Origin: Isoetes taiwanensis
Taxonomy: Eukaryota > Streptophyta > Lycopodiopsida > Isoetales > Isoetaceae
Assembly: GCA_021234155.1 (NCBI GenBank)
Contig: JAJEKV010000124.1
Span: 682,001-746,000 of the forward strand
Length of the DNA stretch: 64,000 nt
Direction: 5' to 3'
The position numbers and the translations under genes are program-made. This document shows, piece by piece, positions 1-64,000 of this stretch; within the stretch, counting starts at the first letter, position 1; each line of letters starts with the position of its first letter. Under the pieces are notes generated by a model that saw only the letters and a list, made by a program, of their open reading frames with translations, searched no databases and had not been told where the DNA came from.

Positions 1-240
1 GCCGTTAAACGGCGTTTAAAGCCGACGATGTCTTGACACGCAGCGGCCGGCTTGGCATCGGCACCATGCCACGCAGTGCACGAGACACGCGTCGGCGTTG
101 TGAACGCGTCGTTCAACGGCGGCACGCCGACGCCGACTTGACACGCAGTCGCACCAGCACCATGCCACGCGCAGCGCACGACACGTCAATACAGTAACGT
201 CGTTCAACGGCGGCGGCGTAGCGTCTTGACACTCAAAAAG
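1..240. repeat. CG-rich block with CGTCGTT-type motifs, possible end of a transposon
   Basis: The block is much richer in G+C than what follows. It repeats short motifs such as CGTCGTTCAACGGCGG and CTTGACACGCAG in a near-tandem way. The same CGTCGTT/AACGACG motifs fill the subterminal regions of the CACTA element at 52233-59754. I infer a subterminal piece of a related CACTA element cut by the window edge, but no CACTA terminus or target-site duplication is visible, so the assignment is weak. Confidence 0.35.
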
Positions 241-286
241 GTATAAAATCCAACCTTAGTCGAAATGGATAAGATGGAAACGACCC

Positions 287-421
287 ATGAAATGAATGTA
301 AATTTGAACGAATGGGAACGAATGGGAGCGAATGAAATGAATGTAAACTTGAACGAATGGGAACAAATGGGAGCGAATGAAATGAATGTAAATTTGAACG
401 AATGGGAACGAATGGGAGCGA
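287..421. repeat. 45-bp tandem repeat, three copies
   Basis: Three copies start at 287, 332 and 377, each beginning ATGAAATGAATGTAAA. They differ at only a few bases. The period is a multiple of three, so it produces a repeating open frame on the + strand. I read this as a minisatellite, not a gene, because the frame outside the repeat has no protein-like character. Confidence 0.85.
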
Positions 422-480
422 TTGGGAACGTAACCTTATATTATGTTAAGATAAATAGCTTGTGTATGAATGCATTTTAA

Positions 481-1887
481 AACATTCCGTTAGGTTAAAT
501 GTTAACATAACGGGAGGTGTGCAACGTCCATTATATTAGCATTAAATTAATATAATTGCTAGGGGGTTAACTTTTAATTTTAACATAACATAACCAATGG
601 TCTGTAATGGTCCTCATTCTAACTTTTTCAATAAAAAACAATTGGCTCAACCCATGGCCTATAACCCAGGACAGACTGATTATTCCAATGCCTCAATTCG
701 TCTTTAAATTCCCTTTTTCCAGTAGGTATTTTAATGGCCTCCACTATCACTGTTGGGCAAATTCTGGGGTAGAGAAGGTTTGTTCCGATTGAAACTAAGA
801 ATTTCCGGTTGAGTTAGCGCATTGCAGGTTCCTATAGATTTTTATGCATATTTTGTATAAGAGTAATACAAATTTCCGAACTGAAAATATCCGGCTATTT
901 GATGAAAGAGTAGGAAAATTTTCGATTGGGTTTAAAAACTTTGCCCAACACTGACTACATCATCAGCCTTCTCTGATGCTTTTGCCATCTTATATCTGCC
1001 ACAAGCATGTGAAGATAAGTACATTTGGGTCAATGCGTAGAAAAACATAGTTTCAACTCACCTAAGCGGCAAACATCTCCTTCCCATGTTGTGTGATCAT
1101 GTGTTGTTTAAGCATCATGTGTTGTTTTAAGCATCATACGATATATTAATCTCCAACTGTCATCAAATAAAGGAAAAGAAAACAGGGACTTACAATCACA
1201 CTTCAGGTATCTCAGTCTGCCTGGAAGATGATTTCACTCACAAGGCATCAACGGTAGCATGTATTGGACAACTCTCGGGCCTAGTCCGACAAACTTGGCC
1301 CAGAGATGCCAGTTTGTTGCAAGAAGGTAACTCATACAGGCAAAATAGGACAAAGTGTTCAAGAAGCTGTCGAGAAATAACTTTTTGAATGGGGTATGCA
1401 CTGGCTCATGGGAACATGCTAACTTGCCCGTAAGTGTTCCATTTGTCAATACAGTCATTAGAGGTTTGGTGGAGTCTATTAACGCCCTTGTAAGCCATTC
1501 CCAAATTTGGATTTTAGTTGGTACCCGAACCTGCAGGTATGGGCAAAAAGCCCCCACGAACCTTAACCGAACCTCAGCCCTGGAGCAACCGAACCTGGTA
1601 AACGTCATTATTACTTGTTGTTTTACTCATTACGCCTAAATCCCTCCTCCCCCCACCTTCCCACCGAACTGAAGCTACAAGGAGTAGCTTCGAGCGGGAC
1701 ACCTCAAGAATGCCTCAATTGGGCGCCAAAGCTTTGGAGGGCATTTCGAATTTAGTTTTGATGTCAATCCTCGCCCAAATCCGAAGGAATTCTCTAGTTT
1801 TCCTTCGTATTTTGGCGAAGAATTGCATCAATTTGGTCGCCGGACTGTGGAGCTCGGAAAGCGATCACGCGACTCTGAATTCGATCT
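481..1887. other. Gene-free stretch upstream of the CPYC-type gene
   Basis: I see no supported gene here. The sequence is AT-rich to about 1640. A pyrimidine- and C-rich segment (about 1640-1665) and a GC-richer segment follow and end at the proposed start codon at 1888, so they probably contain the promoter and 5' leader of the next gene. Short open frames on both strands at 1234-1639 overlap each other and show no recognisable domain. Confidence 0.4.
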
Positions 1888-4086
1888 ATGGCAGAGGTAA
1901 CTGTTCTATTAATTTCGGCCAATGACAATGAGTAATTCTTTTTTGAATACAGAAACTGAAAGGCCAATTCCGGGTGGAGGTGCCCAAGAACTGCTTGCCC
2001 TACAAAAATCAATATAATCCGGAAGGGAATGGTGTCGATGAGAATGCTCTTCGAGCTTACGGTGCAATGAATATTGATCTCGGGCGTGGGGGAATCAGAT
2101 CCCATCGATCCGATCACCGAAGACATCCCAATTTCATTCTCCATCGGGGCTTATTCATTTTGCCCGTAAGGGTAATCAAGGATGCCTTGGCTATTGCAAT
2201 AATATTTCAAGTAATTTGATGTGCATTTGAGAACAATGTACAATCAATTGTGTGGAGTGCATTGCAATATGGTAGCACATTGTAATTACCTCCAACAAGG
2301 TGTAACTATTTCTTAACCAAATGTGTCTAAGAATACGTAAGAACCGCAAGCTTCCAATCAAAGGTTGCTTATGGAGGTGGAGTCACTTAAACAAGGATTG
2401 AAGAGATGCTCGAGGACAATGATAAACCGGAGAGGAAGTTAAAAAAGACTGAAAATGACACCCTTGGGCATGAGGGAGAGGAAAAAAAGAACTGAAGGCC
2501 CTAAATATACTTGCCCCTAGTGGTGGGGGCTTTTCAAGAAGAATCCACGCTATTAAAAATCTGGTGGATCCTACTATGGCTGAAAAGAAGAAGAGAAAAC
2601 CTTGTAATATGGCTAGTTTGTTGAAAAAGCTTGTAACTAAAGATGATGTTATAGATATGTTGAAGCTTCACGGAGCTAACCATTTAAGAAAAGCCGCATT
2701 CTTTGAACATGTGCTTCTTGAATTGGGAAAGAGTCAAAGTCTTTGATAACATGCAAGAATTATGTGACAATGTGGGTATCGGTCGACAAGCTTACATTGC
2801 TCTCTTTAGATGTTTGCGGGATGGTATCAAGCAACAGCGTGGTATTACGAAGACCATACCGCCAAGACTCGTTATGTCGAGCAAAAGCGGAACAAAGAGG
2901 AATCTGTATACACGAACATTTGGGATAGATGTACCAGATCACCACATCCGTGCACTTGGGATCACTAATCCTTTGGGAAAAGTAAGAAGAAGGGTGGCTC
3001 CGGAATGATCTATTTGTTCTTAATGAGAAGAATAATTGTTGGATGAATCTCTCTAAAATGCTTCTTCTGTTAGTTCGCTTCTATGATATGAAAGTGGAAG
3101 AATGTGGAGGGAAACTCCAAATTGCTATAAAGTTGGATGAGATGGAACTGATCAAAGGTGAAAAGTATGAGAGGGTTTCTTTGACATTAATGAACAGGCG
3201 TTGTCAAATTCGATAATGAGGAAGGGAAGTTCTCTGTTCAATCGAGGACCATATTTGGTGGATAGGGATATTTCAAGTACCGGAAGAAAATCATGGTGTT
3301 CTTCAGTGGGTCTTTCAGCAGACACCTATACCTACTATTATTGCTGCTCATGGAGTCGGAGAGAAGCTTCAGGTTCCTGGCTACGGAGATTATGAGGTTG
3401 AATGGCATCTGGCTGCTGATCTAAAGACCATCAAGTGCATGTATAACATGAAACATGGTTCTGGTAAGACTACCCACGCATGTCCTTACTGTTTGTATGC
3501 TAGGGTAGATGATAAGGGGAAGGGAATGAGTACTCTCGAATGTGACCAGAATGCTGAACCAACGCGTGAGAAGGAGGACAAAACTTTGATCCCCGTACTT
3601 GCAATTCCTGTGAAGAGAGTACATATTTGCACTCTCCATGCCTTTCTAAGAATAGTGGATAAGATGGTGTACATGAGCATTCTTTTTGCTTGGAATAAGT
3701 CTCCACAATCAGCCAGAGAAAAGTGTATGAAAGATGTTGAGAACGTGCTTTCTGATCTTGGTCTTCATGGTGGTGACTATAAAATCCTGCAAGATCCTAA
3801 GAAGGGAGACAAGGTTCCTTGTAAACCATCTATGGGTGGGGTGAAAGCGAAGAGATTTCTGCCTTGTACTAAATTACGTAAGAATGGATCATTGCCAACT
3901 GGAAAGTGGGAGGGGTATAAGGACTTGCTGGAAGCAGAAGATGACCGTACTTCACGTGGGAGGGCAAAACTAAAGAAAATTAAAGCGTGGCAGAATCTGA
4001 GCAGTCTGGTAACTTTGATGGCAGAGAAGAAAATGGTGGGTGGAAAGTTAGATGAATTCAGAGTAAAGCACGAATTCATTAATTAG
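1888..4086 (+). pseudogene. Transposon-type CPYC gene, decayed
   Basis: The gene can be followed through several frames. A proposed first exon (ATGGCAGAG, 1888-1896) is followed by a GT-AG intron (1897-1952, 56 bp) and an exon reading KLKGQFRVEVPKNC. Later pieces lie near 2564-2746, 2703-3008 and 3010-3200. The best preserved part runs from about 3270 to 4086 and carries VEWHLAADLKTIKCMYN, then THACPYCLYARVDD, then HICTLHAFLRIVDKM and LGLHGGDYKI. This order (a WHL..DLK block, a CPYC Cys pair, a conserved H-x-C-x-LHAF segment) resembles large uncharacterised proteins linked to repeats in algae, early plants and invertebrates; I cannot name the family. Stops and frameshifts make it a pseudogene. 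The C-terminal part of a gene of the same kind survives at 14367-14868. Confidence 0.55.
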
Positions 4087-4436
4087 AGAAATTTGGAATT
4101 CTCGTTTAGCATGAATTAGGTTAGCGGGTTGCCATATAGTGCAAAAACTACTACCAATTGAGTAAAAGTTGGCGTTTTTTTGCACAAATTCTGCAAATGC
4201 TTCAGTCTTATTCGGAAATATAGTTTTTACTGCTAATGCAAAGGTTCACCGCGAGTATAACGTAGTAGGAGGGAGTGTCAAAACTTCTCGCAAGAAGCGC
4301 GAACGCGATGTTTCGCAGCTGAAAGGAGACGAAAGAATGTGCCTTTTATTAAAACCATATGAGAGCATTGTGTTAAAAGAAGGTACCGAGGAGCAAGGAT
4401 ATCACACAAAATTCAGTATTTAAAGCCATGTAATTG
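4087..4436. other. Convergent intergenic stretch with unit-0 palindrome at its edge
   Basis: The stretch lies between the 3' end of the + strand CPYC-type gene and the 3' end of the - strand methyltransferase-like gene. An open frame at 4169-4423 has no recognisable features. Beside it, at 4446-4459, lies a degenerate copy of the unit-0 palindrome core (ATCGCGGTCGCGAT). Confidence 0.4.
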
Positions 4437-7400
4437 CTACAGAGGATCGCGGTCGCGATTATTTTTAGCATTTAACATATGGTAAAAGATATGGGTAAAG
4501 ACAAAACCAAAGTTTTCGAAACAAAAGTTTTCATTGAAGGATACTTGATCAGGTATCACACCCATTTCATTGGCCATGCGATGGACATGCTCTCTACCCA
4601 ATTCCATAGCTTGTGTTGTGTCCATCTCTGAATAACCTGTGACCTCTGGAATCTGAACACCCATGGCGTTTGCGATGCGCTGCAGATGTGAATCAGGTTC
4701 CCATTCTTCACTGTCCACTGCACTGCTCCCGCCTATAAGTTCGTTTTGCAGTAGCTCCGCAGCAGTAGCATTCTGAGGTGGATGATAGAGCTTCTGCTTC
4801 TTGCTGTGTACCTGATGCTCCTGTGACCCAAGAACCTCATCTTGGTCAATGACCATGTGCTGTTGGTCTGCTTCCATGTGCTTTGGGTCTGTTTCCATGT
4901 GTTCTACGCCCACGTATTCAAACTTATGTTCGCCTGTCAAGAAAGGCATGTACCCATCAAGCTTCTCATTAAGTGCATGCAATTTTTGGAAAGTGGGCTC
5001 CAGGGCTTCTATACCTTTTTCCGTCTCTTCAAGCAAGCGCTTTGTTTCTTGCATTCTCTCTTCGTAGGACTTAGCATCGAGGTTTTCCAAAATGGAACCC
5101 AACTTTGATAGATCTGTGTTTTGGGTGATACTGATGTCGGGTTGAGCTGGATCAGGGTCAACATTCTCTGCTTTCGGCTCGTCCTCAAACCCATCGGCAC
5201 TTGGATTGGCCATCTTATCAAGCGTTTCAAAGAACGCCCTCAGGAAACGGCACACTTTACCTGAACTTTCGAAAGCCACGCTCTTTTTGCCTTGCATAAG
5301 AGCAACACGAGAAGCCGCCCCGGTTAAAAAGAAATCGAACACAACCATCAGTCGGCACCAGCTGTTCAACAATATGGTAGGCATAGGAGGTTTTCAGCTG
5401 GCATTTCAATACAAGATCTCCTTCCATTGCCGCCCATTTGAATCTTGGTTTGCCTGTAAAAAGAGTCTGATATTTCTTTTTTATCTTCTCGTCGGCATCC
5501 TCATTACCTGTTAGCGGCATTGGAGGCAATGGTGTTGACTTAGGAGCCTTGCCGTGTGGATATAGGTGAAGCTCCAACTCTGGTTGCACAGGTGCTACAC
5601 GAACATCACTCCTGTTAATGCACATATGACTAATAAAGTACTGATGTTCTTTCACCCTTCTTTTGCTCTCCCATCCCATTTCTTCATAGGAACCTAAAGA
5701 TAGGTAGCCACCGCCCTGAATTTGCTTCCTGATGAACAAGCAATTGGGCAAATTCACTGAGCGCATGATAATGACCAAGTGATAAACTTTGGCATCCGTC
5801 ATGGTAGCTATCCTTGTAAATAGATCTGTGTATTTCTTGCAATCCCATACCTTGTTTATCCCTCGGATGTCAATAAATATCAGTGTCGCATTCTCTGACA
5901 CTTGGGAGGAAGTAGGGATGCCATCCTTTGTCTTTGCTATGACAATATTTTTCTTTTCTTTTCTTTTTCTAGCCTCTTACGGCTTTAGAATATTCCCCGA
6001 TTGGCTCCAAAAGGCTGGGTAGGTTACCTAGTGTATGATCCTTGTTATAGTTAGCCTTCACGCACTCTGTATCGGTGATCGATATATCCAAGATATTCTA
6101 CGTTCGGTGAAATCGGGAAAAGCACGAAGCAATTCCTCCCAAATATATCGAAATCCTTTTGCAAAGCAAATTTGAGGCATAAGACAAAATTTAGCGCCTC
6201 ATAAAAGTGAGGGTTACGATGTCAATTGCCCGTTATGCGCAATCAAATCTCCCGCTATAACCTTATTTGCACCTTTAAATAGGTCTTGCCTTCTATAATC
6301 TCATCGATTGTTGTGTGACAACTCAGATTCGACATACCTCGTAGTAACCGGAGCGAGGTCTTGTTAAAGAAGTCTTTGGATGGCTTGTCGGAAACTCACC
6401 ATGATCGTCACTGAGTTTACGACTCACCCACAGACCAGCAACTTCCATTAACTTCTTGAAAACCTTCTCATCCATAAAAATGAATTGCTTTTCATCCTTA
6501 AGCTCCTGCACTTTCAAGGTGGTCGTTGCAATTTCATGGAAATCCTGCGAAGCAATTTCAAGGTCATCAAGATGTGGCCTTGAACTTGGCGAGTAGAAAA
6601 CAAATAAATACCTTCCAAGCTGAAGTTTTAGTTTGTCCCTATAGGTCCTTGTGGAGGGCAACCATAAGCCTTGGCCGATGACGGTTGTTGCGGTTTTCAA
6701 TCAGTGGCTCTCGTACACGGTGTTTGCAATTACTTCATTGCATTGAATACTCAACTCTATATATTCCTTTGTCAGAAGATTTCCGTCAAGCACCCTCGAT
6801 CTTCTTCTAGCATATACTTTGGCAAATTTCGTTCTTTGCTTTCGAACTTCACGACGACCGAACAAAGGAGTTGTGCAGCACAAATACTGTGGTTGCCAGA
6901 AATAATATAAAATTTCTTGCCCTTCAAATCTTCTGGATTGCTCCATGTCACCCTCCTCCTGAAAGATAGACAACCGTCAGGTCAAATCTACATAACGAGT
7001 GTCCAAAAGATAAAGAATTAGTTACCTGGTAATAGGGTCAAACGGAACGGCGCAAAGGGGGTGAGGACCTCGTCGGGTATGTCTTGAAGCTTTTAACCAG
7101 AGTTTGAACATGATCATTTGACCGCATTCTGTGTGTCAAGTTTGCTGGTGCAGGTTCACAATCAAAAATAGAAATCTTTGTAAACCAATTAACCCCTAAG
7201 GGGTAGAACCTTTTGAACTGTTCAAGCTTCTGAGTGGTTTGCTCTGCCATCTTGCGTTCCTCTTCGGGATTGAACTTCAACTCGACTGGAATGGCAGGTG
7301 CTTGGGGCCATGTCAATGCTAGTTTAGAGGAGGCATTCGTAACTGAGGGGGGGGTTTGAGAACTGCTGGGCTGCGGGCTATCCTCACGAGGTGTCAGATT

Positions 7401-8665
7401 CTTAAGGCTAATTTTGAAAGGAGGGAATTTTTTGGGAATAAATCCACCAGATGTATTGCTATCTGGGGCCTTCATAGCAATAGGAAGAGTAGGGTTAACA
7501 ATACCGGAGGGGTTTATCGTGGATTGTGGTTCTTGAGCAATTTCTTTTGGTGCTGAGGTCTCTCCCAAAGTAGCAATGGGCTTCACACTCTTTTTCTTGG
7601 CCACGGCTCTTAGCCAATTGGTGTCCATCACGGAGGGCATCTTCGTCCCCGAACCGCTTTCAAGGCACGGCTTCGGAGGCTTCTTGTGCGTAGACAAACC
7701 ATTTCGCATGTCGAGAACCCGAGCAATATATGTCTCGTTTCCCTTTATACCGACAAAAGAGAGATTCATAGGATGGCAACAACCAGCCATACCCTTAGCC
7801 GACGTCGGGGACGTTTTTTCCCAATGGGTCGGGCTTGTTCATTTTTTGTTTGTCATCAAAGACGGGTCATAATTGCGCCATTTCAAAATGTACTCTTAAA
7901 CCGCAATGCTTGTGGGTCCTCAATCGCATATGATGGCATCTTGCACATTGTTCTTCGTGCTTTCCCACATTGCCACCACTATGCCAACTTGTTCAACGTC
8001 CTCGGCTTTTTTCCGGTCTTGTAAACGAGCCTGTGTCCTTTCTGCGATCACCCTTAATGTGCGGTATTTTTCATTGGAAGGGGTTATAATACGGACTGGC
8101 TCGACATCTGGTCCTCAGAAGAGAGCAAGTGCTGTAAACAAAAGCCTGTAGTGAGTGCCTGGTAGGCTGCATAATGTGGTGCAATAAAGAGGTTTAAACT
8201 ACTGTAGAGAAACGCGACCGCGATCCTGCCAAGCAGCTAAAATAGAACTCCACACAATCGCGGCCGCGACTTTGTGTAGCACTTAAGCACGGCAAGAAAA
8301 CATCGATGTCGCGAAATATTCTGACCTACTACACTAGTACTGATGAACATCGCAATAAAGAAAATCTATGCTCAGCCAGACCGCGACCGCGATCTTGATG
8401 AGCAGCTACACTTATGAAGACCGCTATCTGGAAATTATAAAACCAATCAAGCAAGACCGCGGCCGCGATCTTGATGAGCAGCTACACTTATGAAGAACGC
8501 TATCTAGAAATTATAAAACCTATCAAGCAAGACAGCGACCGCGATCTTGCTGAGCATCTATACTTGTGAAAACAATAGAAGTTCTAGTAGGCAAGATCGC
8601 GGCCGCGATCTTGCTGAGCTGAAATGTTAGAACATACATTCTCTGACGGAGTCCTTAGGTGCCAT
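4437..8665 (-). pseudogene. ParB-like / DNA amino-methyltransferase fusion, decayed
   Basis: Exon 1 (8665-8638) encodes MAPKDSVRE and ends at a GTATGT donor. The next exon begins after TTTTGTTTACAG at 8131 and runs, with stops, to 7026, where a 67-bp GT-AG intron (7025-6959) follows. The text across that intron looks like a ParB N-terminal domain: NDHVQTLVKSFKTYP, then about 6922-6874 GKKFYIISGNHSICAA, matching the family's IIdGnHR..Aa. Further on, 5883-5842 reads LIFIDIRGINKVWD, in the place of a DPPY motif IV, and 5348-5264 reads VVFDFFLTGAASRVAL followed by FES, in the place of motif I (FxGxGs). That order (IV before I) is the beta class of N4-cytosine/N6-adenine methyltransferases, which in phages and plasmids are often fused to ParB. 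A Glu-rich helical tail with repeated H-M-x-x-D units follows. Both catalytic motifs are altered and there are several frameshifts (about 7075, 6700, 5350) and stops. Confidence 0.6.
8213..8614. repeat. Unit-0 palindrome cluster in the first intron
   Basis: Six copies of a GC-rich palindrome lie inside the first intron (8637-8132) of the ParB/methyltransferase-like gene: about 8213-8228, 8257-8270, 8378-8398, 8451-8474, 8527-8550 and 8591-8614. The last is a perfect 24-bp palindrome with half-site GCAAGATCGCGG. The others keep the centre GCGGCCGC or GCGACCGC. Copies from 8378 onward sit in a 76-bp tandem repeat (starts 8378, 8454, 8530) that also repeats GATGAGCAGCTACACTTATG. Confidence 0.85.
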
Positions 8666-9700
8666 GGGATCGCGGGCGCTGGTTCAGTACGAAATATGGG
8701 TTTTTTTGGAGTGGGTCGGGGAGCGCTCGGAGGTCGAAGGCGCTAGGCGCTGAATGAAATCGCGGAGTAGAAATTAGTTTTTGAATGTTTTGGGTTTCAA
8801 TTTATAGAACGCGGCCGCGGAAATTAAATGCCCGCCCCTCATGATGGCGCGTGAAAAAACGTGCCAGCCATAATGGCGTCGTACGCCGGCAGTAATAATT
8901 ACCGGCCGGCCGCCCGTATTTATTCCCTGACATTAATGCGGTCGTGCGAATATACCCGTCCGGAAAGGCCAGTAACCCGTACGAAAGGTCTTTATCCACT
9001 TAGACGTCCGCGTTCAATTTCGGGTCATAATTTCGGACCTGACACTTTATCCAGCCATAAATGCCTCCAAAATATCCGGTTTACGGACGGACAGCGACTG
9101 CAAAATTTGAATTCGAGAACAAACCAATTCGAGAAAGCGGGAAAAGCCAATTCAAATTTCATTGTTTTGCAAGATCTTCGAGGCGCTGGAGCTGCGCCTA
9201 AGCTGGGCCAAGTTTGGGCAAGGATTTGCTGCAGAATTCCGCATCCATTGAAGGCGCTGACGAGGGCGCTGATAATCCGCTTGCAATCCGCCACTACACA
9301 CTCGGAATTCTGCAACTGCATCGAATTCAGGGTTTCTCCCGAGGTAAAAGGCCTATTCTGATGCATATCCCTCACTGAAGTGAACTGTACGTATCAGCAA
9401 TGCACTGAATTTCAATTATAACTGCAACCTCCGAGTCTCTGCACTAACATTCACTATGTATTGCATGGATTGATAAGATACCTCCTGATACTTTGTTGCA
9501 ACTATGTAAAAATAGATGTTCTAAGCAAAACTGTGCACTCTGGTGTGTTTATTATACAATGTAAACGTGTTTCAAGTATATACTTTCTTTCTCTATGTGA
9601 ATGAAACTAAACACTGTTTTTATGACACTAAACACCGTATTCTGTGAGGTAGGAGTAATGCCGTATTCTGTAAGTCTATCGTTTAACTTTGATGCTCCAC
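8666..9700 (-). promoter_or_regulatory. 5' region of the ParB/methyltransferase-like gene
   Basis: This stretch is upstream of the start codon at 8665. It is GC-rich with several GGCGCT motifs and contains stretches such as GCGGCCGCGGAAATT. A similar GGCGCT/GAGCGCC-rich upstream region precedes the exon at 63598 in unit 2, which suggests a shared promoter architecture. Open frames here (8861-9361 and its antisense) overlap each other and look spurious. From about 9380 to 9700 the sequence is AT-rich without a supported gene. Confidence 0.45.
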
Positions 9701-9993
9701 GAGATCGCGGTCGCGATACCTTCAACCATCTACACTTGCTATTGACCAAAGAAAACCCAGATATCGATAACTTAGAGTTGAACCCACTAGCTAGCCTCGA
9801 AATTTGATTTGCACGAGTTCTTATTGAAACAGCTAGTGTGAATGCTTGCAACTAGCGCGACCGCGTTCTTACCCATGCTCGATAAGATCGCGGTGGCGAA
9901 TGTCGTGACCATTTCTTATTTTTCAGTTCATATTTTTGGTAGTGGTTTATGATCACAGTGTTTTCTGCTCACTAGGATCGCGGCCGCGCTATT
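9701..9993. repeat. Unit-0 palindromes upstream of the DUF8039-DUF7869 gene
   Basis: Degenerate copies of the GATCGCGGCCGCGATC core lie at 9701-9720, 9855-9871, 9881-9900 and 9974-9993. They precede the coding part of the + strand gene that starts near 10017. ATGCCGTATTCT followed by GTAAGT at 9659-9676 could be its first exon and donor, which would place the palindromes in its first intron as in other genes of the window. That exon call is tentative. Confidence 0.7.
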
Positions 9994-10016
9994 CACGACC
10001 TCTTGTTTGGAGGATG

Positions 10017-13000
10017 GCTGATGTAATTCCGCTGTATATGCTGGGGAAAAAGGTGGCAGAAGGAAGAGTCCACAATTTCGAGCGCCATCACAACCGGACG
10101 GTCGGGAGGGTATGGTTGTCGCTTCGATTGTGAATGTTCCGATGGATACATTCGCTACCAATTCCCGAATTGGAAATAGAAAAAATGGGTGAAGCTGTGG
10201 GGACTTTTGTGTTGTGGTACAAGAAGGACATTGTTGCTCCACTAGATAGACATGAGGAAGCTTGCACCCCACCAGGTCAGATAAAAAGGATAGACTGGCA
10301 GGACAGAGGGAATGAGGGGTTAGCCACTAATGAGACGACTCATGTGCAAGGGCTTTCTAGAGATGAATTAGTTGAGAAGGCGTGCACACTCATGCATGAA
10401 TGCTGCTACATGGCTTATGCCTATGGTGTTATCGTTTTTGCCGATCCAAACCATGCTGTGTCTGACGTGAAGTTAGGGGAAGGCTCGATAGCTGCTACTA
10501 TCATGAACATTTTTCCAATGCCTGAAAAGATCTCTATATTGTTGCCAGGGCACGCGCGTAAATGCCCCAACTGCATGACCTTGTGAGATGGCCCATAGCC
10601 CTCGTGCTCGTTGATAACATTCCAGTTTCTACTCTTGTGGTTGCGGTGAAGGAGAAGGATGTGGAGAATGAACCTTACTCCATTAGACCCGAAGTTGGCA
10701 TCACCAAAAAGAGACCTTACAAAGATGGTCAATTTTGGAGACCCGAACACGCCCAAAGACGGACTAAATGTGAAAAAAAACTAGTGCTGAGGCTATTCTA
10801 GACTTCAGGTCATCACTGTGCTGCATGAAACGATGTTGTGCAAATTTTACATCCCAGGAGATAGCTTGCATGAGAACCTTTTACTGGAACATGAAGTCCT
10901 CGGAGCGCACAACTTTTGCATATAACATGCTAGATCTTTGCTCTGAAAATGGTGTAGTCCGCAAACTGATGTTGAATAACAAACAGGTGTGCGTGAAAGC
11001 ATGGCATAAAGCCTATGGCATTCCCATTTCCACTTTTTACAAGTGGAAGAAGCTCTTCAATGACGGCCACAGAATTGCTGAGCACGGAAATACTGGGTCT
11101 AAGCCAAGGTCTCATACTTTTACCGGCAATGCCGCGGCTATCCATGTTCATAGACGAAAAACGCAAAGACGATGCCACACCGCTCGAAAATTACGAGCGA
11201 GGGTAACAGACAAAATGTTAAGAGGCTACCTTCGGTCTTGACTAAGAAGGATATACACCAAGAAGTAGATATTTCCGTTACAGAGATGGAGGCAAGCATA
11301 TTTCTCCTTCGTCATTTAAATGCGCTTGGAAAGAGAATCATTTGAGGTAGCAATAGCTAAGAGGATAGCATTTTCCAAGTGTAACACCTGTATTGTCATA
11401 AAGGAAAAGCTTGCTAAGACCAGAGATCCAAACGAAAGAAGGGTACTTGCAATAGAGAGAAAATCACATATGACGGCCCAGATTTCATGCAGGAGCCTTT
11501 ACTGGTCCTGGAGAGCTTTGTCGCATAGATCTCCTGAGCACGCTTTAACCATTATACATGATAAGATGGATCAGAATAAGACCATGGTCCCTCGTCTAGA
11601 GAAGCTAGCAAAGTCTGTATGGAGGGGTGAACGACTGAAGGTCAGTGTTACAGGTGCTCTCATGCACGGCCATGGTATAGGTGCCTTGGGCCACTTCTCA
11701 CTGGACCTCTGGCCTGATGATTCTAATTTTCATGTGGGATCCTTGAATCATACCTTGAAGACACTGGAGAATAAATCTGAGGATAATTGGGGCCATTTGA
11801 GAGATACTGATCGTCCTGAAAGCAGCTGGGGTGCAGCAATTTTAAACACAGATAACCTTAGGACAAAAATGATGAATGGCAGTAGAAATGATTTTATGCC
11901 TCCTATCAAAGGCCCCATGGTAGCGAACAAGTTGCCTAGGAGGCTTTACTTGCAGCTAGATAATTGCTCAGGTCAGAATAAGATTAGATATCTTTTCTCT
12001 TACTTGTCATACTTGGTTTGGTTAGGTGTATTTGATCAAGTGCGGTTTGGGATTCATGATGGTTGGACACACCCACGATGACATAGATGCCCTATTTGGA
12101 AACTACTCTACTCTAATGAGAAGATCAGATGCATTGACTATTCCGGAGCTTATGCAACTCTTCAGGCAGTGTAGTTCAAAGGCTCCTTCACCTTACCTTG
12201 TGACAGAGGTTCCTGATTGGAAGGAATTCGTGAAAGGATTTATCCCTGATAAGAAGGACCGTTTATGTGGTCACTTGGAACCTCTACTCTTCAAGTTTTG
12301 CATGAAGGATGGATGGCCACTAATGTTCTACAAGATGAGGCGGGGCATAGGGAGTGGCTCCCCGAAAAGGGAATCAGAATGTGGAAGGAGGATGCCCAAG
12401 GTTTACCTATGATTAGGGAGAGGGTCACCTAAGGTCCTGCAGCCATATGGGAGCTTGAAAGATATAGGTGCATTAAGAGCTTCTATTGCCAAGTACATGA
12501 TGCACTGGGCAGCTATTTCTAGAGCTGGCGATAAGTCATGGTCCAACACATATATGAATGAAGTTATTGACTACTGGTCCACCTTTTTCGCTGCGAAGTG
12601 CTAGGTGACGTGCAGCCAGAGAGAGTTGTCATTCAGGATTTCGGCCAAAGCACTGAGGCAAAGTGCATTGGAAGAACCCGAAAGAGTGTTTGTGGATGAG
12701 CACATTGAAGCATCTCATTACGTAGGGCCTTTCGGGTAGACCCAAGAACCCGGTTGAAATATTCGACCCCTACCAAGATGTCAAGAAGGGAATGCTCTTG
12801 CTAATCGGACCACATGATAAGCGCCCAACATGGATGGCTTTTTGCGAACAGACCCAAAGAGAGGACCCTAATCTCCCACATTATGAAGAGGTGTTTGTCT
12901 CTTGGTTTGAACCTCGCTGCCGGAAAGGGAACCTCATATGCAATGCAGTATAGGGATTGTTGGAGCAAGAATTGGAGACCCAATCCTAATGACCCGCCAC

Positions 13001-13140
13001 GCTACCAACCTTTGAAAACAATAGACTATGGTTGGGCCGTAGAGACCAGGCCATTGTCAGTGGTGATCCCCAGTAGTGTTCGGGCTCAGTTGCAAGAATT
13101 AGTGGCTAAAGAAGCTAAGGATGATGATGAGAACTCTTGA
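10017..13140 (+). pseudogene. DUF8039-DUF7869 transposon-type protein, copy 1
   Basis: The N-terminal part (about 10017-10260) reads VIPLYMLGKKVAEGRVHNF, VNVPMDTF and LPIPELEIEKMGEAVGTFVL across two frameshifts, which is the DUF8039 pattern ending in AVGTFVxW. Near 10980-11110 follow VCVKAWHKAYGIPISTFYKW and EHGNTGSK, a helix-turn-helix-like block. From 11320 come FSKCNTCIVIKEKL, HDKMDQ, LDLWPDDSNFHVGSL, LQLDNCSGQNK (about 11950) and, after a frameshift near 12040, VGHTHDDIDALFGNY. This is the DUF7869 signature. The tail keeps WRPNPNDPPRY near 12970. The conserved Asp and His residues suggest a nuclease or transposase fold, but that is inference. Stops near 10586, 11241, 12412 and elsewhere make it a pseudogene. 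It converges on the small gene at 13279-13521, as its paralogue does on the small gene at 50803. Confidence 0.75.
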
Positions 13141-13278
13141 GGTATGCAATGCTCTTTTACATAATTACTATATCATTCATAACATGAAAGTTACAATAGA
13201 CTAGTTATTATTTGTTACGCTCTGCGTTTTCCATCTCAACACAAGAGCTCTTACACTATACAATGCTAAACAGGTGAT

Positions 13279-13521
13279 TCATTCACCTTCAGGATCTGTA
13301 GTAGTGATCCCTGATATCTCATAGCTCATTTGCTCAGGAAGCCAAATCAGATGGATCATTACACGAATTGACGCAGGGCAATGAATCTCAGCGCCCAAAG
13401 CTTTTCTTCGCAGGTAGGGATCAAGAAGAAGATGCCTGTCTAGGCAACCAACAAGATCAGAGTGGCTCATTGAGCACTTGATCGCCTCGATTTGGTGAAT
13501 TGAGGAAGGCAAATAATCCAT
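13279..13521 (-). CDS. Small conserved-family protein (CxM..DLxxC), copy 1
   Basis: This 80-residue intact frame belongs to a family with five members in the window (also 13942, 19031, 19424, 50803). It reads IEAIKCSMSHSDLVGC, LLLDPYLRRKALG and IRVMIHLIWLPEQMSYEI. The shared pattern is I-x-C-x-M-x-x-x-D/N-L/F-x-x-C, then a (L/M)DPWL-like element, then RVxIHL...PERQxYEIxxIT. I do not recognise a known domain and assign no function. The next copy lies upstream on the same strand and carries a similar promoter (TTTTATAGTGA.GTA.AATTATTGA), so the two arose by tandem duplication. Its 3' end faces the DUF7869 gene. Confidence 0.65.
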   Translation of the reverse strand: MDYLPSSIHQIEAIKCSMSHSDLVGCLDRHLLLDPYLRRKALGAEIHCPASIRVMIHLIWLPEQMSYEISGITTTDPEGE

Positions 13522-13941
13522 GTGAGAGGAATGAACTTTAGCCCCGAAGTGAGATGCTTTTATAGTGAGGTAGAATTATTGAGGTGAATCATTGGGGTAG
13601 ACTTCGGCGCCATTATTGCTCGTGTATAAGACCGTTGTATAAATACAAGTATAATACATCTTTCGTATGGATATATGTATGCGTACTAATATGCGTATGT
13701 TTCAAAACATGTTTGTTTTGACCTAATTTAGCTATGATTGAATTCAATGACAGCTTGCAGAATAAGTGGAGGTGGGATAGCACATCGTTACAATATACTC
13801 AGTTAAGGTACGTGATATTACATCCTTAATCAGAATGCTATTACATCCTTACTTAATTATTAGGTACCCATGTCATTATTACATTATTAGCAGGTGCAGA
13901 TTCACTGGTCATCAACATCAAAGCTCGTGGATGCCATTCAC

Positions 13942-14142
13942 TCATAGATCTCCGATCGGGAAGCCGTAAATATGGACTTTAACGCGAGTGAGCTTCCTGC
14001 AAGCACTAGCAGGTCCATCAGCTTTAGATAAGAGCCATGGATCAAGCTTAACGCTATTTCTAGCGCATTCACCCAGATCGTTGTAGCTCAAGTAACACTT
14101 GAAAGAGCGGATGTGCTCTGGACGAGGCATCGAGGAAGCCAT
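13942..14142 (-). pseudogene. Small conserved-family protein, truncated copy 2
   Basis: The frame starts MASSMPRPEHIRSFKCYLSY and keeps NDLGECA, VKLDPWL and LTRVKVHIYGFP. It then stops where the other members continue into PERQxYEINxIT. Downstream bases still encode fragments of that tail (VNGIH) past the stop, so a small indel or stop has cut it short. The promoter-like sequence at about 14160-14345 resembles 13555-13740 of copy 1, which shows that the duplication included the upstream region. Confidence 0.6.
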
Positions 14143-14366
14143 GGAAGATGAATGGCCTCTACCCCCTCGTGAAGCCGTTTTTATAGTGAAGTAAAATTAT
14201 TGAAGTGAATTATTGGTGTACGATGTAGGACCATTATTGAGCTTATACGAGTGTCATGTACACGTACAAGTATAACACAAAATTTGTATGTATATGTGTA
14301 TGTTAATTACCTCATGTTTGTTGGGGTCGAGTACTAGGTGAAAGTATTCGTGCTTGAGCAAATAAG

Positions 14367-14868
14367 TTGTGCTCAAAATTCTCAAAATTGCGTTATTTTA
14401 TCCAATTAATGAAATCATGCTTAGTAGCAGTAACTGAATTCACGAAGTCGTTTATACAAGCATGGGGAGAATGCAATGTCACACATTACATTCATATACT
14501 TCACGCCCATGGCTTGTGGTTTGCCAAAGAGTACGGGAGCTTGGGAATATGGAATACGCAGGGAATGGGGAAGTCACATAAGCAAGCCAAGAATGCTTTT
14601 TTCAGGTTCACACAATATCGAGGTTCGTGTGGTAACTCATTGCAACAGATGTGACAATGGTTCTATAGAAGGATTATCTGCAAGCTAGAGAAAAAAGATA
14701 AAGCTAAACAAGACACGACGTTGGCTAGAATATTGAGGAGAAAAGTTGAGCAGGAAAAAAAGAAACAGATATGGTGTAGCTCTAGTGCAGCAGACAAGTT
14801 AAGGCAGTGGCGATCCACAAGGATCAGACAGGGTAGAAGATATACTTCTGGGGAATCAATTGTATGAA
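14367..14868 (+). pseudogene. C-terminal remnant of a CPYC-type gene
   Basis: The piece reads FIQAWGECNVTHYIHILHAH, GLWFAKEYGSLGIWNTQGMG and FFRFTQYRG, then shifts frame into a Lys/Arg-rich tail (RRKVEQEKKKQIW). The YIHIL..H and yG.l...qg.. blocks are familiar from the C-terminal end of large repeat-associated uncharacterised proteins, the kind represented by the gene at 1888-4086, whose own end is missing. I infer a broken 3' fragment. Nothing N-terminal is found upstream. Confidence 0.45.
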
Positions 14869-14937
14869 TAAATTCATATTAATGTATAACTATTGACCAT
14901 GATGTGCAACTATAATGTTTCAAATATGTTAGGTTGG

Positions 14938-15127
14938 CAGCGTGGGCACGGTGCGAACTTAGTTGGTATTCAATTGCTGAATGACAAGTATTCGCACCGT
15001 GGCCACGGTGCGAATGAAGTTGGGAATTAGTTATAGATTAACTGCTATTCGCACCGTGGCCACGGTGCGAAAGCATTTGGTTTCCGTGGCTATCTTTTGC
15101 CGTTTTCGCACGGTAGCAACGGTACTC
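14938..15127. repeat. Unit-1 palindromes upstream of the histone-fold gene
   Basis: Two perfect 24-bp palindromes with half-site TTCGCACCGTGG lie at 14991-15014 and 15048-15071. They are flanked by degenerate copies at about 14938-14957 and 15102-15127. They sit just before a probable 3' splice site (TTGTTGCATTACAG ending near 15232), so they would lie in a 5' intron of the next gene. Confidence 0.9.
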
Positions 15128-15242
15128 TTTATATAATTATCTTTGTTATCGATGTTGTCTGCTTTTGATATTTGTTCTAAGTCATTACATTGCATATTTA
15201 TCAATCTTGTCCACTCATTTGTTGCATTACAGTTCAGAGACA

Positions 15243-16571
15243 ATGGCACAGAATAGCGGTAATGCCGGATCTAACAATCCCAACAACCAAAGAACAGAAG
15301 AGAAGGCGCCGTCTGGGCGCACACATCATGGTGAAGACAGCGAGGGCAGCGCCACTAACTATGTCAGTGCTTCTAACAACCAGAACAGAGCACCGTCTTC
15401 CGAGCCAGAAAACATCCATCAAGCAGGTCTGGACGCTGTAGTTCAGAATGTTGCCAATGACGCAGAGGAGATTTTTAGAGACATACCTTCCGAGCCAAGG
15501 CGTGTTTACCTGTTCTCTTCTGGCCATTTAGTCGGAGAAGGAACCTTCGTGCAGGCAGCTGTCTGTCATGGAGTTCCTGTGCCTGATGATTGCATCGTCG
15601 TTAACGTCGATGTGGTAGTTGCACCAGACACGACGTTGCCTGTTCCTTCGATGGGAGCTGACACCTTGCTTGAGGCACTCCATTCCTTCGTCGTGTGGCC
15701 CAGGTTGATGGCTTCTTTGACGCCAACTCCTAACACATTCTCTGTACTGGCTAATGAGATAGATTACATAACCGGACTTCCTCGTAGAGTGCCGGAAGTT
15801 GGATTGGTGGAGATAAACCAGGGGCCAGACTTGCTTGGAGCCGACAATGAGAATGCTAAGCCCCATGAGGATGACCATCAGGATGTGCATGTCCAGGATG
15901 TTCCTGTTGCTGATGTGCCTGTCCAGAACGTTCCTATTGCTGTTCAGGCAGTTTTTGAACCCCTGAATGTTATGTACCAGGGTGTCCCTATCCAGGTCCC
16001 TGTGACAGCTCAAATAGAAGAAAATATCGTTCTACAAGAGGCAGCTGCAGTACCTGTGACGGTTGTGCCTGAAACCGTAGTACCAGATGCAGTAGTGGTT
16101 CCTGTTGATGAGCAGCCTGTAGTCGCGGAATCCAGTAGACGTAAGAGGAAGACTAAGCCTAAGCAGCTGCAGAAGAAATAGGTTCTCTGTAAAGGCCCTC
16201 CTAAGCGGAATAAGAAGGGCCAGCCGTTTAATCAAAAGTTAAGATGGATGCGCGAAATCCGGCACTTCCAGAACCACGTGGAGTGGGTGCTTCCGAAGCT
16301 CACAATGGCTAGAATATGTAAGGAGGTGCTTCAGGAGAGATACAATAAGATGAAGAGGGATGGTGCAAGGTACCGGAGTGCTGGTTACAATTTTCCAATG
16401 CCAGAAGAGGTGACTCGATTCACTGCAGATGCCCTTGATGCTCTGCACGAGGCCGCTGAGAATCACATGGTCAGGTTCTTCGAAGACTGTGTGAAGTGTG
16501 CTGTGCATTCCAAGAGAGTGACAATAATGAGGCAGGATATTGCCTTGACAAATTACTTCCGAGGCATGTAA
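15243..16571 (+). CDS. DUF8039-histone H3-fold fusion protein
   Basis: The start at 15243 (GACAATGGC) has a good plant context and follows a likely 3' splice site. Residues about 75-160 read RRVYLFSSGHLVGEGTF, GVPVPDDCIVVNVDVVV, LPVPSMGADTLLEA and FVVWPRL, the DUF8039 pattern. A Val/Pro/Asp-rich linker and a basic stretch (SRRKRKTKPK) follow. The C-terminus reads MREIRHFQNHVEWVLPKL, then ALDALHEAAENHMVRFFED and CAVHSKRVTIMRQDIALTN, which aligns with the histone H3 fold (REIR.YQ, LQEA.EA.LV..FED, CAIHAKRVTIM..DI.LA). There are about 20 extra residues in loop 1, and the canonical H3 tail is absent; CENH3-like variants also have long loops and divergent tails. One in-frame TAG at 16179 separates the parts. 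A 54-bp GT-AG segment (16141-16194) would remove it in frame. Otherwise it is a nonsense mutation or readthrough site. Confidence 0.75.
16141..16194 (+). other. Candidate 54-bp intron removing the in-frame TAG
   Basis: The segment begins GTAAGAGG and ends GTAAAG. Its length is a multiple of three, so removal keeps the frame and joins the DUF8039 part to the H3 fold without the TAG at 16179-16181. Introns of 56 bp (1897-1952) and 61 bp (20638-20698) elsewhere make such a short intron possible. The weak pyrimidine tract argues against it. Confidence 0.35.
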
Positions 16572-16660
16572 AGTGTTTTATATTAATGAAACGATCTTTA
16601 TTGTATATTTTGTTTGCTTGCTAAGTATTTTGGTTGTATCTATTCTCTATGTATACTTAC

Positions 16661-16798
16661 AATGCACCGTTGCCACGGTGCGAAATGGGTATAAATTACT
16701 TTGTGAGGGCAGGTATTTTCGCACCGTGGCCACGGTGCGAAATTCCTGTAAGTTACTGTGTGAGGGCAGGCAATTTCGCACCGTGGCCACTGTGCGAA
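16661..16798. repeat. Unit-1 palindromes downstream of the histone-fold gene
   Basis: There are three copies. 16661-16684 is near-perfect, 16718-16741 is the perfect 24-bp palindrome, and 16775-16798 has one mismatch. They are spaced 57 bp apart in a loose tandem repeat that shares TTACT.TGTGAGGGCAGG between the palindromes. They lie within 100-230 bp after the stop codon, so they may fall in the 3' UTR, where they could form strong hairpins. Confidence 0.9.
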
Positions 16799-16854
16799 AT
16801 TGAATCATTCCATAGAAGGTGAACCACAAGATCAAAGTGAGCATATTAACATGT

Positions 16855-17046
16855 TAGAGAATATATTAACATATTAGAGAACATTTAGAGAACGGCAAGT
16901 AACGGAATTATGTCCAAGTAACCTTCCCCTAGGTTTCTAACCCCTTCCCCTTCCCCTGCGAGGCGTAACCCATGCATCTGGGTTAGGAGTCAAGAGCTCA
17001 CGCTCCTCCCAGCCTGATTCTTCCCACCATATGGGGTACCTAGTCA
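16855..17046. repeat. Segment shared with unit 2 (3' flank of the helical gene)
   Basis: The stretch with TTAGAGAACATTTAGAGAAC, AAGTAACCTTCCCC, CCCCTTCCCCTGCGAGG and CCATGCA.CTGGGTTAG recurs at about 37455-37617. There it is cut by the gypsy element and resumes at 49775. This marks unit 1 and unit 2 as copies of the same ancestral segment. Confidence 0.8.
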
Positions 17047-17520
17047 TTAGAAAAAGTAATTCCACAGGATGATACTCACGGAAGAAGAGCGGACCCAACT
17101 CCACAAAACCTCGTTGTAGTACACCCTAATAAGGCCATACATCTGTCGCCGGTTAATTTCATGAATGAACTCTGATATGTATGCATCCAGAGAGTGTGCT
17201 AAATATCCAGCACGAAGAAGAGGCCTCAATTGCTGTAGCATCTCGTCCAGATAAGGAGGGGGTTCAAGAAGTCCCCTCATTGCAAGTCTCCTATAACATT
17301 CAGATGGATTAATTTCCATCAGTGGCTCATGACCACAATCAAATCGCTCCAGAATGAAGTTGATCAACTCCATTGTAAGCTCCTTGGTGGGACTGTGGCG
17401 CAACCTCCACTCCAAGAAATGGTCCCATAGCTCATCCATTCCAGGCCGCACAGAATGCCTGGGGCATGCTTGCAGGCCTTCTGGAGTGGCCCAGGGAGGA
17501 TTCGGTCCAATCATTTGCAA
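17047..17520 (-). pseudogene. Helical-family protein, copy 1 (frameshifted 3' end)
   Basis: This 157-residue frame starts MQMIGPNPPWATPEGLQACP and continues MDELWDHFLEWRLRHSPTKE, HEPLMEINPSECYRRLAM and LEPPPYLDEMLQQLRPLLRA. It looks mostly alpha-helical, and I do not recognise the family. The copy at 49779-50314 has GTACAAC inserted relative to this one after YYNE, and that copy continues into a conserved ELGPLFFREYHPVELLFAM. Here the 7-nt deletion shifts the frame and ends the protein early. A third, more distant member lies at 18404-18763. The start codon faces a purine-rich tandem repeat and a likely divergent promoter. Confidence 0.6.
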
Positions 17521-17760
17521 AGAGCACGAAGATCAAGTAGCAAAGAACAAGGAGCACGAAGATCAAGTAGCAAGGAGCATCAAGATCAAGTAGCAAGAAG
17601 CAAGGATCAAGGACGATCAAGGAGCAAGAAGATCAAAAAAGAAGGAAGATCATGGAGCAAGAAAGCAAGGAACAAGATCAAGTAGCAAGATCAAGAGCAA
17701 GGAACAAGATGAAGTAGCGAAGAACAAACATCAAGATCAAGTGGCAAGGAACAAGGAAGA
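17521..17760. repeat. Purine-rich tandem repeat (GATCAAGTAGCAAGGA)
   Basis: Imperfect units built on GATCAAGTAGCAAGGA and GCACGAA fill this stretch just upstream of the helical gene's start. A homologous block at about 50325-50600 holds the same place in unit 2. It is a leader or promoter minisatellite, not coding. Confidence 0.8.
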
Positions 17761-17834
17761 CCAAAGACCAAGAAGTGAAAGCAAGGTGAAAACATGGAAC
17801 AAAGGTGAGAAGTGAAAGAAAGCTGAAAGAATTT

Positions 17835-17940
17835 ATAGCTACGAATCCAATAATGTTGAAGTATAATACTAATACTGTTGAAGTATAATACCAAGAATGA
17901 TGAAGAATAATACCAATAATGCTGAAGTATTATACCATTC
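17835..17940. promoter_or_regulatory. Divergent-promoter repeats (AATAATGxTGAAGTATAATACC)
   Basis: About 21-bp units with AATAATG.TGAAGTATAATAC are repeated four times. The homologous unit-2 stretch (50635-50745) lies between the - strand helical gene and the + strand small gene, so it looks like a two-way promoter. In this copy the + strand partner gene is missing, with only the CCATTCGGTGGT beginning of its leader left. Confidence 0.55.
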
Positions 17941-17979
17941 GGTGGTGGTAACAAAACGGGATCTGCGTACTGAAGTGAT

Positions 17980-18005
17980 TTCGCACCGTGGCTACGGTGC
18001 CGAAT
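17980..18005. repeat. Unit-1 palindrome, single copy
   Basis: It reads TTCGCACCGTGGCTACGGTG followed by CCGAA, the unit-1 palindrome with one substitution and one inserted base. The next 240 bp are AT-rich, with repeated ACTTAATTACACGAA units (about 18060-18130), and hold no gene. Confidence 0.8.
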
Positions 18006-18403
18006 ATGACCACAAATAGAACAATCACATGAAAAAATACAAGGAAAATGGTAGAAGATATTACTTAATTACTTAATTGCACGAAAATCACTTAATTACA
18101 CGAAGATGTAACTTAATTACACGAAACTCACTTGCTTATATACTTAATTTCTATGAAAATCTAGTTTATACACATATTCCAATGGAGTATCTTCACCTAT
18201 GATATGTAACGTGATTATGTGTCCGTGGTGCTATGTAGCCATAGGTCACGTGTATCCCAAGGAATTGTATCCGGTGGGGAATCTAGGCAAGAACCACGGG
18301 GATGTTGAAGTCAAGGGAACGGAATAGGAGCTTACCAATATCCACAAAAGATTTGTAATGGAAGTTGTAAAGTCCAATGAGGATATAAATCCTATTCTTC
18401 TCA

Positions 18404-18763
18404 CTAGTAGGAATGACCGAGGCGATCTCGATCCGGAGAGTAGGCCATGAAACCATGGAAAAACATGTCCTTCAACTGTTCTAGCCTATCTTCTAAATCT
18501 GAGGGAGGTTCAAGAAGTCCCAAAGCACTTAGAGTGAACCTTGCCTGACTCGAATTGATCTCCTCCAGTGGAGGGAGATGACGAGTATAGCGATCGATAA
18601 TGAAGTTGCTCAGCTGCCTTGCAAGCTCTGTGGTTGGACCGTGACGCCATCGATGCTCCCAAAAGTTGCAAAAAAAATCCTCAAAAGTGCGTATTTCTGC
18701 CAAGATGCTTGCGGTATTCGGATCAGCCCAGCGAGGATGTTCTTGCAAAGTTACCATTTGCAA
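18404..18763 (-). CDS. Helical-family protein, divergent copy
   Basis: This 119-residue frame reads MQMVTLQEHPRWADPNTAS, FEDFFCNFWEHRWRHGPTTE, LPPLEEINSSQARFTLSAL and LLEPPSDLEDRLEQLKDMFF. It lines up with the proteins at 17047-17520 and 49779-50314 (WEHRWRHGPT.EL, EIN.S, LLEPP..L...L.QL). The conserved C-terminal part (SFVDIGKLLFRSLDF) lies in another frame just downstream (about 18330-18400), so the gene is frameshifted or spliced there. It is transcribed divergently from the small gene at 19031. Function unknown. Confidence 0.55.
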   Translation of the reverse strand: MQMVTLQEHPRWADPNTASILAEIRTFEDFFCNFWEHRWRHGPTTELARQLSNFIIDRYTRHLPPLEEINSSQARFTLSALGLLEPPSDLEDRLEQLKDMFFHGFMAYSPDRDRLGHSY

Positions 18764-19030
18764 GAAATTAGTGGAGCAGACAAGAAATTAGTGGAGCAGA
18801 CAAGAGGCGGACAAGTCGGGGAAAGAGTCAAAGAAGCAGACAAGAAGCAGACAAGACAATGAAGGCATAGATGCCTATTTAAAGAGAAATCAGGTATATA
18901 TGCCATTATACGAGTACCATACAAGTATGTATATAATCCAATAATTTCTATGTATATACCATCAATAATTTTCGTGGGTATAAATATACATCAAATTGCC
19001 GAGTGCAGCAACATTGGCCTCCATCTAGCC

Positions 19031-19279
19031 ATGTGGTCTCATTCTGGTCCTGAACGTGATTCCATTACCTGCAAGATGAATCACGAAAACTTCAAGCAGT
19101 GTCGCGAGCGAGAAATACCCATGGAAGACTGGATGACCACTGCCGCTCTCAATCCTCACTATTATCCTGATCCCTTCGATGTTATCATCCACCTAATATG
19201 GAATAGAGAGCATCAAATGTACATGATAGAAAAGATCACTGGGGTGCCTGGTGACAATGACTCAGAAGAGTCCCCCTAA
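19031..19279 (+). CDS. Small conserved-family protein, copy 3
   Basis: From the Met at 19031 the protein reads MWSHSGPERDSITCKMNHEN, FKQCREREIPMEDWMTTAA and FDVIIHLIWNREHQMYMIEK, then ITGVPGDNDSE. It keeps the SITCxMxxxxFxxC and IHLxxxxEHQMYMIExIT elements of the family but is the most divergent in the middle. An earlier in-frame Met at 18950 lies in AT-rich leader sequence and has no counterpart in the other copies, so I prefer 19031. It runs in tandem with the next copy. Confidence 0.6.
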   Translation: MWSHSGPERDSITCKMNHENFKQCREREIPMEDWMTTAALNPHYYPDPFDVIIHLIWNREHQMYMIEKITGVPGDNDSEESP

Positions 19280-19423
19280 ATCAATACTCAGAAGGTATAT
19301 ATGCTGTATACGTACATTATATAGTCATGTGTATTGTGTACATTATGCTCGTATGTATAACCAATAATGCTGCTACAGTGCATGTCAATAATTTTGTTCG
19401 ATATAAGAAGGCATCCATTTGCT

Positions 19424-19708
19424 ATGTCTCGGCCTGGTTATTCTTATTACAGGGGGTCTACCTTGCCTCCTCGTCCCGAAGATATGGACTCCATTACTTG
19501 CACTATGACATATAATGATCTTTGTAGATGTTCTCAGAGGGGTATCCCCCTTGATCCCTGGCTGGAAGGAGTAGCAGAGGGTCGAAATCGTTCTTCCGGA
19601 GGATTTTATCGTGTTGTTATCCACCTTTGCAGGGTTCCAGAGCGTCAGGTCTATGAGATTAATCGCATCACTCAACTACCTTTTCATGACGATCCCGATT
19701 ACGAATGA
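19424..19708 (+). CDS. Small conserved-family protein, copy 4
   Basis: The 94-residue product starts MSRPGYSYYRG and carries MDSITCTMTYNDLCRC, GIPLDPWLEGVAEG and YRVVIHLCRVPERQVYEINR, then an acidic end (HDDPDYE). It is the best preserved member and defines the family pattern. The start at 19424 matches the position in copies 1, 2 and 5 better than the upstream in-frame Met at 19367. No known domain is recognised, and the repeated Cys residues do not form an obvious zinc motif. Confidence 0.65.
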   Translation: MSRPGYSYYRGSTLPPRPEDMDSITCTMTYNDLCRCSQRGIPLDPWLEGVAEGRNRSSGGFYRVVIHLCRVPERQVYEINRITQLPFHDDPDYE

Positions 19709-19902
19709 ACTTCTGTATTCATGTATGCTATGCCTCTTATATGAGTTCTAAGTATATGCTATGCCTCTTATATGAGTTATAAATATGTAATCACAAGTGA
19801 TACATATGATCCATCTACTTACCCCACATTTTCAATTTGGAAAGCTCTTGGCCATTTTCCTTACATGTAGATTCTAAATTCAGATAAGCATTCTCTTCGC
19901 AG
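19709..19902. other. AT-rich intergenic stretch
   Basis: A short direct repeat (TATGCTATGCCTCTTATATGAGTT) occurs twice at about 19725-19775. Nothing else is seen. Confidence 0.5.
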
Positions 19903-20080
19903 TGTGTGTAGTCACGGTGCGAAATTGCACACTCCAAAAATGCTCGCACTGTGGCGACGGTGCGAAATAGACCTTCCCACAGAATGTGGAATAGTCATTT
20001 TCGCACCGTGGCCACTGTGCGAATATTAGTTAGTTGTAAGTACAGACAACACAGTTTTCGCACCGTGGCCACGGTGCAAA
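19903..20080. repeat. Unit-1 palindrome cluster 3' of the gene at 20179
   Basis: Four copies: a half copy at about 19903-19924, a degenerate one at 19942-19967, one mismatch at 20000-20023 and one mismatch at 20057-20080. They lie within 280 bp after the stop codon of the - strand gene at 20179-21702 and before no other gene, so this is a 3' placement like 16661-16798. Confidence 0.85.
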
Positions 20081-20178
20081 TAAAATAGAAGCATAAAACA
20101 AATTAAAATGAAACTGAAGTTTATGTTCGATATAACAAGAATAGATTTCAAACAAGTCTTTGCATTAATTGACAATGG

Positions 20179-21702
20179 TTACAACTTCATTTTCTTAGAA
20201 ACATGTAAGTCATCGGACACTTCGACTTCTTCCAATTCGGACTCCTGCAGACCAACATCCAACAGGTACATAAGGCGAGGAATCTGGGGCTCCCTCTCTT
20301 CCCAAGTCAGTCGAATTGTAGCCTTATCCACGCCGGACAAGGCCAATGCAGCTCTACTGGCAGCCATAGAATACATACTAAAGCCACCAAAAATATGCGT
20401 GGCGATATCTCTCCTAACAGCCACTACTCGATCAGAATTGGCAGATAATGGGATGTGATTACCAATCAACGAGAGGGCCTTGAGTTTCAAGACCTCTTCT
20501 GGTCCATATGGGCTGTACTTAGAATGGAACACAACGATCTCTCCCTTATAAAGGTAGCCCATATAGTGGGCGATACTTGCATCTCTGCCAAGGGTAACTC
20601 TGTCATGTCTGGCGCAAAAATCGTCCACAAAAATCTCCTGCGCAATAAACAATCGTTCTTAGGCACTTAACAAAATAAGCAAACTTATGGTAGCTTACCT
20701 CCACTTCATCAGATGCAATAACCCCTTTGGTAGAAATGTTGATGGACGACCTTGAAGAGCTTGATTCGCTCTTTGATACTTGTTTTGCACTATCTTTTTT
20801 AGCTTCTGATGTACTCGCCTCGAACTTTACTTCTGAGACTTCCTTCAGGCCCATTTCTGCCATCTCCAGAACTCTATCAAAAGCATTCTCAGGAGCTATT
20901 GAAGTTCCATCATAGAGGTTAAGAGATCATGCAGGTCCCTAGGCACTTCCGGCTCGAAATCAATGAAGTCGTCTAGACCAACAACGAAAGCATAGATTTG
21001 TCCAAGGACCTCATCTTCCCTCAAACCAGTAATGGAAGATATATCGTGGAGAAGAAGATAGTCCTTCCCTCCTATGATAACTGGCAAGGCTTCCGTGACA
21101 CCCCATCTATCAAGATTCTCTTCATGCTCGTCTACGTCTTCATCCTCGTCCTCGTCGAGCTTTTCCACCAGTTCCTTCTCTTTCTCTGCATCAAATACCT
21201 CCTCTACAGGTGACTGAGGTTCTGCAATAGCCTTCACCTGTGGTTCATCCCTATCTGTTGGTGGAACCGTATATATCATGTAAGTAGCAAACATGATGTC
21301 AACTGGATATAAATTATCCTTCCCGTCCTTCTCACATAAGTCGGCTGGCAGTCTCTTGAACGACCTTCGAACCTTATCTTGGTCACCTTTGGGAAAAAGC
21401 TTCAGAAAGGACTTTAGACTCAATACAATCTTCCCAGTCGAGGGAGAAGGACGCGCTTCAGTTTCTGCCACGGCCATGAAACTCTGAATGTACTGACCAT
21501 ACACGTCAATGTGTTTGTTGGCCTCGGAGATTATATCTACCGTTAGGCAGAAGTTATTGTAGACTACAGTGGCGTCTACCGGGTTTTCAGGCTGTTGAGC
21601 GAACTCATCTGGGTGTGACAGCCGATACTCTGCTTCCTTCCGGACGATCTGGTCATACCATGCCCGAACTGTTCCCAAGCTTTCTCGACCGCCGTTTGAC
21701 AT
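20179..21702 (-). pseudogene. Unrecognised acidic intron-containing gene, one frameshift
   Basis: The frame starts MSNGGRESLGTVRAWYDQIV and includes FLKLFPKGDQDKVRRSFKRL, an acidic stretch of repeated D-E residues near residue 190, and GGKDYLLLHDISSITGLRED. Near 20910 a one-base shift is needed to continue into PENAFDRVLEMAEMGLKEVS and a Ser/Lys-rich region. A clean 61-bp GT-AG intron (20698-20638) then joins DEVE to EIFVDDFCARHDRVTLGRDA. The last exon ends ELEEVEVSDDLHVSKKMKL. Apart from the frameshift the gene is well preserved. I do not recognise a family. The unit-1 palindromes flank it on both sides. It may be functional if the frameshift is a sequencing error. Confidence 0.6.
20638..20698 (-). 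other. 61-bp GT-AG intron
   Basis: On the - strand the intron begins GTAAGC and ends TTTATTGCGCAG. The frame is open across the join (ASDEVE to EIFVDD). It helps to set the intron size typical of these genes. Confidence 0.8.
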
Positions 21703-21789
21703 TGCGGAATTGTAGCGCCTCCTTTAGTCCAATAAAAACCTGATAAGCCTTAAAAGTAAGTGCCGCGAGTGACGGTATGAAAACTAAAA

Positions 21790-22028
21790 TGTCTTAAGTG
21801 TCCCGACGAAATATGTCGCGACCGTGTACGGTCTGAAAACAAATATAAACGCGCCAAAGACAACTATAAGGTATTCGCGACCGCGGGTACCGCGGCGACA
21901 TTTGCCGAAAAGAAGGCCAAATTTATGTTAGCGCAAAACATGCTACACCGCGGGCCACGGTCTTGCGAAACTACACAAACGACTACCACGAACTCCACAT
22001 GTTTTCGCGACGGTGGCCACGGTGCTAA
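21790..22028. repeat. Degenerate unit-1 palindromes between two - strand genes
   Basis: Decayed copies appear near 21805-21830, 21870-21895, 21945-21965 and 22004-22028. The last reads TTCGCGACGGTGG followed by CCACGGTGCTAA. They lie just upstream of the start codon at 21702 and downstream of the next - strand gene, so they fit either a promoter or a 3' position. Confidence 0.6.
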
Positions 22029-22315
22029 CTTTGCAAAAGGATTTAAGTTACAACACGGGATTTGAACCAAAGAATAACACCATTGTTATTTATTTGTTTA
22101 ATCGTTTCTCACTTAAAGAAAGTACAACGGGGAGGCATACTGAGCTTTGTTGTATACAATTCTTCCCTACGTTTTCCTACCTTGACATCATCCACCAAAA
22201 ATGGAAGACGTTTAAGTCACATTTCGATTCCAAAATAATTCTTACATCAAATAAAGACCATGCTTCTTCGACTTTTAAGGTTTTAAACAATTGACCACTT
22301 TTGAAGATAGCAATG

Positions 22316-23310
22316 TCAATGACCGCGAGAATGTGTACCATCAAGATCGCCTTGTTCCTTTGGAACCCACGCCCATCTGCTCCCTTCTTTTACTTCCCTC
22401 CATCTTACGTATTTGAAGGTAATGTAAACTGTTTGCTTTCGAATACAATACCGATTAACGCTTTCTTTCTTTATCCTGCACTGTACCTTCTCAACTCCTT
22501 CATGCAGACGGGATGACCATTCATCACATAAAATGTCATCCAGAAACAACTGACAATCACTTACAGTAAACATTTTTGAAGTCTTCTTGACATTCTCGAC
22601 ATTCTTAAACAATGTAATAAACATATCGATGGGTACATTTACTTTCACGTGTCCACAGACTCCACCTTTCTCCTTCAAAGCACTGAAAAGTTTCTGTGAC
22701 AATTTCAGCTTGGCAAGAAACAAAGAACTGGAATCCATTGGGCAGGAACTAAGCTGTGATAATGGGGGCAATGATAAGTCCACAATTTTGCCTTTCCGAG
22801 GATAATACTCATATTTTAAGAACCAAATCCCCCTTTCCCGCAGCTGCACTTCTGTTTGACCTTCAAAAAGCAAGGATCCAATATCATAATAGAAAGCACG
22901 GAAGATGCTTGTGATAGAACTCGATGGTTCCAGGTCCAGCACATCGGAAATACAGAGCCCTGAGATACCAGAAACCCAATTAGTTGATTTCTTCAGAATA
23001 TAATGAATGACGGATTAGCACAGATATAATGAAACTCACAATTAGCACTGGCTTCGGGGAAATTACGTCGAGATCTTATCTTTTCTTTTCTCATGTCTGT
23101 CGGTGTGTATAGGTGTCTGACCTTGATATATACTTCCCCTCTCACCTCGAACCCGACAACAATAGCCTTCCAATGGCTTGAAATAACATTTCTCCTGCCT
23201 TTGATCACCCGGTGAGGACCTCTGAGTGGCGGTCGGATTGTAATGAAGCTCCCAAGAAATATATTGAAGCAGCCGAAATCGTTCTCAGCTGTGACAGAGG
23301 TAATCGCCAT
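22316..23310 (-). CDS. BAH-like domain protein
   Basis: Exon 1 (23310-23040) reads MAITSVTAENDFGCFN, then HWKAIVVGFEVRGEVYIKVR and HLYTPTDMRKEK. An 80-bp GT-AG intron (23039-22960, GTGAGT to TATCTCAG) joins it in frame to WLCISDVLDLEPSSSITSIF, RAFYYDIGSLL and ERGIWFLKYEYYPRKGKI. The order (V.VRHLY.P.dm, then lciSDvlDlePsssI, then a beta-rich end) resembles a BAH domain, where chromatin proteins show vrvrWFYRPEDT, eLFLSdh.D..pv.sI and so on. The match is by pattern only. The rest (to 22316) includes LKEKGGVCGHVKVNVPIDM and FLDDILCDEWSSRLHEGVEK and is unrecognised. An AG at 23311-23312 directly before the ATG suggests an upstream non-coding exon. Confidence 0.5.
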
Positions 23311-24280
23311 CTGAAATGAACCGGCAAATTAATTAGATCAAACAGTCTGAATCAGATGAGCTCGCAGAACTAGACGGATTGAAAGCATTAGCAAGCCTGG
23401 ATGGAGAGGCGCGAAAAGACGGGGGAAGGGGGCCGTTGAGGAAGGGAGGGGTACTTATAGACACCCCAACATTTGGGTGTAATTGTGTATGGAATAATTT
23501 GTAATTATTGCTTCCCACCAAGAACCTCCAGGCGGTAGGTAGGGGATAATGCCGAACACGCACCTTGACGACACTGGCGGGGAAGGGGAAGGTGCATGGA
23601 TGAAGAAAAAGCCTGCCCCCCGCATTCTCATTGGCCGCGCGATTTCCATGCTGGCATCGAGGTTGGGACAATAAGTGATCCCAAAAAAACTCTAATGATA
23701 AAAGGTCATCAGCAAGAGAAACCTTAGAGATGCAAAAGCACATGAAGATACTACACCTCTAGTTTCTATCCAATTTCTTCAATTCTACAGCCAACGCGTA
23801 TGTGGGTTCGACTCACATAGAAGATTGAGCAACCAGAGAAGACTGGGCCCCTTCAAGGCTAGTTTAAGAGACGGATGCCCATGGCATTGTTACACTAAAA
23901 TAAATAATAATGAACAAATAAAGGCCTTTTCTCTTAGTAGTGGTCTCTATCTATCTAAAGAATCAGGGTAAAACCGTTGCCTAAAATGTTGCCATTACCA
24001 AGATAGATATCGAATGGAACCTATTCCACTGCCACCATCCACCATCGTGGCTTCCCCCGCACCACTATAACCACACAATTATTGCTTCTTCTTGATGAGT
24101 CTATGCAATTTCTGCAAACAAAATAATTGGAAAAAAAAAAAAGAGAGTTATAATTGATTCAAGCGAAAGCATTCAAGTGAAGGTGAATGTTTACATCAAC
24201 AACATTGCTACATAAATTAAGAGCTTCATTTTAAGTTGCCTAAAGCATTCCAAGGACAACCCTTACTTTGTTAGTACCCT
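23311..24280. other. 5' flank of the BAH-like gene, then gene-free
   Basis: About 23400-23650 is GC-richer than its surroundings and probably holds the promoter and leader of the BAH-like gene. From 23750 the sequence is AT-rich. A T-arm-like string (TGTGGGTTCGACTCACA, about 23800-23816) is present without the rest of a tRNA. Confidence 0.4.
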
Positions 24281-24284
24281 ATTT

Positions 24285-24415
24285 TAGTACTCACATAAGC
24301 ATCTCAAAATGCAGATTCTTTAATACTCTAATTTAGTACTCACCTATGCATTCACATAAGCATCTCGAAATGCAGATTCTTTAATACTTTAATTTAATAC
24401 TCACCTAAGCATTTT
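24285..24415. repeat. 62-bp direct repeat, two copies
   Basis: TCACATAAGCATCTCAAAAT.CAGATTCTTTAATACT occurs at about 24290 and again at about 24352 with one substitution. A shorter partial copy follows. Confidence 0.75.
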
Positions 24416-27067
24416 AAACATCTGAAATAACTCTTTTTTGCCACATGAACCACAACAAATTCTATAAAAGATTCTTTATCAAACTCACCCACCTCTATAT
24501 ACACATGGGGTCAGGGAAGAGAAATGTTCGCGACGGTCTTGGCCGCCACGATAAATTTCTTGTTATATATAAGTTATTACTTCCATGCTTTTTCTTGTCA
24601 ATTTCTACATATATTTCATTTTTTTCTTTCATGGGAAGGATGTATGGCTAAGCTACTACTAGCTCCTCCAATCATTCCTTCCAAATAATATGAATTTCCT
24701 TTATGATTCTTCTAAACTATTTAACATCGTCCTTTCCTATGGCATTCTTCAACTTATTCATTCTTGATTAGGGAGTCAATCGCCATAGTCATGCTTCCTA
24801 GGCGCACTATTTAAGTTTTGAGTTTATTATTTCGTTTTCTTAGTTCCTTGTTTCTCCTTTTGTAGTGTTCTGCAAGTTGTGGATAAGGAGAAGTGCTATG
24901 CATGAGTAACACCAAAAGGGCGGATTTTTCATGCAAATTGTTATTCTGGCCCTAATGTTTCCACTTTACCCATACCCTCATAGGCCTATCAGTGTGGATC
25001 CACAATCCACTAATCCACAATCAATTCCTCTCCTCCCTAGAAGTATGTGGAACACATCAATGTTGCCACGAGGAATTGAATCATGGGCTCTGATAACAAT
25101 TATTACGCACTAGTACCTCTGGTGATAATCAACACACCAAAAGGGGAGGGATCCTTTGGAGAAATCATTATCCAATGGGCCTTAATAATTCCAAAGATTT
25201 ATCACATACCCCACAAGCTATATCAAGAAGTCTTCCTAGTGTGCCATACTATCTTAGTTCACTAGTGATCATTCCTTTAGTACAAACATTATTATCCTCT
25301 ACAAATATTATGATATAACAAATGTTTTTGTCAATGAATAAAAATATGGAGCTAATTGAAATGAGTCTAGTTGAAGCAAGAGGACAAGTATTATGGGATT
25401 ATATCATGTATCATGAATTCTTAAGTTATCTCAAATTGGTATAAGGCATGGGCATTGTGGTTTGATGTATAGACATATGTATACAAGAATTTAGCGCCGG
25501 CGTAGCCGGCGCCGTATGGACCCTTGGGGGTCGAGTGCAAGTGTGCGTCATGTAGAAGGAGCATGAATTCTAATGTATCAAGGTATATGCGGTGTGAAAA
25601 CTTTGATTTGATATATTTTTTGCTTGGTTTTTCTTTGTCTAATTCCTCGGTTGGACATCTGGTGAAACTCTAGGTTGACTTCACGATCAGTCTGTCAAAT
25701 TGGAAAATATGCGTGTTTGCCTATACTTTCATCAGAACATGTAGAACTATGAAATGAATTTGCCCAAATTCATTTTGTTGTTGGATATGACATATATTAA
25801 ATTTAAGTGGGCAATATTTGAGAATAACTGAAAGCTTGATCAGAATTTTTCATTTGAAATTGAGAATATTGAGTGGCGACATAAAAGATTGCATAATTAA
25901 ATTGAATAACTGTGCCATGTAACAGTGGGTATACCACTTAAATATCTTGCATGGAATGGAGAAGAATTTGTATGTGTCAATTTGCATTGCGCAAATTGCC
26001 CTTAGTACGATTGAAGCCTCTGCGAGGTGAAGCTGAAAGGCCCTTATAGCCCAAGCGCTTTCTCCATTCAAGAGGATTCTCCGTGCCAAATATCAAATTA
26101 AATTATTTCTATTGTTATGCAAGAGTGGCCAATGAAAGATGAACAAACACACTATGCTATACTATTTAGATATGCTATGCCTCTTTATGCATGATGCTTG
26201 TTGTATTGGACCAAATGAGCTCTCTAAAACAGAGCAGATATGCATTAGATATAATGTGAGCTTACTTATTGAATATGAACAACTCCAAACTCCGAAAAAC
26301 AATTTGCAATTCCCCTAATATACATGGAGAGACTCTTTAGGTTAGGGGGTGTTAGTGCAGGATGACATATTTTATGTCTAAGGGCATTGATATACTATGG
26401 GTAAAAATATGTTAATACCCTCTGGAAGACAAAGATTAATTTTCTAAATTCATATTGATTTTTCCCTTTGTTAATAATGGAATTTAAAGCCCATAGCATG
26501 ATGGATCTGCAGGTATTGAAGGTGAAATATGAGTATGGGCATGAATCAGAAGAATGGGGCTATTCAACTTTAAATTCTCAAAGATGGAAGATTGAATGTA
26601 GTGGATTTTATGTCCAACAATTATTCCTTCTTTACCAAGCTGTAATGGCTCAAGGAGGAGCTACGTGATTTAAAAGCAAAGTTACAAATTGCGGATATGA
26701 ACATGCAGCATTTTCAGCAGGTTTGCAATTAGTTACTTATACTGGGTTAGAACAATTTGGTATGCTTCCGCTTGATTCTCTATCTTTTAGTTCAACAAAT
26801 TGGATCAGAATATATAACAGTCTAAATAGGAGTTCAATTTCCAAATCCAAAAAGTAAGATATATCCTCGCATGTTTAATTTTTCACAACCAAAATCATGC
26901 TTCAGATAGCATATATTCTTCAAATGGTTTTTCTAAAGCCATTAAAAGGGCGCACAACAGATGTGGCATACCATGATGCCATGCATGTGTTGCTGGAAAA
27001 GGATCGCCACTGGATGGGCAGATGCCTGTGATAGAGGTATGTAAACAAAAAAAAGTCCTGCGTGCAT
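24416..27067. other. AT-rich gene-free stretch
   Basis: No supported gene. Near 25083-25097 GGGCTCTGATAACA resembles the reverse complement of a tRNA-iMet primer site, and may be a remnant of a - strand retrotransposon, but I could not find LTRs. A GC-rich hairpin lies at 25494-25512. Short frames at 25850-26089 and 26468-26668 have no features. Confidence 0.4.
25494..25512. repeat. Perfect GC-rich hairpin
   Basis: GCGCCGGC, the loop GTA and GCCGGCGC form an 8-bp perfect stem in an otherwise AT-rich stretch. It could be a lone palindromic footprint or a hairpin terminator. Nothing around it helps to decide. Confidence 0.6.
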
Positions 27068-27367
27068 TGGATATTGAGAGAGGTGGGATATGATGTGTCT
27101 CATAGAATGTCTCAAAGGAAATTGAGACGACGTCTTGGGTTACCTAAGTACACAAACCATAGTAACTAACATGTTGCCTTAGGCATATTTGAAATAATGT
27201 CTAATGGGTATAAGCACTGACTATGGATATTGAGCAAGGTGAGATCATGATCATGTTATATCTCATAAAATGTCTCAAAAAAATTGAGATGTCTTGAGTT
27301 ACTTAGTCACACAAATCAGCTAACATGTTGCTTTAGGCCTATTTGACGATTAATGCCTAGTGGGTAT
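27068..27367. repeat. About 150-bp tandem duplication
   Basis: Copy 1 (about 27068-27213) and copy 2 (about 27222-27367) both run from TGGATATTGAG through TAACATGTTGC to GTGGGTATA or ATGGGTATA, with substitutions and small indels. Each includes CATAGAATGTCTCAAA or its variant. Confidence 0.7.
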
Positions 27368-27584
27368 AGAGAGTAATTTAAATTTTTAATAGTCTAACTA
27401 TGAGTGAAAATGTGAGCACCCCATAAGCGGGTTGCTCACCGGCATTTTACAGCATCGATTAGGTAGCAAAACCTGTCACTCTGTTAGCGATTTTTCGGAC
27501 TGGCTTGGTGGGAATTTAAGTATTGGGTGGACCTCGTCGTTGCCACGTAGACAGGTCATCTCTGCGTTGCTACTGCTGTAGGCT

Positions 27585-28056
27585 GGCGCGGGATAGTCTT
27601 ACCCTGGTTTGGGTTGATCCTGCCCTCTGGGATCCCCAAATGGGATCCCCTCCTCCGGGAATCCGGGATCCCCACGCGAGATCCCCTCCTCCGGGATCCC
27701 ACAGTTAACTGCGCAGTTAATGCCTTACTGCGCAGTTTCGGCTGTTTTTTTGACCGGATCGGAGCGAGGCCAGTGCAGTGGCGCTCGTTCTGCTTCCTCC
27801 TTTGCATCTACATGATCCCCTTGCCCTCCCGATTCTGACCAGCTACGAACCAATGCGATGCGATTCGGTGCCGGATCGAGGGAGAAAATCCCACAGCAAG
27901 TTTGCCCCAAAAATCCCTATAAGGGCCAGGATTTTTGCGCAGTAACTGCGCAGTAACCGGGGATCCCGTCCTCCGGGATCACACCTCTTGGGTATCCCGT
28001 CCTCTGGTATCACCCCTCCGGGATCCCCCAAACCAGGGTAAGACTTATCCCGCGCC
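27585..28056. mobile_element. GC-rich foldback/MITE-like element
   Basis: The terminal inverted repeats are about 29-30 bp. The left end begins GGCGCGGGATAGTCTTACCC, and the right end is its reverse complement with one extra base (GGGTAAGACTTATCCCGCGCC). The inside is packed with GGGATCCC-type repeats in both orientations and ACTGCGCAGTTA palindromes. There is no coding capacity. I could not see a convincing target-site duplication, so the superfamily is undecided. Confidence 0.7.
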
Positions 28057-28170
28057 GGTTTGAAGGTTCTTGTGTAGAGTTGGGCGAAGAACCCGAAATG
28101 GGACTTAAGGTTTTTATGTAGACTTGTGTAGAGTTGGATAGGGATGCCAAGCCATATTGCTTGATCAATC

Positions 28171-29039
28171 TGTTAATATCTTGACATCAACATTCAATAA
28201 TTCCACTATATATTTTGCACTAAGTACTCAGATATACTTCAATATCTCAATCAATCTCATTATGATTTAACTATTTCATGTGCATCAAGACATGAAGAGA
28301 ACTCAATTCAATGACTAAGTTTTCACAAATTCTCCATTAGTGCTAACTCAAATCCACACTATTGACTTAGACAATTTTATGCTAGCATTATACAATGATA
28401 TCTTCAAAGACTCAATAGTTCTTATTTCACAAAAATCTCGAACTCACTAGTCTTACCACTATCTCTCCCAAACAGCCGATCTATCTCCTGTATCTCCCTT
28501 ATCCATCTATTCTCGTTGTATTTACATAATTGGGCCCGGCGGTTGTGGCAACCACCGAGCTTCCATAACCTGCCTGTGCCTTTGTGATTCGACCGATTCC
28601 GATCATTCATATACTGTCTATACACTATTGGACCGAGGTTCAGCAATAGGTCAACTTTCCAAAAACAAATATTCGTCAATGGCTTATCCTTCACGAATGA
28701 ATTTCAATGGTTTAGCATGCACCCAGCGAACTTAATATATAATTGCTCTCCAACCATTGACCTTAATGTACACATGCTTTCTCATTGTTAATGATTTAAC
28801 TTTAAGCTGCTCAAATAATTTACTGTGCATACAACCATCAACCCTAGTAATACACCTGGGTTCATATTTTTCTAGATCACAGGGTACAGAATTATTTGTG
28901 CTTGTTCCATAGCTGAATAATTCAATGTCACTGCCATGTTCCAATCTTCTAGAATCCCCTTAGACTCATGACTTTGCTTTGGATTTTTTTATGTCAAATA
29001 GGCAATCACATGAGCTATCATGAGATGAACTTTCAAACA
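28171..29039 (-). repeat. Copia 3' LTR
   Basis: This LTR carries 16 bp (about 28452-28467) that the other LTR lacks. It ends next to the polypurine tract at 29040-29052. Confidence 0.95.
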
Positions 29040-29052
29040 TTCCCCTTTCAGC

Positions 29053-32000
29053 TCATGATATTGTAACTGGTTTACATCCCATTCTTTCTGTCAGAATTTT
29101 AAATTTACTGCAACATACTGCTTTTGTGAGTAAATCTGCTAACTGATCCTCTGATTTAACATGCTTCATTTGTATCAACCTTTTGTTGACTATATCTCTT
29201 ATAAAATGCAGCTCCATCTCTATATGCTTGGTTCTCTCATGTAAAATTGGATTCTTCGTCATTGCTATACAACTTTGACTGTCACTATTTAAAACAGTAC
29301 CTTCAGTTTGTATCAGGCCAATTTCTTCCAAGAATCTCCTTGTCCATATAATCTCCTTTGCTGCCAAAGTTGATGCAGCATACTCAGCTTCTGCTGTTGA
29401 TAGGGCTACTGCTGACTGTTTTTTGCTTCTCCAGCTAATAGGGCCTCCTCCTAATTTAATAAATACCCTGAAGTTGATCTTCTCTCGTCAGGGTCCCCAC
29501 ACCAATCTGCATCACAGTAGGCTTCTAAATTCAAACTGTTAGTATCATATTGAATCCCAACATTCAATGTACCTTTTAGGTATCGAAGGACTCTTTTGGC
29601 AGCTATCCAATGACCCTTTCCTGGGTTGTTGTTGTACCTAGTTAGTACATTTACAACAAACGAGATATCTGGTCTGGTATTATTCGCAATGAATAATAGA
29701 CTTCCAGTTAGTTGCCTGTATGGTATGTTCTTCATCTCATCTTCTTCTTTTGTTGTTTTGGGACACATCTCTTTTGACAATTTGCATCCTGGAAGTATTG
29801 GAGTGCTGACCTCATTGCACTCCTCCATATTGAACCTGTTCAAGACTGCTTGAATATAACCTCCTTGTGACAAATTTATTTTCTGATTTTTTTTGTCCCT
29901 AGTTACTTCAATGCCAAGAAACTTTCTCAATTCCCCTAGATCTGACATTTGATATTGGTTTTGTAACATCTCCTTGCAATGTTTTAAAGTTTTCAGATTT
30001 GAACTGGCCATTATACAGTCATCTACATAAATTCCAATTATGCAGTGCCCATCCTTTCCTTCATAAACATAAACATTTCCATCATTATTCAATTTTCTGA
30101 ACCCTTTCTCCTTCAAAAATCCATCAATGCATTTGTACCACTGCCTAGGAGATTGTTTAAGTCCGTACACTGCTTTGTTGAGCTTCCAGACTTTTCCTTT
30201 TCCAATCTCATACCCAGGTGCTTGAGCCATATAGACATCTTCTTTCAAATCAGCATTTAAAAATGCGATTTTCACGTCCATATGGTGTAATTCAAGGTCC
30301 ATGGCATTTGCCAATGCAATTATCATTCTGAGACTTGCTATTTTTACAACTGGGGAATACATTTCTCCATAATCTTCACCTTCTTTTTGGGAAAATCCCT
30401 GTGCCACCAGTCTGGCTTTGTGTTTAGTATGGCCTTCAACATCAATTTTTAGCTTATAAAGCCACTTGCTCCCAATTACATGTTTATCCTTTGGCAAGTC
30501 TACAATTTCATATGTAGATGTTCTTACAAAAGAATTCATCTCTTCATCCATGGCCCTTTTCCAATTTTCTGCCTCAAAGCTTTATATTGCATCATCAAAG
30601 TTCTCGGGTATTCCAGCCTCAAGTACTATTAATGTCTCACCTAGGTTGTCAAGCTGTTTTTGAATTCTGCTGCTCCTTCCACTAGCTAATCTGCCATACT
30701 TTCCATCATAACTTTCCATTCCTTCCTTAAGTTTTTGTACCTCAGTCTTTCTGGATCTGATTTTGCTTGTATCATTTTCTGTTCTATCATTAGTGTTTTC
30801 AGTGGTCTCATTTGGATCTGCCCTATCTGACCTCGTGACATTATTTGCATAGTCTTCCCTATTCCAGTCCTCCATATTGTGCTCCAATGTACTGTTAGTT
30901 TCTCACTGATCCTCTGACATGCTATTATCATCTGAAATTAAATCTCCTTTTGCACTTTTAATTTCTGCACTGTCATCTCCATTTACATCAGCATGATCCT
31001 TTTGAGTCTCAAAGCTTTGTTGTGGTTTATACAGTACATCCTCAACAAATACAACATCTCTACTTGTTGTAACTTGTCTATTTTTCGGATTGTACAGCCT
31101 ATAACCTTTTGAACAATTGTCATATCCAACTAGATATGTTGCAGTTGACCTATCATCCAATTTGGATCTTGTTTCTTCTGGCACATGTTTATATGAAAGA
31201 CATCCATATGTTTTAAATTTATCATAATTGGGTATCCTTCCAGACCATAGCGTTTCAGGGCACTTCCAATTTGTACTAGCAGAAGGGAGACAATTTTGAA
31301 TTTCAATTGCAGTCTTCACTGTTTCTTCCCACAGAAAGTTTGGCAGACCAGCATATTTGATCATTGCTCTAGTAGCATTCAAAATGGTCTTATTTTTCCT
31401 CTCAGCTACTCCGTTTTGCTGAGGGGTGTAACTACAAGTAAATTATCTTTTGATTCCCTTTTCAATGCAAAATCTTTTAAATTTAGAAGACATATACTCA
31501 CCTCCTCGATCAGTTCGTACACATTTGACTTTTCTTCCAGTTGAGCACTCCACCTCTGCTACATAATTCTTGAAAGCCTCAAAGGCTAGATCTTTACTCC
31601 TCAGACAGTAGACTTGTGTTCTCCTGCTATAGTCATCAATAAAAGTTATGAAATACTTCTTTCCAGTGATTCCTGTCACATTTAATGGTCCACATAGATC
31701 TGTGTGAATAAGATCTTGTATTCCATCTGCTCTTCTTTTGGATTTACTAAATGGAAGTCTACTCTGCTTACCCATCATGTAGCCTTGACATATCTGATGG
31801 TGTTCTTTGTTTGAGGATTTAATTAGCCCCTGCTTAATCATCATTTCAATGTTGTTGTAATTTGAGTGTCCAAGCCTTAAATGCCATGTGGATGCATCTG
31901 GTAATGTGGTTAAGTTTATACTTCCCATACATTTGGCATTCATACCATATAGATTTCCCACTCTTTTGCCAAGAAATTTTAATATATTCCCTTCATAGAT

Positions 32001-33311
32001 TTTACATTTCATCTGCTCAAATACTACTTTGAATCCCATATCTACAAGCTGAGAGACTGAAATGAGATTCCTGACTAGACTAGGCACACAAAGAACATTT
32101 TTCAAGTTTATAGCATTTCCTTCCAAATCATACAGTTCTAATACTCCTACTTGCTCTATTTTCTACAGTTGCCCATTGTCAACTTGAATGTGGCCTTCCA
32201 TGTTTCCACTGCATTCTTTAAGAATTTTGGATGTGCAAGCTATGGATTTCTCAGCTCCACTATCTATAATTATGAAGTCATCATTGTTAGTTTTGCTGTC
32301 AGAAACCATGAATATATCAGAGTTGCTTACCTCCTCTTCTTCATTTGGTTCATCTTCTAATTTAACCTCCTCGGCTATGTTGGCTTCATGATTAATGGAT
32401 CTTCCCCTGCCTCGACCTCTTCCCCTTGATCCAGACCCTCTGCCACCTTTTGGTTTACTCCTGGAATCACTATTTTTTGGTGTGGAGCAGGTTGAGGCAA
32501 TATGCCCCCTGCCTCCACAGTTATAACAGTAAATTTCCTTTGACAATGTTGGACAATTTACCTTAAGATGGCCATACTTGTTGCAGTTGTAGCATGGCCC
32601 TACCTTGCTGTCATTTTTCCCCTTTACATATAAGACTTGTGAGGCTTCCTCCTCACCTAGCACCTTGCCTTGCTCAATTTCTGTTTTAAGCATCCTTTCT
32701 GCTTCTATCTTAGTTTTTGCAATGGTTCTCATGAACATGGATATGTTACCTAAGCTGGATACTGCTCGAGACATGGCCAACACTTGTTGCTGCTGAGTGT
32801 ACATTACTCCAGCTCCCTCCAAGTCTGCAATTACATTGTCAAATTTCTGAAGAAAGTCATTTATGTCATCATTTTCATGAAATTTGAGCCTCCTTAGTTC
32901 ATTCTCCAGTACATCTATTTGAGAGAATGTCTTTTCCTCATAATTTGCAATCATGTAGCTCCACATTTGCTTGGGTGTCATTCCCCTTAGCTTTAATACA
33001 ATGCTGGAGCTTACCTTACACATGATAATGCCTTGAGCTTCTCTAAGCTTGGCATTATCTCCCACTCCCCTTCTAGCTGATGTCTCACTGATAACCTCAA
33101 CGGTTTCTCCATCAGCTGAGTTAGAACTCCCTTCAACAGTCCTGCTTGTGAAGCTTCTAACTCTAGATTCTTCTTCAGCAGAATCTATCAAATCCCACAG
33201 GTCTTCTACCTGCAACACATGCTTGATCTTCTCCTTCCATACTTGGAAGCCTGAGTCTCCTTTAAATACATCTATGGCACTCAAAAGGCCTGCTCCAAAT
33301 CTGCTGGACAT
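29053..33311 (-). pseudogene. Copia gag-pol polyprotein, four stops and one frameshift
   Basis: One frame runs from the Met at 33311. Gag has two zinc knuckles, CYNCNKYGHLKVNCP (about 32595) and CYNCGGRGHIASTCS. The protease has IIIDSGAEKS (about 32270-32250). Then come the pre-integrase WHLRLGHSN, the integrase core (HTDLCGPL, FIDDYSRRT, RTDRGGEY, YTPQQNG), the RT active site GIYVDDCIMAS (YVDD at 30030-30019) and RNase H (YCDADWCGDP, then TAEAEYAAST after the shift). In-frame stops lie at about 32163 (TAG), 31443 (TAA), 30903 (TGA) and 30582 (TAA). A one-base shift near 29455 follows SGYLL. All other residues are well kept, so decay is limited to point changes. Confidence 0.93.
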
Positions 33312-33324
33312 TTTGCTGTAACTA

Positions 33325-33336
33325 GCTCTGACACCA
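33325..33336 (-). other. Copia primer binding site (tRNA-iMet)
   Basis: In element sense it reads TGGTGTCAGAGC, one base from the usual TGGTATCAGAGC complementary to the initiator tRNA-Met 3' end. It lies directly inside the 5' LTR. Confidence 0.85.
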
Positions 33337-33337
33337 A

Positions 33338-34190
33338 TGTTAATATCTTGACATCAACATTCAATAATTCCACTATATATTTTGCACTAAGTACTCAGAT
33401 ATACTTCAATATCTCAATCAATCTCATTATGATTTAACTATTTCATATGCATCAAGACATGAAGAGAACTCAATTCAATGACTAAGTTTTCACAAATTCT
33501 CCATTAGTGCTAACTCAAATCCACACTATTGACTTAGACAATTTTATGCTAGCATTATACAATGATATCTTCAAAGACTCAATAGTTCTTATTTCACAAA
33601 AATCTCGAACTCACTAGTCTTACCAGCCGATCTATCTCCTGTATCTCCCTTATCCATCTATTCTCGTTGTATTTACATAATTGGGCCCGGCGGTTGTGGC
33701 AACCACCGAGCTTCCATAACCTGCCTGTGCCTTTGTGATTCGACCGATTCCGATCATTCATATACTGTCTATACACTATTGGACCGAGGTTCAGCAATAG
33801 GTCAACTTTCCAAAAACAAATATTCGTCAATGGCTTATCCTTCACGAATGAATTTCAATGGTTTAGCATGCACCCAGCGAACTTAATATATAACTGCTCT
33901 CCAACCATTGACCTTAATGTACACCTGCTTTCTCATTGTTAATGATTTAACTTTAAGCTGCTCAAATAATTTACTGTGCATACAACCATCAACCCTAGTA
34001 ATACACCTGGGTTCATATTTTCCTAGATCACAGGGCACAGAATTATTTGTGCTTGTTCCATAGCTGAATAATTCAATGTCACTGCCATGTTCCAATCTTC
34101 TAGAATCCCCTTAGACTCATGACTTTGCTTTGGATTTTTTTATGTCAAATAGGCAATCACATGAGCTATCATGAGATGAACTTTCAAACA
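33338..34190 (-). repeat. Copia 5' LTR
   Basis: It matches 28171-29039 almost throughout. The inner edge at 33338 is followed at once by the primer binding site. Confidence 0.95.
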
Positions 34191-34195
34191 CAATC

Positions 34196-35227
34196 AGATT
34201 GCTTGATCAGATAACACTGCCTTTATCTTGAATCCCTTTTTTTAGCTTTGGATTATCTTGTGCAATCGTTGGCAGGGCAAAATATGACATATGATTTGGC
34301 ATACTTTAGAGGGGTATTTGTATCCCTAAATTGTATGTTGTTGATGTCAGTAAATGTGGTTTAGTTTTTACATGGTCGGCCATTTGTTGGATCCCCTTTC
34401 CTTTTTGTGAACTAATGCTGTGGCAGTGGATTCGTGGGCGTGTGGAGACGATGCCGGAGATGTCTATGGCAGTGGAGTTCCTCTGGCAGTGATATCACTT
34501 GGTTTGTGGATTGTTTGACTTGCAACAGTTAAGCACATGTGTTGGATCATTTCTTGAGTTTTTGTTATGGTCTTCTGCAACATTAGTGGTCTTATCTGAT
34601 CAACTTACAAATGTTCTATCTTCAGTATGAGGAAAGGTAGTGTAGAATGATGCTTCCTATTTTAATATTTCAAGCCTTCACAATGCTTGACGAACTCGCT
34701 GTAGTAAGTGCCTCTTAACTGTGAGTTGTAAGTAATGCAAGTCTAACTTAGGGATAATGTAACAGCATGCAGATTCATCTTCATCTTTGTACTCTGCCTT
34801 GCATCATTTAGTACTTATCAATGTTGTTTTTGTGCAATTGTGATTATTAGCAGGGTCTGCTCGCAACAGAAGATTGCATAGGTTGAGCACCATAAGCTCT
34901 CATTGCTTCTAGTAAAACTCATCTGTCTATGGAGATTCAGGGCTGGCTGCATGTAACATACACATAAAGTTGGGAAAGGGCAATATTCTGGTGACATTAA
35001 TTTGCTTCGCCCACTTGTTTGATTTTGTCACTACAATAGAATACGGGGTTTTTTGTTAGGCATAGCGTCAAGCAAAGTGACGCTATGCATATTTTGAAAT
35101 TCCCTTTAAATCTCACAAAGTTGATGCTAAAAGTTCTACACTTTGATGTCATATGGGCGTCAACTTTGTCTCAAGTATTGCGTCACTGTCATTGCTATAC
35201 AATGCAAAAATGATATAATAACAATAT
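34196..35227. other. Gene-free stretch between copia and lone LTR
   Basis: No gene is supported. A perfect hairpin lies at 35060-35088: stem GCATAGCGTCA, 7-base loop, stem TGACGCTATGC. The bases CACTACAATAG at about 35031 look like a CACTA end, but no matching other end was found. Confidence 0.4.
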
Positions 35228-36750
35228 TGTGACGTTCCAGCATAATATACGATACAAATACGTATATTATACTGCCAAAACACTCGTGCATGTCACCTTG
35301 ATGACATGTACTTGGAGACTGTAAAGGGTTGCACCCTAGGGGACAATCTCTTATGTGCAAATATCTATAAACATCATTTAACCCCTTTGCCTCATGGCAA
35401 AACCCCATATATCCTTTTAGCCCTAACCCAAAAAGGTCATGTAAACGGAACAAAAGGGGAAACCCTAAACCTTTTCCATTTTTTCATTTCGGCTTCCTTG
35501 GGCTATTCCGGCCAAGCCAAGCTGCTAGTTCGCATTGCCAGACATCGCCAAGCCGCCTTTGCACAACAGAACCTCCAGGTTCGGTCGCCTTCGACCCAAG
35601 CAAGGGCATGGACGCGATTCGAGGTGCGGGAGCAAGCCAGACATCAAATAAATAGTGATTCTGCTGTGCAATCCCGACATTTAGTCTGGTAATGAGCTGG
35701 ATAGCATGTTGGATTAGCCTTAGTACCCTTATAAATTCTAAGATCACAAGCCCTAATAAAGGAACCTAACCATGTATGTTTAGGTAGATAGAATAGATGT
35801 TATTCTGTATTTTAGTTCTATGTGATGATGTTCTATTCTATGTGCACTCATGTGTATTGTAAAGGGGGGTAGAGACCTTGAAAGCTTCAGTAGTTGATGT
35901 ATCTAGATAGCCCCATTAATTCCCAATTAATACGGCCTGTGCATAAGAGCCCGCCTGGCTGTGAGTGGCGAGGCTAGACCGGTGGATAAGGAGGACTTGT
36001 CCCATTGCAAATTGATCCCTCTGGTGTGTAAAGCCTACCAGGGATCTTAGCGGGCTAGCCCTAATGGCTTACCACTACGTGCGGGCAAGGCATGGGCTCG
36101 ATACCTCTTGGGTGATGCATCACATTCAATGAGGTTCAAGTCGTAGATAGGCAGTGGCCCTCTAGCCGTCTGTGATGGGCATGCATACCTCTGGATGGGG
36201 TGATTCCCTCCTGCCTCATCAGGACTGGGGAGATGAAACCCAGTAGTAACTCCCTTGGTTATGCACCCGGCAGGCTACGGTCCAGTCCCAAAACTTAACA
36301 GCCTACTCTGCAAGATATACACAGAATGGCGGATGTAGAGGACTATCCAACAGCCATGTTCCTATGCCAGTCCAATCCATTGACATGAATTCTGTCTGCA
36401 AGGACTTCTGGAGACCCAAGCCGTCAGTCCATACACCTTGAGTCTGAGCCTTGGGTAGGATCTCCGTTGTGATGATGTTGTTGATGTGCTTTCACTTGTA
36501 TGTTATGGCAAGCCACCCTTCAAAGTGGAGCTATTTATATTTGATGTATTGTGCTCGCGTTTATTTACGCTTCCGTAGCTAGGACGGTCCCGAGGGAAAA
36601 CGAGCCAAATTACACGTCCATTCTTCCTCATCGATTCCTTGCCAAGGGATTGGTGTCAGATGGATGGCCTTTGTTAGCTTGGTTGCCAGAGGGATGAACT
36701 CCGCCTTTTGATATGATGAGAGCATCGAAGATGAAGTAGGGGGCGTCACA
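35228..36750 (+). mobile_element. Lone or truncated gypsy-type LTR
   Basis: The segment starts TGTGACG and ends CGTCACA, and is followed two bases later by TGGTATTAGAGC (36752-36763), a near match to the tRNA-iMet primer site. I infer a 5' LTR of a + strand element, probably of the gypsy type, whose inner part is lost beyond about 37200. No second LTR is in the window. The LTR holds no gene, and open frames at 35306-35692 are not supported. Confidence 0.6.
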
Positions 36751-36751
36751 G

Positions 36752-36763
36752 TGGTATTAGAGC
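36752..36763 (+). other. Primer binding site of the lone LTR
   Basis: TGGTATTAGAGC differs in one base from TGGTATCAGAGC, the tRNA-iMet complement. It stands just inside the LTR end, as expected. Confidence 0.65.
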
Positions 36764-37454
36764 TATGATCTTGGTAGATCAAGATCGAGCACTGACCAAT
36801 TCCCTGATAGGACTAACAGTAGACCTTCAGTCTTGGGGATAACAACCCAAGCATGAACCTAGAAAATTGGGGAAAAAAAATTCCAATTAGAACAATAAGC
36901 TAAGATAAACTTCCAATGTTTGAATTTGGTATATGCTGGAGGTATTTCAGGGAAGGTTGGGCCAAGATTTAGGCTCTGTATTGTATTGAAAATCATATGT
37001 GAATAGTATGTTTGCAACGAATTAAGCTGCTTGTTGGCGGCGGAAGGTTCAGGTCCGGAGATTGTAGTATCTGTTTATTCTGATTTTGTTTGATAGTTTG
37101 AATTTAGAAGGAGATGGTCATAGATTACGAAGCGACATGTGAGGATTGCATACTGCTCTTCTCGCTCTTGTTGGTGGGCTGCGCGATGGAGCCTTTCTGT
37201 TCTGTGTAGTTCATCGAGGAAGATCATCGAGGTTTAGGGCCATTTAGGTCGGTCTCAAGGATCCGTGAATGCTCTGTGAAAAGCACAATTTCATTATAAT
37301 GGAAAAAATTTTAGTAAACTGGAATTTTTTTATTATGGGGGTTGTATAGACCTTATGCAGGGGTTGTATACACGTGTACAAGTACCCTGTATCATAGACC
37401 TTATGCAGGGGTTGTATACACGTGTAGTACCCGTGTATCATACATGACATGAAT
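36764..37454. other. Element remnant and 48-bp tandem repeat
   Basis: Probable internal remnant of the lone-LTR element, without a recognisable frame. At 37346 and 37394 a 48-bp repeat begins ATAGACCTTATGCAGGGG and contains GTATACACGTGTA, a palindromic string. Confidence 0.5.
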
Positions 37455-37617
37455 ATTTAGAGAACATATTAACACGGTATCATATACCAACTTCCAAACA
37501 CAATAGAGACCGAAATATGAACTATGTATGTCCCTAGTAACCTTCCCGTATGTTCCTAACCCCTTCTCCTTCCCCTTTCCCTTCCCCTGCGAGGTCTAGC
37601 CCATGCAGCTGGGTTAG
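37455..37617. repeat. Unit-2 segment left of the gypsy insertion
   Basis: It matches 16855-17000 of unit 1 (AACCCCTTCTCCTTCCCC, CCCTGCGAGG, CCATGCAGCTGGGTTAG). The match continues on the far side of the gypsy element at 49775, so this is the other half of the insertion site. Confidence 0.85.
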
Positions 37618-40112
37618 TGTTGCCCCTTTTTGGGCAACATGGACCATCATGATACCTAGAGTTTCAAGATTGGAAGATACTTGTCAGAGTTTGGAAGACT
37701 TGTGGTTTCTTTTGAGGTTTCATCTTAAGTTACTTTCCTATTACTCATATGGTAAGAGTTAGTGTTATTTTGATCCTGCTAGAGTTTGGAAGAAATTGGC
37801 TCAAGTTTGGAAGACCCTTGGGATCTTGGTTGTATAGCCTAATTCTTTCCTTTGAGGAAATTTTCTAGTTACATTCTTATTTCTTGAAGACCAGGCAAAG
37901 GATATAGCAAGCTATACAAGGAGTTATAAGCATGTTGCTCATATTCACTCATATGGAGCTAAATGGAGTTGCACCAATGGTTTGGAAGTCACACCTATGA
38001 AGATGTCACTTTAAAGGTGAATTTTGCTCTTGTTTAGGCCTTGAAGATTGGAAGACCTTTTTTAGAAGTTTGGAAGACCCTAGGGCCTTGAGCAAAGTTA
38101 TGAGGTATGATTTGAGCTTTGGAGATAAGATCATGTGCTCTGAGGGGTTTCCATCCTTTATCCATTTCATCCATTCCATATCCACTTTCCTTTCATCTTT
38201 TTATACCCCATTTCCACCTTGTCATGCCTTCTTTCATTACTTCACTACCTATATTTTTATTGGCCTCACCTCCACTTGTGAATTGCTCTCAAGAGATCAT
38301 GAAAAACTTCAAGAACAAGGAGGCTTGAATTTTACTTTCATCTTATTTCCCTAAATCCTGCCATAGCCTTTTTTTTTCCTATCTTTTCACCCTCTTCCTA
38401 TGATTTTTCACCATTCCCAAGGTTGAAAACTCATTGACCATGGTCAAAATGGGCAAAATTTCAAGTATCTCAATTTGACTTGAAAACACTCTAGATTTGG
38501 AGCTTGGCAAAAATAGCTATGTTGGCCTTTCCAAAATTCAAAAAGACCTTGGAAAATTCCTCAAATATTATTTCTTGGGATGCGTGCCAAAAAAAAAAAA
38601 AAAAAATAAAAAAAAAAAAAAAAAACCTATTCTAGCCTATCTACCCTATTTTTCTATTTTCCACCCTCAGCCTAAATTCCACCTCAGCCCCCCATTGGTC
38701 CACGTGGCGGCAGGCGGGGCCTCCGCAACACGAAAGGTGGCACAACCCTTTGCGTGGGCACGCCAAATTCAACATCTTTGATTTCGGATTATTCAATTTA
38801 TATCCTTATCTTCCAGAATCATTCAGGCCTGTGGGATATATCGAGCTTTGAAAAAAAAAAAAAAAACCCTAAACTTCTGAGCCTGCTAAATCTGGCAAAT
38901 TCGTGCCCAAATCTGATTGAATCCCGCCCTTTTGCTCCCGAAATCATCTCCTGAACCTCTTCCGAGACCTCTGGAACCCCCTGTGGCACTTGATTCAAGG
39001 GAATTTGCTCAAATTAAGCCTAAAATCACTCAACCGAGCTGGTTTTTGGGAGGGACAGTTTTTATCCAAGAATGGACATCATTTTCTCAACCCCCCCGGA
39101 GATATACCTCACGTGATGCGGGCGCTTTCTATATCTTTGATATTTTATTGATCTGTTTCTACTCCAAATTCAGCTAATCTCGCTCGAGATTGAAGATTGA
39201 TTTGTATTTTGATCGAAGACCGACTGTGTTGTGACCTACCTGACACCAAAACTTCTACTGCAATTCAAAATTCCTTATTACTTTCTCTTCCAGACAATTT
39301 CTAGATTATCAGAAGCTTACTATGCTTTGGGAGTTACTCTCAAGCATTATTTTGGATATTTTCTCCCGAGATTTTGAACTCCTCGTGATATTTTATGATC
39401 TTAATGCATATTCTTTGCCTGGAAAAATAGTGTTGCCATCTTCTCAAGTTATAAATCTGTTAATGCCTGTCTAGACCAATAGAAATCAGATATTTTAAGT
39501 TGAATCCCAGCTAAATAGTTGTGTCCCAGCCTTAAATAGGATTGAGTATTGTTTATATGCAAAGAAAACAAAGAAAAAATAGTTTTTTTCATATCGTCAC
39601 AAAACCGTGATGTAATTCAAGACTTTGGTGCATCTCATTAAATATCATAGTGTTTGCTTGTCAAGAAAACCCTATGCACGTGATTTAGAGTTCATTCTGA
39701 GGTCATTTGCACAAATTCCAACTCAAAATTCATCACCAAACTCTATTTGCAAATTTTGGCTCTCTGTTTTGGCATTGACCAATTTTTGACTGAACTTTGA
39801 CATTGATTTTCTTGGTCTTTCCCTATCCAAATCGAGACAGACTTTCACCAGTAGTTCCCTCTACTTGTCTATAACTCATACCAAAAACCAAAACTCAAAA
39901 ATCTTAAAGGGTGTGACTGCAAGATTGATTTTTGTTCTGACAGTTTTTTCTGCTTCAGGGACTGTAGTGATTTTGACAAAACCAGCATTTGAAATTGAGT
40001 TCTTTTGCTTTATATGATTAAGGATTGATCACCCTAAGTGATCCGGAGGTCCCTGACGGTTTGTTTACACTTCCTTTGAGGTTAGGCTAAAATTCCAGGT
40101 TTTAGGCTAACA
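37618..40112 (+). repeat. Gypsy 5' LTR
   Basis: 2495 bp. It contains A-rich tracts near 38590-38626 and 38850-38866. It differs from the 3' LTR by many small indels and substitutions clustered in its middle, while about 400 bp near the end are almost identical. Confidence 0.95.
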
Positions 40113-40115
40113 TTT

Positions 40116-40133
40116 TGGAGGTCCTACCGAGAT
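40116..40133 (+). other. Gypsy primer binding site (tRNA-Gln)
   Basis: TGGAGGTCCTACCGAGAT lies 3 bases inside the 5' LTR. Its complement ends ...GTAGGACCT plus CCA, which agrees with the 3' end of a plant tRNA-Gln as I remember it. Confidence 0.75.
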
Positions 40134-40231
40134 CTTTACACGGAAATTGAACTCAAATGGGGCCAAAGAAGCATCTTGAGCCTCGCTGAACCACCGAGGA
40201 GACAAATCAACCAGAATTAGTAGGAGTAAGC

Positions 40232-40933
40232 ATGAGAGTGGCTACCAGATCTATAACCAATGCCACAAACACTCCCAATGTGCCTATTCCTCCACAAGCT
40301 CCTCTCTATCAGTCTACCAATGTTACAAATATTTCTACCTTGCCCTCGTCTTCACAAGTTCAAAATCTTTTTGAGCCAACTCCTCCAGCCCCTTATCATT
40401 TTGAGCTAACTGTACCTGTTTCTCCTCCTTATTATGATTCTTCCATGAATGCCAACCATTTTTTGAAGAATTTTGAAGAATACTATGAGGAGCATGGGAG
40501 AAAAAAAGGCTCCAGATTTTCTGAGTTCACCAAGTGCATGAAGGGTGATGAGGCCAGGTCTTGGTTGGATTTTGAGCTCTCCATTGGTACTAAGTGGGAT
40601 GAATTGGAACAAAAGTTTCTATCAAGGTTTGGTAAGACTACTTCGCCTCAGGATCTTGTTTTTGAACTCAATTCTTTCTCTATTAGACCTGGTGAAAGTG
40701 TGAAGCAGTATGTGGAAAGATTTAACTCTTATTTGCTAGTTTGTAACAGGAACCAAGTCTCTCACCCAACTTTGCATTTGGTTGCTTCTTTTATCAAAGG
40801 TTTGATGCCCAGACCCAGGATTTATAGGAAATTGCTAAAACTTCAGAGATTTGGTGAACTAGATTCTATTCATAAAGCATTTGTAAAGAAATTTTGTGGA
40901 TTTAGTAGAATTGCTAAGCTATTTGCCCGATGA
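40232..40933 (+). CDS. Gypsy gag
   Basis: A 233-residue frame starts at the first good Met after the primer site. It carries the retrotransposon gag pattern: HFLKNFEEYYEE, CMKGDEARSWLDF, WDELEQKFLSRFG and the typical GESVKQYVERFNSYLL, then SFIKGLMPRPRI. The zinc-knuckle part lies in another frame further on (about 41249-41340: KGHFGRECP, then HDDKFCS), so the gag-pol join has been broken by indels. The protein would coat the element's RNA in virus-like particles. Confidence 0.8.
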   Translation: MRVATRSITNATNTPNVPIPPQAPLYQSTNVTNISTLPSSSQVQNLFEPTPPAPYHFELTVPVSPPYYDSSMNANHFLKNFEEYYEEHGRKKGSRFSEFTKCMKGDEARSWLDFELSIGTKWDELEQKFLSRFGKTTSPQDLVFELNSFSIRPGESVKQYVERFNSYLLVCNRNQVSHPTLHLVASFIKGLMPRPRIYRKLLKLQRFGELDSIHKAFVKKFCGFSRIAKLFAR

Positions 40934-41797
40934 AGAAACCGAGACCCATTCTATCCTTCTCATCATGATTCTCGAGCATGAGCTACACTATACTAATCTT
41001 TGTTCGTGTATATGCAGTTCAGAAAAGAAAAGAAAAAGCCAAAAGTTGAGGAATTAAACCCTCAGGTTTTGAGAGATGAAATCTGAGATAAGTAAAAGTA
41101 TCTGAAGCTCTTTTAGAGGTGACTAAACAACTCATGGAGTTGAAAAATGGAAATGGTACTTCTTCTTCTAGCTCTGCCTCCCGATTGTACAAACCGGTGG
41201 TAAGCCTTTTCATAGGGCTGAGAATTGTTATGCTAGGCCTTGTCCTAAATGCAACAGAAAGGCCATTTTGGTAGAGAATGTCCCGTCATTTCCTTTTGTA
41301 AAGAGGTAGGTCATGATGACAAGTTCTGCAGTGTCAAGAATTACTTTGCAAGACAAGAAAAGGATAAACGGTGTCAAATGTTAGTTTTATTGAGACTTGT
41401 GCGGGGGACAAGAGGAGCAAGATGTTATGGTTGTGCGGACACGTGCCGGGCCTTATTCAGGGTAACCCTGCGGTTCTATTCCACCAACTACACCCCATAA
41501 GGTAACATTTCAACCAGATCCCCCAGTATAGCCCCCTCCTCCTGTCCAAAGGTATAAAAGAAGGATTACGAACTTGATGAATTTGAATTGCTCATGAAAA
41601 CTCCAAAGTTATTTGTAGACTTATTAACTTTCTGGAGAATTGCACCATCTTATAGGGAAAAGCTTATCAAGAGCACTCAAAATGTTGAAGAAACTGCTGA
41701 GAGACTTGTCACAATATTTCAAGCCCTACCGAGCAAATCAAGATCCGTGTGCTTTTACTTGTAATGCCACCATAGGTACTTTCCATCGGATAAGGTT

Positions 41798-42130
41798 TTG
41801 CTAGATGGAGGTTCCTCTCTAAATGTCATGCCTTACCATGTCATGAAAGCATTGGATCTCAAGGTAGAAGACAATACTTCTATTGTTCTAAAATCTTTTT
41901 CCAATGCTAAGGTAGTGCCAAAGGGAATTGTGAGGAATGTGTCTGTTAATACAGGAGGTATTATTGTGCTAGCTACATTTGTGGTTGTTGATTTTGAGAA
42001 TGTTCATCATTCTAACATTTATGATTTATTATTGGGAAGAAGATGGATGAAAACAGTAGATGCTAGGCCGATATGGTCTGAAGGCATCTCAAGACTATTT
42101 CAAATGGAGCAACCTCCATTAAATTGGTAA
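41798..42130 (+). pseudogene. Gypsy protease
   Basis: The frame opens with VLLDGGSSLNVMPY (catalytic D-G-G-S in place of DTGA/DSGA) and goes on to VPKGIVRNVSV and IYDLLLGRRWM, the second conserved protease block with LLGRRW. DGGSS-type active sites are usual in some gypsy lineages. It is separated from gag and from the following RNase H frame by shifts. Confidence 0.7.
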
Positions 42131-42984
42131 ACAAGACTGATCCCTCTGCTAATATTAGGTTCATAGATGTGGATATTTTGCAGGAAGAGGAGCCAGGAAT
42201 TTATAGTTTAGGTCTGGATGTTGGTATAAAAGAAGAAGTGGTCAACTTTGCTCATGCTGAATCTTCTGATCTGGAAGGAAATAAGGCCTACCTTTGGTTT
42301 GATGGAGGTATGTCCAAAAAATTAGGAATTGCTTCTTCTGCTGCTATTCTAAAGGATACAAATTTAAAACTAATGACCAAAATAGGGAGAATTCATCCTA
42401 ATATTTCCTCTAATGCAGCAGAATATAGAGCCCTCATTGCAGGCCTACAGGAAGCAAAATTCATGAATATTTCCTATATTATTATTTATGGAGACTCACA
42501 GCTGGTTTGCAGACAGATTTTGGGAGAATACCAAACAAAGCATCATGAGATGGAGGATTTGAACACTCAAGCTCGAGATTTGTTAACTTTTTTTGATCAT
42601 TGGGAGATTCATCATATTCCAAGATCTAAAAACTTTGAGGCTGATTTATTGTGCAGGGAAACATTATTGGAGCACTTATCTGAAGGAGCTATCCAAGAAG
42701 ACTTCTTAGATGAAGACGAGCTTTCTCAACTTCATCCTATCTTAACTATAAACTTAGCCCAAGAAGAATCATACAAGGAGCTTAAAGTGAATAAAGAAGG
42801 TGTGCCTAGGACTTTGCAAATGGGAGACCTATATGAAGAGGATGACAGAGGTAAAATGGTTGAGTTGTTTGAGGATTGGGTGGATGTTTTTGCTTGGGAA
42901 TATTCAGAACTAAAGGGGATTGATAAAAATATTTGTGAGTTTGAAATAAAAGTTCGAGAAGATGCTAAACCTTGTTATGCGTAA
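42124..42984 (+). CDS. Gypsy RNase H located upstream of the reverse transcriptase
   Basis: Within this 286-residue frame, about residues 54-180 form an RNase H domain: AYLWFDGGMS, AAEYRALIAGL, IYGDSQLVCRQI and NFEADLLCR supply the D-E-D-D catalytic set. After a linker the start of the reverse transcriptase region follows (LFEDWVDVFAWEYSELKGI). Standard Ty3/gypsy order places RNase H after RT. The separate decayed gypsy RNase H remnant after RT (about 43790-44190, DECEKAFVQI) means this is an extra, archaeal-type domain, as known from Tat-like elements. The position before RT is unusual to me. Confidence 0.75.
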   Translation: MVNKTDPSANIRFIDVDILQEEEPGIYSLGLDVGIKEEVVNFAHAESSDLEGNKAYLWFDGGMSKKLGIASSAAILKDTNLKLMTKIGRIHPNISSNAAEYRALIAGLQEAKFMNISYIIIYGDSQLVCRQILGEYQTKHHEMEDLNTQARDLLTFFDHWEIHHIPRSKNFEADLLCRETLLEHLSEGAIQEDFLDEDELSQLHPILTINLAQEESYKELKVNKEGVPRTLQMGDLYEEDDRGKMVELFEDWVDVFAWEYSELKGIDKNICEFEIKVREDAKPCYA

Positions 42985-43450
42985 ATTGAGGAGAATTAAT
43001 TCTTCACTCTTGGATCTTATCAAACAAGAGTTGTCTAAAATGCGTGAGTCGGGTCCGATAATGCCTATTGTGAATCCTTCCTGGGTTTCATGCATTGTCC
43101 CAGTTTTAAAAAAAAATGGTTCTTTGAGGATTTGTGTAGATTATAGAGATCTTAATAAGGCTACCATTAAAGATTGTTATCCCTTGCCTTTTTTAGAAGA
43201 AATCCTTTATGCAGTAGCTGGTAAATCCATGTACTCATTTTGGATGGTTTCTCCTGGGTTCAATCGGATAAGCATTAAACAAGAAGATCAGCCCAAGACA
43301 TCTTTTATCACCCCATGGGGAACTTTTGCAATGAAAAGGATGCCTTTTGGTTTAATGAGTGCCCCCGCTACATTTCAAAGGGCCATGGACACCGCTCTTT
43401 TGCAAGCATGACTCCGCACGCTTTTAGAGTCTTCCTGGATGATTTATGCC
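42962..43450 (+). pseudogene. Gypsy reverse transcriptase
   Basis: The segment reads RINSSLLDLIKQELSKM, WVSCIVPVLKKNGSLRICVD, YRDLNKATIKDCYPLP, TPWGTFAMKRMPFGLMSAP and, after a frameshift near 43405, VFLDDLC (the catalytic xxDD at about 43432-43443). The residue set is typical for Ty3/gypsy RT. The N-terminal part of RT is in the preceding frame. Confidence 0.85.
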
Positions 43451-44514
43451 TAGGTATCAAGGAAATGACCATGTTTTGAGCTAACAAGAATATTTATATT
43501 GTGCAGATAAGCCGGAGTTAATCTAAATCCAAAGAAGTGCATCTTTTATCATCTAGAGGCCAACTGTTAGGCCATGAAGTTTAGCCTGTGGTCTTCAAGT
43601 AGTCGAGGAAAAATCATTGCCTTAAAGAAGCTTCGACCCCCAAGACACTTAGAGATGTTAAAGAATTTATGGGGATGACTTCTTTTTGAGAATTTATGTG
43701 CCTAATTTTTCTCACCATGTTAGTCCTATTTCCAAATTAACCGTGAGTGGGCCATGTTAGTAAAAAAAAAGAAAGTAAATACAAAGCTATTGTTTGACTG
43801 ATGAATGTGAGAAGGCTTTTGTGCAGATTATAGAAGCTATTTGCCATGCCACTTTCATTGAAAACCCCAGATCTCTCAATCGCCATTCACAATTTACATT
43901 ATCAAGCATTTACTAAAAAGAGTTGGGATTGCTATTTTGCAGAAAAGCACCCCATTGCTTTTGCAAGTAAACAATGGTCTCAAACTCGAGGAGAGGTATC
44001 CTAAGATAGAGAGGAGTGTGCTGCTCTTATTTTTTTTAATAGAAAGGCAAGGACATCTTCTACAAAAATCCCAAAGCCATCGCTTATATGCATAATCCCA
44101 TGCCTTTTTGTATGGTAAGAAATTGGAAAAACCCAAGCTTCATAGGTGGGCTTGTAGGCTCCAAATCTTTATGATCTAAAGGTTAAGGTCATCCATGTGG
44201 TGAATAATCCGAGTTTGTATTTACCCGCTGCCTATTTTGAGCATGAAGAAGTTGTGCGGGAAGAAGGAGAGATGGCTAATCTTGTGGCAAATGAACAAGA
44301 TCTTTCGGATAAACAAAGCTCAAGGTTGGCAAAAGAATCTATTAGAAAATTCCTCAAATATCAAGAGATACCTCCCGAATTTTCTAAAAGTCAAGCTTAT
44401 AAGTTTAGGGCTGAAATGTTTAACTTACACTTTGATTGGAGATATTTTGTGCAAGGTAAACAGGGATGGTGTTCTTTTTAAGGTGTGTTGATGAAGAGGA
44501 GGCTGCTTTAGTGC
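43451..44514 (+). pseudogene. Decayed RT-RNase H connection and RNase H of gypsy
   Basis: Fragments in changing frames can be seen: DECEKAFVQIIEAI near 43800, the AIPLLQK-like stretch near 43920 and DLKVKVIHVVNNPSLYLP-like text near 44180-44230. Frameshifts are frequent, and no continuous protein remains. A 94-residue frame (44197-44481) lies before the integrase. Confidence 0.5.
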
Positions 44515-45591
44515 TTGCCGAGAATCATAAAGGTGTTTGTGGTGGTCATTTTGCAGCAGATACAATCGCCAAAAAATATTAAGGTCGGTTATTTCCGGCC
44601 TCATTTATTTAGAGATTGCTATGATGTCATTAAAACTTGCCATCAATGCCGGATCTTTGGTAAGAAAATTTTGCATCCCCCCTCTTCTTTGGGATTGTGT
44701 CCCTGTGCCCATTTCAAGTTTGGGGGCTAGATTATGTTGGCCCTATAAATCCCCATCTTCTGCTCAAAGATGAATACATTGTTGTGGCTACTGATTTATT
44801 TACCAAATGGTCGGAAAAGACCCTTGAGAAAAGCAAATGCATATACTCATCGCTAGGTTTTTGCATGAAAATATTTGTTCTAGGTTTGGAATCCCTTTCA
44901 AAATTTTTGGTGATAGAGGCTCTACTTTTATTAATGAGGTTATTCAAATTCTTGTCTCAAGTCTCAAAATCGGACATGTGAAAAGCGACCTATTATCCTC
45001 AAGGAAATGGTCGTCGAAGTCTACTAACAAAGTGCTTAAGGGAATTTTGCAGAAAAAAACGGTTTGCCAAAACCAAAAGATTGGCATTTGAAATTATATG
45101 ATGCCCTTTGGGCTCATAGAATCACCGCTAAAAGCTGCCACTAATGCTTCTCCCTTCAGTTTGGTTTATGGTGTTGAAGCGGTTATTCTGTTGAGTTGGA
45201 GATTCCCTCTTTGAGAATGGCACTCAAGTTGGATCCGAGTTTACTGAAGCATTACAACACGTGTATGAAGTTTTGCTAAAATTGGATGAGGATAGATTTG
45301 ATGCGTAAAAACTTCAATCTACTTAAGAAGGCTAGGAGGCAAAGCGGCTTTTAAAGCAGACTCACAAGCTCCGGGATAGATTGGCTCCATTGAACTCGTG
45401 CTCAAATGGGATGTTGCAAAATGAAGGTAAGCTATCTAAATTTGAAAATCCTTGGGAAGGCCCTTACCAGATTGTAAAAGAAGTGGGTTGTTCATCCTAT
45501 TGGCTTAAGGATCTCAAAACAGGTTTGGAATTACCAAATCCTACAAATATCCAAAGATTTGAAAAAGATATTGGCCTCAACATGCATGTTT
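44515..45591 (+). pseudogene. Gypsy integrase
   Basis: The zinc-binding region (HKGVCGGHF, then DVIKTCHQCRIFG near 44620-44660), the core (LDYVGPI near 44730, ATDLFTKWSE, FGIPFKIFGDRGSTF near 44890-44925) and the C-terminal part (KLSKFENPWEGPYQIVKEVG, 45430-45490) are present in three or four frames. The integrase joins the element DNA to the host. Broken. Confidence 0.75.
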
Positions 45592-47285
45592 AGGGCCTTT
45601 TGCTCCTATATGAATACTTATTTTAACTTAGAGTAGGTTAATTGTTGTTGAAAATTGAAGATTTAAAACTCTTTTGATTGGTTACGTTTCATTTCCCTTT
45701 AGGCTTGTCAGATTCTTGTTGATTGGATTTGCTAAGTTGTTTTGGTTAGTTGTATTCAAGGTTCTTAATACTTGTACCATCAAGACCATTTTTCCTTTGA
45801 GGTGAGCTAATTGTGTGTTTGTTTGAGCGTAAATATTTTTTTCAAGACGCACAATTTCAAAAAGAGCAAGAGAATTTCTATTCGTCAAAAAAAAAAAAAA
45901 AAAAAAAAAAAGGGGTACACAAATTTCTGAGATGATCAGATCCTCTCATAGGAAGCCAATGCTATCGGTATTCCTGAAGGGATAGTAGGAATCTTGTCTC
46001 AAGGAGAGCCATCACTGCGGCATCCAAGAGACCATTATATCCGGTAAAAAAAAATTGTTCATGGTACCAAAAACATCTTGATCTTCACTCAGAGATTCTC
46101 TTCAGAGTTTGAAATGCATCTCTTTTATCATGAGAAGCATCAAGGAACCATAGCTATCTGCTAGCATCCCCGTGGGAGTAGTATAACTGCCTATACCACA
46201 AATTGAGCATCCGTCACTCATGATGATGCTTACACAAAAAAGTAGTGCATATGTAGCATCCGAATGCATTCCCTTGTAAAAATTCTGGCCCACGAGCCTT
46301 TATTGTGTTCGACACTGCGATCTTTGCTAGTTTCTCTTGATAAGTCTTTTGCCCAAGGAAACACTCCATGGCAAGGTGATCATGGTTCATGTCTTTTTGT
46401 AGAGTTCCTTTCTGAGTCGAGGGTAGTTTTGGTCAACATTTGTGCCTTCCCATATACACCGCCTCTAAATGCATGTGCACCGAGTAAATTTCCACGAGGA
46501 AGAGGTTCTTCATTAATTAAAACATTGTCCCATTCTCGATCTCAGTATGCAATTTTGCACAGTCTGATTACACCATAAGGAATAGTAACTCTCGTAGAAT
46601 TTGGATCAAGCTCGGGGAAGCACTCCTAAATTGCTTTCGGATCAGCTGTTACATTGTCCCATATAGGTGTATGGTAAGAAAAAGGAGCCATGATCTGGCA
46701 AGGGAGGTCGAGTTTTCCGAAAGCACAGCAAGAGGAGGAGCAAATTAGGGTTCGAGCTCGATGGTTTGAATTTTTTGGTTTGAAGGTTTGAATTTTTAGT
46801 TTGAAATACATTCAATGGTTGTATGAGCCAAATTTCTTGAATAGTAGAAGTTTAGTTAAATAGGGTAGAGATTTGCTATGCTTTAACAATTTTGAGTGTT
46901 GTCATTTCAGTCCATTTGCTCATTACTCTTATTTGTCTTAAGTTGGCCTCTTTCCATCTAGCCCTTGCTTCCATATGAAATTTTAAGAGTGCTAATCCTA
47001 CATTGTTACTCATCCCTTTATTTGGCACTCATGCTAATTTGATTATCATTGTCATATGCAGGTTCATCCACTTCTTCTCCATATTCACCTGTCTTGAGTT
47101 GTCCTACCCTCCATTTGATCTTATTTTCTTATCTCTCTCCATTACCTTATACTCGCCTCATATTTCCCACCAACGCAGAGTAATTCTATTCCCTCCACCA
47201 CTTGTTGATATTTTGAAGACCTTGGGTTAGCATTTTTTCCTTTGAGGTCGAGGGGACCAGCCTCATTCTTTCCTTTTTGAGGAGA
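45592..47285. other. Gypsy 3' non-coding region with antisense open-frame remnant
   Basis: On the - strand, about 46693-46080 reads in pieces MAPFSYHTPIWDNVT, RVTIPYGVIRLCKIAY, NLLGAHAFRGGVYGKAQM and IGSYTTPTGMLADSYG, with several stops. It looks like former coding sequence in antisense, perhaps a captured or lineage-specific accessory gene. I do not recognise it. A poly-A tract lies near 45888-45910. Confidence 0.45.
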
Positions 47286-49774
47286 TGTTGCCCTTTTGGG
47301 CAACATGGACCATCATGATACCTAGAGTTTCAAGATTGGAAGATACTTGTCGAGTTTGGAAGACTTGTGGTTTCTTTTTGAGGTTTCATCTTAAGTTACT
47401 TTCCTATTACTCATATGGTAAGAGTTAGTGTTATTTTTTGATCCCTGCTAGAGTTTGGAAGAAATTGGCTCAAGTTTGGAAGACCCTTGGGATCTTGGTT
47501 GTATAGCCTAATTCTTTCCTTTGAGGAAATTTTCTAGTTACATTCTTATTTCTTGAAGACTAGGCAAAGGATATAGCAAGCTATACAAGGAGTTATAAGC
47601 ATGTTGCTCATATTCACTCATATGGAGCTAAATGGAGTTGCACCAATGGTTTGGAAGTCACACCTATGAAGATGTCACTTTAAAGGTGAATTTTTGCTCT
47701 TGTTTAGGCCTTGAAGATTGGAAGACCTTTTTAGAAGTTTGGAAGACCCTGGGGCCTTGAGCAAAAGTTATGAGGTATGATTTGAGCTTTGGAGATAAGA
47801 TCATGTGCTACTGTGGGTTTCCATCCTTTATCCATTTCATCCATTCCATATCCACTTTCCTTTCATCTTTTTATACCCCATTTCCACCTTGTCATGCCTT
47901 CTTTCATTACTTCACTACCTATATTTTTATTGGCCTCACCTCCACTTGTGAATTGCTCTCAAGAGATCATGAAAACTTCAAGAACAAGGAGGCTTGAATT
48001 TTACTTTCATCTTATTTCCCTAAAATCTGCCATAGCCTTTTTTTTTCCTATCTTTTCACCCTCTTCCTATGATTTTTTTTCACCATTCCCAAGGTTGAAA
48101 ACTCATTGACCATGGTCAAATGGGCAAAATTTCAAGTATCTCAATTTGACTTGAAAACACTCTAGATTTGGAGCTTGGCAAAAATAGCTATGTTGGCCTT
48201 TCCAAAATTCAAAAAAGACCTTGGAAAATTCCTCAAATATTATTTCTTGGGATCTGCAAAAAAAAAAAAAAAAAAAAAATAGCAAAAAAAAAACCTATTC
48301 TAGCCTATCTACCCTATTTTTCTATTTTCCACCTCAGCCTAAATTCCACCTCAGCCCCCCATTGGTCCACGTATGGCAGCAGGCGGGGCCTCCAACACGA
48401 CTGGCACAAACCCTTCAAGGTAGGCACGAAAAATTCAACATGTCGACTGGATTATTCAATTTATATCCTTATCTTTTAGAATCATTCAGGCCTGTGGGAT
48501 ATATCGAAGCTTTGAAAAAAAAAAAAAAACCCTAAACTTCGAGCACACTAAATCTGCAAATTGTTACTGCCCAAACTGATTGAATCCCGCCCTTTTGCTC
48601 CCCCAAATCATCTCCCCGAACCTCTTCCGAGACCTCAGGGAACCCCCGTGGCACTTGATTCAAGGGAATTTGCTCAAATTAAGCCCCTAAAATCACTCAA
48701 CCGAAAGCTGGTTTTGGGAGGGACAGATTTTATCCAAGAATGGACATCATTTTCTCAACCCCTGAGAGATATACCTCTGTGATCCGGGCGCTTTCTATAT
48801 CTTTGATATTTTATTGATCTGTTCTACTCCAAATTCAGCTAATCCTGTTCGAGATTGAAGATTGACTGTATTTTGATCAAGACCGATCGTGTTGTGACCA
48901 CGACACCAAAACTTCTACCGCAATTCAAAATTCCTTATTACTTTTCTTCCGCACAATTTCTAGATTATCGAAGCTTACTATGCTTTGGGAGTTACTCTCA
49001 AGCATTATTTTGGATATTTTCTCCCGAGATTTTCGAACTCCTGTGATATTTTATGATCTTAATGCATATTCTTTGCACCGAAAATAGTGTTGCCATCTTC
49101 TCAAGTTATAAATCATTTAATGCCTTTTGCCTCAGACCAATAGAAATCAGATATTTTAAGTTGAATCCCAGCTAAATAGTTGTGTCCCAGCCTTAAATAG
49201 GATTGAGTATTGTTTATATGCAAAGAAAACAAAAAAAAAATAGTTTTTTCATATCTCACACAAACTGTGGGATGTAATTCAAGACTTTGGTCCATCTCAT
49301 TAAATATCATAGTGTTTGCTTGTCAAGAAAACCCTATGCACGTGATTTAGAGTTCATTCTGAGGTCATTTGCACAAATTCCAACTCAAAATTCATCACCA
49401 AACTCTATTTGCAAATTTTGGCTCTCTGTTTTGGCATTGACCAATTTTTGACTGAACTTTGACATTGATTTTCTTGGTCTTTCCCTATCCAAATCGAGAC
49501 AGACTTTCACCAGTAGTTCCCTCTACTTGTCTATAACTCATACCAAAAACCAAAACTCAAAAATCTTAAAGGGTGTGACTGCAAGATTGATTTTTGTTCT
49601 GACAGTTTTTTCTGCTTCAGGGACTGTAGTGATTTTGACAAAACCAGCATTTGAAATTGAGTTCTTTTGCTTTATATGATTAAGGATTGATCACCCTAAG
49701 TGATCTGGAGGTCCTGACCAGTTTGTTTACACTTCCTTTGAGGTTAGGCTAAAATTCCAGGTTTTAGGCTAACA
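47286..49774 (+). repeat. Gypsy 3' LTR
   Basis: 2489 bp, paired with 37618-40112. A GAGGAGA purine tract ends directly before it. Confidence 0.95.
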
Positions 49775-49778
49775 GTTA

Positions 49779-50314
49779 GGAAACCAGAGCTCACGCATAT
49801 CCCAGCCTGATTCTTCCCACCATATGGGGTACCTAGTCATTGCAAAAAGTAATTCCACAGGATGATACTCACGGAAGAAGAGCGGACCCAACTCCACAAA
49901 ACCGTTGTACTCATTGTAGTACGTTCTAATAAGGCCATACATCTGTCCCTTACAAATTTCATGAATGAACTCTGATATGTATTGATCCAGAGAGTGTGGT
50001 AAATATCCAGCACGAAGAAGAGGCCTCAATTGCTGTAGCATCTCGTCCAGAAAAGGAGGGGGTTCAAGAATTCCCCTCATTGCAAGTCTCCTATAACATT
50101 CAGATGGATTAATTTCCATAAGTGGCTCATGACCACAATCAAATCGCTACAGAATGAAGTTGATCAACTCCATTGTAAGCTCCTTGGTGGGACTGTGGCG
50201 CAACCTCCACTCCAAGAAATGGTCAAATAGCTCATCAGTTCCAGGCCGCACAGAATGCCTGGGGCATGCTTGCAGGCCTTTTGGAGTAGCTCAGGAAGGA
50301 TTGGATCCAATCAT
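49779..50314 (-). pseudogene. Helical-family protein, copy 2, cut by gypsy
   Basis: From MIGSN at 50314 the text follows copy 1 at 17520-17047, but carries a stop at the PPWA position (TGA) and another at ILER (CTGTAG, about 50147). The longest open part is 50119-49779 (MEINPSECYRRLAMRGILEP). This copy keeps YYNEYNGFVELGPLFFREYH, the part lost by frameshift in copy 1. The last codons run into the gypsy LTR, so the insertion also trimmed its natural end. Confidence 0.75.
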
Positions 50315-50319
50315 TTGCA

Positions 50320-50760
50320 AAAGCAAGCAAGCATCAACGACGGAGCAAGGAACATGGAGCAGAGCAAGTAGCAAGATCAAGAGCAAGGAACAAGATCAAG
50401 TAGCAAGGAGCACGGGAATGAAGTAGCAAGGAACAAGGATCAAGATCAAGTAGGAAGAAGCAATGAACAAGGAAGATCAAGTAGCAAGAAGATCAAGGAA
50501 CAAGGAAGATCAAGTAGCAAGAAGATCAAGGAACAAGGAAGATGAAGGAGCAAGAAGCAAGGATCAAGATCAAGTAGCAAGGTAAAAAGTGAGAAGTAAA
50601 AGCAAGGTGAAAGAATTTATAGCTACGAATCCAATAATGTTAAAGTATAATACCAATAATGTTGAAGTATAATACCAATAATGCTGATGTATAATACCAA
50701 TAATGCTGACGTATAATACCAATAATGCTGAAGTATTATACCAATAATTCTACGACGACT
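50320..50760. promoter_or_regulatory. Tandem repeats of the divergent promoter, unit 2
   Basis: About 50320-50600 is a purine-rich repeat on GATCAAGTAGCAAG. From 50635 to 50745 five units of AATAATGCTGA.GTATAATACC follow, and then TATAAAAGC (about 50760). The region lies between the start codons of a - and a + strand gene, which supports a two-way promoter; the TATA-like box would serve the + gene. Confidence 0.6.
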
Positions 50761-50802
50761 ATAAAAGCAGCTCCATTCGGTGGTAGAAGTCATTCATCTC
50801 CC

Positions 50803-51042
50803 ATGGCTTATAATATTTATGAAGATCGGTTTGAGACCATTATTTGCTCCATGAGCTACAATGATATTGTTCGGTGCATACATAAAGGTGTTAAGCTGGA
50901 TCCTTACCTACAATCCAAAGCACAAGGTCGTGAGTGTCATTGCCCCAGCCTTACTCGTGTTGTGGTCCATCTTCTTTGGCTTCTTGAGCGCCATGCCTAC
51001 GAGCTGAATGCAATCATGTTAGCAGGGATTGAAGATGAGTGA
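50803..51042 (+). CDS. Small conserved-family protein, copy 5
   Basis: The start at 50803 (CCCATGGC) gives MAYNIYEDRFETIICSMSY, NDIVRCIHKGVKLDPYLQSK, TRVVVHLLWLLERHAYELNA. It has all blocks of the family (IxCxMxxxDIxxC, LDPYL, RVxxHL..x.ER..YEL). An in-frame Met at 50725 lies in promoter repeats and is unlikely. The gene faces the DUF7869 gene tail to tail, as in unit 1. Intact; function unknown. Confidence 0.7.
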   Translation: MAYNIYEDRFETIICSMSYNDIVRCIHKGVKLDPYLQSKAQGRECHCPSLTRVVVHLLWLLERHAYELNAIMLAGIEDE

Positions 51043-51315
51043 ATCATCGACTCTATAATGCCACCAATAATATGTGCATCTAAATTATATGTATGCCATC
51101 AATAATGTGTGCATCAGATGTAATGATGTGTATTAAACACCTATTATAAAAGATGTAAGGATGTAGTATAAGCATAATGAATATTATTTGATGTATCGAC
51201 TATGTATTAATTGTCCAAAATTCTTAAGTATTATAGCAAGAGAAATTACATACATGATTATCGAGAACATGACTGAGATTGAGAGCTTTTAGCTAATGCT
51301 ATGTCCCCCCACATG
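51043..51315. other. AT-rich convergent intergenic stretch
   Basis: Contains ATGCCA.CAATAATGTGTGCATC twice (about 51058 and 51095). Nothing else is seen. Confidence 0.5.
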
Positions 51316-52232
51316 TCAACAATGTATTTTGGAATCAAGCGGTCTTGGTCTTTTGCCATTTGCATCCCATGCATAATCTATGGCATCTAACTTCTCATAC
51401 CTTGATGGATCCGATGGATTGGGTCGCCAACGTTTAGTTAAGCAACTTTGTATAGTCGACCAACGGGCATCCACCATGGTACATAAATGTGACCATAATT
51501 GGTAGACTACGGATCTATGATGGCATCTTCTTTCAGAACGCCCAACCACGTTGGAGTTTCATCGATCTCAGTCGGACTAAAACGAACACCCTTTCGTGAA
51601 CATGTGCATGAGGATCGAACTCATCCATAGGTAACAATGGACGCCCATCTGGCTGGCCCACAATCACGTAAGCAAAGGTCTTACAAGCACGCCGGCTTCA
51701 TCGACCTCTCGAGTAAATGCACTTTGTAGAGGTTCTTGCCTTGTACGCAACCAAAAGTTATCATTTTGAGGTCGCCCCGAGATACATCCGCCAAACACAA
51801 AAGAATCTCGTTCCAGTAATCCATAGTTGCTTTGTACTGTCGTGCAAACACACTATCTTCTTGATTTTTGCAGAAGGAATTCCATAATGCTATGTACTTG
51901 TTGATGCTGTCTGCCAGGCCAGGGAGATCTTTCAATGTCTTCCTTGGAGGGATATTCTTAGGCACCCCTGTTGGTAACGTTGGCTCACCATTTTCATCCT
52001 CCTTCCACATTCTTATTCCTTTTTCTGGAATCCACTCTTTATGGGCTGGCCGCATTTTATATTGCATAATGGGCCATTTCCCATCCATTTTAAATCGGAA
52101 TAGCAATGGGTCGGTATGGCCTATTAGACGTTGGCCTTTATCAGGGATATATCCCTTGACAAAGCCTTTCCAATCTGGAACTTCATCCACGAAATATGGA
52201 ACAGGAGACTTTGCATTGCACTTACTAAACAA

Positions 52233-52655
52233 CACTACAAGGGATAGTCGACGTCCAACGACGTCGCGACGTCGAAGAACGACGGGTCGTCGTCGAACAT
52301 CGACGACATCGTCGTTCAACGACGCGTTAACGTCGTTCGGCGTCGTTCAACGACGTTTCACCGGGGATGGCGGTCGGATTAGCTGCGTGGCATGGTACCG
52401 CTGCGCAGCGGGCGGGCCTGCGTGTCAAAACCGCGCCACCGAAACGTCGTTGAACGACGCCTCCGAAGGCGGCGTGGCACATCCGGCCGCGTGGTTTGGC
52501 CGACATGCCGGCACGCATGCCGTTGTTCGCCATCGTCGATGGCGACGCCGTTGAGCAGCGCTGGAATATCTCGGCGTGGCGGCTAGTTTTGGCGTGGCGG
52601 CATCGTCAGCGCCACGCTATTATTATTGTCGGCGCGTAAACAGCGTCGTTAACGG
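52233..52655. repeat. CACTA left terminal and subterminal repeats
   Basis: Repeated CGTCGTTCAACGACG and variants, GC-rich, ending at a poly-T tract (about 52660-52684). Confidence 0.85.
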
Positions 52656-52742
52656 CATTTTTTTTTTTTTTTTTTTTTTTTTTTGGGAAAAAAAAAAAAA
52701 CGTAAAAAAAAAAAAATTAATATCGACGCCGCTTATCGTTTT

Positions 52743-55700
52743 GGAATGCCAAAATTACCCTATGGACTAAGTTACATGTCGGGTTTTGCAAAAAACGACA
52801 CACACTTACGCCCCACATTGCAAAAGATTCAGCGCCCACCTCCTAGGCCAATTGACTATGAGTGTGTTGCACATGAGATAGTTTGGCGCTTCTTCGAGAA
52901 GGGGTGGCCTTCTGGCCACAAAACTTGGTCCCTAGGGCAATGTCGACGTTCTGCGTCCATTGGCAGAGCCGAATCACGGTTCCGGAGAGGGACTTTTGGG
53001 GCAAGCCGCTTAGGGTGGTTTTAGGGTCCGTGCTCACGGCGCCAACACCCCCCTCTACGCCAAGACACGGCGCCAAGGTCCTAGTCGAATCTGAAAAGGA
53101 TAGAGCCTCAAACGTAAACCCTATGAGTTGCCGTGTTCTAGCGGGGGTTTGCGTTTTGGGTGCCGAAGTTTTGGATAAGGTTTAGATCAAATAGTTTGCA
53201 CTAGAGCGGTCCCGGACACTTGTTGTTGGGCGCCGAGAGCTGGCACACTTGCCCAAGTCAAACAAGGCCAGGACCTTGCAAGGCCTCCTCATTAGAGGGG
53301 AGAGTCCGAACCCGGGAGGCGAGCCCCAAAAAGCTTCCCGAGGCAGCCTTTCTGGCGGCGGCAAATAAGCCGGCCGGGGCGACGCTAAAGACCACACTCC
53401 CGGATCTCGGTTCCCGTGATCCCACCCGTTGAATCCTTTGTTCCGGGAACCTGGTCCGAGAAGGTCAAAAACTCCAACATCCGTCAGGGACAACATATCA
53501 AACGCCAAGCGCCCTTCAGGCGACAGTGTAGAAACCAAAGTGTTTTGTCGTTCGGACATTGCGGAGGCTCCGAAATGCCGATCCGACTTCGCCACATCGT
53601 CCGGAATGCCAAAATTACCCTAGGGACCAAGTTACACGGTCAGTTTTGCAAAAGAAAGAAACACTTACGCCCTACATTGCAAAAGATTGGCAGCCCACCT
53701 CCTAGGCCAATTGACTACGAGTGTGTTGCACATGAGATAATTTGGCGCTTCTTCGAGAAGGGGTGGGCTTCTGGCCACAAAACTTGGTCCCTAGGGCAAT
53801 AACGACGTTCTGAGTCCATTGGCAGAGACAGATCACGGTTCCGGAGAGGGGAAGTTGCCCGTCCGTCGCCAGGGCCTTTGGGAGAGGACTTTTGGGGCAA
53901 GCTGCTTCCGGGTGGTTTTTAGGGTCCGTGCTCTGGCGTCAACACCCCCCCTCTACGTCAAGACACGGCGCAAGGTCCTAGTCAAATCTGACAAGCATAG
54001 AGCCTCCGAAACGTAAACCCTATGAGTTGCCAGGTTCTAGCAGGGTTTGCGTTTTGGGTGCCGAGTTTTGGTCTTTTGCACTTGGGACGTGGCCAATCAC
54101 ATGCAGTTGAGAACGCGAAGCAAGGGGAACTGACGGAATGGAGTTTGGACCTGTACTCCTCCCGTTGTGGCAGTTAGAAGTCAAGGCCCGCTTTTGCAGT
54201 AGCAAGACATTCGTAAATTCGTAATTAATGCATAGTACGGACTTAAATTCTGATTTTTTGTCAGCTAGCATCCTAAGTCATCGCCAACATACAGGCCAAC
54301 TTTCAAAAATTTTGGATATGGTTTAGATCAAATAGTTTGCACTAGAACGGTCCAGGGAAGCTTTGTTGTTGGGCAGCCCGAGCTGGCACACTTGCCCAAG
54401 TCAAACAAGGCCGGGACCTTGCAAGGCCTCCTCATTAGAGGGGAGAGTCCGAACCCGTGAGGCGAGCCCCAAAAAGCTTTCGAGGCAGCCTTTCCGGCGG
54501 TAGCTCCGACGGGGGCGACGCTAAAGACCACACTCCGGATCTCTGGTTCGTGTATCCGGCCGTTGAATCCTTTGTTCGGGGAACCTGGTCCGAGAAGGTC
54601 CAAAAATCCAACATCCATCCAGGAGAACATATCAAACCGCTGAAGCCCTGCGGCGACAACGTAGAAACCAAAGTGTTTTGTCGTTCGGACATTGCGAGGT
54701 TCTCGAAATGCCGAACCGACTTCACCACATCGTCCCAGGAATGCCAAAATTACCCTAGGGACCAAGTTATACGGTCAGTTTTGCAAAAGAAACAAACACT
54801 TACGCCTACATTGCAGTATTCAGCAGCCACCTCCTAGGCCAATTGACTACGAGTGTGTTGCACATGAGATAGTTTGGCGCTTCTTCGAGAAGGGGTGGGC
54901 TTCTGGCCACAAAACTTGGTCCCTAGGGCAATGTCGACGTTCCGAGTCCATTGGCGAGAGCAGATCACTGGTTCGGAGAGGGGAAGTTGCCGTCCGCCGC
55001 CGTGGCCTTTGGGAGAGGAATTTTCCGGGCAAGCTGCCCGGGTGGTTTTAGGGTCCGTGCTTTCTGGCGTCAACACCCCCTCTACATCAAGACCGCTGTA
55101 AGGTCCTAGTCAAATCGACAAGGATAGAGCCTCAAACGTAAAACCCTATGAGTTGCGTGTTCTAGCGGGGTTTTGCGTTTTGGGTGCCGAGTTTTGGTCT
55201 TTTGCACTTGGGACGTGGCCAATCACATGCAGTTGAGAACGCGAAGCAAGGGGAACTGACGGAATGGAGTTTGGACCTGTACTCCTCCCGTTGTGGCAGT
55301 TAGAAGTCAAGGCCCGCTTTGCGCAAAGTAGCAAGACATTAAAGTAAATTAAGTAATTAATGCATAGTACAGACTTAAATTCTGATTTTTTGTCAGCTAG
55401 CATCCTAAGTCATCGCCAACATACAGGCCAACTTTCAAAAATTTTGGATATGGTTTAGATCAAATAGTTTGCACTAGAACGGTCCGGGAAGCCTGTTGTT
55501 GGGCAGCCGAGCTGGCACACTTGCCCAAGTCAAACAAGGCCAGGACCTTGCAAGGCCTCCTCATTAGAGGGGAGAGTCCGAACCCCAGGAGGCGAGCCCC
55601 AAAAAGCTTCTCGAGGCAGCCTTTCCTGGCAGCGCTCCGCCGGGGGGGCGTACGCTAAAGACCACACTCCCGGATCTCGGTTCCCGTATCCGACCGTTGA

Positions 55701-57712
55701 ATCCTTTGTTCCAGGAACCTGGTCCGAGAAGGTCCAAAAAAATCGAACATCCATCCGGGAGAACATATCAAACCGCGAAGCGTCCTGCGGGCGACAGCGT
55801 AGAAACCAAAGTGTTTTGTCGTTCGGACATTGCGGAGGCTCCGAAATGCCGAACCGACTTCACCACATCGTCCGGAATGCCAAAATTACCCTAGGGACCA
55901 AGTTATACGGTCAGTTTTGCAAAAGAAACAAACACTTACGCCCTACATTGCAGTATTCAGCAGCCACCTCCTAGGCCAATTGACTACGAGTGTGTTGCAC
56001 ATGAGATAGTTTGGCGCTTCTTCGAGAAGGGGTGGGGCCGGCCACAAAACTTGGTCCCTAGGGCAATGTCGACGCTCGAGTCCATTGGCGAGAGCGGATC
56101 ACGGTTCGAGGAGAGGGGAAGGTTGCCCGTCCGCCGCCGTGGCCTTTGGGAGAGGAATTTTGGGGCAAGCTGCTTCCGGGTGGTTTTTAGGGTCCGTGCT
56201 CTGGCGTCAACACCCCCCCTCTACATCAAGACACGGCGCAAGGTCCTAGTCAAATCTGACAAGAATAGAGCCTCAAAGCGTAAACCCTATGAGTTGCGAG
56301 GTTCTAGCGGGGTTTTGCGTTTTGGGTGCCGTAGTTTTGGTCTTTTTGCACTTGGGACGTGGCCGATCACATGCGATTGAGAACGAAGCAAGGGGCCCGG
56401 CCGGAATGGAGTTTGGACCTGTACTCCTCCGTTGTGGCGGTTAGAAGTCAGGGGCGCTTTGCGGTAGCAAGACATTCGTAAATTCGTAATTAATGCATAG
56501 TAACGGACTTAAATTCTGATTTTTGTCAGCTAGCTTCCTAAGTCATCGCCAACATCTGAGGCCAACTTTCAAAAATTTTGGATAAGGTTTAGATCAAATA
56601 GTTTGCACTAGAACATCCGAGGCAGCCTGTTGTTGGGCAGATGAGCTGGCACACTTGCCCAAGTCAAACAAGGCCAGGACCTTGCAAGGCCTCCTCATTA
56701 GAGGGGAGAGTCCGAACCCCAGGAGGCGAGCCCCAAAAAGCTTCCCGAGGCAGCCTTTCCTGGCGGCAGCGCTCCGCCGGGGGGGTGTACGCGTTAAAGA
56801 CCACACTCCCGGATCTCGGTTCCCGTATCCGACCGTTGAATCCTTTGTTCCAGGAACCTGGTCCGAGAAGGTCCAAAAAAATCCAACATCCGTCCGGGGA
56901 GAACATATCAAACCGCATGGCGCCCCTGCGGGCGACAGTGTAGAAACCAAAGTGTTTTGTCGTTCGGACATTGCGGAGGCTCCGAAATGCCGATCCGACT
57001 TCGCCACATCGTCCGGAATGCCAAAATTACCCTAGGGACCAAGTTACACGGTCAGTTTTGCAAAAGAAAGAAACACTTACGCCCTACATTGCAAAGAAGA
57101 TTGGCAGCCCACCTCCTAGGCCAATTGACTACGAGTGTGTTGCAGCACATGAGATAGTTTGGCGCTTCTTCGAGAAGGGGTGGGCTTACGGCCACAAAAC
57201 TTGGTCCCTAGGGCAATGTCGGCGCTCGAGTCCATTGGCGAGAGCGGATCACGCGGTTCCAAAAGGGGAAGTTGCCCGTCCGTCGCCCGGGGGCCTTTGG
57301 GAGAGGACTTTTGGGGCAAGCCGCCGGGGTGGTTTTTAGGGTCCGTGCTCACGGTGTCAACACCCCCTACGTCAAGGGCGGCGCAAGGTCCTAGTCAAAT
57401 CTGACAAGCATAGAGCCTCCGAAACGTAAACCCTATGAGTTGCCAGGTTCTAGCAGGGTTTGCGTTTTGGGTGCCGAGTTTTGGTCTTTTCCACTTGGAA
57501 CCTGGCCAATCACATGCGATTGAGAAGCCAAGCAAGGGGAAGGACAGCGGAATGGAGTTTGGACTGTACTCCTCCCGTTGTGGCAGTTAGAAGTCAAGGC
57601 CCGCTTTTGCAGTAGCAAGACATTCGTAAATTCGTAATTAATGCATAGTACGGACTTAAATTCTGATTTTTTGTCAGCTAGCATCCTAAGTCATCGCCAA
57701 CATACAGGCATG
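52743..57712. repeat. 1.14-kb satellite array inside the CACTA element
   Basis: Copies begin at GGAATGCCAAAATTACCCTA: 52743, 53602, 54738, 55874 and 57014. Full copies are 1136-1140 bp. The first lacks about 275 bp and the last stops at about 57712. Each unit contains CCTCCTAGGCCAATTGACTA, AAAACTTGGTCCCTAGGGCA, GTAAACCCTATGAGTTGC and AAGGCCTCCTCATTAGAGGG. Open frames within the copies repeat from unit to unit and shift between copies, so I treat them as non-coding. Confidence 0.92.
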
Positions 57713-58047
57713 TTGAGATAAACTACATCTTCGCATGTTGGTAGGGTATTAGTTCTCATAGCAGGGGACAAAATTAAAAAAAATATATATATGTCGTCGT
57801 AACAATGTTTAACACGTAGCTATTGGTAAGGTATTAGTTATCGTAAGGGTAAGGTATTACTAGTTATCATCATCGATTATATACCTCATAGCTCAACGGA
57901 TGTACCACAAAACATTGAACATTTTCATGGTGGTATATTTCATAACTTTGCTTGGTGTAGCAAGTCAAATAAACCCCTATCCATGTTAAATAAACCCATG
58001 CATTCTATCAAAAAAAAAAAAAAAAAAAAAAATTTTTTTTTTTTTTT

Positions 58048-58145
58048 TGGTCGTCGTAAAAAAAAAAAACGTCGTTACAAACGTCGTTCAACGACGTTTT
58101 TTGTCGTCGTTTAACGACGTCACGACGTCGTTAAACGACGACCTG
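58048..58145. repeat. Internal block of CACTA subterminal motifs
   Basis: Between poly-A/poly-T tracts (58012-58048) and unique sequence lies a block of ACGTCGTTCAACGACGT, GTCGTTTAACGAC and GACGTCGTTAAACGACGA. It looks like a second, inner terminus and suggests that the element is a composite of two CACTA copies or has an internal duplication. Confidence 0.6.
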
Positions 58146-58674
58146 TGATTTAAATCGAAAACAGGCGGCAATCCCGCCGCTTATTTTCGAGCAAGCAAAG
58201 CTTATGGAGGAGCGTTTTTGAGGCGATTTACCCCGGATCTACTTTGGGGTCTATTCTAAGTGTAAGACAAGCTTCATAAGGTATGTGTACGCGGATCAAC
58301 CAACTTCGTTTTTTGAATCTAAACTTGTTTTGGGTAGACTTAGGGCTTTTTGTATTTGTTGTTTGTTCTTCCTTCAACCTTCATTCTTCTTCTTCCATTC
58401 TTGCATCCTTCTTCCATACATATTCTTCCATTCCCTTTGTCATCTTCTTCTTCGATTCTTCCTCCTCTTATACTACTTCTTCCTCCTCTTATTCAAATTC
58501 TTACTCTTAATCCTCCTCTTGCGCTTCATCTTCTTCGTATTCTTCCTCCCCATTTTCGGGTTCCTCCTCTTCTTCTTAGCCTTTTCTTCTTCGGAATTCT
58601 TCCATTCTTCTTCTAATTTTTTTCCCATCTAAGAAGACGTCGTTAAAAAAGGCGAGACCCTTCTTCTTTCCAAA

Positions 58675-59035
58675 ATTTTTCCTTATTAGTTGTTTTATAC
58701 TATTTCTTTCTAATCATTGAATTTTTTGTTTTGCATGTACACTCCTAGCAAAATGTGTTGTTCTTGCAAAACAAGTTGGCACCTCTTCCAGGTAAGGATT
58801 TAATTTTTTCAATACGCTAATAAAATACTAATGCTTTATTTAGGTTAAATTGTTATCCAAGAAGGGGACGTCATTGAAACCACCCCTCCCCCATTGATTT
58901 TCCATATTTTTTTTTCCTTTAAGTTGTTTATTTATACTAATATTTTACTAATCATTGAATTTATTGTTTTGCATGTACTCTCTAGCAAATCGCGTTGTTT
59001 GTGCAAAACAACTTTGCCCTTTGTACCAGGTAAGC
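58675..59035 (+). repeat. Duplicated splice-flanked micro-exon
   Basis: Two copies of a segment of about 240 bp carry TTTTGCATGTAC..TCTAG, then about 46 bp (CAAAATGTGTTGTTCTTGCA in copy 1), then CAGGTAAG. The pieces look like 3' splice site, micro-exon and 5' splice site at about 58750-58795 and 58985-59030. This may be the remains of a spliced leader of a CACTA transposase gene. The CT-rich stretch before it (58380-58630) is low-complexity. Confidence 0.45.
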
Positions 59036-59276
59036 ATTTAATTTTCAATATGCTTAATGTATTGATTAATGTATTTAGCTTAATTTATTGATTAATGTAT
59101 TTAGCTAAAAAATGGGGGCTTCATTTATTTTTGTATTTTTTAATATATTTAAAAGCGACATCATTTAATGACGTTAAAATCTTATATTTCTTTATTGGTT
59201 AAATTCATTTTATAGGCTTTAAATTAAATGTATTAACTTCATTCATAATAAATGTATTATTATTATTTTTTTCAAT

Positions 59277-59322
<46 letters not shown>

Positions 59323-59354
59323 AAAAAAAAAAAATTTAAAATTTTTTTAATACA

Positions 59355-59754
59355 CGTAACAACGTCGTTAACGGCGTTTTTACGGGTCGCCACGTCGACA
59401 ATTTTGTATTTACCGCAACGCCGTATTTGCCGCCGGCCGTGGGGTCGCGATATGCGTGGACGTCGTTTAACGACGTCAAACACCGTTCGCGCCACGCCGG
59501 CTCTTCTTTCGCCGACGCATTCGCTGGCCGCGGCGGCGGTGGCGCCCGCCAATGCGTGGCGTCGTTGAACGACGTCACGTCGTCGCTTTAAGACGACGCC
59601 GTTGCGACGCGTATAGCGACGCGTCCACGTCGTAAAACGACGTGCAGACGTCGTTATAGGCGTCGTTCATCGACTTTTTGGCGTCGTTCATCGACGTTCA
59701 AACGACGTCTGGACGTCGTAATAGACGTCGTAACAGGGCAATTTTTTTGTAGTG
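59355..59754. repeat. CACTA right terminal and subterminal repeats
   Basis: Repeated ACGTCGTT and AACGACGT motifs, inverted relative to the left end, following a long poly-A tract (about 59280-59319). Confidence 0.85.
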
Positions 59755-62067
59755 CAAGTAAAGCAACTCAGGCAAAGTTAGAGCATCCGATGAAGTCACT
59801 AATGTCGAAAAGTTCCCAAACAATGCATCAATATCGTCATGAGTATGCCCAACCATCATGAAACCAACCTGAATCTCATCGAATACCTTAAACCATGTCA
59901 AATAAGAGAGGTAGGAGAACACATATCTATTTGTATTTTGACCTGATGCATTATCCAACTGTAAGTAGAGATTTCGAGGAAGAGGATTGAAGCCTTCTAA
60001 GTAGGCACTAGAAGATCAAGGCATCATCTCTTGTGTCTGCGCTAGCTTATGCCGCAGTGGTCGAGTATCTTTTAGGGCTTGCATCAATTTGCAATCTGTA
60101 GTTCTGCTTCCACACAGATCACCACACTTGTCTTCTTCCGGCAACTCAAGATAGTGTAGGATCCTAGAAAGTGATCCAACATGAAAGTTTGAGTCATCTT
60201 TCCAAAGATCAAGAGAGAAATGGCCATAAGCCCGTCCACCATGACCATGTGTCGATGCTCCTGTCAAGCTGCTCTTCAAGCGATCTCCTCTCCAAACAGA
60301 CTTTGCGAGTTGGTGACTTCTTGGTGTGAGTGTTTTGACCTGATCCATCTTATCATGTATTATGCAAAGGTGACTTTCTGGCGAACGATGTGATAATGCA
60401 CGCAATATTGACTCCTACAGGAACGTTGTTCCAACATATGTGCCCGGCGTTGAATTGAAAGGTTGCGCCTCTCCCTTGTATCTTTTGTTCTTTCCAATTT
60501 CTGCTTGATGACTACACATATGTTACGCTTGGAGAATGCTATATTTTTGGTTATGCTGATGTCTGGAAACTCTTTCTTCCAAATATTGTAAAAAGAGGGC
60601 AAGGTTACACTCTTTCCTGTCAATTCTTCCGCCACGGCACCCACTTCCTTATGTATGCTCTTCTTATTAAGGATGGAAGGAAGTTTGCGAACATTCTCCC
60701 TTATATCATCCTTTCCTTTTTTGCTTCTATGTGGAATGCTCTCTGCATTCTCATTAATGAAGGTATCAATCACACTTTCTGTAGCTAGTATCACAGATCT
60801 AGGCTTCTTAGAGCCTGTATTACCATGCTCCGCCCGTTTTCCACCTAACTCGAACCTCTTCCTCCAACTATAAAATGTAGACTGAGCAACTCCTAAAGCC
60901 ACGCGCCATGCGAATTGACAACACTCCACTCCAGAGACCACTACTTTTGCCTCCGACTGCCCTGTATAAGTTACACTCAATACATAAAAAACAAGCGTAA
61001 TCCTGGCACTGCCTGATTGAGAATAAAATTCTTTTCTTAAGGCACATACTTGCTCTCGGCTCAGTTTTTTGACACATTCGTCCTTGCAGCATGTTGATTT
61101 TAGAGCACTCTTGATTGACTTGGAAGCGCACATCCTCTCCTCCTTGCTATCCCCCTTTGGTTCCCTCCTGACCCTCTTCACATACGTATATTTCCTTTTC
61201 CTCTTGAATTGCTTCTCAACATTAGCTTCCAAGCACTCAACTTCTAAGTCATCCTGTTCGAGAGCAGCTCGAGCTTGTAAATGTTGTGAAACTGTCCTAC
61301 CATCATGAAGCAAAACATCATGGGTCTCCCAGGTTACTAGACTGTTAGCTAGAGGCCTCTCAGCACAAGCATGACATGACCTGATATTTTAGTTTCCCGT
61401 TGGATCTATTATGTTACCCACTGAAAGCCCGACCTTTGATACATCCAAGAACTCATCGTCTATAGCATCCTGAGGACCACTAAAGACTATATTCGCCTCC
61501 AAATATTTAGATCCAATGCAGGAGTGAAGAATGTAGCATGGCAAACCAAGTAGATCTGTTCTGGAGTAGCTAGATTCTCATGACCTCCAATCTCCTCTAC
61601 TATCTCATCTTCTTCATTTGTTGTTGTGTTGCTTGGTTCACCACAGTGAGCAGTGAAACTCATGTCCGGCGGGCTACTGACAGATGGTGGACTACTAGAT
61701 GAATCCTCTTCTGAAGAGGGCAAATTGAGGGATGTCGAAGACGTATCTTCACTTGAGGTGCACTCAACATGTTTTACATCCCTCTTAGGCCACTGAATGA
61801 ATGTGCCTACTGCTTCACCAATGTTATCTGCCCCTCCGCAGGGGACTGGAAGCTCCGTCGATGGGATCACGGACTCCGTGACCTCAATTGCTACATTTAA
61901 AGGATCTGTTATGAAGAGTGGTTCTATTCAAAATATGGCCCCGGGCAACAATTGTCTTTCCGACGAATAGGTTGTACAGGGGAAAATTGAACCTGTTTCA
62001 ATCAAGCAAGGCGACACTTTTTAGAACATATGAATTAGACGAAAAATAAGCAATAAACAAGCAAAAA

Positions 62068-62410
62068 TGGGGCCATTTAGTACAAAAGAATAAATATTGG
62101 TGTAAACTTGGAGCCAAATGGCATGGCCATTTGGTCGAAACGGTGAACACTTGGAACAAATGGCGCCATTTGTTTAAATTCACACCTATGGCACATTCAT
62201 AGGTATGAATTTGGAACAAATGGCGCCATGGCGCCATTTGATCCAAGTGCACCATTTCGACCAAATGGCCATGGCTCCATTTGGTTCCAAATTTACACCA
62301 TTTCGACCGTGCACCATTTTCAACCAAATGGCGTTATGGCGCCATTTAGACCAATACACCATTTTAGTGGTGTATTTGGAACAGAATGGCGCCCTGGCGC
62401 CATTTGATCC
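62068..62410. repeat. Unit-2 palindrome cluster in the first intron
   Basis: Seven or more copies of the CAAATGGCGCCA palindrome: 62217-62240 is a perfect 24-bp one. Variants lie near 62068-62080, 62112-62136, 62158-62173, 62262-62286, 62322-62347 and 62378-62406. All stand within the 665-bp first intron (62657-61993) of the DUF8039-DUF7869 gene copy 2. Confidence 0.88.
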
Positions 62411-62677
62411 AAGTGGGTGCCATGGGACGATTTGGCTTAGCTCCATCACAAAATCTACACGAGGTGCCTATGTTATGCATTATTACTCCCATTGCTGTAT
62501 ATGTGTCAATAAGAACATGCATGCATAACATGAGTACCCCATGCCAACTTTGCAATTGAAACCAAGGTTCTGTGTCCTAGCAGTGTGAATGTCATCATTT
62601 GAACACGCTATACACATGGCAGCAATAGAAAATTCCTACCAGAAATAGTGGACTTACTTGATATTATATAGATCCAT

Positions 62678-63597
62678 AGTGGTATGTACTGGAGCAGTAG
62701 ATGGAACGGGAAAAACAAGTTGATCCCAGCAGATGAATTCGCAGAGAACTGAGCGCCAAGAAGAAAGCGTCAAGAATCACCTGGTATTTCTGTGAGCGCC
62801 AAGAAGAAAGCGCCTGATAGCACGCATGCGCCTTGCAAAGTTTCTGCCTAGGCGCCGGAGAAAAGAAGCGCGCCTTATGCGAGTGGCAGCTGAAACGAGC
62901 AGGCGGATTCGAAAGCGCCTGAACCGTGCAGAAAACGTCTGCGTCGTGCCATGGTCGCTTTAAGAGGGAGAACGGCGACAAAGAGGGAGCTTTAAATGCA
63001 AAGTACAATTTTAAAAGCGGACGATTCAAATTTGGACAGGTGGCAGTCAAATTTCAATTTACGGGCGGGAATTTTGAATTTTATGTTAATTGCACAGGTG
63101 GCAAGTTTTCAAATTACGGGCGGGATTTTTGAATTTTATGTTCAAATTTGGGTGGGCGGGCGGGCGTTAGGGCGGGAGATATTCGAATTTGAAAATTCAA
63201 ATTTGGGGGTGCATGGGCGCCTGGACCGCTACGGGCATGGGTGGGCATGGGCGCTTGGACCGCCACGGGCATGGGCGGGCTTGGGCCGCTGGGCGGGCAT
63301 GGGCGCCTGGATAGCCACGGCTGTGGTACAGCAGACAGCCAGCGGCCAAAGTTAGTTATGCCTCATTGTTTTTCTGGAGGGCCTCATTTGTTTTTTCGTT
63401 TTCGATTCCAGCTCTCAGCGCCTCGACCTTAGCCACCAGTGCCCAGCGCCTACTCGCCAGTGCCTAGCGCCCAGCGCCTCGAGCAACCCTTTTTCGGCCT
63501 CTGTTTTCAGTGTTTTCTGGCGCCATTTCCCCACAGTTCAGCGCCTCACCCCATCAAGCTACACGCTAGTTTCCGGGCCAAATTCAAGGCGCTCGAA
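62678..63597. promoter_or_regulatory. Divergent promoter region of unit 2
   Basis: It lies between the - strand start at 62677 and the + strand start at 63598. GAGCGCCAAGAAGAAAGCG is repeated near 62751 and 62793. An AT-rich part repeats ACGGGCGGGAATTTTGAATT (about 63061 and 63117). A G-rich minisatellite (GGGCATGGGCGCCTGGACCG) spans 63150-63330. GGCGCT/AGCGCC motifs recall the region upstream of 8665. No gene is supported inside. Confidence 0.5.
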
Positions 63598-63664
63598 ATG
63601 GAAATCGACAATTCTGGAGCTCCTCAGAATGTGGAGACAGCGGCTAGCGCACCGCAAGGCACAG
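63598..63664 (+). CDS. First exon of a gene running off the window
   Basis: ATG at 63598 (GAAATGG) opens MEIDNSGAPQNVETAASAP and meets a GTATGT donor at 63665. Unit-2 palindromes then fill the intron, as in the other unit genes. The Asn/Ser/Ala/Pro-rich start recalls the beginning of the histone-fold protein (MAQNSGNAGSNNPNNQ), so it may be the unit-2 counterpart. That is a guess, as the rest is outside. Confidence 0.5.
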
Positions 63665-63695
63665 GTATGTCATCTACTTGCATTGTTTTGTTTGG

Positions 63696-63928
63696 TCTAA
63701 ATGGCGCCACCGCGCCATTTAGATGCCTGATAGCTTACTTTAGGGTCTTGTAGTTGACAAATAGCGCCATGGCCTGAGCTTACTTTAGGAGTCTATTAGC
63801 TTACTTTAGGATGCCTATTAGCTTACTTTAGGGTCTTATTGTTGCCAAATGGTGCCATGGCATCATTTGATATCTATTAGCTTACATTAGGGTCTTGTTG
63901 TTGGCAAATGGCGCCATGGCGCCATTTG
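63696..63928. repeat. Unit-2 palindromes in the intron after 63664
   Basis: Copies at 63696-63721, about 63750-63772, 63842-63866 and the perfect 24-bp palindrome 63905-63928. Between them GCTTACTTTAGG is repeated at least four times. Confidence 0.88.
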
Positions 63929-64000
63929 TATCTGAGTCGTCCATAAACACTAATGGAAGCATTAGCAATAAGAAGCATCAGTCCAGTGCATAAACACGGA

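Follow-up and report, generated by a model that had tools for sequence, protein, structure and literature searches.

Family-specific palindrome arrays in large mobile DNA elements of Isoetes taiwanensis and their putative element-encoded readers

Elements and genes at the locus

The window analysed here, a 64-kb stretch of the Isoetes taiwanensis genome, contains members of three repeated mobile-element families, which we call U0, U1 and U2 (Table 1). An earlier note on this DNA had described them as three gene units. They are not three versions lying side by side: U0 is inserted in U1, and U2, broken by a gypsy and a CACTA element, extends past the window end (64000).

U0 shows the inverted ends, the target duplication and the empty site of a DNA transposon. 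Its target duplication is the 4-bp AGTA at 4062-4065 and 14423-14426 (CCTT and TTCC in copies L015 and L011, respectively), the alignments of its copies all break off sharply at 4063-4068, two of them also at 14422, and the empty site is seen in a U1 copy elsewhere (L032). The DUF7869 matches of its transposase exceed the Pfam cut-off of 26 bits, at 68.8 and 68.0 bits in the window and 131.2 bits in copy L014, while the HTH_23 match (0.0037) stays under its own cut-off; longer natural open frames of this gene occur in copies L014, L016 and L024. The start of the minus-strand gene is, judging by a motif, putatively ParB-like, and the gene has a homologue in a U2 flank (L031).

The two parts of U1 on either side of U0 (1454-4065 and 14423-20150) match the copies L032 and L033 in order, with no U0 between, and the element probably continues as far as about 23.7 kb. 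The gene that U0 splits is presumably transposase-like, by resemblance; the parts scanned gave no Pfam match over cut-off, and neither HTH nor DUF7869. In the next U1 gene, which joins a DUF8039-like domain to a histone H3 fold, the window copy has a TAG at 16179-16181 where L025, L026 and L027 have CAG, and the joint is open in three of three other U1 copies, which are broken elsewhere. Across four U1 copies, dN/dS was 0.33-0.92 for the H3 part and 0.69-0.93 for the DUF8039-like part, values that mostly reflect decay after insertion and are too noisy to serve as evidence of constraint. In the U2 transposase, the HTH_29 match (0.0029) is likewise under its Pfam cut-off.

Table 1. Features of the three element families in the window.
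Feature	Position	Strand	Details
U0 transposon, 10,357 bp	4066..14422	.	inverted ends AAGCAYGAWTTCATTAATT; 19-bp inverted ends
U0 minus gene, fragmented: ParB-like start (assumed), N6/N4-methylase-like end	4440..8114	-	ORFs; frames broken in window copy
U0-type site near left element end, at 3' end of minus gene	4441..4464	.	
U0 palindrome array between divergent genes	8206..8614	.	sites 8206, 8252, 8375, 8451, 8527, 8591 (perfect 24-mer)
Second U0 site cluster, degenerate	9693..9995	.	about 9698, 9882, 9972; just upstream of plus gene or in first intron
U0 transposase gene: DUF8039-like, HTH-like and DUF7869 parts	10014..13137	+	DUF7869 6e-19 and 1.1e-18
U1 element, as matched to C35 copy	1454..20150	.	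interrupted by U0; left limit 1454
U1 gene split by U0 (L_gene)	2474..4065	+	3' part resumes 14423-14864
U1 palindrome cluster A	14934..15128	.	14934, 14991, 15048, 15105; step 57
U1 gene: DUF8039-like domain fused to histone H3 fold (16182-16568)	15243..16568	+	Pfam Histone 1.2e-18; PDB H3 2.5e-13
U1 palindrome cluster B, 3' of H3 gene	16661..16798	.	16661, 16718, 16775; step 57
Lone U1 site	17980..18003	.	3 mismatches
U1 palindrome cluster D, 3' of minus gene	19943..20080	.	19943, 20000, 20057; step 57
U1 minus gene	20182..21723	-	3' part with homologue in U2 flank (U2_mB 34%, 2.7e-10)
Degenerate U1-type site upstream of minus gene	22005..22028	.	6 mismatches
U2 transposase gene: DUF8039-like, HTH-like, DUF7869	51319..61927	-	DUF7869 5.2e-28; CACTA interrupts at about 52234-59754
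U2 palindrome cluster A	62115..62407	.	62115 (19 bp), 62157 (16), 62217 (24), 62262 (22), 62325, 62383
U2 palindrome cluster B	63698..63928	.	63698, 63758 (degenerate), 63846, 63905 (perfect 24)

Palindromes in the window and across the genome

All six 24-bp copies that the earlier note had named (starting at 8591, 14991, 15048, 16718, 62217 and 63905) are perfect palindromes lying exactly there, and in two of the U1 type the symmetry reaches 26 bp, one extra base per side (14990-15015 and 16717-16742). Further palindromes of the same types are an 18-mer at 20060-20077 and a 20-mer at 62155-62174; a poly-A/poly-T 32-mer at 58017 was excluded from the count. Chance palindromes per window copy averaged 0.2 at 18 bp and 0.02 at 20 bp or more in 100 first-order Markov copies, which served as shuffle controls in place of exact dinucleotide shuffles. 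Against 50 Markov copies, half-sites with up to 2 mismatches numbered 13 versus 2.5 expected for U0, 21 versus 2.1 for U1 and 23 versus 5.8 for U2, and full 24-mers with up to 7 mismatches numbered 7 versus 0.08, 12 versus 0.02 and 7 versus 0.2, respectively. The window palindromes are real and far above chance. Two other stretches of the window, of 13.4 and 12.2 kb, hold 1 and 0 palindromes of at least 16 bp, and the 7.5-kb CACTA element holds 2, one of them poly-A/poly-T.

The common length of 24 bp that had been claimed stands as that of the best copies; as a constant it is ruled out by the many U0 sites shortened to the middle part and by the U2 palindrome, CAAA(TGGCGCCA)nTTTG, in which the TGGCGCCA unit is present once, twice or three times. 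Sites are arranged in arrays with family-specific steps, always exactly 57 bp within the three main U1 clusters despite differing spacers, 59 bp in U2 and mostly 64-78 bp in U0, and the cores of U0 and U1 are CG-rich. These family-specific arrays lie mostly in non-coding element DNA, that is, between genes, in introns and in gene flanks, and more U2 sites follow beyond the window (L031, 299-488). U0 sites lie about 0.4, 2.5, 4.1-4.5 and 5.6-5.9 kb into the element, the main arrays being 4.1-5.9 kb inside the 10.4-kb element, away from its ends, and showing no resemblance to its terminal repeats. Most U0 sites are non-coding: in loci each picked for one exact site, 133 of 155 core sites (up to 2 mismatches) fall in 78.2 kb of non-coding element DNA and 22 in 111.9 kb of masked coding DNA, an 8.5-fold lower density, with 0 in 20.0 kb outside. 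Since these sites were picked by their core, the per-position base frequencies are no independent proof that the core is best kept.

Conservation of individual sites is uneven. Among 21 U0 sequences, selected for a perfect site at 8591, the sites fall on both sides of the local mean; U2 sites are mixed relative to neighbouring DNA, and the layout of U2 cluster A varies strongly among copies through rearrangement. In neither family are palindrome sites clearly better conserved than the DNA around them, which counts against the explanation we prefer below. The stretch 62098-62300 forms a larger nested inverted repeat with 78% self-pairing, and such nesting could point to a mutational origin.

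Genome-wide (1.66 Gb), the 24-mers have 368 (U0), 1634 (U1) and 2498 (U2) places with up to 2 mismatches, and the reversed control has 0; the U1 24-mer had no match in genome-contig and viral-contig collections. The proposal of one palindrome per element family was borne out in the stretches checked, a sample of some tens among the hundreds to thousands of places, where both refuting conditions set by the earlier note came out in its favour. All 20 extended U0 places are flanked by U0 genes on both sides; the matching genes are likewise present at both U2 places that were extended and at the single such U1 place. As to mixing of types, the 24 U0 loci (21 distinct places) are free of U1 and U2 sites at up to 6 mismatches, and the stretches C35, L031, L034 and L035 also lack foreign types.

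A first look at the genome gave 9902 DUF7869 candidates, of which 150 were scored. Four additional DUF7869 loci from three lineages (L036-L039), chosen blind to palindromes, all have them, of two new types recorded at these loci only, and their palindrome numbers were reached by 0, 0, 14 and 0 of 1000 Markov copies. L038 is the weak case; at its start is one AAATGGCGCCAT, a U2-like unit with 8 mismatches to the 24-mer, which possibly represents another element or chance. One of three 16-bp palindromes in L036 is GGGATTAATTAATCCC, which is not the L037 type, and L037 (oriented) contains at 162-460 an inverted repeat pairing with itself at 96%. Within the 1.2 kb examined per locus, none of the four showed a DUF8039-like match. 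Elements of this one genome have at least five different palindrome sequences, and carrying palindromes private to the family seems to be usual in the DUF7869 superfamily.

Candidate readers and competing explanations

A DUF8039-like domain is common to U0, U1 and U2, as is a family of small proteins. The earlier note had named DUF8039 and a ParB-like domain as candidate binding proteins. The former holds insofar as the DUF8039-like domain is found in all three families, with the reservations that the small proteins are equally common and that Pfam makes no DUF8039 call (no match at E<=10 for three window ORFs, nor at E<=0.5 for the longer open copies L016 and L024, in a Pfam copy that may not include DUF8039). 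The latter falls away for the set as a whole: the proteins scanned gave no Pfam ParB match, the N6_N4_Mtase match reached 12.2 bits against a cut-off of 26.7 (E 0.18, copy L021), and the ParB-like/methylase-like gene cannot serve all three families because U1 has no match to it, either in C35 or in the window apart from U0. Protein searches of a 5.8-billion set gave no match for U1 15117-16178 (E<=0.01) or U2 60363-61388 (E<=0.001), and an AlphaFold model of the DUF8039-like domain from three rows was unusable (pLDDT 39.9). Histone matches are over the Pfam cut-off in U1 (67.9 bits) and in a U2 flank (58.3 bits), with H3 as best solved relatives; U1 and U2 encode divergent H3 histones, fused in U1 to the DUF8039-like domain.

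On balance, we hold it somewhat more probable than improbable that the palindromes mark large mobile DNA elements family by family, putatively read by the element's own protein. The element would encode a DNA-binding protein of two-fold symmetry whose site is the palindrome, and this reader would thereby act on its own family alone. Its task would likely be to keep element promoters open or to regulate them against host silencing, following the principle of VANC proteins, rather than end-cutting, because U0 sites are mainly internal and differ from the element's terminal repeats. Foremost among the candidate readers in all three families is the DUF8039-like domain, which through its fusion to H3 could in U1 label the chromatin of the element; other candidates are the small protein common to the three families and, in the DUF7869 protein, the HTH-like part. 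Besides the uneven site conservation and the nested inverted repeats, the U1 dN/dS values, the blind loci lacking a DUF8039-like match in the 1.2 kb examined, the small genes being equally shared and the deviating palindrome of L036 count against this reading. The arrays may grow and turn over via tandem and inverted duplication. A wider and distinctly doubtful generalization would be a plant DNA-transposon superfamily in which each lineage has a private palindromic operator array and its own putative reader, some fused to H3 and writing self-specific chromatin.

The same palindromes might instead be accessory sites of the transposase, bound by its HTH-like part for transposition or promoter autorepression, as in CACTA subterminal repeats. 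The HTH_23- and HTH_29-like matches, albeit sub-cut-off, adjoin DUF7869 in U0 and U2, palindrome sites adjoin the transposase gene, and DUF7869 defines the four blind loci, all with palindromes. However, the main U0 arrays are internal and do not resemble the terminal repeats, and U1 has palindromes but no HTH or DUF7869 match in the scanned parts of its interrupted gene, and we regard such accessory sites as rather unlikely. Host proteins could also read the palindromes, as promoter elements or for silencing nucleation, and their presence at promoters and in introns, together with the CG-rich cores of U0 and U1, is consistent with this; a host factor would, however, favour a single shared sequence over the five or more found in one genome, which makes host readers very improbable.

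Finally, the palindromes might have no protein reader and stem from mutation, by fold-back or inverted duplication, in element DNA that rearranges rapidly, each family then passing them along. The larger nested inverted repeats of L037 and of the window, the rearrangement of U2 cluster A and the lack of a clear conservation excess in U0 and U2 all agree with it. Yet a blind mutational process is not expected to yield one sequence per family, sites of the same sequence recur at distant non-coding places of U0 and are sparser in masked coding DNA, and the two comparison stretches of the window hold 1 and 0 palindromes of at least 16 bp, while the CACTA element holds 2, one of them poly-A/poly-T, so that we judge a purely mutational origin improbable. 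If the pairing of family-private palindromes with element-coded readers is true, the DUF7869 candidates would offer a large collection of naturally matched proteins and DNA sites, and sequence-specific self-recognition of transposons, known in one Arabidopsis group, would also have evolved on the basis of long palindromes. A testable idea suggested by the H3 folds is that a transposon brings its own nucleosome part.

Comparison with known systems

Searches of openly licensed PubMed Central papers yielded none on DUF8039 or DUF7869, and among the matches listed for palindromic transposon motifs none looked similar. By analogy, the closest known idea appears to be the VANC/VANDAL anti-silencing system of Arabidopsis, VANDALs being Mutator-like elements. 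VANC proteins target tandem repeats that are specific to the family and lie in non-coding DNA, be it intronic, intergenic or terminal, with motifs such as YAGTATTAY and AGTTGTCC/AC, those of VANC21 being arrayed in one orientation (PMC5735166). The likeness lies in family-specific motifs, many per element and non-coding, in tandem-repeat turnover, in different motifs among related elements and in an element-coded protein as the VANC reader, as is proposed for the palindromes; VANC motifs are short, whereas the palindromes here measure 14-34 bp (PMC5735166). VANC proteins also differ in carrying DUF1985/DUF287, for which the subset of element ORFs scanned gave no match.

In En/Spm, a CACTA element, the element-coded protein TNPA binds 12-bp subterminal motifs in direct and inverted copies, and the 12-bp unit and its direct and inverted copies are shared with the arrays described here. 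U0 differs in that its ends read AAGCAYGA and its target duplication is 4 bp long, as opposed to CACTA ends and 3 bp, and its main arrays are internal instead of subterminal; these ends, the target duplication and the internal arrays rule out U0 as a CACTA/TNPA system. For the histone fold, there is a partial precedent in hAT transposons of Dothideomycete fungi, which captured an H3 gene of the host and whose H3 copies were then inactivated by RIP (PMC6710886). Both cases comprise a DNA transposon with H3 sequence in many copies, whereas in Isoetes the H3 fold is strongly diverged, occurs in two element families and is fused in U1 to an element domain (PMC6710886).

Palindrome arrays across the genome

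All six palindromes that an earlier note had named in the window are exact in sequence and lie where it had placed them. Palindromes of at least 20 bp occur at 0.02 per 64 kb in Markov copies of the window, and full 24-mers with up to seven mismatches were observed seven times for the mobile-element family U0 (0.08 expected), 12 times for U1 (0.02 expected) and seven times for U2 (0.2 expected). Across the whole genome (1,658,258,908 bases on 1110 contigs), which we judge to be plant-like in content, the 24-mers were found with up to two mismatches at 368 (U0), 1634 (U1) and 2498 (U2) places, and the reversed control in the same search at 0. Element families are marked by private palindrome arrays. 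The core idea of the earlier note, that each gene unit carries its own palindrome, stands and reaches wider than had been claimed; the fixed length of 24 bp, the three separate units and the naming of DUF8039 or a ParB-like domain as candidate binding proteins did not hold in the form given.

All 20 U0 places extended to 10 kb carried parts of the minus gene and, from the plus-strand transposase gene, DUF8039-like, HTH-like or DUF7869 parts; no U1 or U2 sites were found there at up to six mismatches. Among four short U0 loci (L001–L004), three of which are the same places as L005–L007, L003 (3 kb) was the only one without a protein match. One U1 place (contig C35) was extended and five short U1 loci were read, three of which (L025, L026 and L027) contain a DUF8039-like–H3 gene; L028 and L029 contain small genes, L029 with a weaker H3-like frame (L029:1795–2094, minus strand; Pfam Histone E 0.25) that is suggestive only. 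In two U2 loci of 5 kb each (L034 and L035), U2 sites occur together with the DUF8039-like part and with fragments of the homologue of the minus gene; a third locus (L030, 3 kb) gave no protein match and aligns with the non-coding part of U2.

A DUF7869 profile search returned 9902 first-look candidates, and all 150 that were scored exceeded the cut-off. Four loci (L036–L039) were picked blind, by differing alignment ranges and long frames rather than palindromes, and 1.2 kb was read from each, about 1.3–2.5 kb upstream. Palindromes of at least 16 bp were found at all four: three in L036 (one of another sequence), twelve in L037, one in L038 and four in L039, numbers reached by 0, 0, 14 and 0 of 1000 Markov copies, respectively; L038 is the weak case. 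A new type, GGTATAAATTTATACC and close forms, occurs in L036 and L037 (longest GAGCGGTATAAATTTATACCGCTC, in L037), with the form CTGTATAAATTTATACAG in L038, and another in L039 (AAAGTGTATTCCGGAATACACTTT, up to 34 bp). L037 and L038, with 93% DNA identity over 443 bp, are one lineage, so the blind test comprises three lineages and two types. Genes at these loci begin with P-rich repeats such as RLPPP.

Element structure and array placement

U0 is a DNA transposon of 10,357 bp, as its limits, inverted ends (AAGCAYGAWTTCATTAATT) and target duplications (AGTA in the window, CCTT in L015, TTCC in L011) establish; the left limit (window 4063–4068) was reached in 19 of the 20 extended loci and the right limit (14422) was seen in two. 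In the U1 copy on C35 (L032/L033), local positions 4773–5025 and 5022–5553 correspond to window 3819–4065 and 14423–14957, with U0 absent between them. C35 holds the empty site, and U0 therefore sits within a U1 gene, presumably one resembling a transposase, which is split in the window and reads through the insertion point in C35. The U1 match to C35 spans window 1454–20150, which sets the left limit of U1 but not its right end. The left limit begins GTCATTAGAGG, and CTCTAATGA at 23690 (about 23690–23698), read by eye and with no clear target duplication, could be the right inverted end.

The U2 DUF7869 gene is split by a CACTA element (see table). U2 extends beyond the window. The next 7 kb (L031) contain further U2 sites and an H3-fold gene; the minus gene of U0 has a homologue there, and that of U1 more than one.

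Positions and particulars of elements and genes (window coordinates unless a locus is given)
Feature	Position	Particulars	Basis
CACTA element in U2	52234–59754 (about, as to the gene split)	ends CACTACAA...TTGTAGTG; TSD CAA; many ACGTCGTT repeats	read off sequence
Gypsy-like element	about 37618–49774	2.5-kb repeats, 94.6% identical; flanking GTTAG	type named by eye
Copia-like element	28171–34190	repeats 97.6% identical	type named by eye
Small genes, ~85 aa	13300–14196; 19012–19705; 50800–51039	all three units; 22–48% identical	
Minus gene common to U0 and U2	4440–8114 (-); L031:1014–3336	N6/N4-methylase-like motif	weak Pfam
U1 DUF8039-like–H3 fusion gene	15243–16568	TAG at fusion joint	
U2 H3 gene, separate	L031:3958–4395	Pfam 1.2e-15; PDB H3 2.5e-15	

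Across 21 U0 sequences, 155 core sites (up to two mismatches to a 14-bp core) were counted; non-coding element DNA (78.2 kb) accounts for 133 of them, coding-masked DNA (111.9 kb) for 22, and the 20.0 kb outside the element for none. Thirteen of the 22 lie at the minus-gene end, eight at one spot in its middle part and one in L015. U0 arrays avoid most coding DNA; their sites lie near the left end, mid minus gene, between the genes and just ahead of the plus gene. Array steps are mostly 64 to 78 bp (once 46) in U0, 57 bp in U1 (window and C35, with one step of 56 in C35) and 59 bp in U2 (also 58 and 60 in the window). The U2 24-mer has the structure CAAA(TGGCGCCA)2TTTG, with a variable number of units (one at 62157, three in a form at 64300, in L031). 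Arrays are rearranged from copy to copy and are able to form larger inverted repeats.

At 21886–22028, in U1, sites such as TTCGCGACCGCGG look by eye intermediate between the U0 and U1 types and may hint at how palindrome types change. U1 (16982–17937) and U2 (49775–50721) share, at 85% identity, a segment that contains a small minus-strand gene, although the palindromes of the two units differ; U1 sites lie on either side of the U1 copy, and the U2 copy has no sites nearby.

Element proteins and candidate readers

DUF7869 is clearly matched in U0 and U2, and our own alignment finds a DUF8039-like part common to U0, U1 and U2, for which Pfam DUF8039 gave no match. In U1 this part is fused to a histone H3 fold. 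L025, L026 and L027 have CAG at the fusion joint, so both parts share a frame there, although all three copies carry breaks elsewhere. The H3 parts of U1 and U2, 33% identical, are divergent histone H3 folds. Within the U0/U2 minus gene, a stretch that we take to resemble ParB accompanies the methylase-like motif, which reads LDFFSAGTASRVALMQGKKSVAFES in copies of U0. We could not make out a DPPY motif, the usual catalytic signature, so the protein may be inactive.

We infer that the palindromes would be read by a symmetric, element-coded protein acting on its own family only. The DUF8039-like domain is the first candidate for this reader in all three families, and the HTH-like part and the ~85-aa protein, which has no Pfam match, are other possible candidates. 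Against this reading, the sites have no clear excess conservation, dN/dS is near neutral in decayed U1 copies, and the DUF8039-like domain was not matched in the pieces read from the four blind loci. Control of expression or silencing is the more likely role of the U0 arrays than end cutting, because they are mainly internal and unlike terminal repeats. Such control is described for Arabidopsis VANC proteins, which act via short motifs within tandem repeats in non-coding DNA, motifs that are not alike between related elements (PMC5735166).

Follow-up and report, generated by a model that had tools for sequence, protein, structure and literature searches.

The window, by which we mean the whole 64,000-nucleotide stretch of the Isoetes taiwanensis genome analysed here, contains a plus-strand reading frame that runs from an ATG at 15243 to a TAA at 16569-16571. 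A preliminary description of the sequence had placed the segments MREIRHFQ, ALHEAAENHMVRFFED and CAVHSKRVTIMRQDI at the C-terminus of the encoded protein, and this single frame holds all three. The frame lies within a TIR DNA element of the type that we call class A, the features of which are as follows.

1456-23697, no strand: class A TIR DNA element, window copy, with ends CATTAGAG... and ...CTCTAATG, interrupted by insertions (homology to two copies)
3220-4065, plus: gene 1, transposase-like, first part (no Pfam match better than E 0.04)
4066-14422, no strand: 10.4-kb insertion in gene 1, holding a DUF7869 ORF at 11320-12078; foreign to the H3 element and missing from element copies A and B
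14423-14867, plus: gene 1, second part, past the insertion (DNA continuous with the first part in element copies A and B)
14934-15071, no strand: palindrome array upstream of the fusion gene, 3 x 24 bp in a 57-bp phase (0 expected in shuffles)
15243-16571, plus: H3 fusion ORF consisting of N-domain, linker, basic stretch and H3 fold, interrupted here by a single in-frame stop (translation, Pfam, open relatives)
15423-15782, plus: N-domain common to class A and class B fusions (hhalign of A against B 99.7, E 3e-26, 118 columns)
15618-15704, plus: motif common to the N-domain of 61490-61927, the 'DUF8039 pattern' of the preliminary description (hhalign 91%, E 1e-6, 52% identity, 29 columns)
16137-16178, plus: basic, NLS-like stretch RRKRKTKPKQLQKK preceding the H3 part (translation)
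16179-16181, plus: in-frame TAG of the window copy (a sense codon in continuous copies)
16182-16568, plus: H3 fold with alpha-N, alpha1, long loop 1, alpha2 and alpha3 (Pfam Histone, PDB H3 chains)
16341-16409, plus: extended alpha1 end and loop 1, ~20 residues beyond canonical H3, also in class B (alignment)
16661-16798, no strand: palindrome array downstream of the fusion gene, 3 x 24 bp in a 57-bp phase (0 expected in shuffles)
17050-17532, minus: ORF that adjoins several copies (no Pfam match)
19943-20080, no strand: palindrome array near gene 3, 3 x 24 bp in a 57-bp phase (0 expected in shuffles)
20182-23014, minus: gene 3, with ORF pieces 20182-20658, 20899-21723 and 22319-23014 (likeness to class C ORF2)

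The C-terminal 129 residues match the Pfam Histone profile (PF00125) over residues 9-123 with an E-value of 1.2e-18 and a score of 67.9 bits, against a curated cut-off of 26.4, and they match H3 chains in the PDB at ~2.5e-13, which bears out the H3 fold proposed in the preliminary description. A profile built from nine rows of the H3 part reaches 172 distinct PDB sequences at E<=1e-10, and all 60 among the matches listed are H3 or H3-like. Loop 1 is longer than that of canonical H3, as had been noticed, by ~20 residues in the alignment. The canonical N-terminal tail with K4, K9 and K27 is likewise absent, as claimed, and has been replaced; class C, described below, keeps only remnants of it, near residue 30. 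A single-sequence structure model of the H3 part is poor (pLDDT 57) and has helices at residues 18-66, 75-109 and 120-127; when it was searched with Foldseek, 0 matches reached E<=0.001, and the 50 matches listed of 198 include no histone. The corresponding model of the N-domain has a pLDDT of 36 and is uninformative.

The frame is divided by an in-frame TAG at 16179-16181, missed in the preliminary description, which separates a 312-residue N-part from the H3 part. In four relatives (L003, L013, L014 and L015) the frame is open from the shared ATG to the end of H3 and the position of the TAG is a sense codon. Long open frames are also present in L002, L016 and L017, with the N-region partly altered in L002 and the C-terminus altered in the other two. 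Because the frames of the four relatives are continuous, the N-part and the H3 part form one gene in this family, and the window copy, with its stop, is a defective member; two separate genes are ruled out. A genetic code in which TAG is read as sense is disfavoured, since TAG terminates all three class B ORFs seen.

For the N-domain the preliminary description fared less evenly. It had assigned the domain to DUF8039, the accession of which we take to be PF26133; the N-part gave no DUF8039 match at E<=1 in a Pfam search of a library without PF26133, and a literature search in which subscription journals and preprints were outside the scope found no paper on DUF8039. The pattern had also been said to recur in two DUF7869 genes. 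It is supported at 61490-61927 but only weakly so at 10134-10583 (11.6%, E 0.0026), and of the two putative DUF7869 genes themselves 11320-12078 is confirmed (Pfam DUF7869, 6e-19), while 60363-61388 has weak HTH matches only. The ORF at 10134-10583, inside the 4066-14422 insertion, carries a weak LPxP...EA.GTFV.W motif, the same as in the fusion N-domain.

Homology between the window element and copies on contigs C907 and C1100 starts at 1455/1456 and stops at 23695/23697, with unrelated flanks. In the copies of classes A and B that were compared, gene 1 and gene 3 stand on either side of the H3 fusion, which takes a central position and may point in either direction. Of the first 50 class A H3 loci, 26 have gene 1 no more than 20 kb away, where 0.003 would be expected per locus; gene 1 has 141 matches in the genome, some of which are split pieces, and it occurs also away from the listed H3 loci. 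It contains the motifs CPYC and LHAFLRIVD and belongs to no Pfam family; it is possibly an undescribed transposase. The TIRs are short and imperfect in class A and ~32 bp long in the class B copy of locus D, where a class B element is nested in a class A element. That nested insertion has no target-site duplication, three class A copies have no clear one, and there is none at a MITE-like element in the class C retrotransposon described below as copy E. This 554-bp element (L060, positions 15506-16059 of copy E) shares the CATTAGAG ends of the H3 DNA elements and is inserted in the gypsy pol frame, which continues past it without duplicated bases; the uninterrupted relative L063 provides the empty site. 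The element boundaries, the TIRs and a clean empty site together support the element context.

The 24-bp palindrome of the three arrays has 158 perfect copies in the genome, and its reversed control has 0. Of 50 sites listed among the 158, 32 lie within 10 kb of an H3 match and 18 do not, as measured against 45 of the best 150 H3 matches (those seen on the relevant contigs and some others). The sites are found in class A and class B copies, with none in copy E, and the palindrome is a putative binding site for an element protein.

Judged by their translations, copia-like and gypsy-like retrotransposon ORFs that lack an H3 ORF also lie in the window, at 29056-33353 (minus) and 40190-43408 (plus). 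At L026 an ORF reading ILPDGHCLPKSRREARELLRSFGLEY, presumably CACTA Tnp2-like, stands directly upstream of a diverged class A-related H3 copy.

H3 fusions in DNA elements and LTR retrotransposons

The genome searched spans 1,658,258,908 bases in 1,110 contigs. When the H3 part of the window ORF served as protein query, all 150 scored sequences (the best 150 of 6,071 candidates) matched at E<=1.5e-18, and those read belong to class A, which includes the window type and a diverged branch A2, or to class B, which has the long loop 1 as well. Class B H3 is 41-46% identical to the window H3 and has the same architecture, with the same N-domain upstream of H3 at locus L028 (hhalign against class A 99.7%). 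An assignment of class B to host H3 or CENH3, made from identity alone, was discarded once the loci were read.

An Arabidopsis CENH3 as query matched all 150 sequences scored (of 7,073 candidates) and brought to light class C, in which a near-canonical H3 core is fused to a different N-domain. The class C N-domain shows no homology to that of classes A and B (hhalign probability 0.14%), nor to the ORFs at 17050-17532 and 22319-23014 (0.21% each). With a full 413-residue class C fusion as query, all 101 sequences scored matched (12,256 candidates), and 67 of them are stop-free. The 20 class C loci read have frames of 329-553 residues ending in a nearly canonical H3 core. Six short-frame loci (L065-L070), considered as host H3 variants, all read as pieces of class C.

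The class C fusion is the long 5' ORF of Ty3/gypsy chromodomain LTR retrotransposons, as is seen most completely in copy E (on C1064). This copy has two LTRs of 1,614 bp that are 98.1% identical and that start with TG and end with CA, a 5-bp target-site duplication CTGAA on both sides, a polypurine tract ahead of the 3' LTR and a primer-binding site TGGTATCAGAGC within two bases of the 5' LTR; a tRNA scan of the class C loci found none. The H3 fusion is the first long ORF, followed by ORF2, gag, protease, RT, RNase H, integrase and chromodomain. RVP_2, RVT_1, RT_RNaseH, Integrase_H2C2 and Chromo exceed their Pfam cut-offs, and rve scores 28.5 bits, below its cut-off of 32.6. Copy E thus resembles chromoviruses in its LTRs, primer-binding site, gag, PR-RT-RH-INT order and chromodomain, and differs from them in the additional 5' H3-fusion ORF and in the ORF2 that precedes gag in two of three lineages. 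Read against copy E, the diverged class C lineages L063 and L064 also have the H3 ORF followed by gag-pol with a chromodomain-like end; ORF2 lies between the H3 ORF and gag in L063, and gag follows the H3 ORF directly in L064. Class C ORF2 matches the gene 3 piece at 20899-21723 of the window (blastp 2.5e-6; hhalign 82%, E 1e-5, 58 columns) and, weakly, the piece at 20182-20658 (blastp 6e-4, hhalign 11%). Because ORF2 resembles gene 3, H3 may not be all that the DNA elements and the retrotransposons have in common, although the match is a modest one between single sequences.

A canonical host H3 as query returned 15 host genes at 99-100% identity and 135 diverged sequences that are 72-89% identical to host H3 in the matched part (150 scored of 9,124 candidates); most of the 135, which were not read individually, begin at H3 residue 15-30. 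Automated annotation of such genomes may count more than 100 element H3 genes as host histones. In the H4 control, 69 candidates gave 43 matches, of which 16 are normal full-length genes, and no stop-free frame exceeds 146 residues; host H4 is without comparable expansion. Host CENH3 was not found in two protein searches, in which sequences of class C type and host H3 crowded the results.

The preliminary description had guessed that a mobile element encodes an H3 variant of its own, joined to a domain of transposon type. This holds genome-wide and goes beyond the guess, with two H3 subfamilies in TIR elements and a fusion in LTR retrotransposons; the gene fusion, its element context and its high copy number are established.

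Selection on the H3 cores and their possible use by the elements

The class C H3 core is under strong purifying selection, with a dN/dS (ratio of sums) of 0.025 in the core and 0.147 in the N-part, calculated from 16 ORFs with 81 of 120 pairs usable for the core and 84 of 120 for the N-part, the others being saturated or too close. Six young class A copies have values of 0.80 in the N-part and 1.38 in the core (14 and 15 usable pairs of 15, respectively), and pairs of class A with the A2 branch (L019-L021) have 0.20-0.28. In class B the deeper pairs give 0.13 and the closest pairs 0.32-0.50. Copies therefore drift after insertion, since the young class A values are about 1 or above, which reveals no constraint from that time on, and the closest class B pairs are at 0.32-0.50.

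H3 parts could be extracted from 43 of 50 sequences; L018, L022, L023, L024, L026, L028 and L030 have no frame spanning both H3 motifs. Across 15 rows compared (five class A, four class B and six class C) the residues R49, R52, R69, R83, C110, H113, R116, V117, T118, D123 and L126 are kept. C110, H113, R116, T118, D123, R83 and R69 belong to the H3-specific four-helix bundle or to the DNA contacts of H3. Classes A and B have lost K56, R63 and R129, to which L019, a diverged class A copy, adds the loss of C110; the fit of these two classes to the nucleosome is less certain for this reason.

We are close to certain that the fusions are element-encoded H3 proteins. For the window, we lean towards the reading that its ORF is a stop-broken copy of a transposon-encoded H3 variant, the functional variants of which would pair with host H4 and carry an element-specific domain into nucleosomes. 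It is by marking the tails of H3 that hosts silence transposons. In the mechanism that we propose, the H3 part would pair with host H4 and be taken up by host H3 chaperones, and the fusion H3 would enter nucleosomes or tetrasomes. The N-domain and linker would there replace the normal tail, giving nucleosomes without the standard K4/K9/K27 context, and the displayed element-specific module would keep element chromatin open to transcription or transposition, or would tether element machinery. Entry into nucleosomes is probable at least for class C; an anti-silencing or tethering purpose is a tentative proposal that may well prove wrong. The stop in the window copy, the neutral look of the young class A copies and the uninformative single-sequence model of the fold weigh against the mechanism. 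By supplying an H3 of its own whose tail differs, an element would counter host silencing directly. It would also show that a nucleosome histone can become a mobile-element gene, perhaps more than once, and such natural N-terminal fusions are material with which to test what the H3 tail is needed for.

A chromatin-placed fusion might instead offer a place at which the integrase or transposase of the same element docks, a reading that we regard as fairly unlikely. In class C a chromodomain forms the end of the integrase (copy E, E 2.7e-8) and seven of the 20 class C tails contain an ARKS or ARKT motif, but the motif is lacking in the other 13 and many chromoviruses are well known to have chromodomains without any H3.

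We give even less credence to a decoy, in which the fusion would bind H4, ASF1, HIRA or CAF-1 off chromatin and block histone supply or silencing with no entry into nucleosomes. The rows compared retain the residues that face H4 and those of the four-helix bundle, purifying selection could stem from chaperone or H4 binding without deposition, and the large N-domain could hinder packing. However, a decoy would not need the DNA-facing R49, R69, R83, R116 and T118, which are kept in all 15 rows, and nearly the whole core is kept in class C.

Kinship of the H3 cores and comparison with known systems

In a tree of 41 sequences and four references, from which L017 and L053 were omitted for their altered C-termini, class C forms one group (support 90/90) near host H3, and classes A and B form another (100/97). 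The best tree of 24 chosen rows places A and B together beside plant CENH3, with a support of 59/73 and a warning of long-branch attachment. Neither a single clade of A, B and C (p-AU 0.254) nor a clade of A, B and C with canonical H3 (0.258) is rejected by topology tests. Classes A and B share P63, V82, A86, D/E87, L89 and mostly H99 with the reference plant CENH3s, and at 18 diagnostic positions CENH3-type residues number seven in A, eight in B and one in class C.

For the H3 of the window type an affinity to CENH3 is no more than suggestive, and the H3 of classes A and B might derive from CENH3 and confer a centromere-like chromatin state. We consider this unlikely, as we do the decoy. The residue counts and the best tree are what speak for it; against it, five (A) and four (B) of the same 18 positions match canonical H3 and the remainder match neither, the tree support is weak at a point where long branches meet and the topology tests leave alternatives standing, and the CENH3 references are provisional ones, with the host CENH3 not found in our searches. 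Unlike CENH3 and CENP-A, classes A and B have a far longer loop 1, keep K64 and L65 as in H3 and have no W84. The proposal of the preliminary description, that such an element could mark its own chromatin or borrow a centromere-like state, is treated here as a hypothesis.

Three of the 20 class C cores (L041, L055 and L056) have H87 and L90. These are reported as critical residues of Arabidopsis H3.3, and Drosophila H3.3 is reported to be incorporated without need of its N-terminal tail (PMC5809374). Incorporation of that kind would fit a fusion whose H3 tail has been exchanged, an inference that is loose because L90 is found in a host gene, L057, too and most of the remaining class C cores have F87. 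A wider scenario would be that two unrelated kinds of element in one plant lineage have each domesticated H3 as a working gene, the retrotransposons from a near-canonical core that may be replication-independent and the TIR elements from one derived from CENH3; each would build element nucleosomes in which the N-domain replaces the tail methylated by the host, and in the retrotransposon the chromodomain integrase may act as reader. In this full form we find it rather unlikely.

The element-encoded proteins share the H3 fold with canonical and H3.3-type plant H3. They differ from it in having ~300 residues of another domain plus linker in place of the tail, in being encoded by mobile elements and, for classes A and B, in the ~20 extra residues of loop 1. 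Viruses also encode histones, among them bracovirus H4 and the histones of giant viruses, some with N-terminal extensions; these are likewise cases of a selfish genome with its own histone, and differ in being viral and in the histones concerned.

That the H3 sequence is a passenger, picked up by accident and without a role in the element life cycle, is highly improbable: transposons often carry gene fragments, the young class A copies look neutral, and one report describes a transposon, Helentron-Cq-32A, with H4 and H1 pieces that, in eight copies, carry a stop, frameshift and indels (PMC4067079), but the class C core has kept its low dN/dS over deep divergence, by which a passenger is already disfavoured for that class, classes A and B have the same architecture at 43-45% H3 identity, the H3 ORF stands ahead of gag in three diverged class C lineages, and gene 1 accompanies 26 of 50 class A H3 loci. 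The element-encoded H3 proteins resemble Helentron-Cq-32A as histone sequence within a transposon; unlike the fragments in that report, the H3 here is subject to selection and many of its copies are intact. In the literature searched, outside which lay subscription journals and preprints, no intact transposon-encoded histone is described, the Helentron fragments being the one case that came up, and a broader search of the same scope, covering titles and the starts of abstracts, contained nothing on element-encoded H3. The word 'histone' is missing from the main text of the genome papers of Isoetes taiwanensis (PMC8566536) and I. sinensis (PMC10541799).

A final observation concerns the broken copies of class C. 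Stops occur in 34 of 101 fusions; one or more TAG codons are present in 22 of these, TGA in eight and TAA in five, and the excess of TAG may reflect decay at methylated sites.
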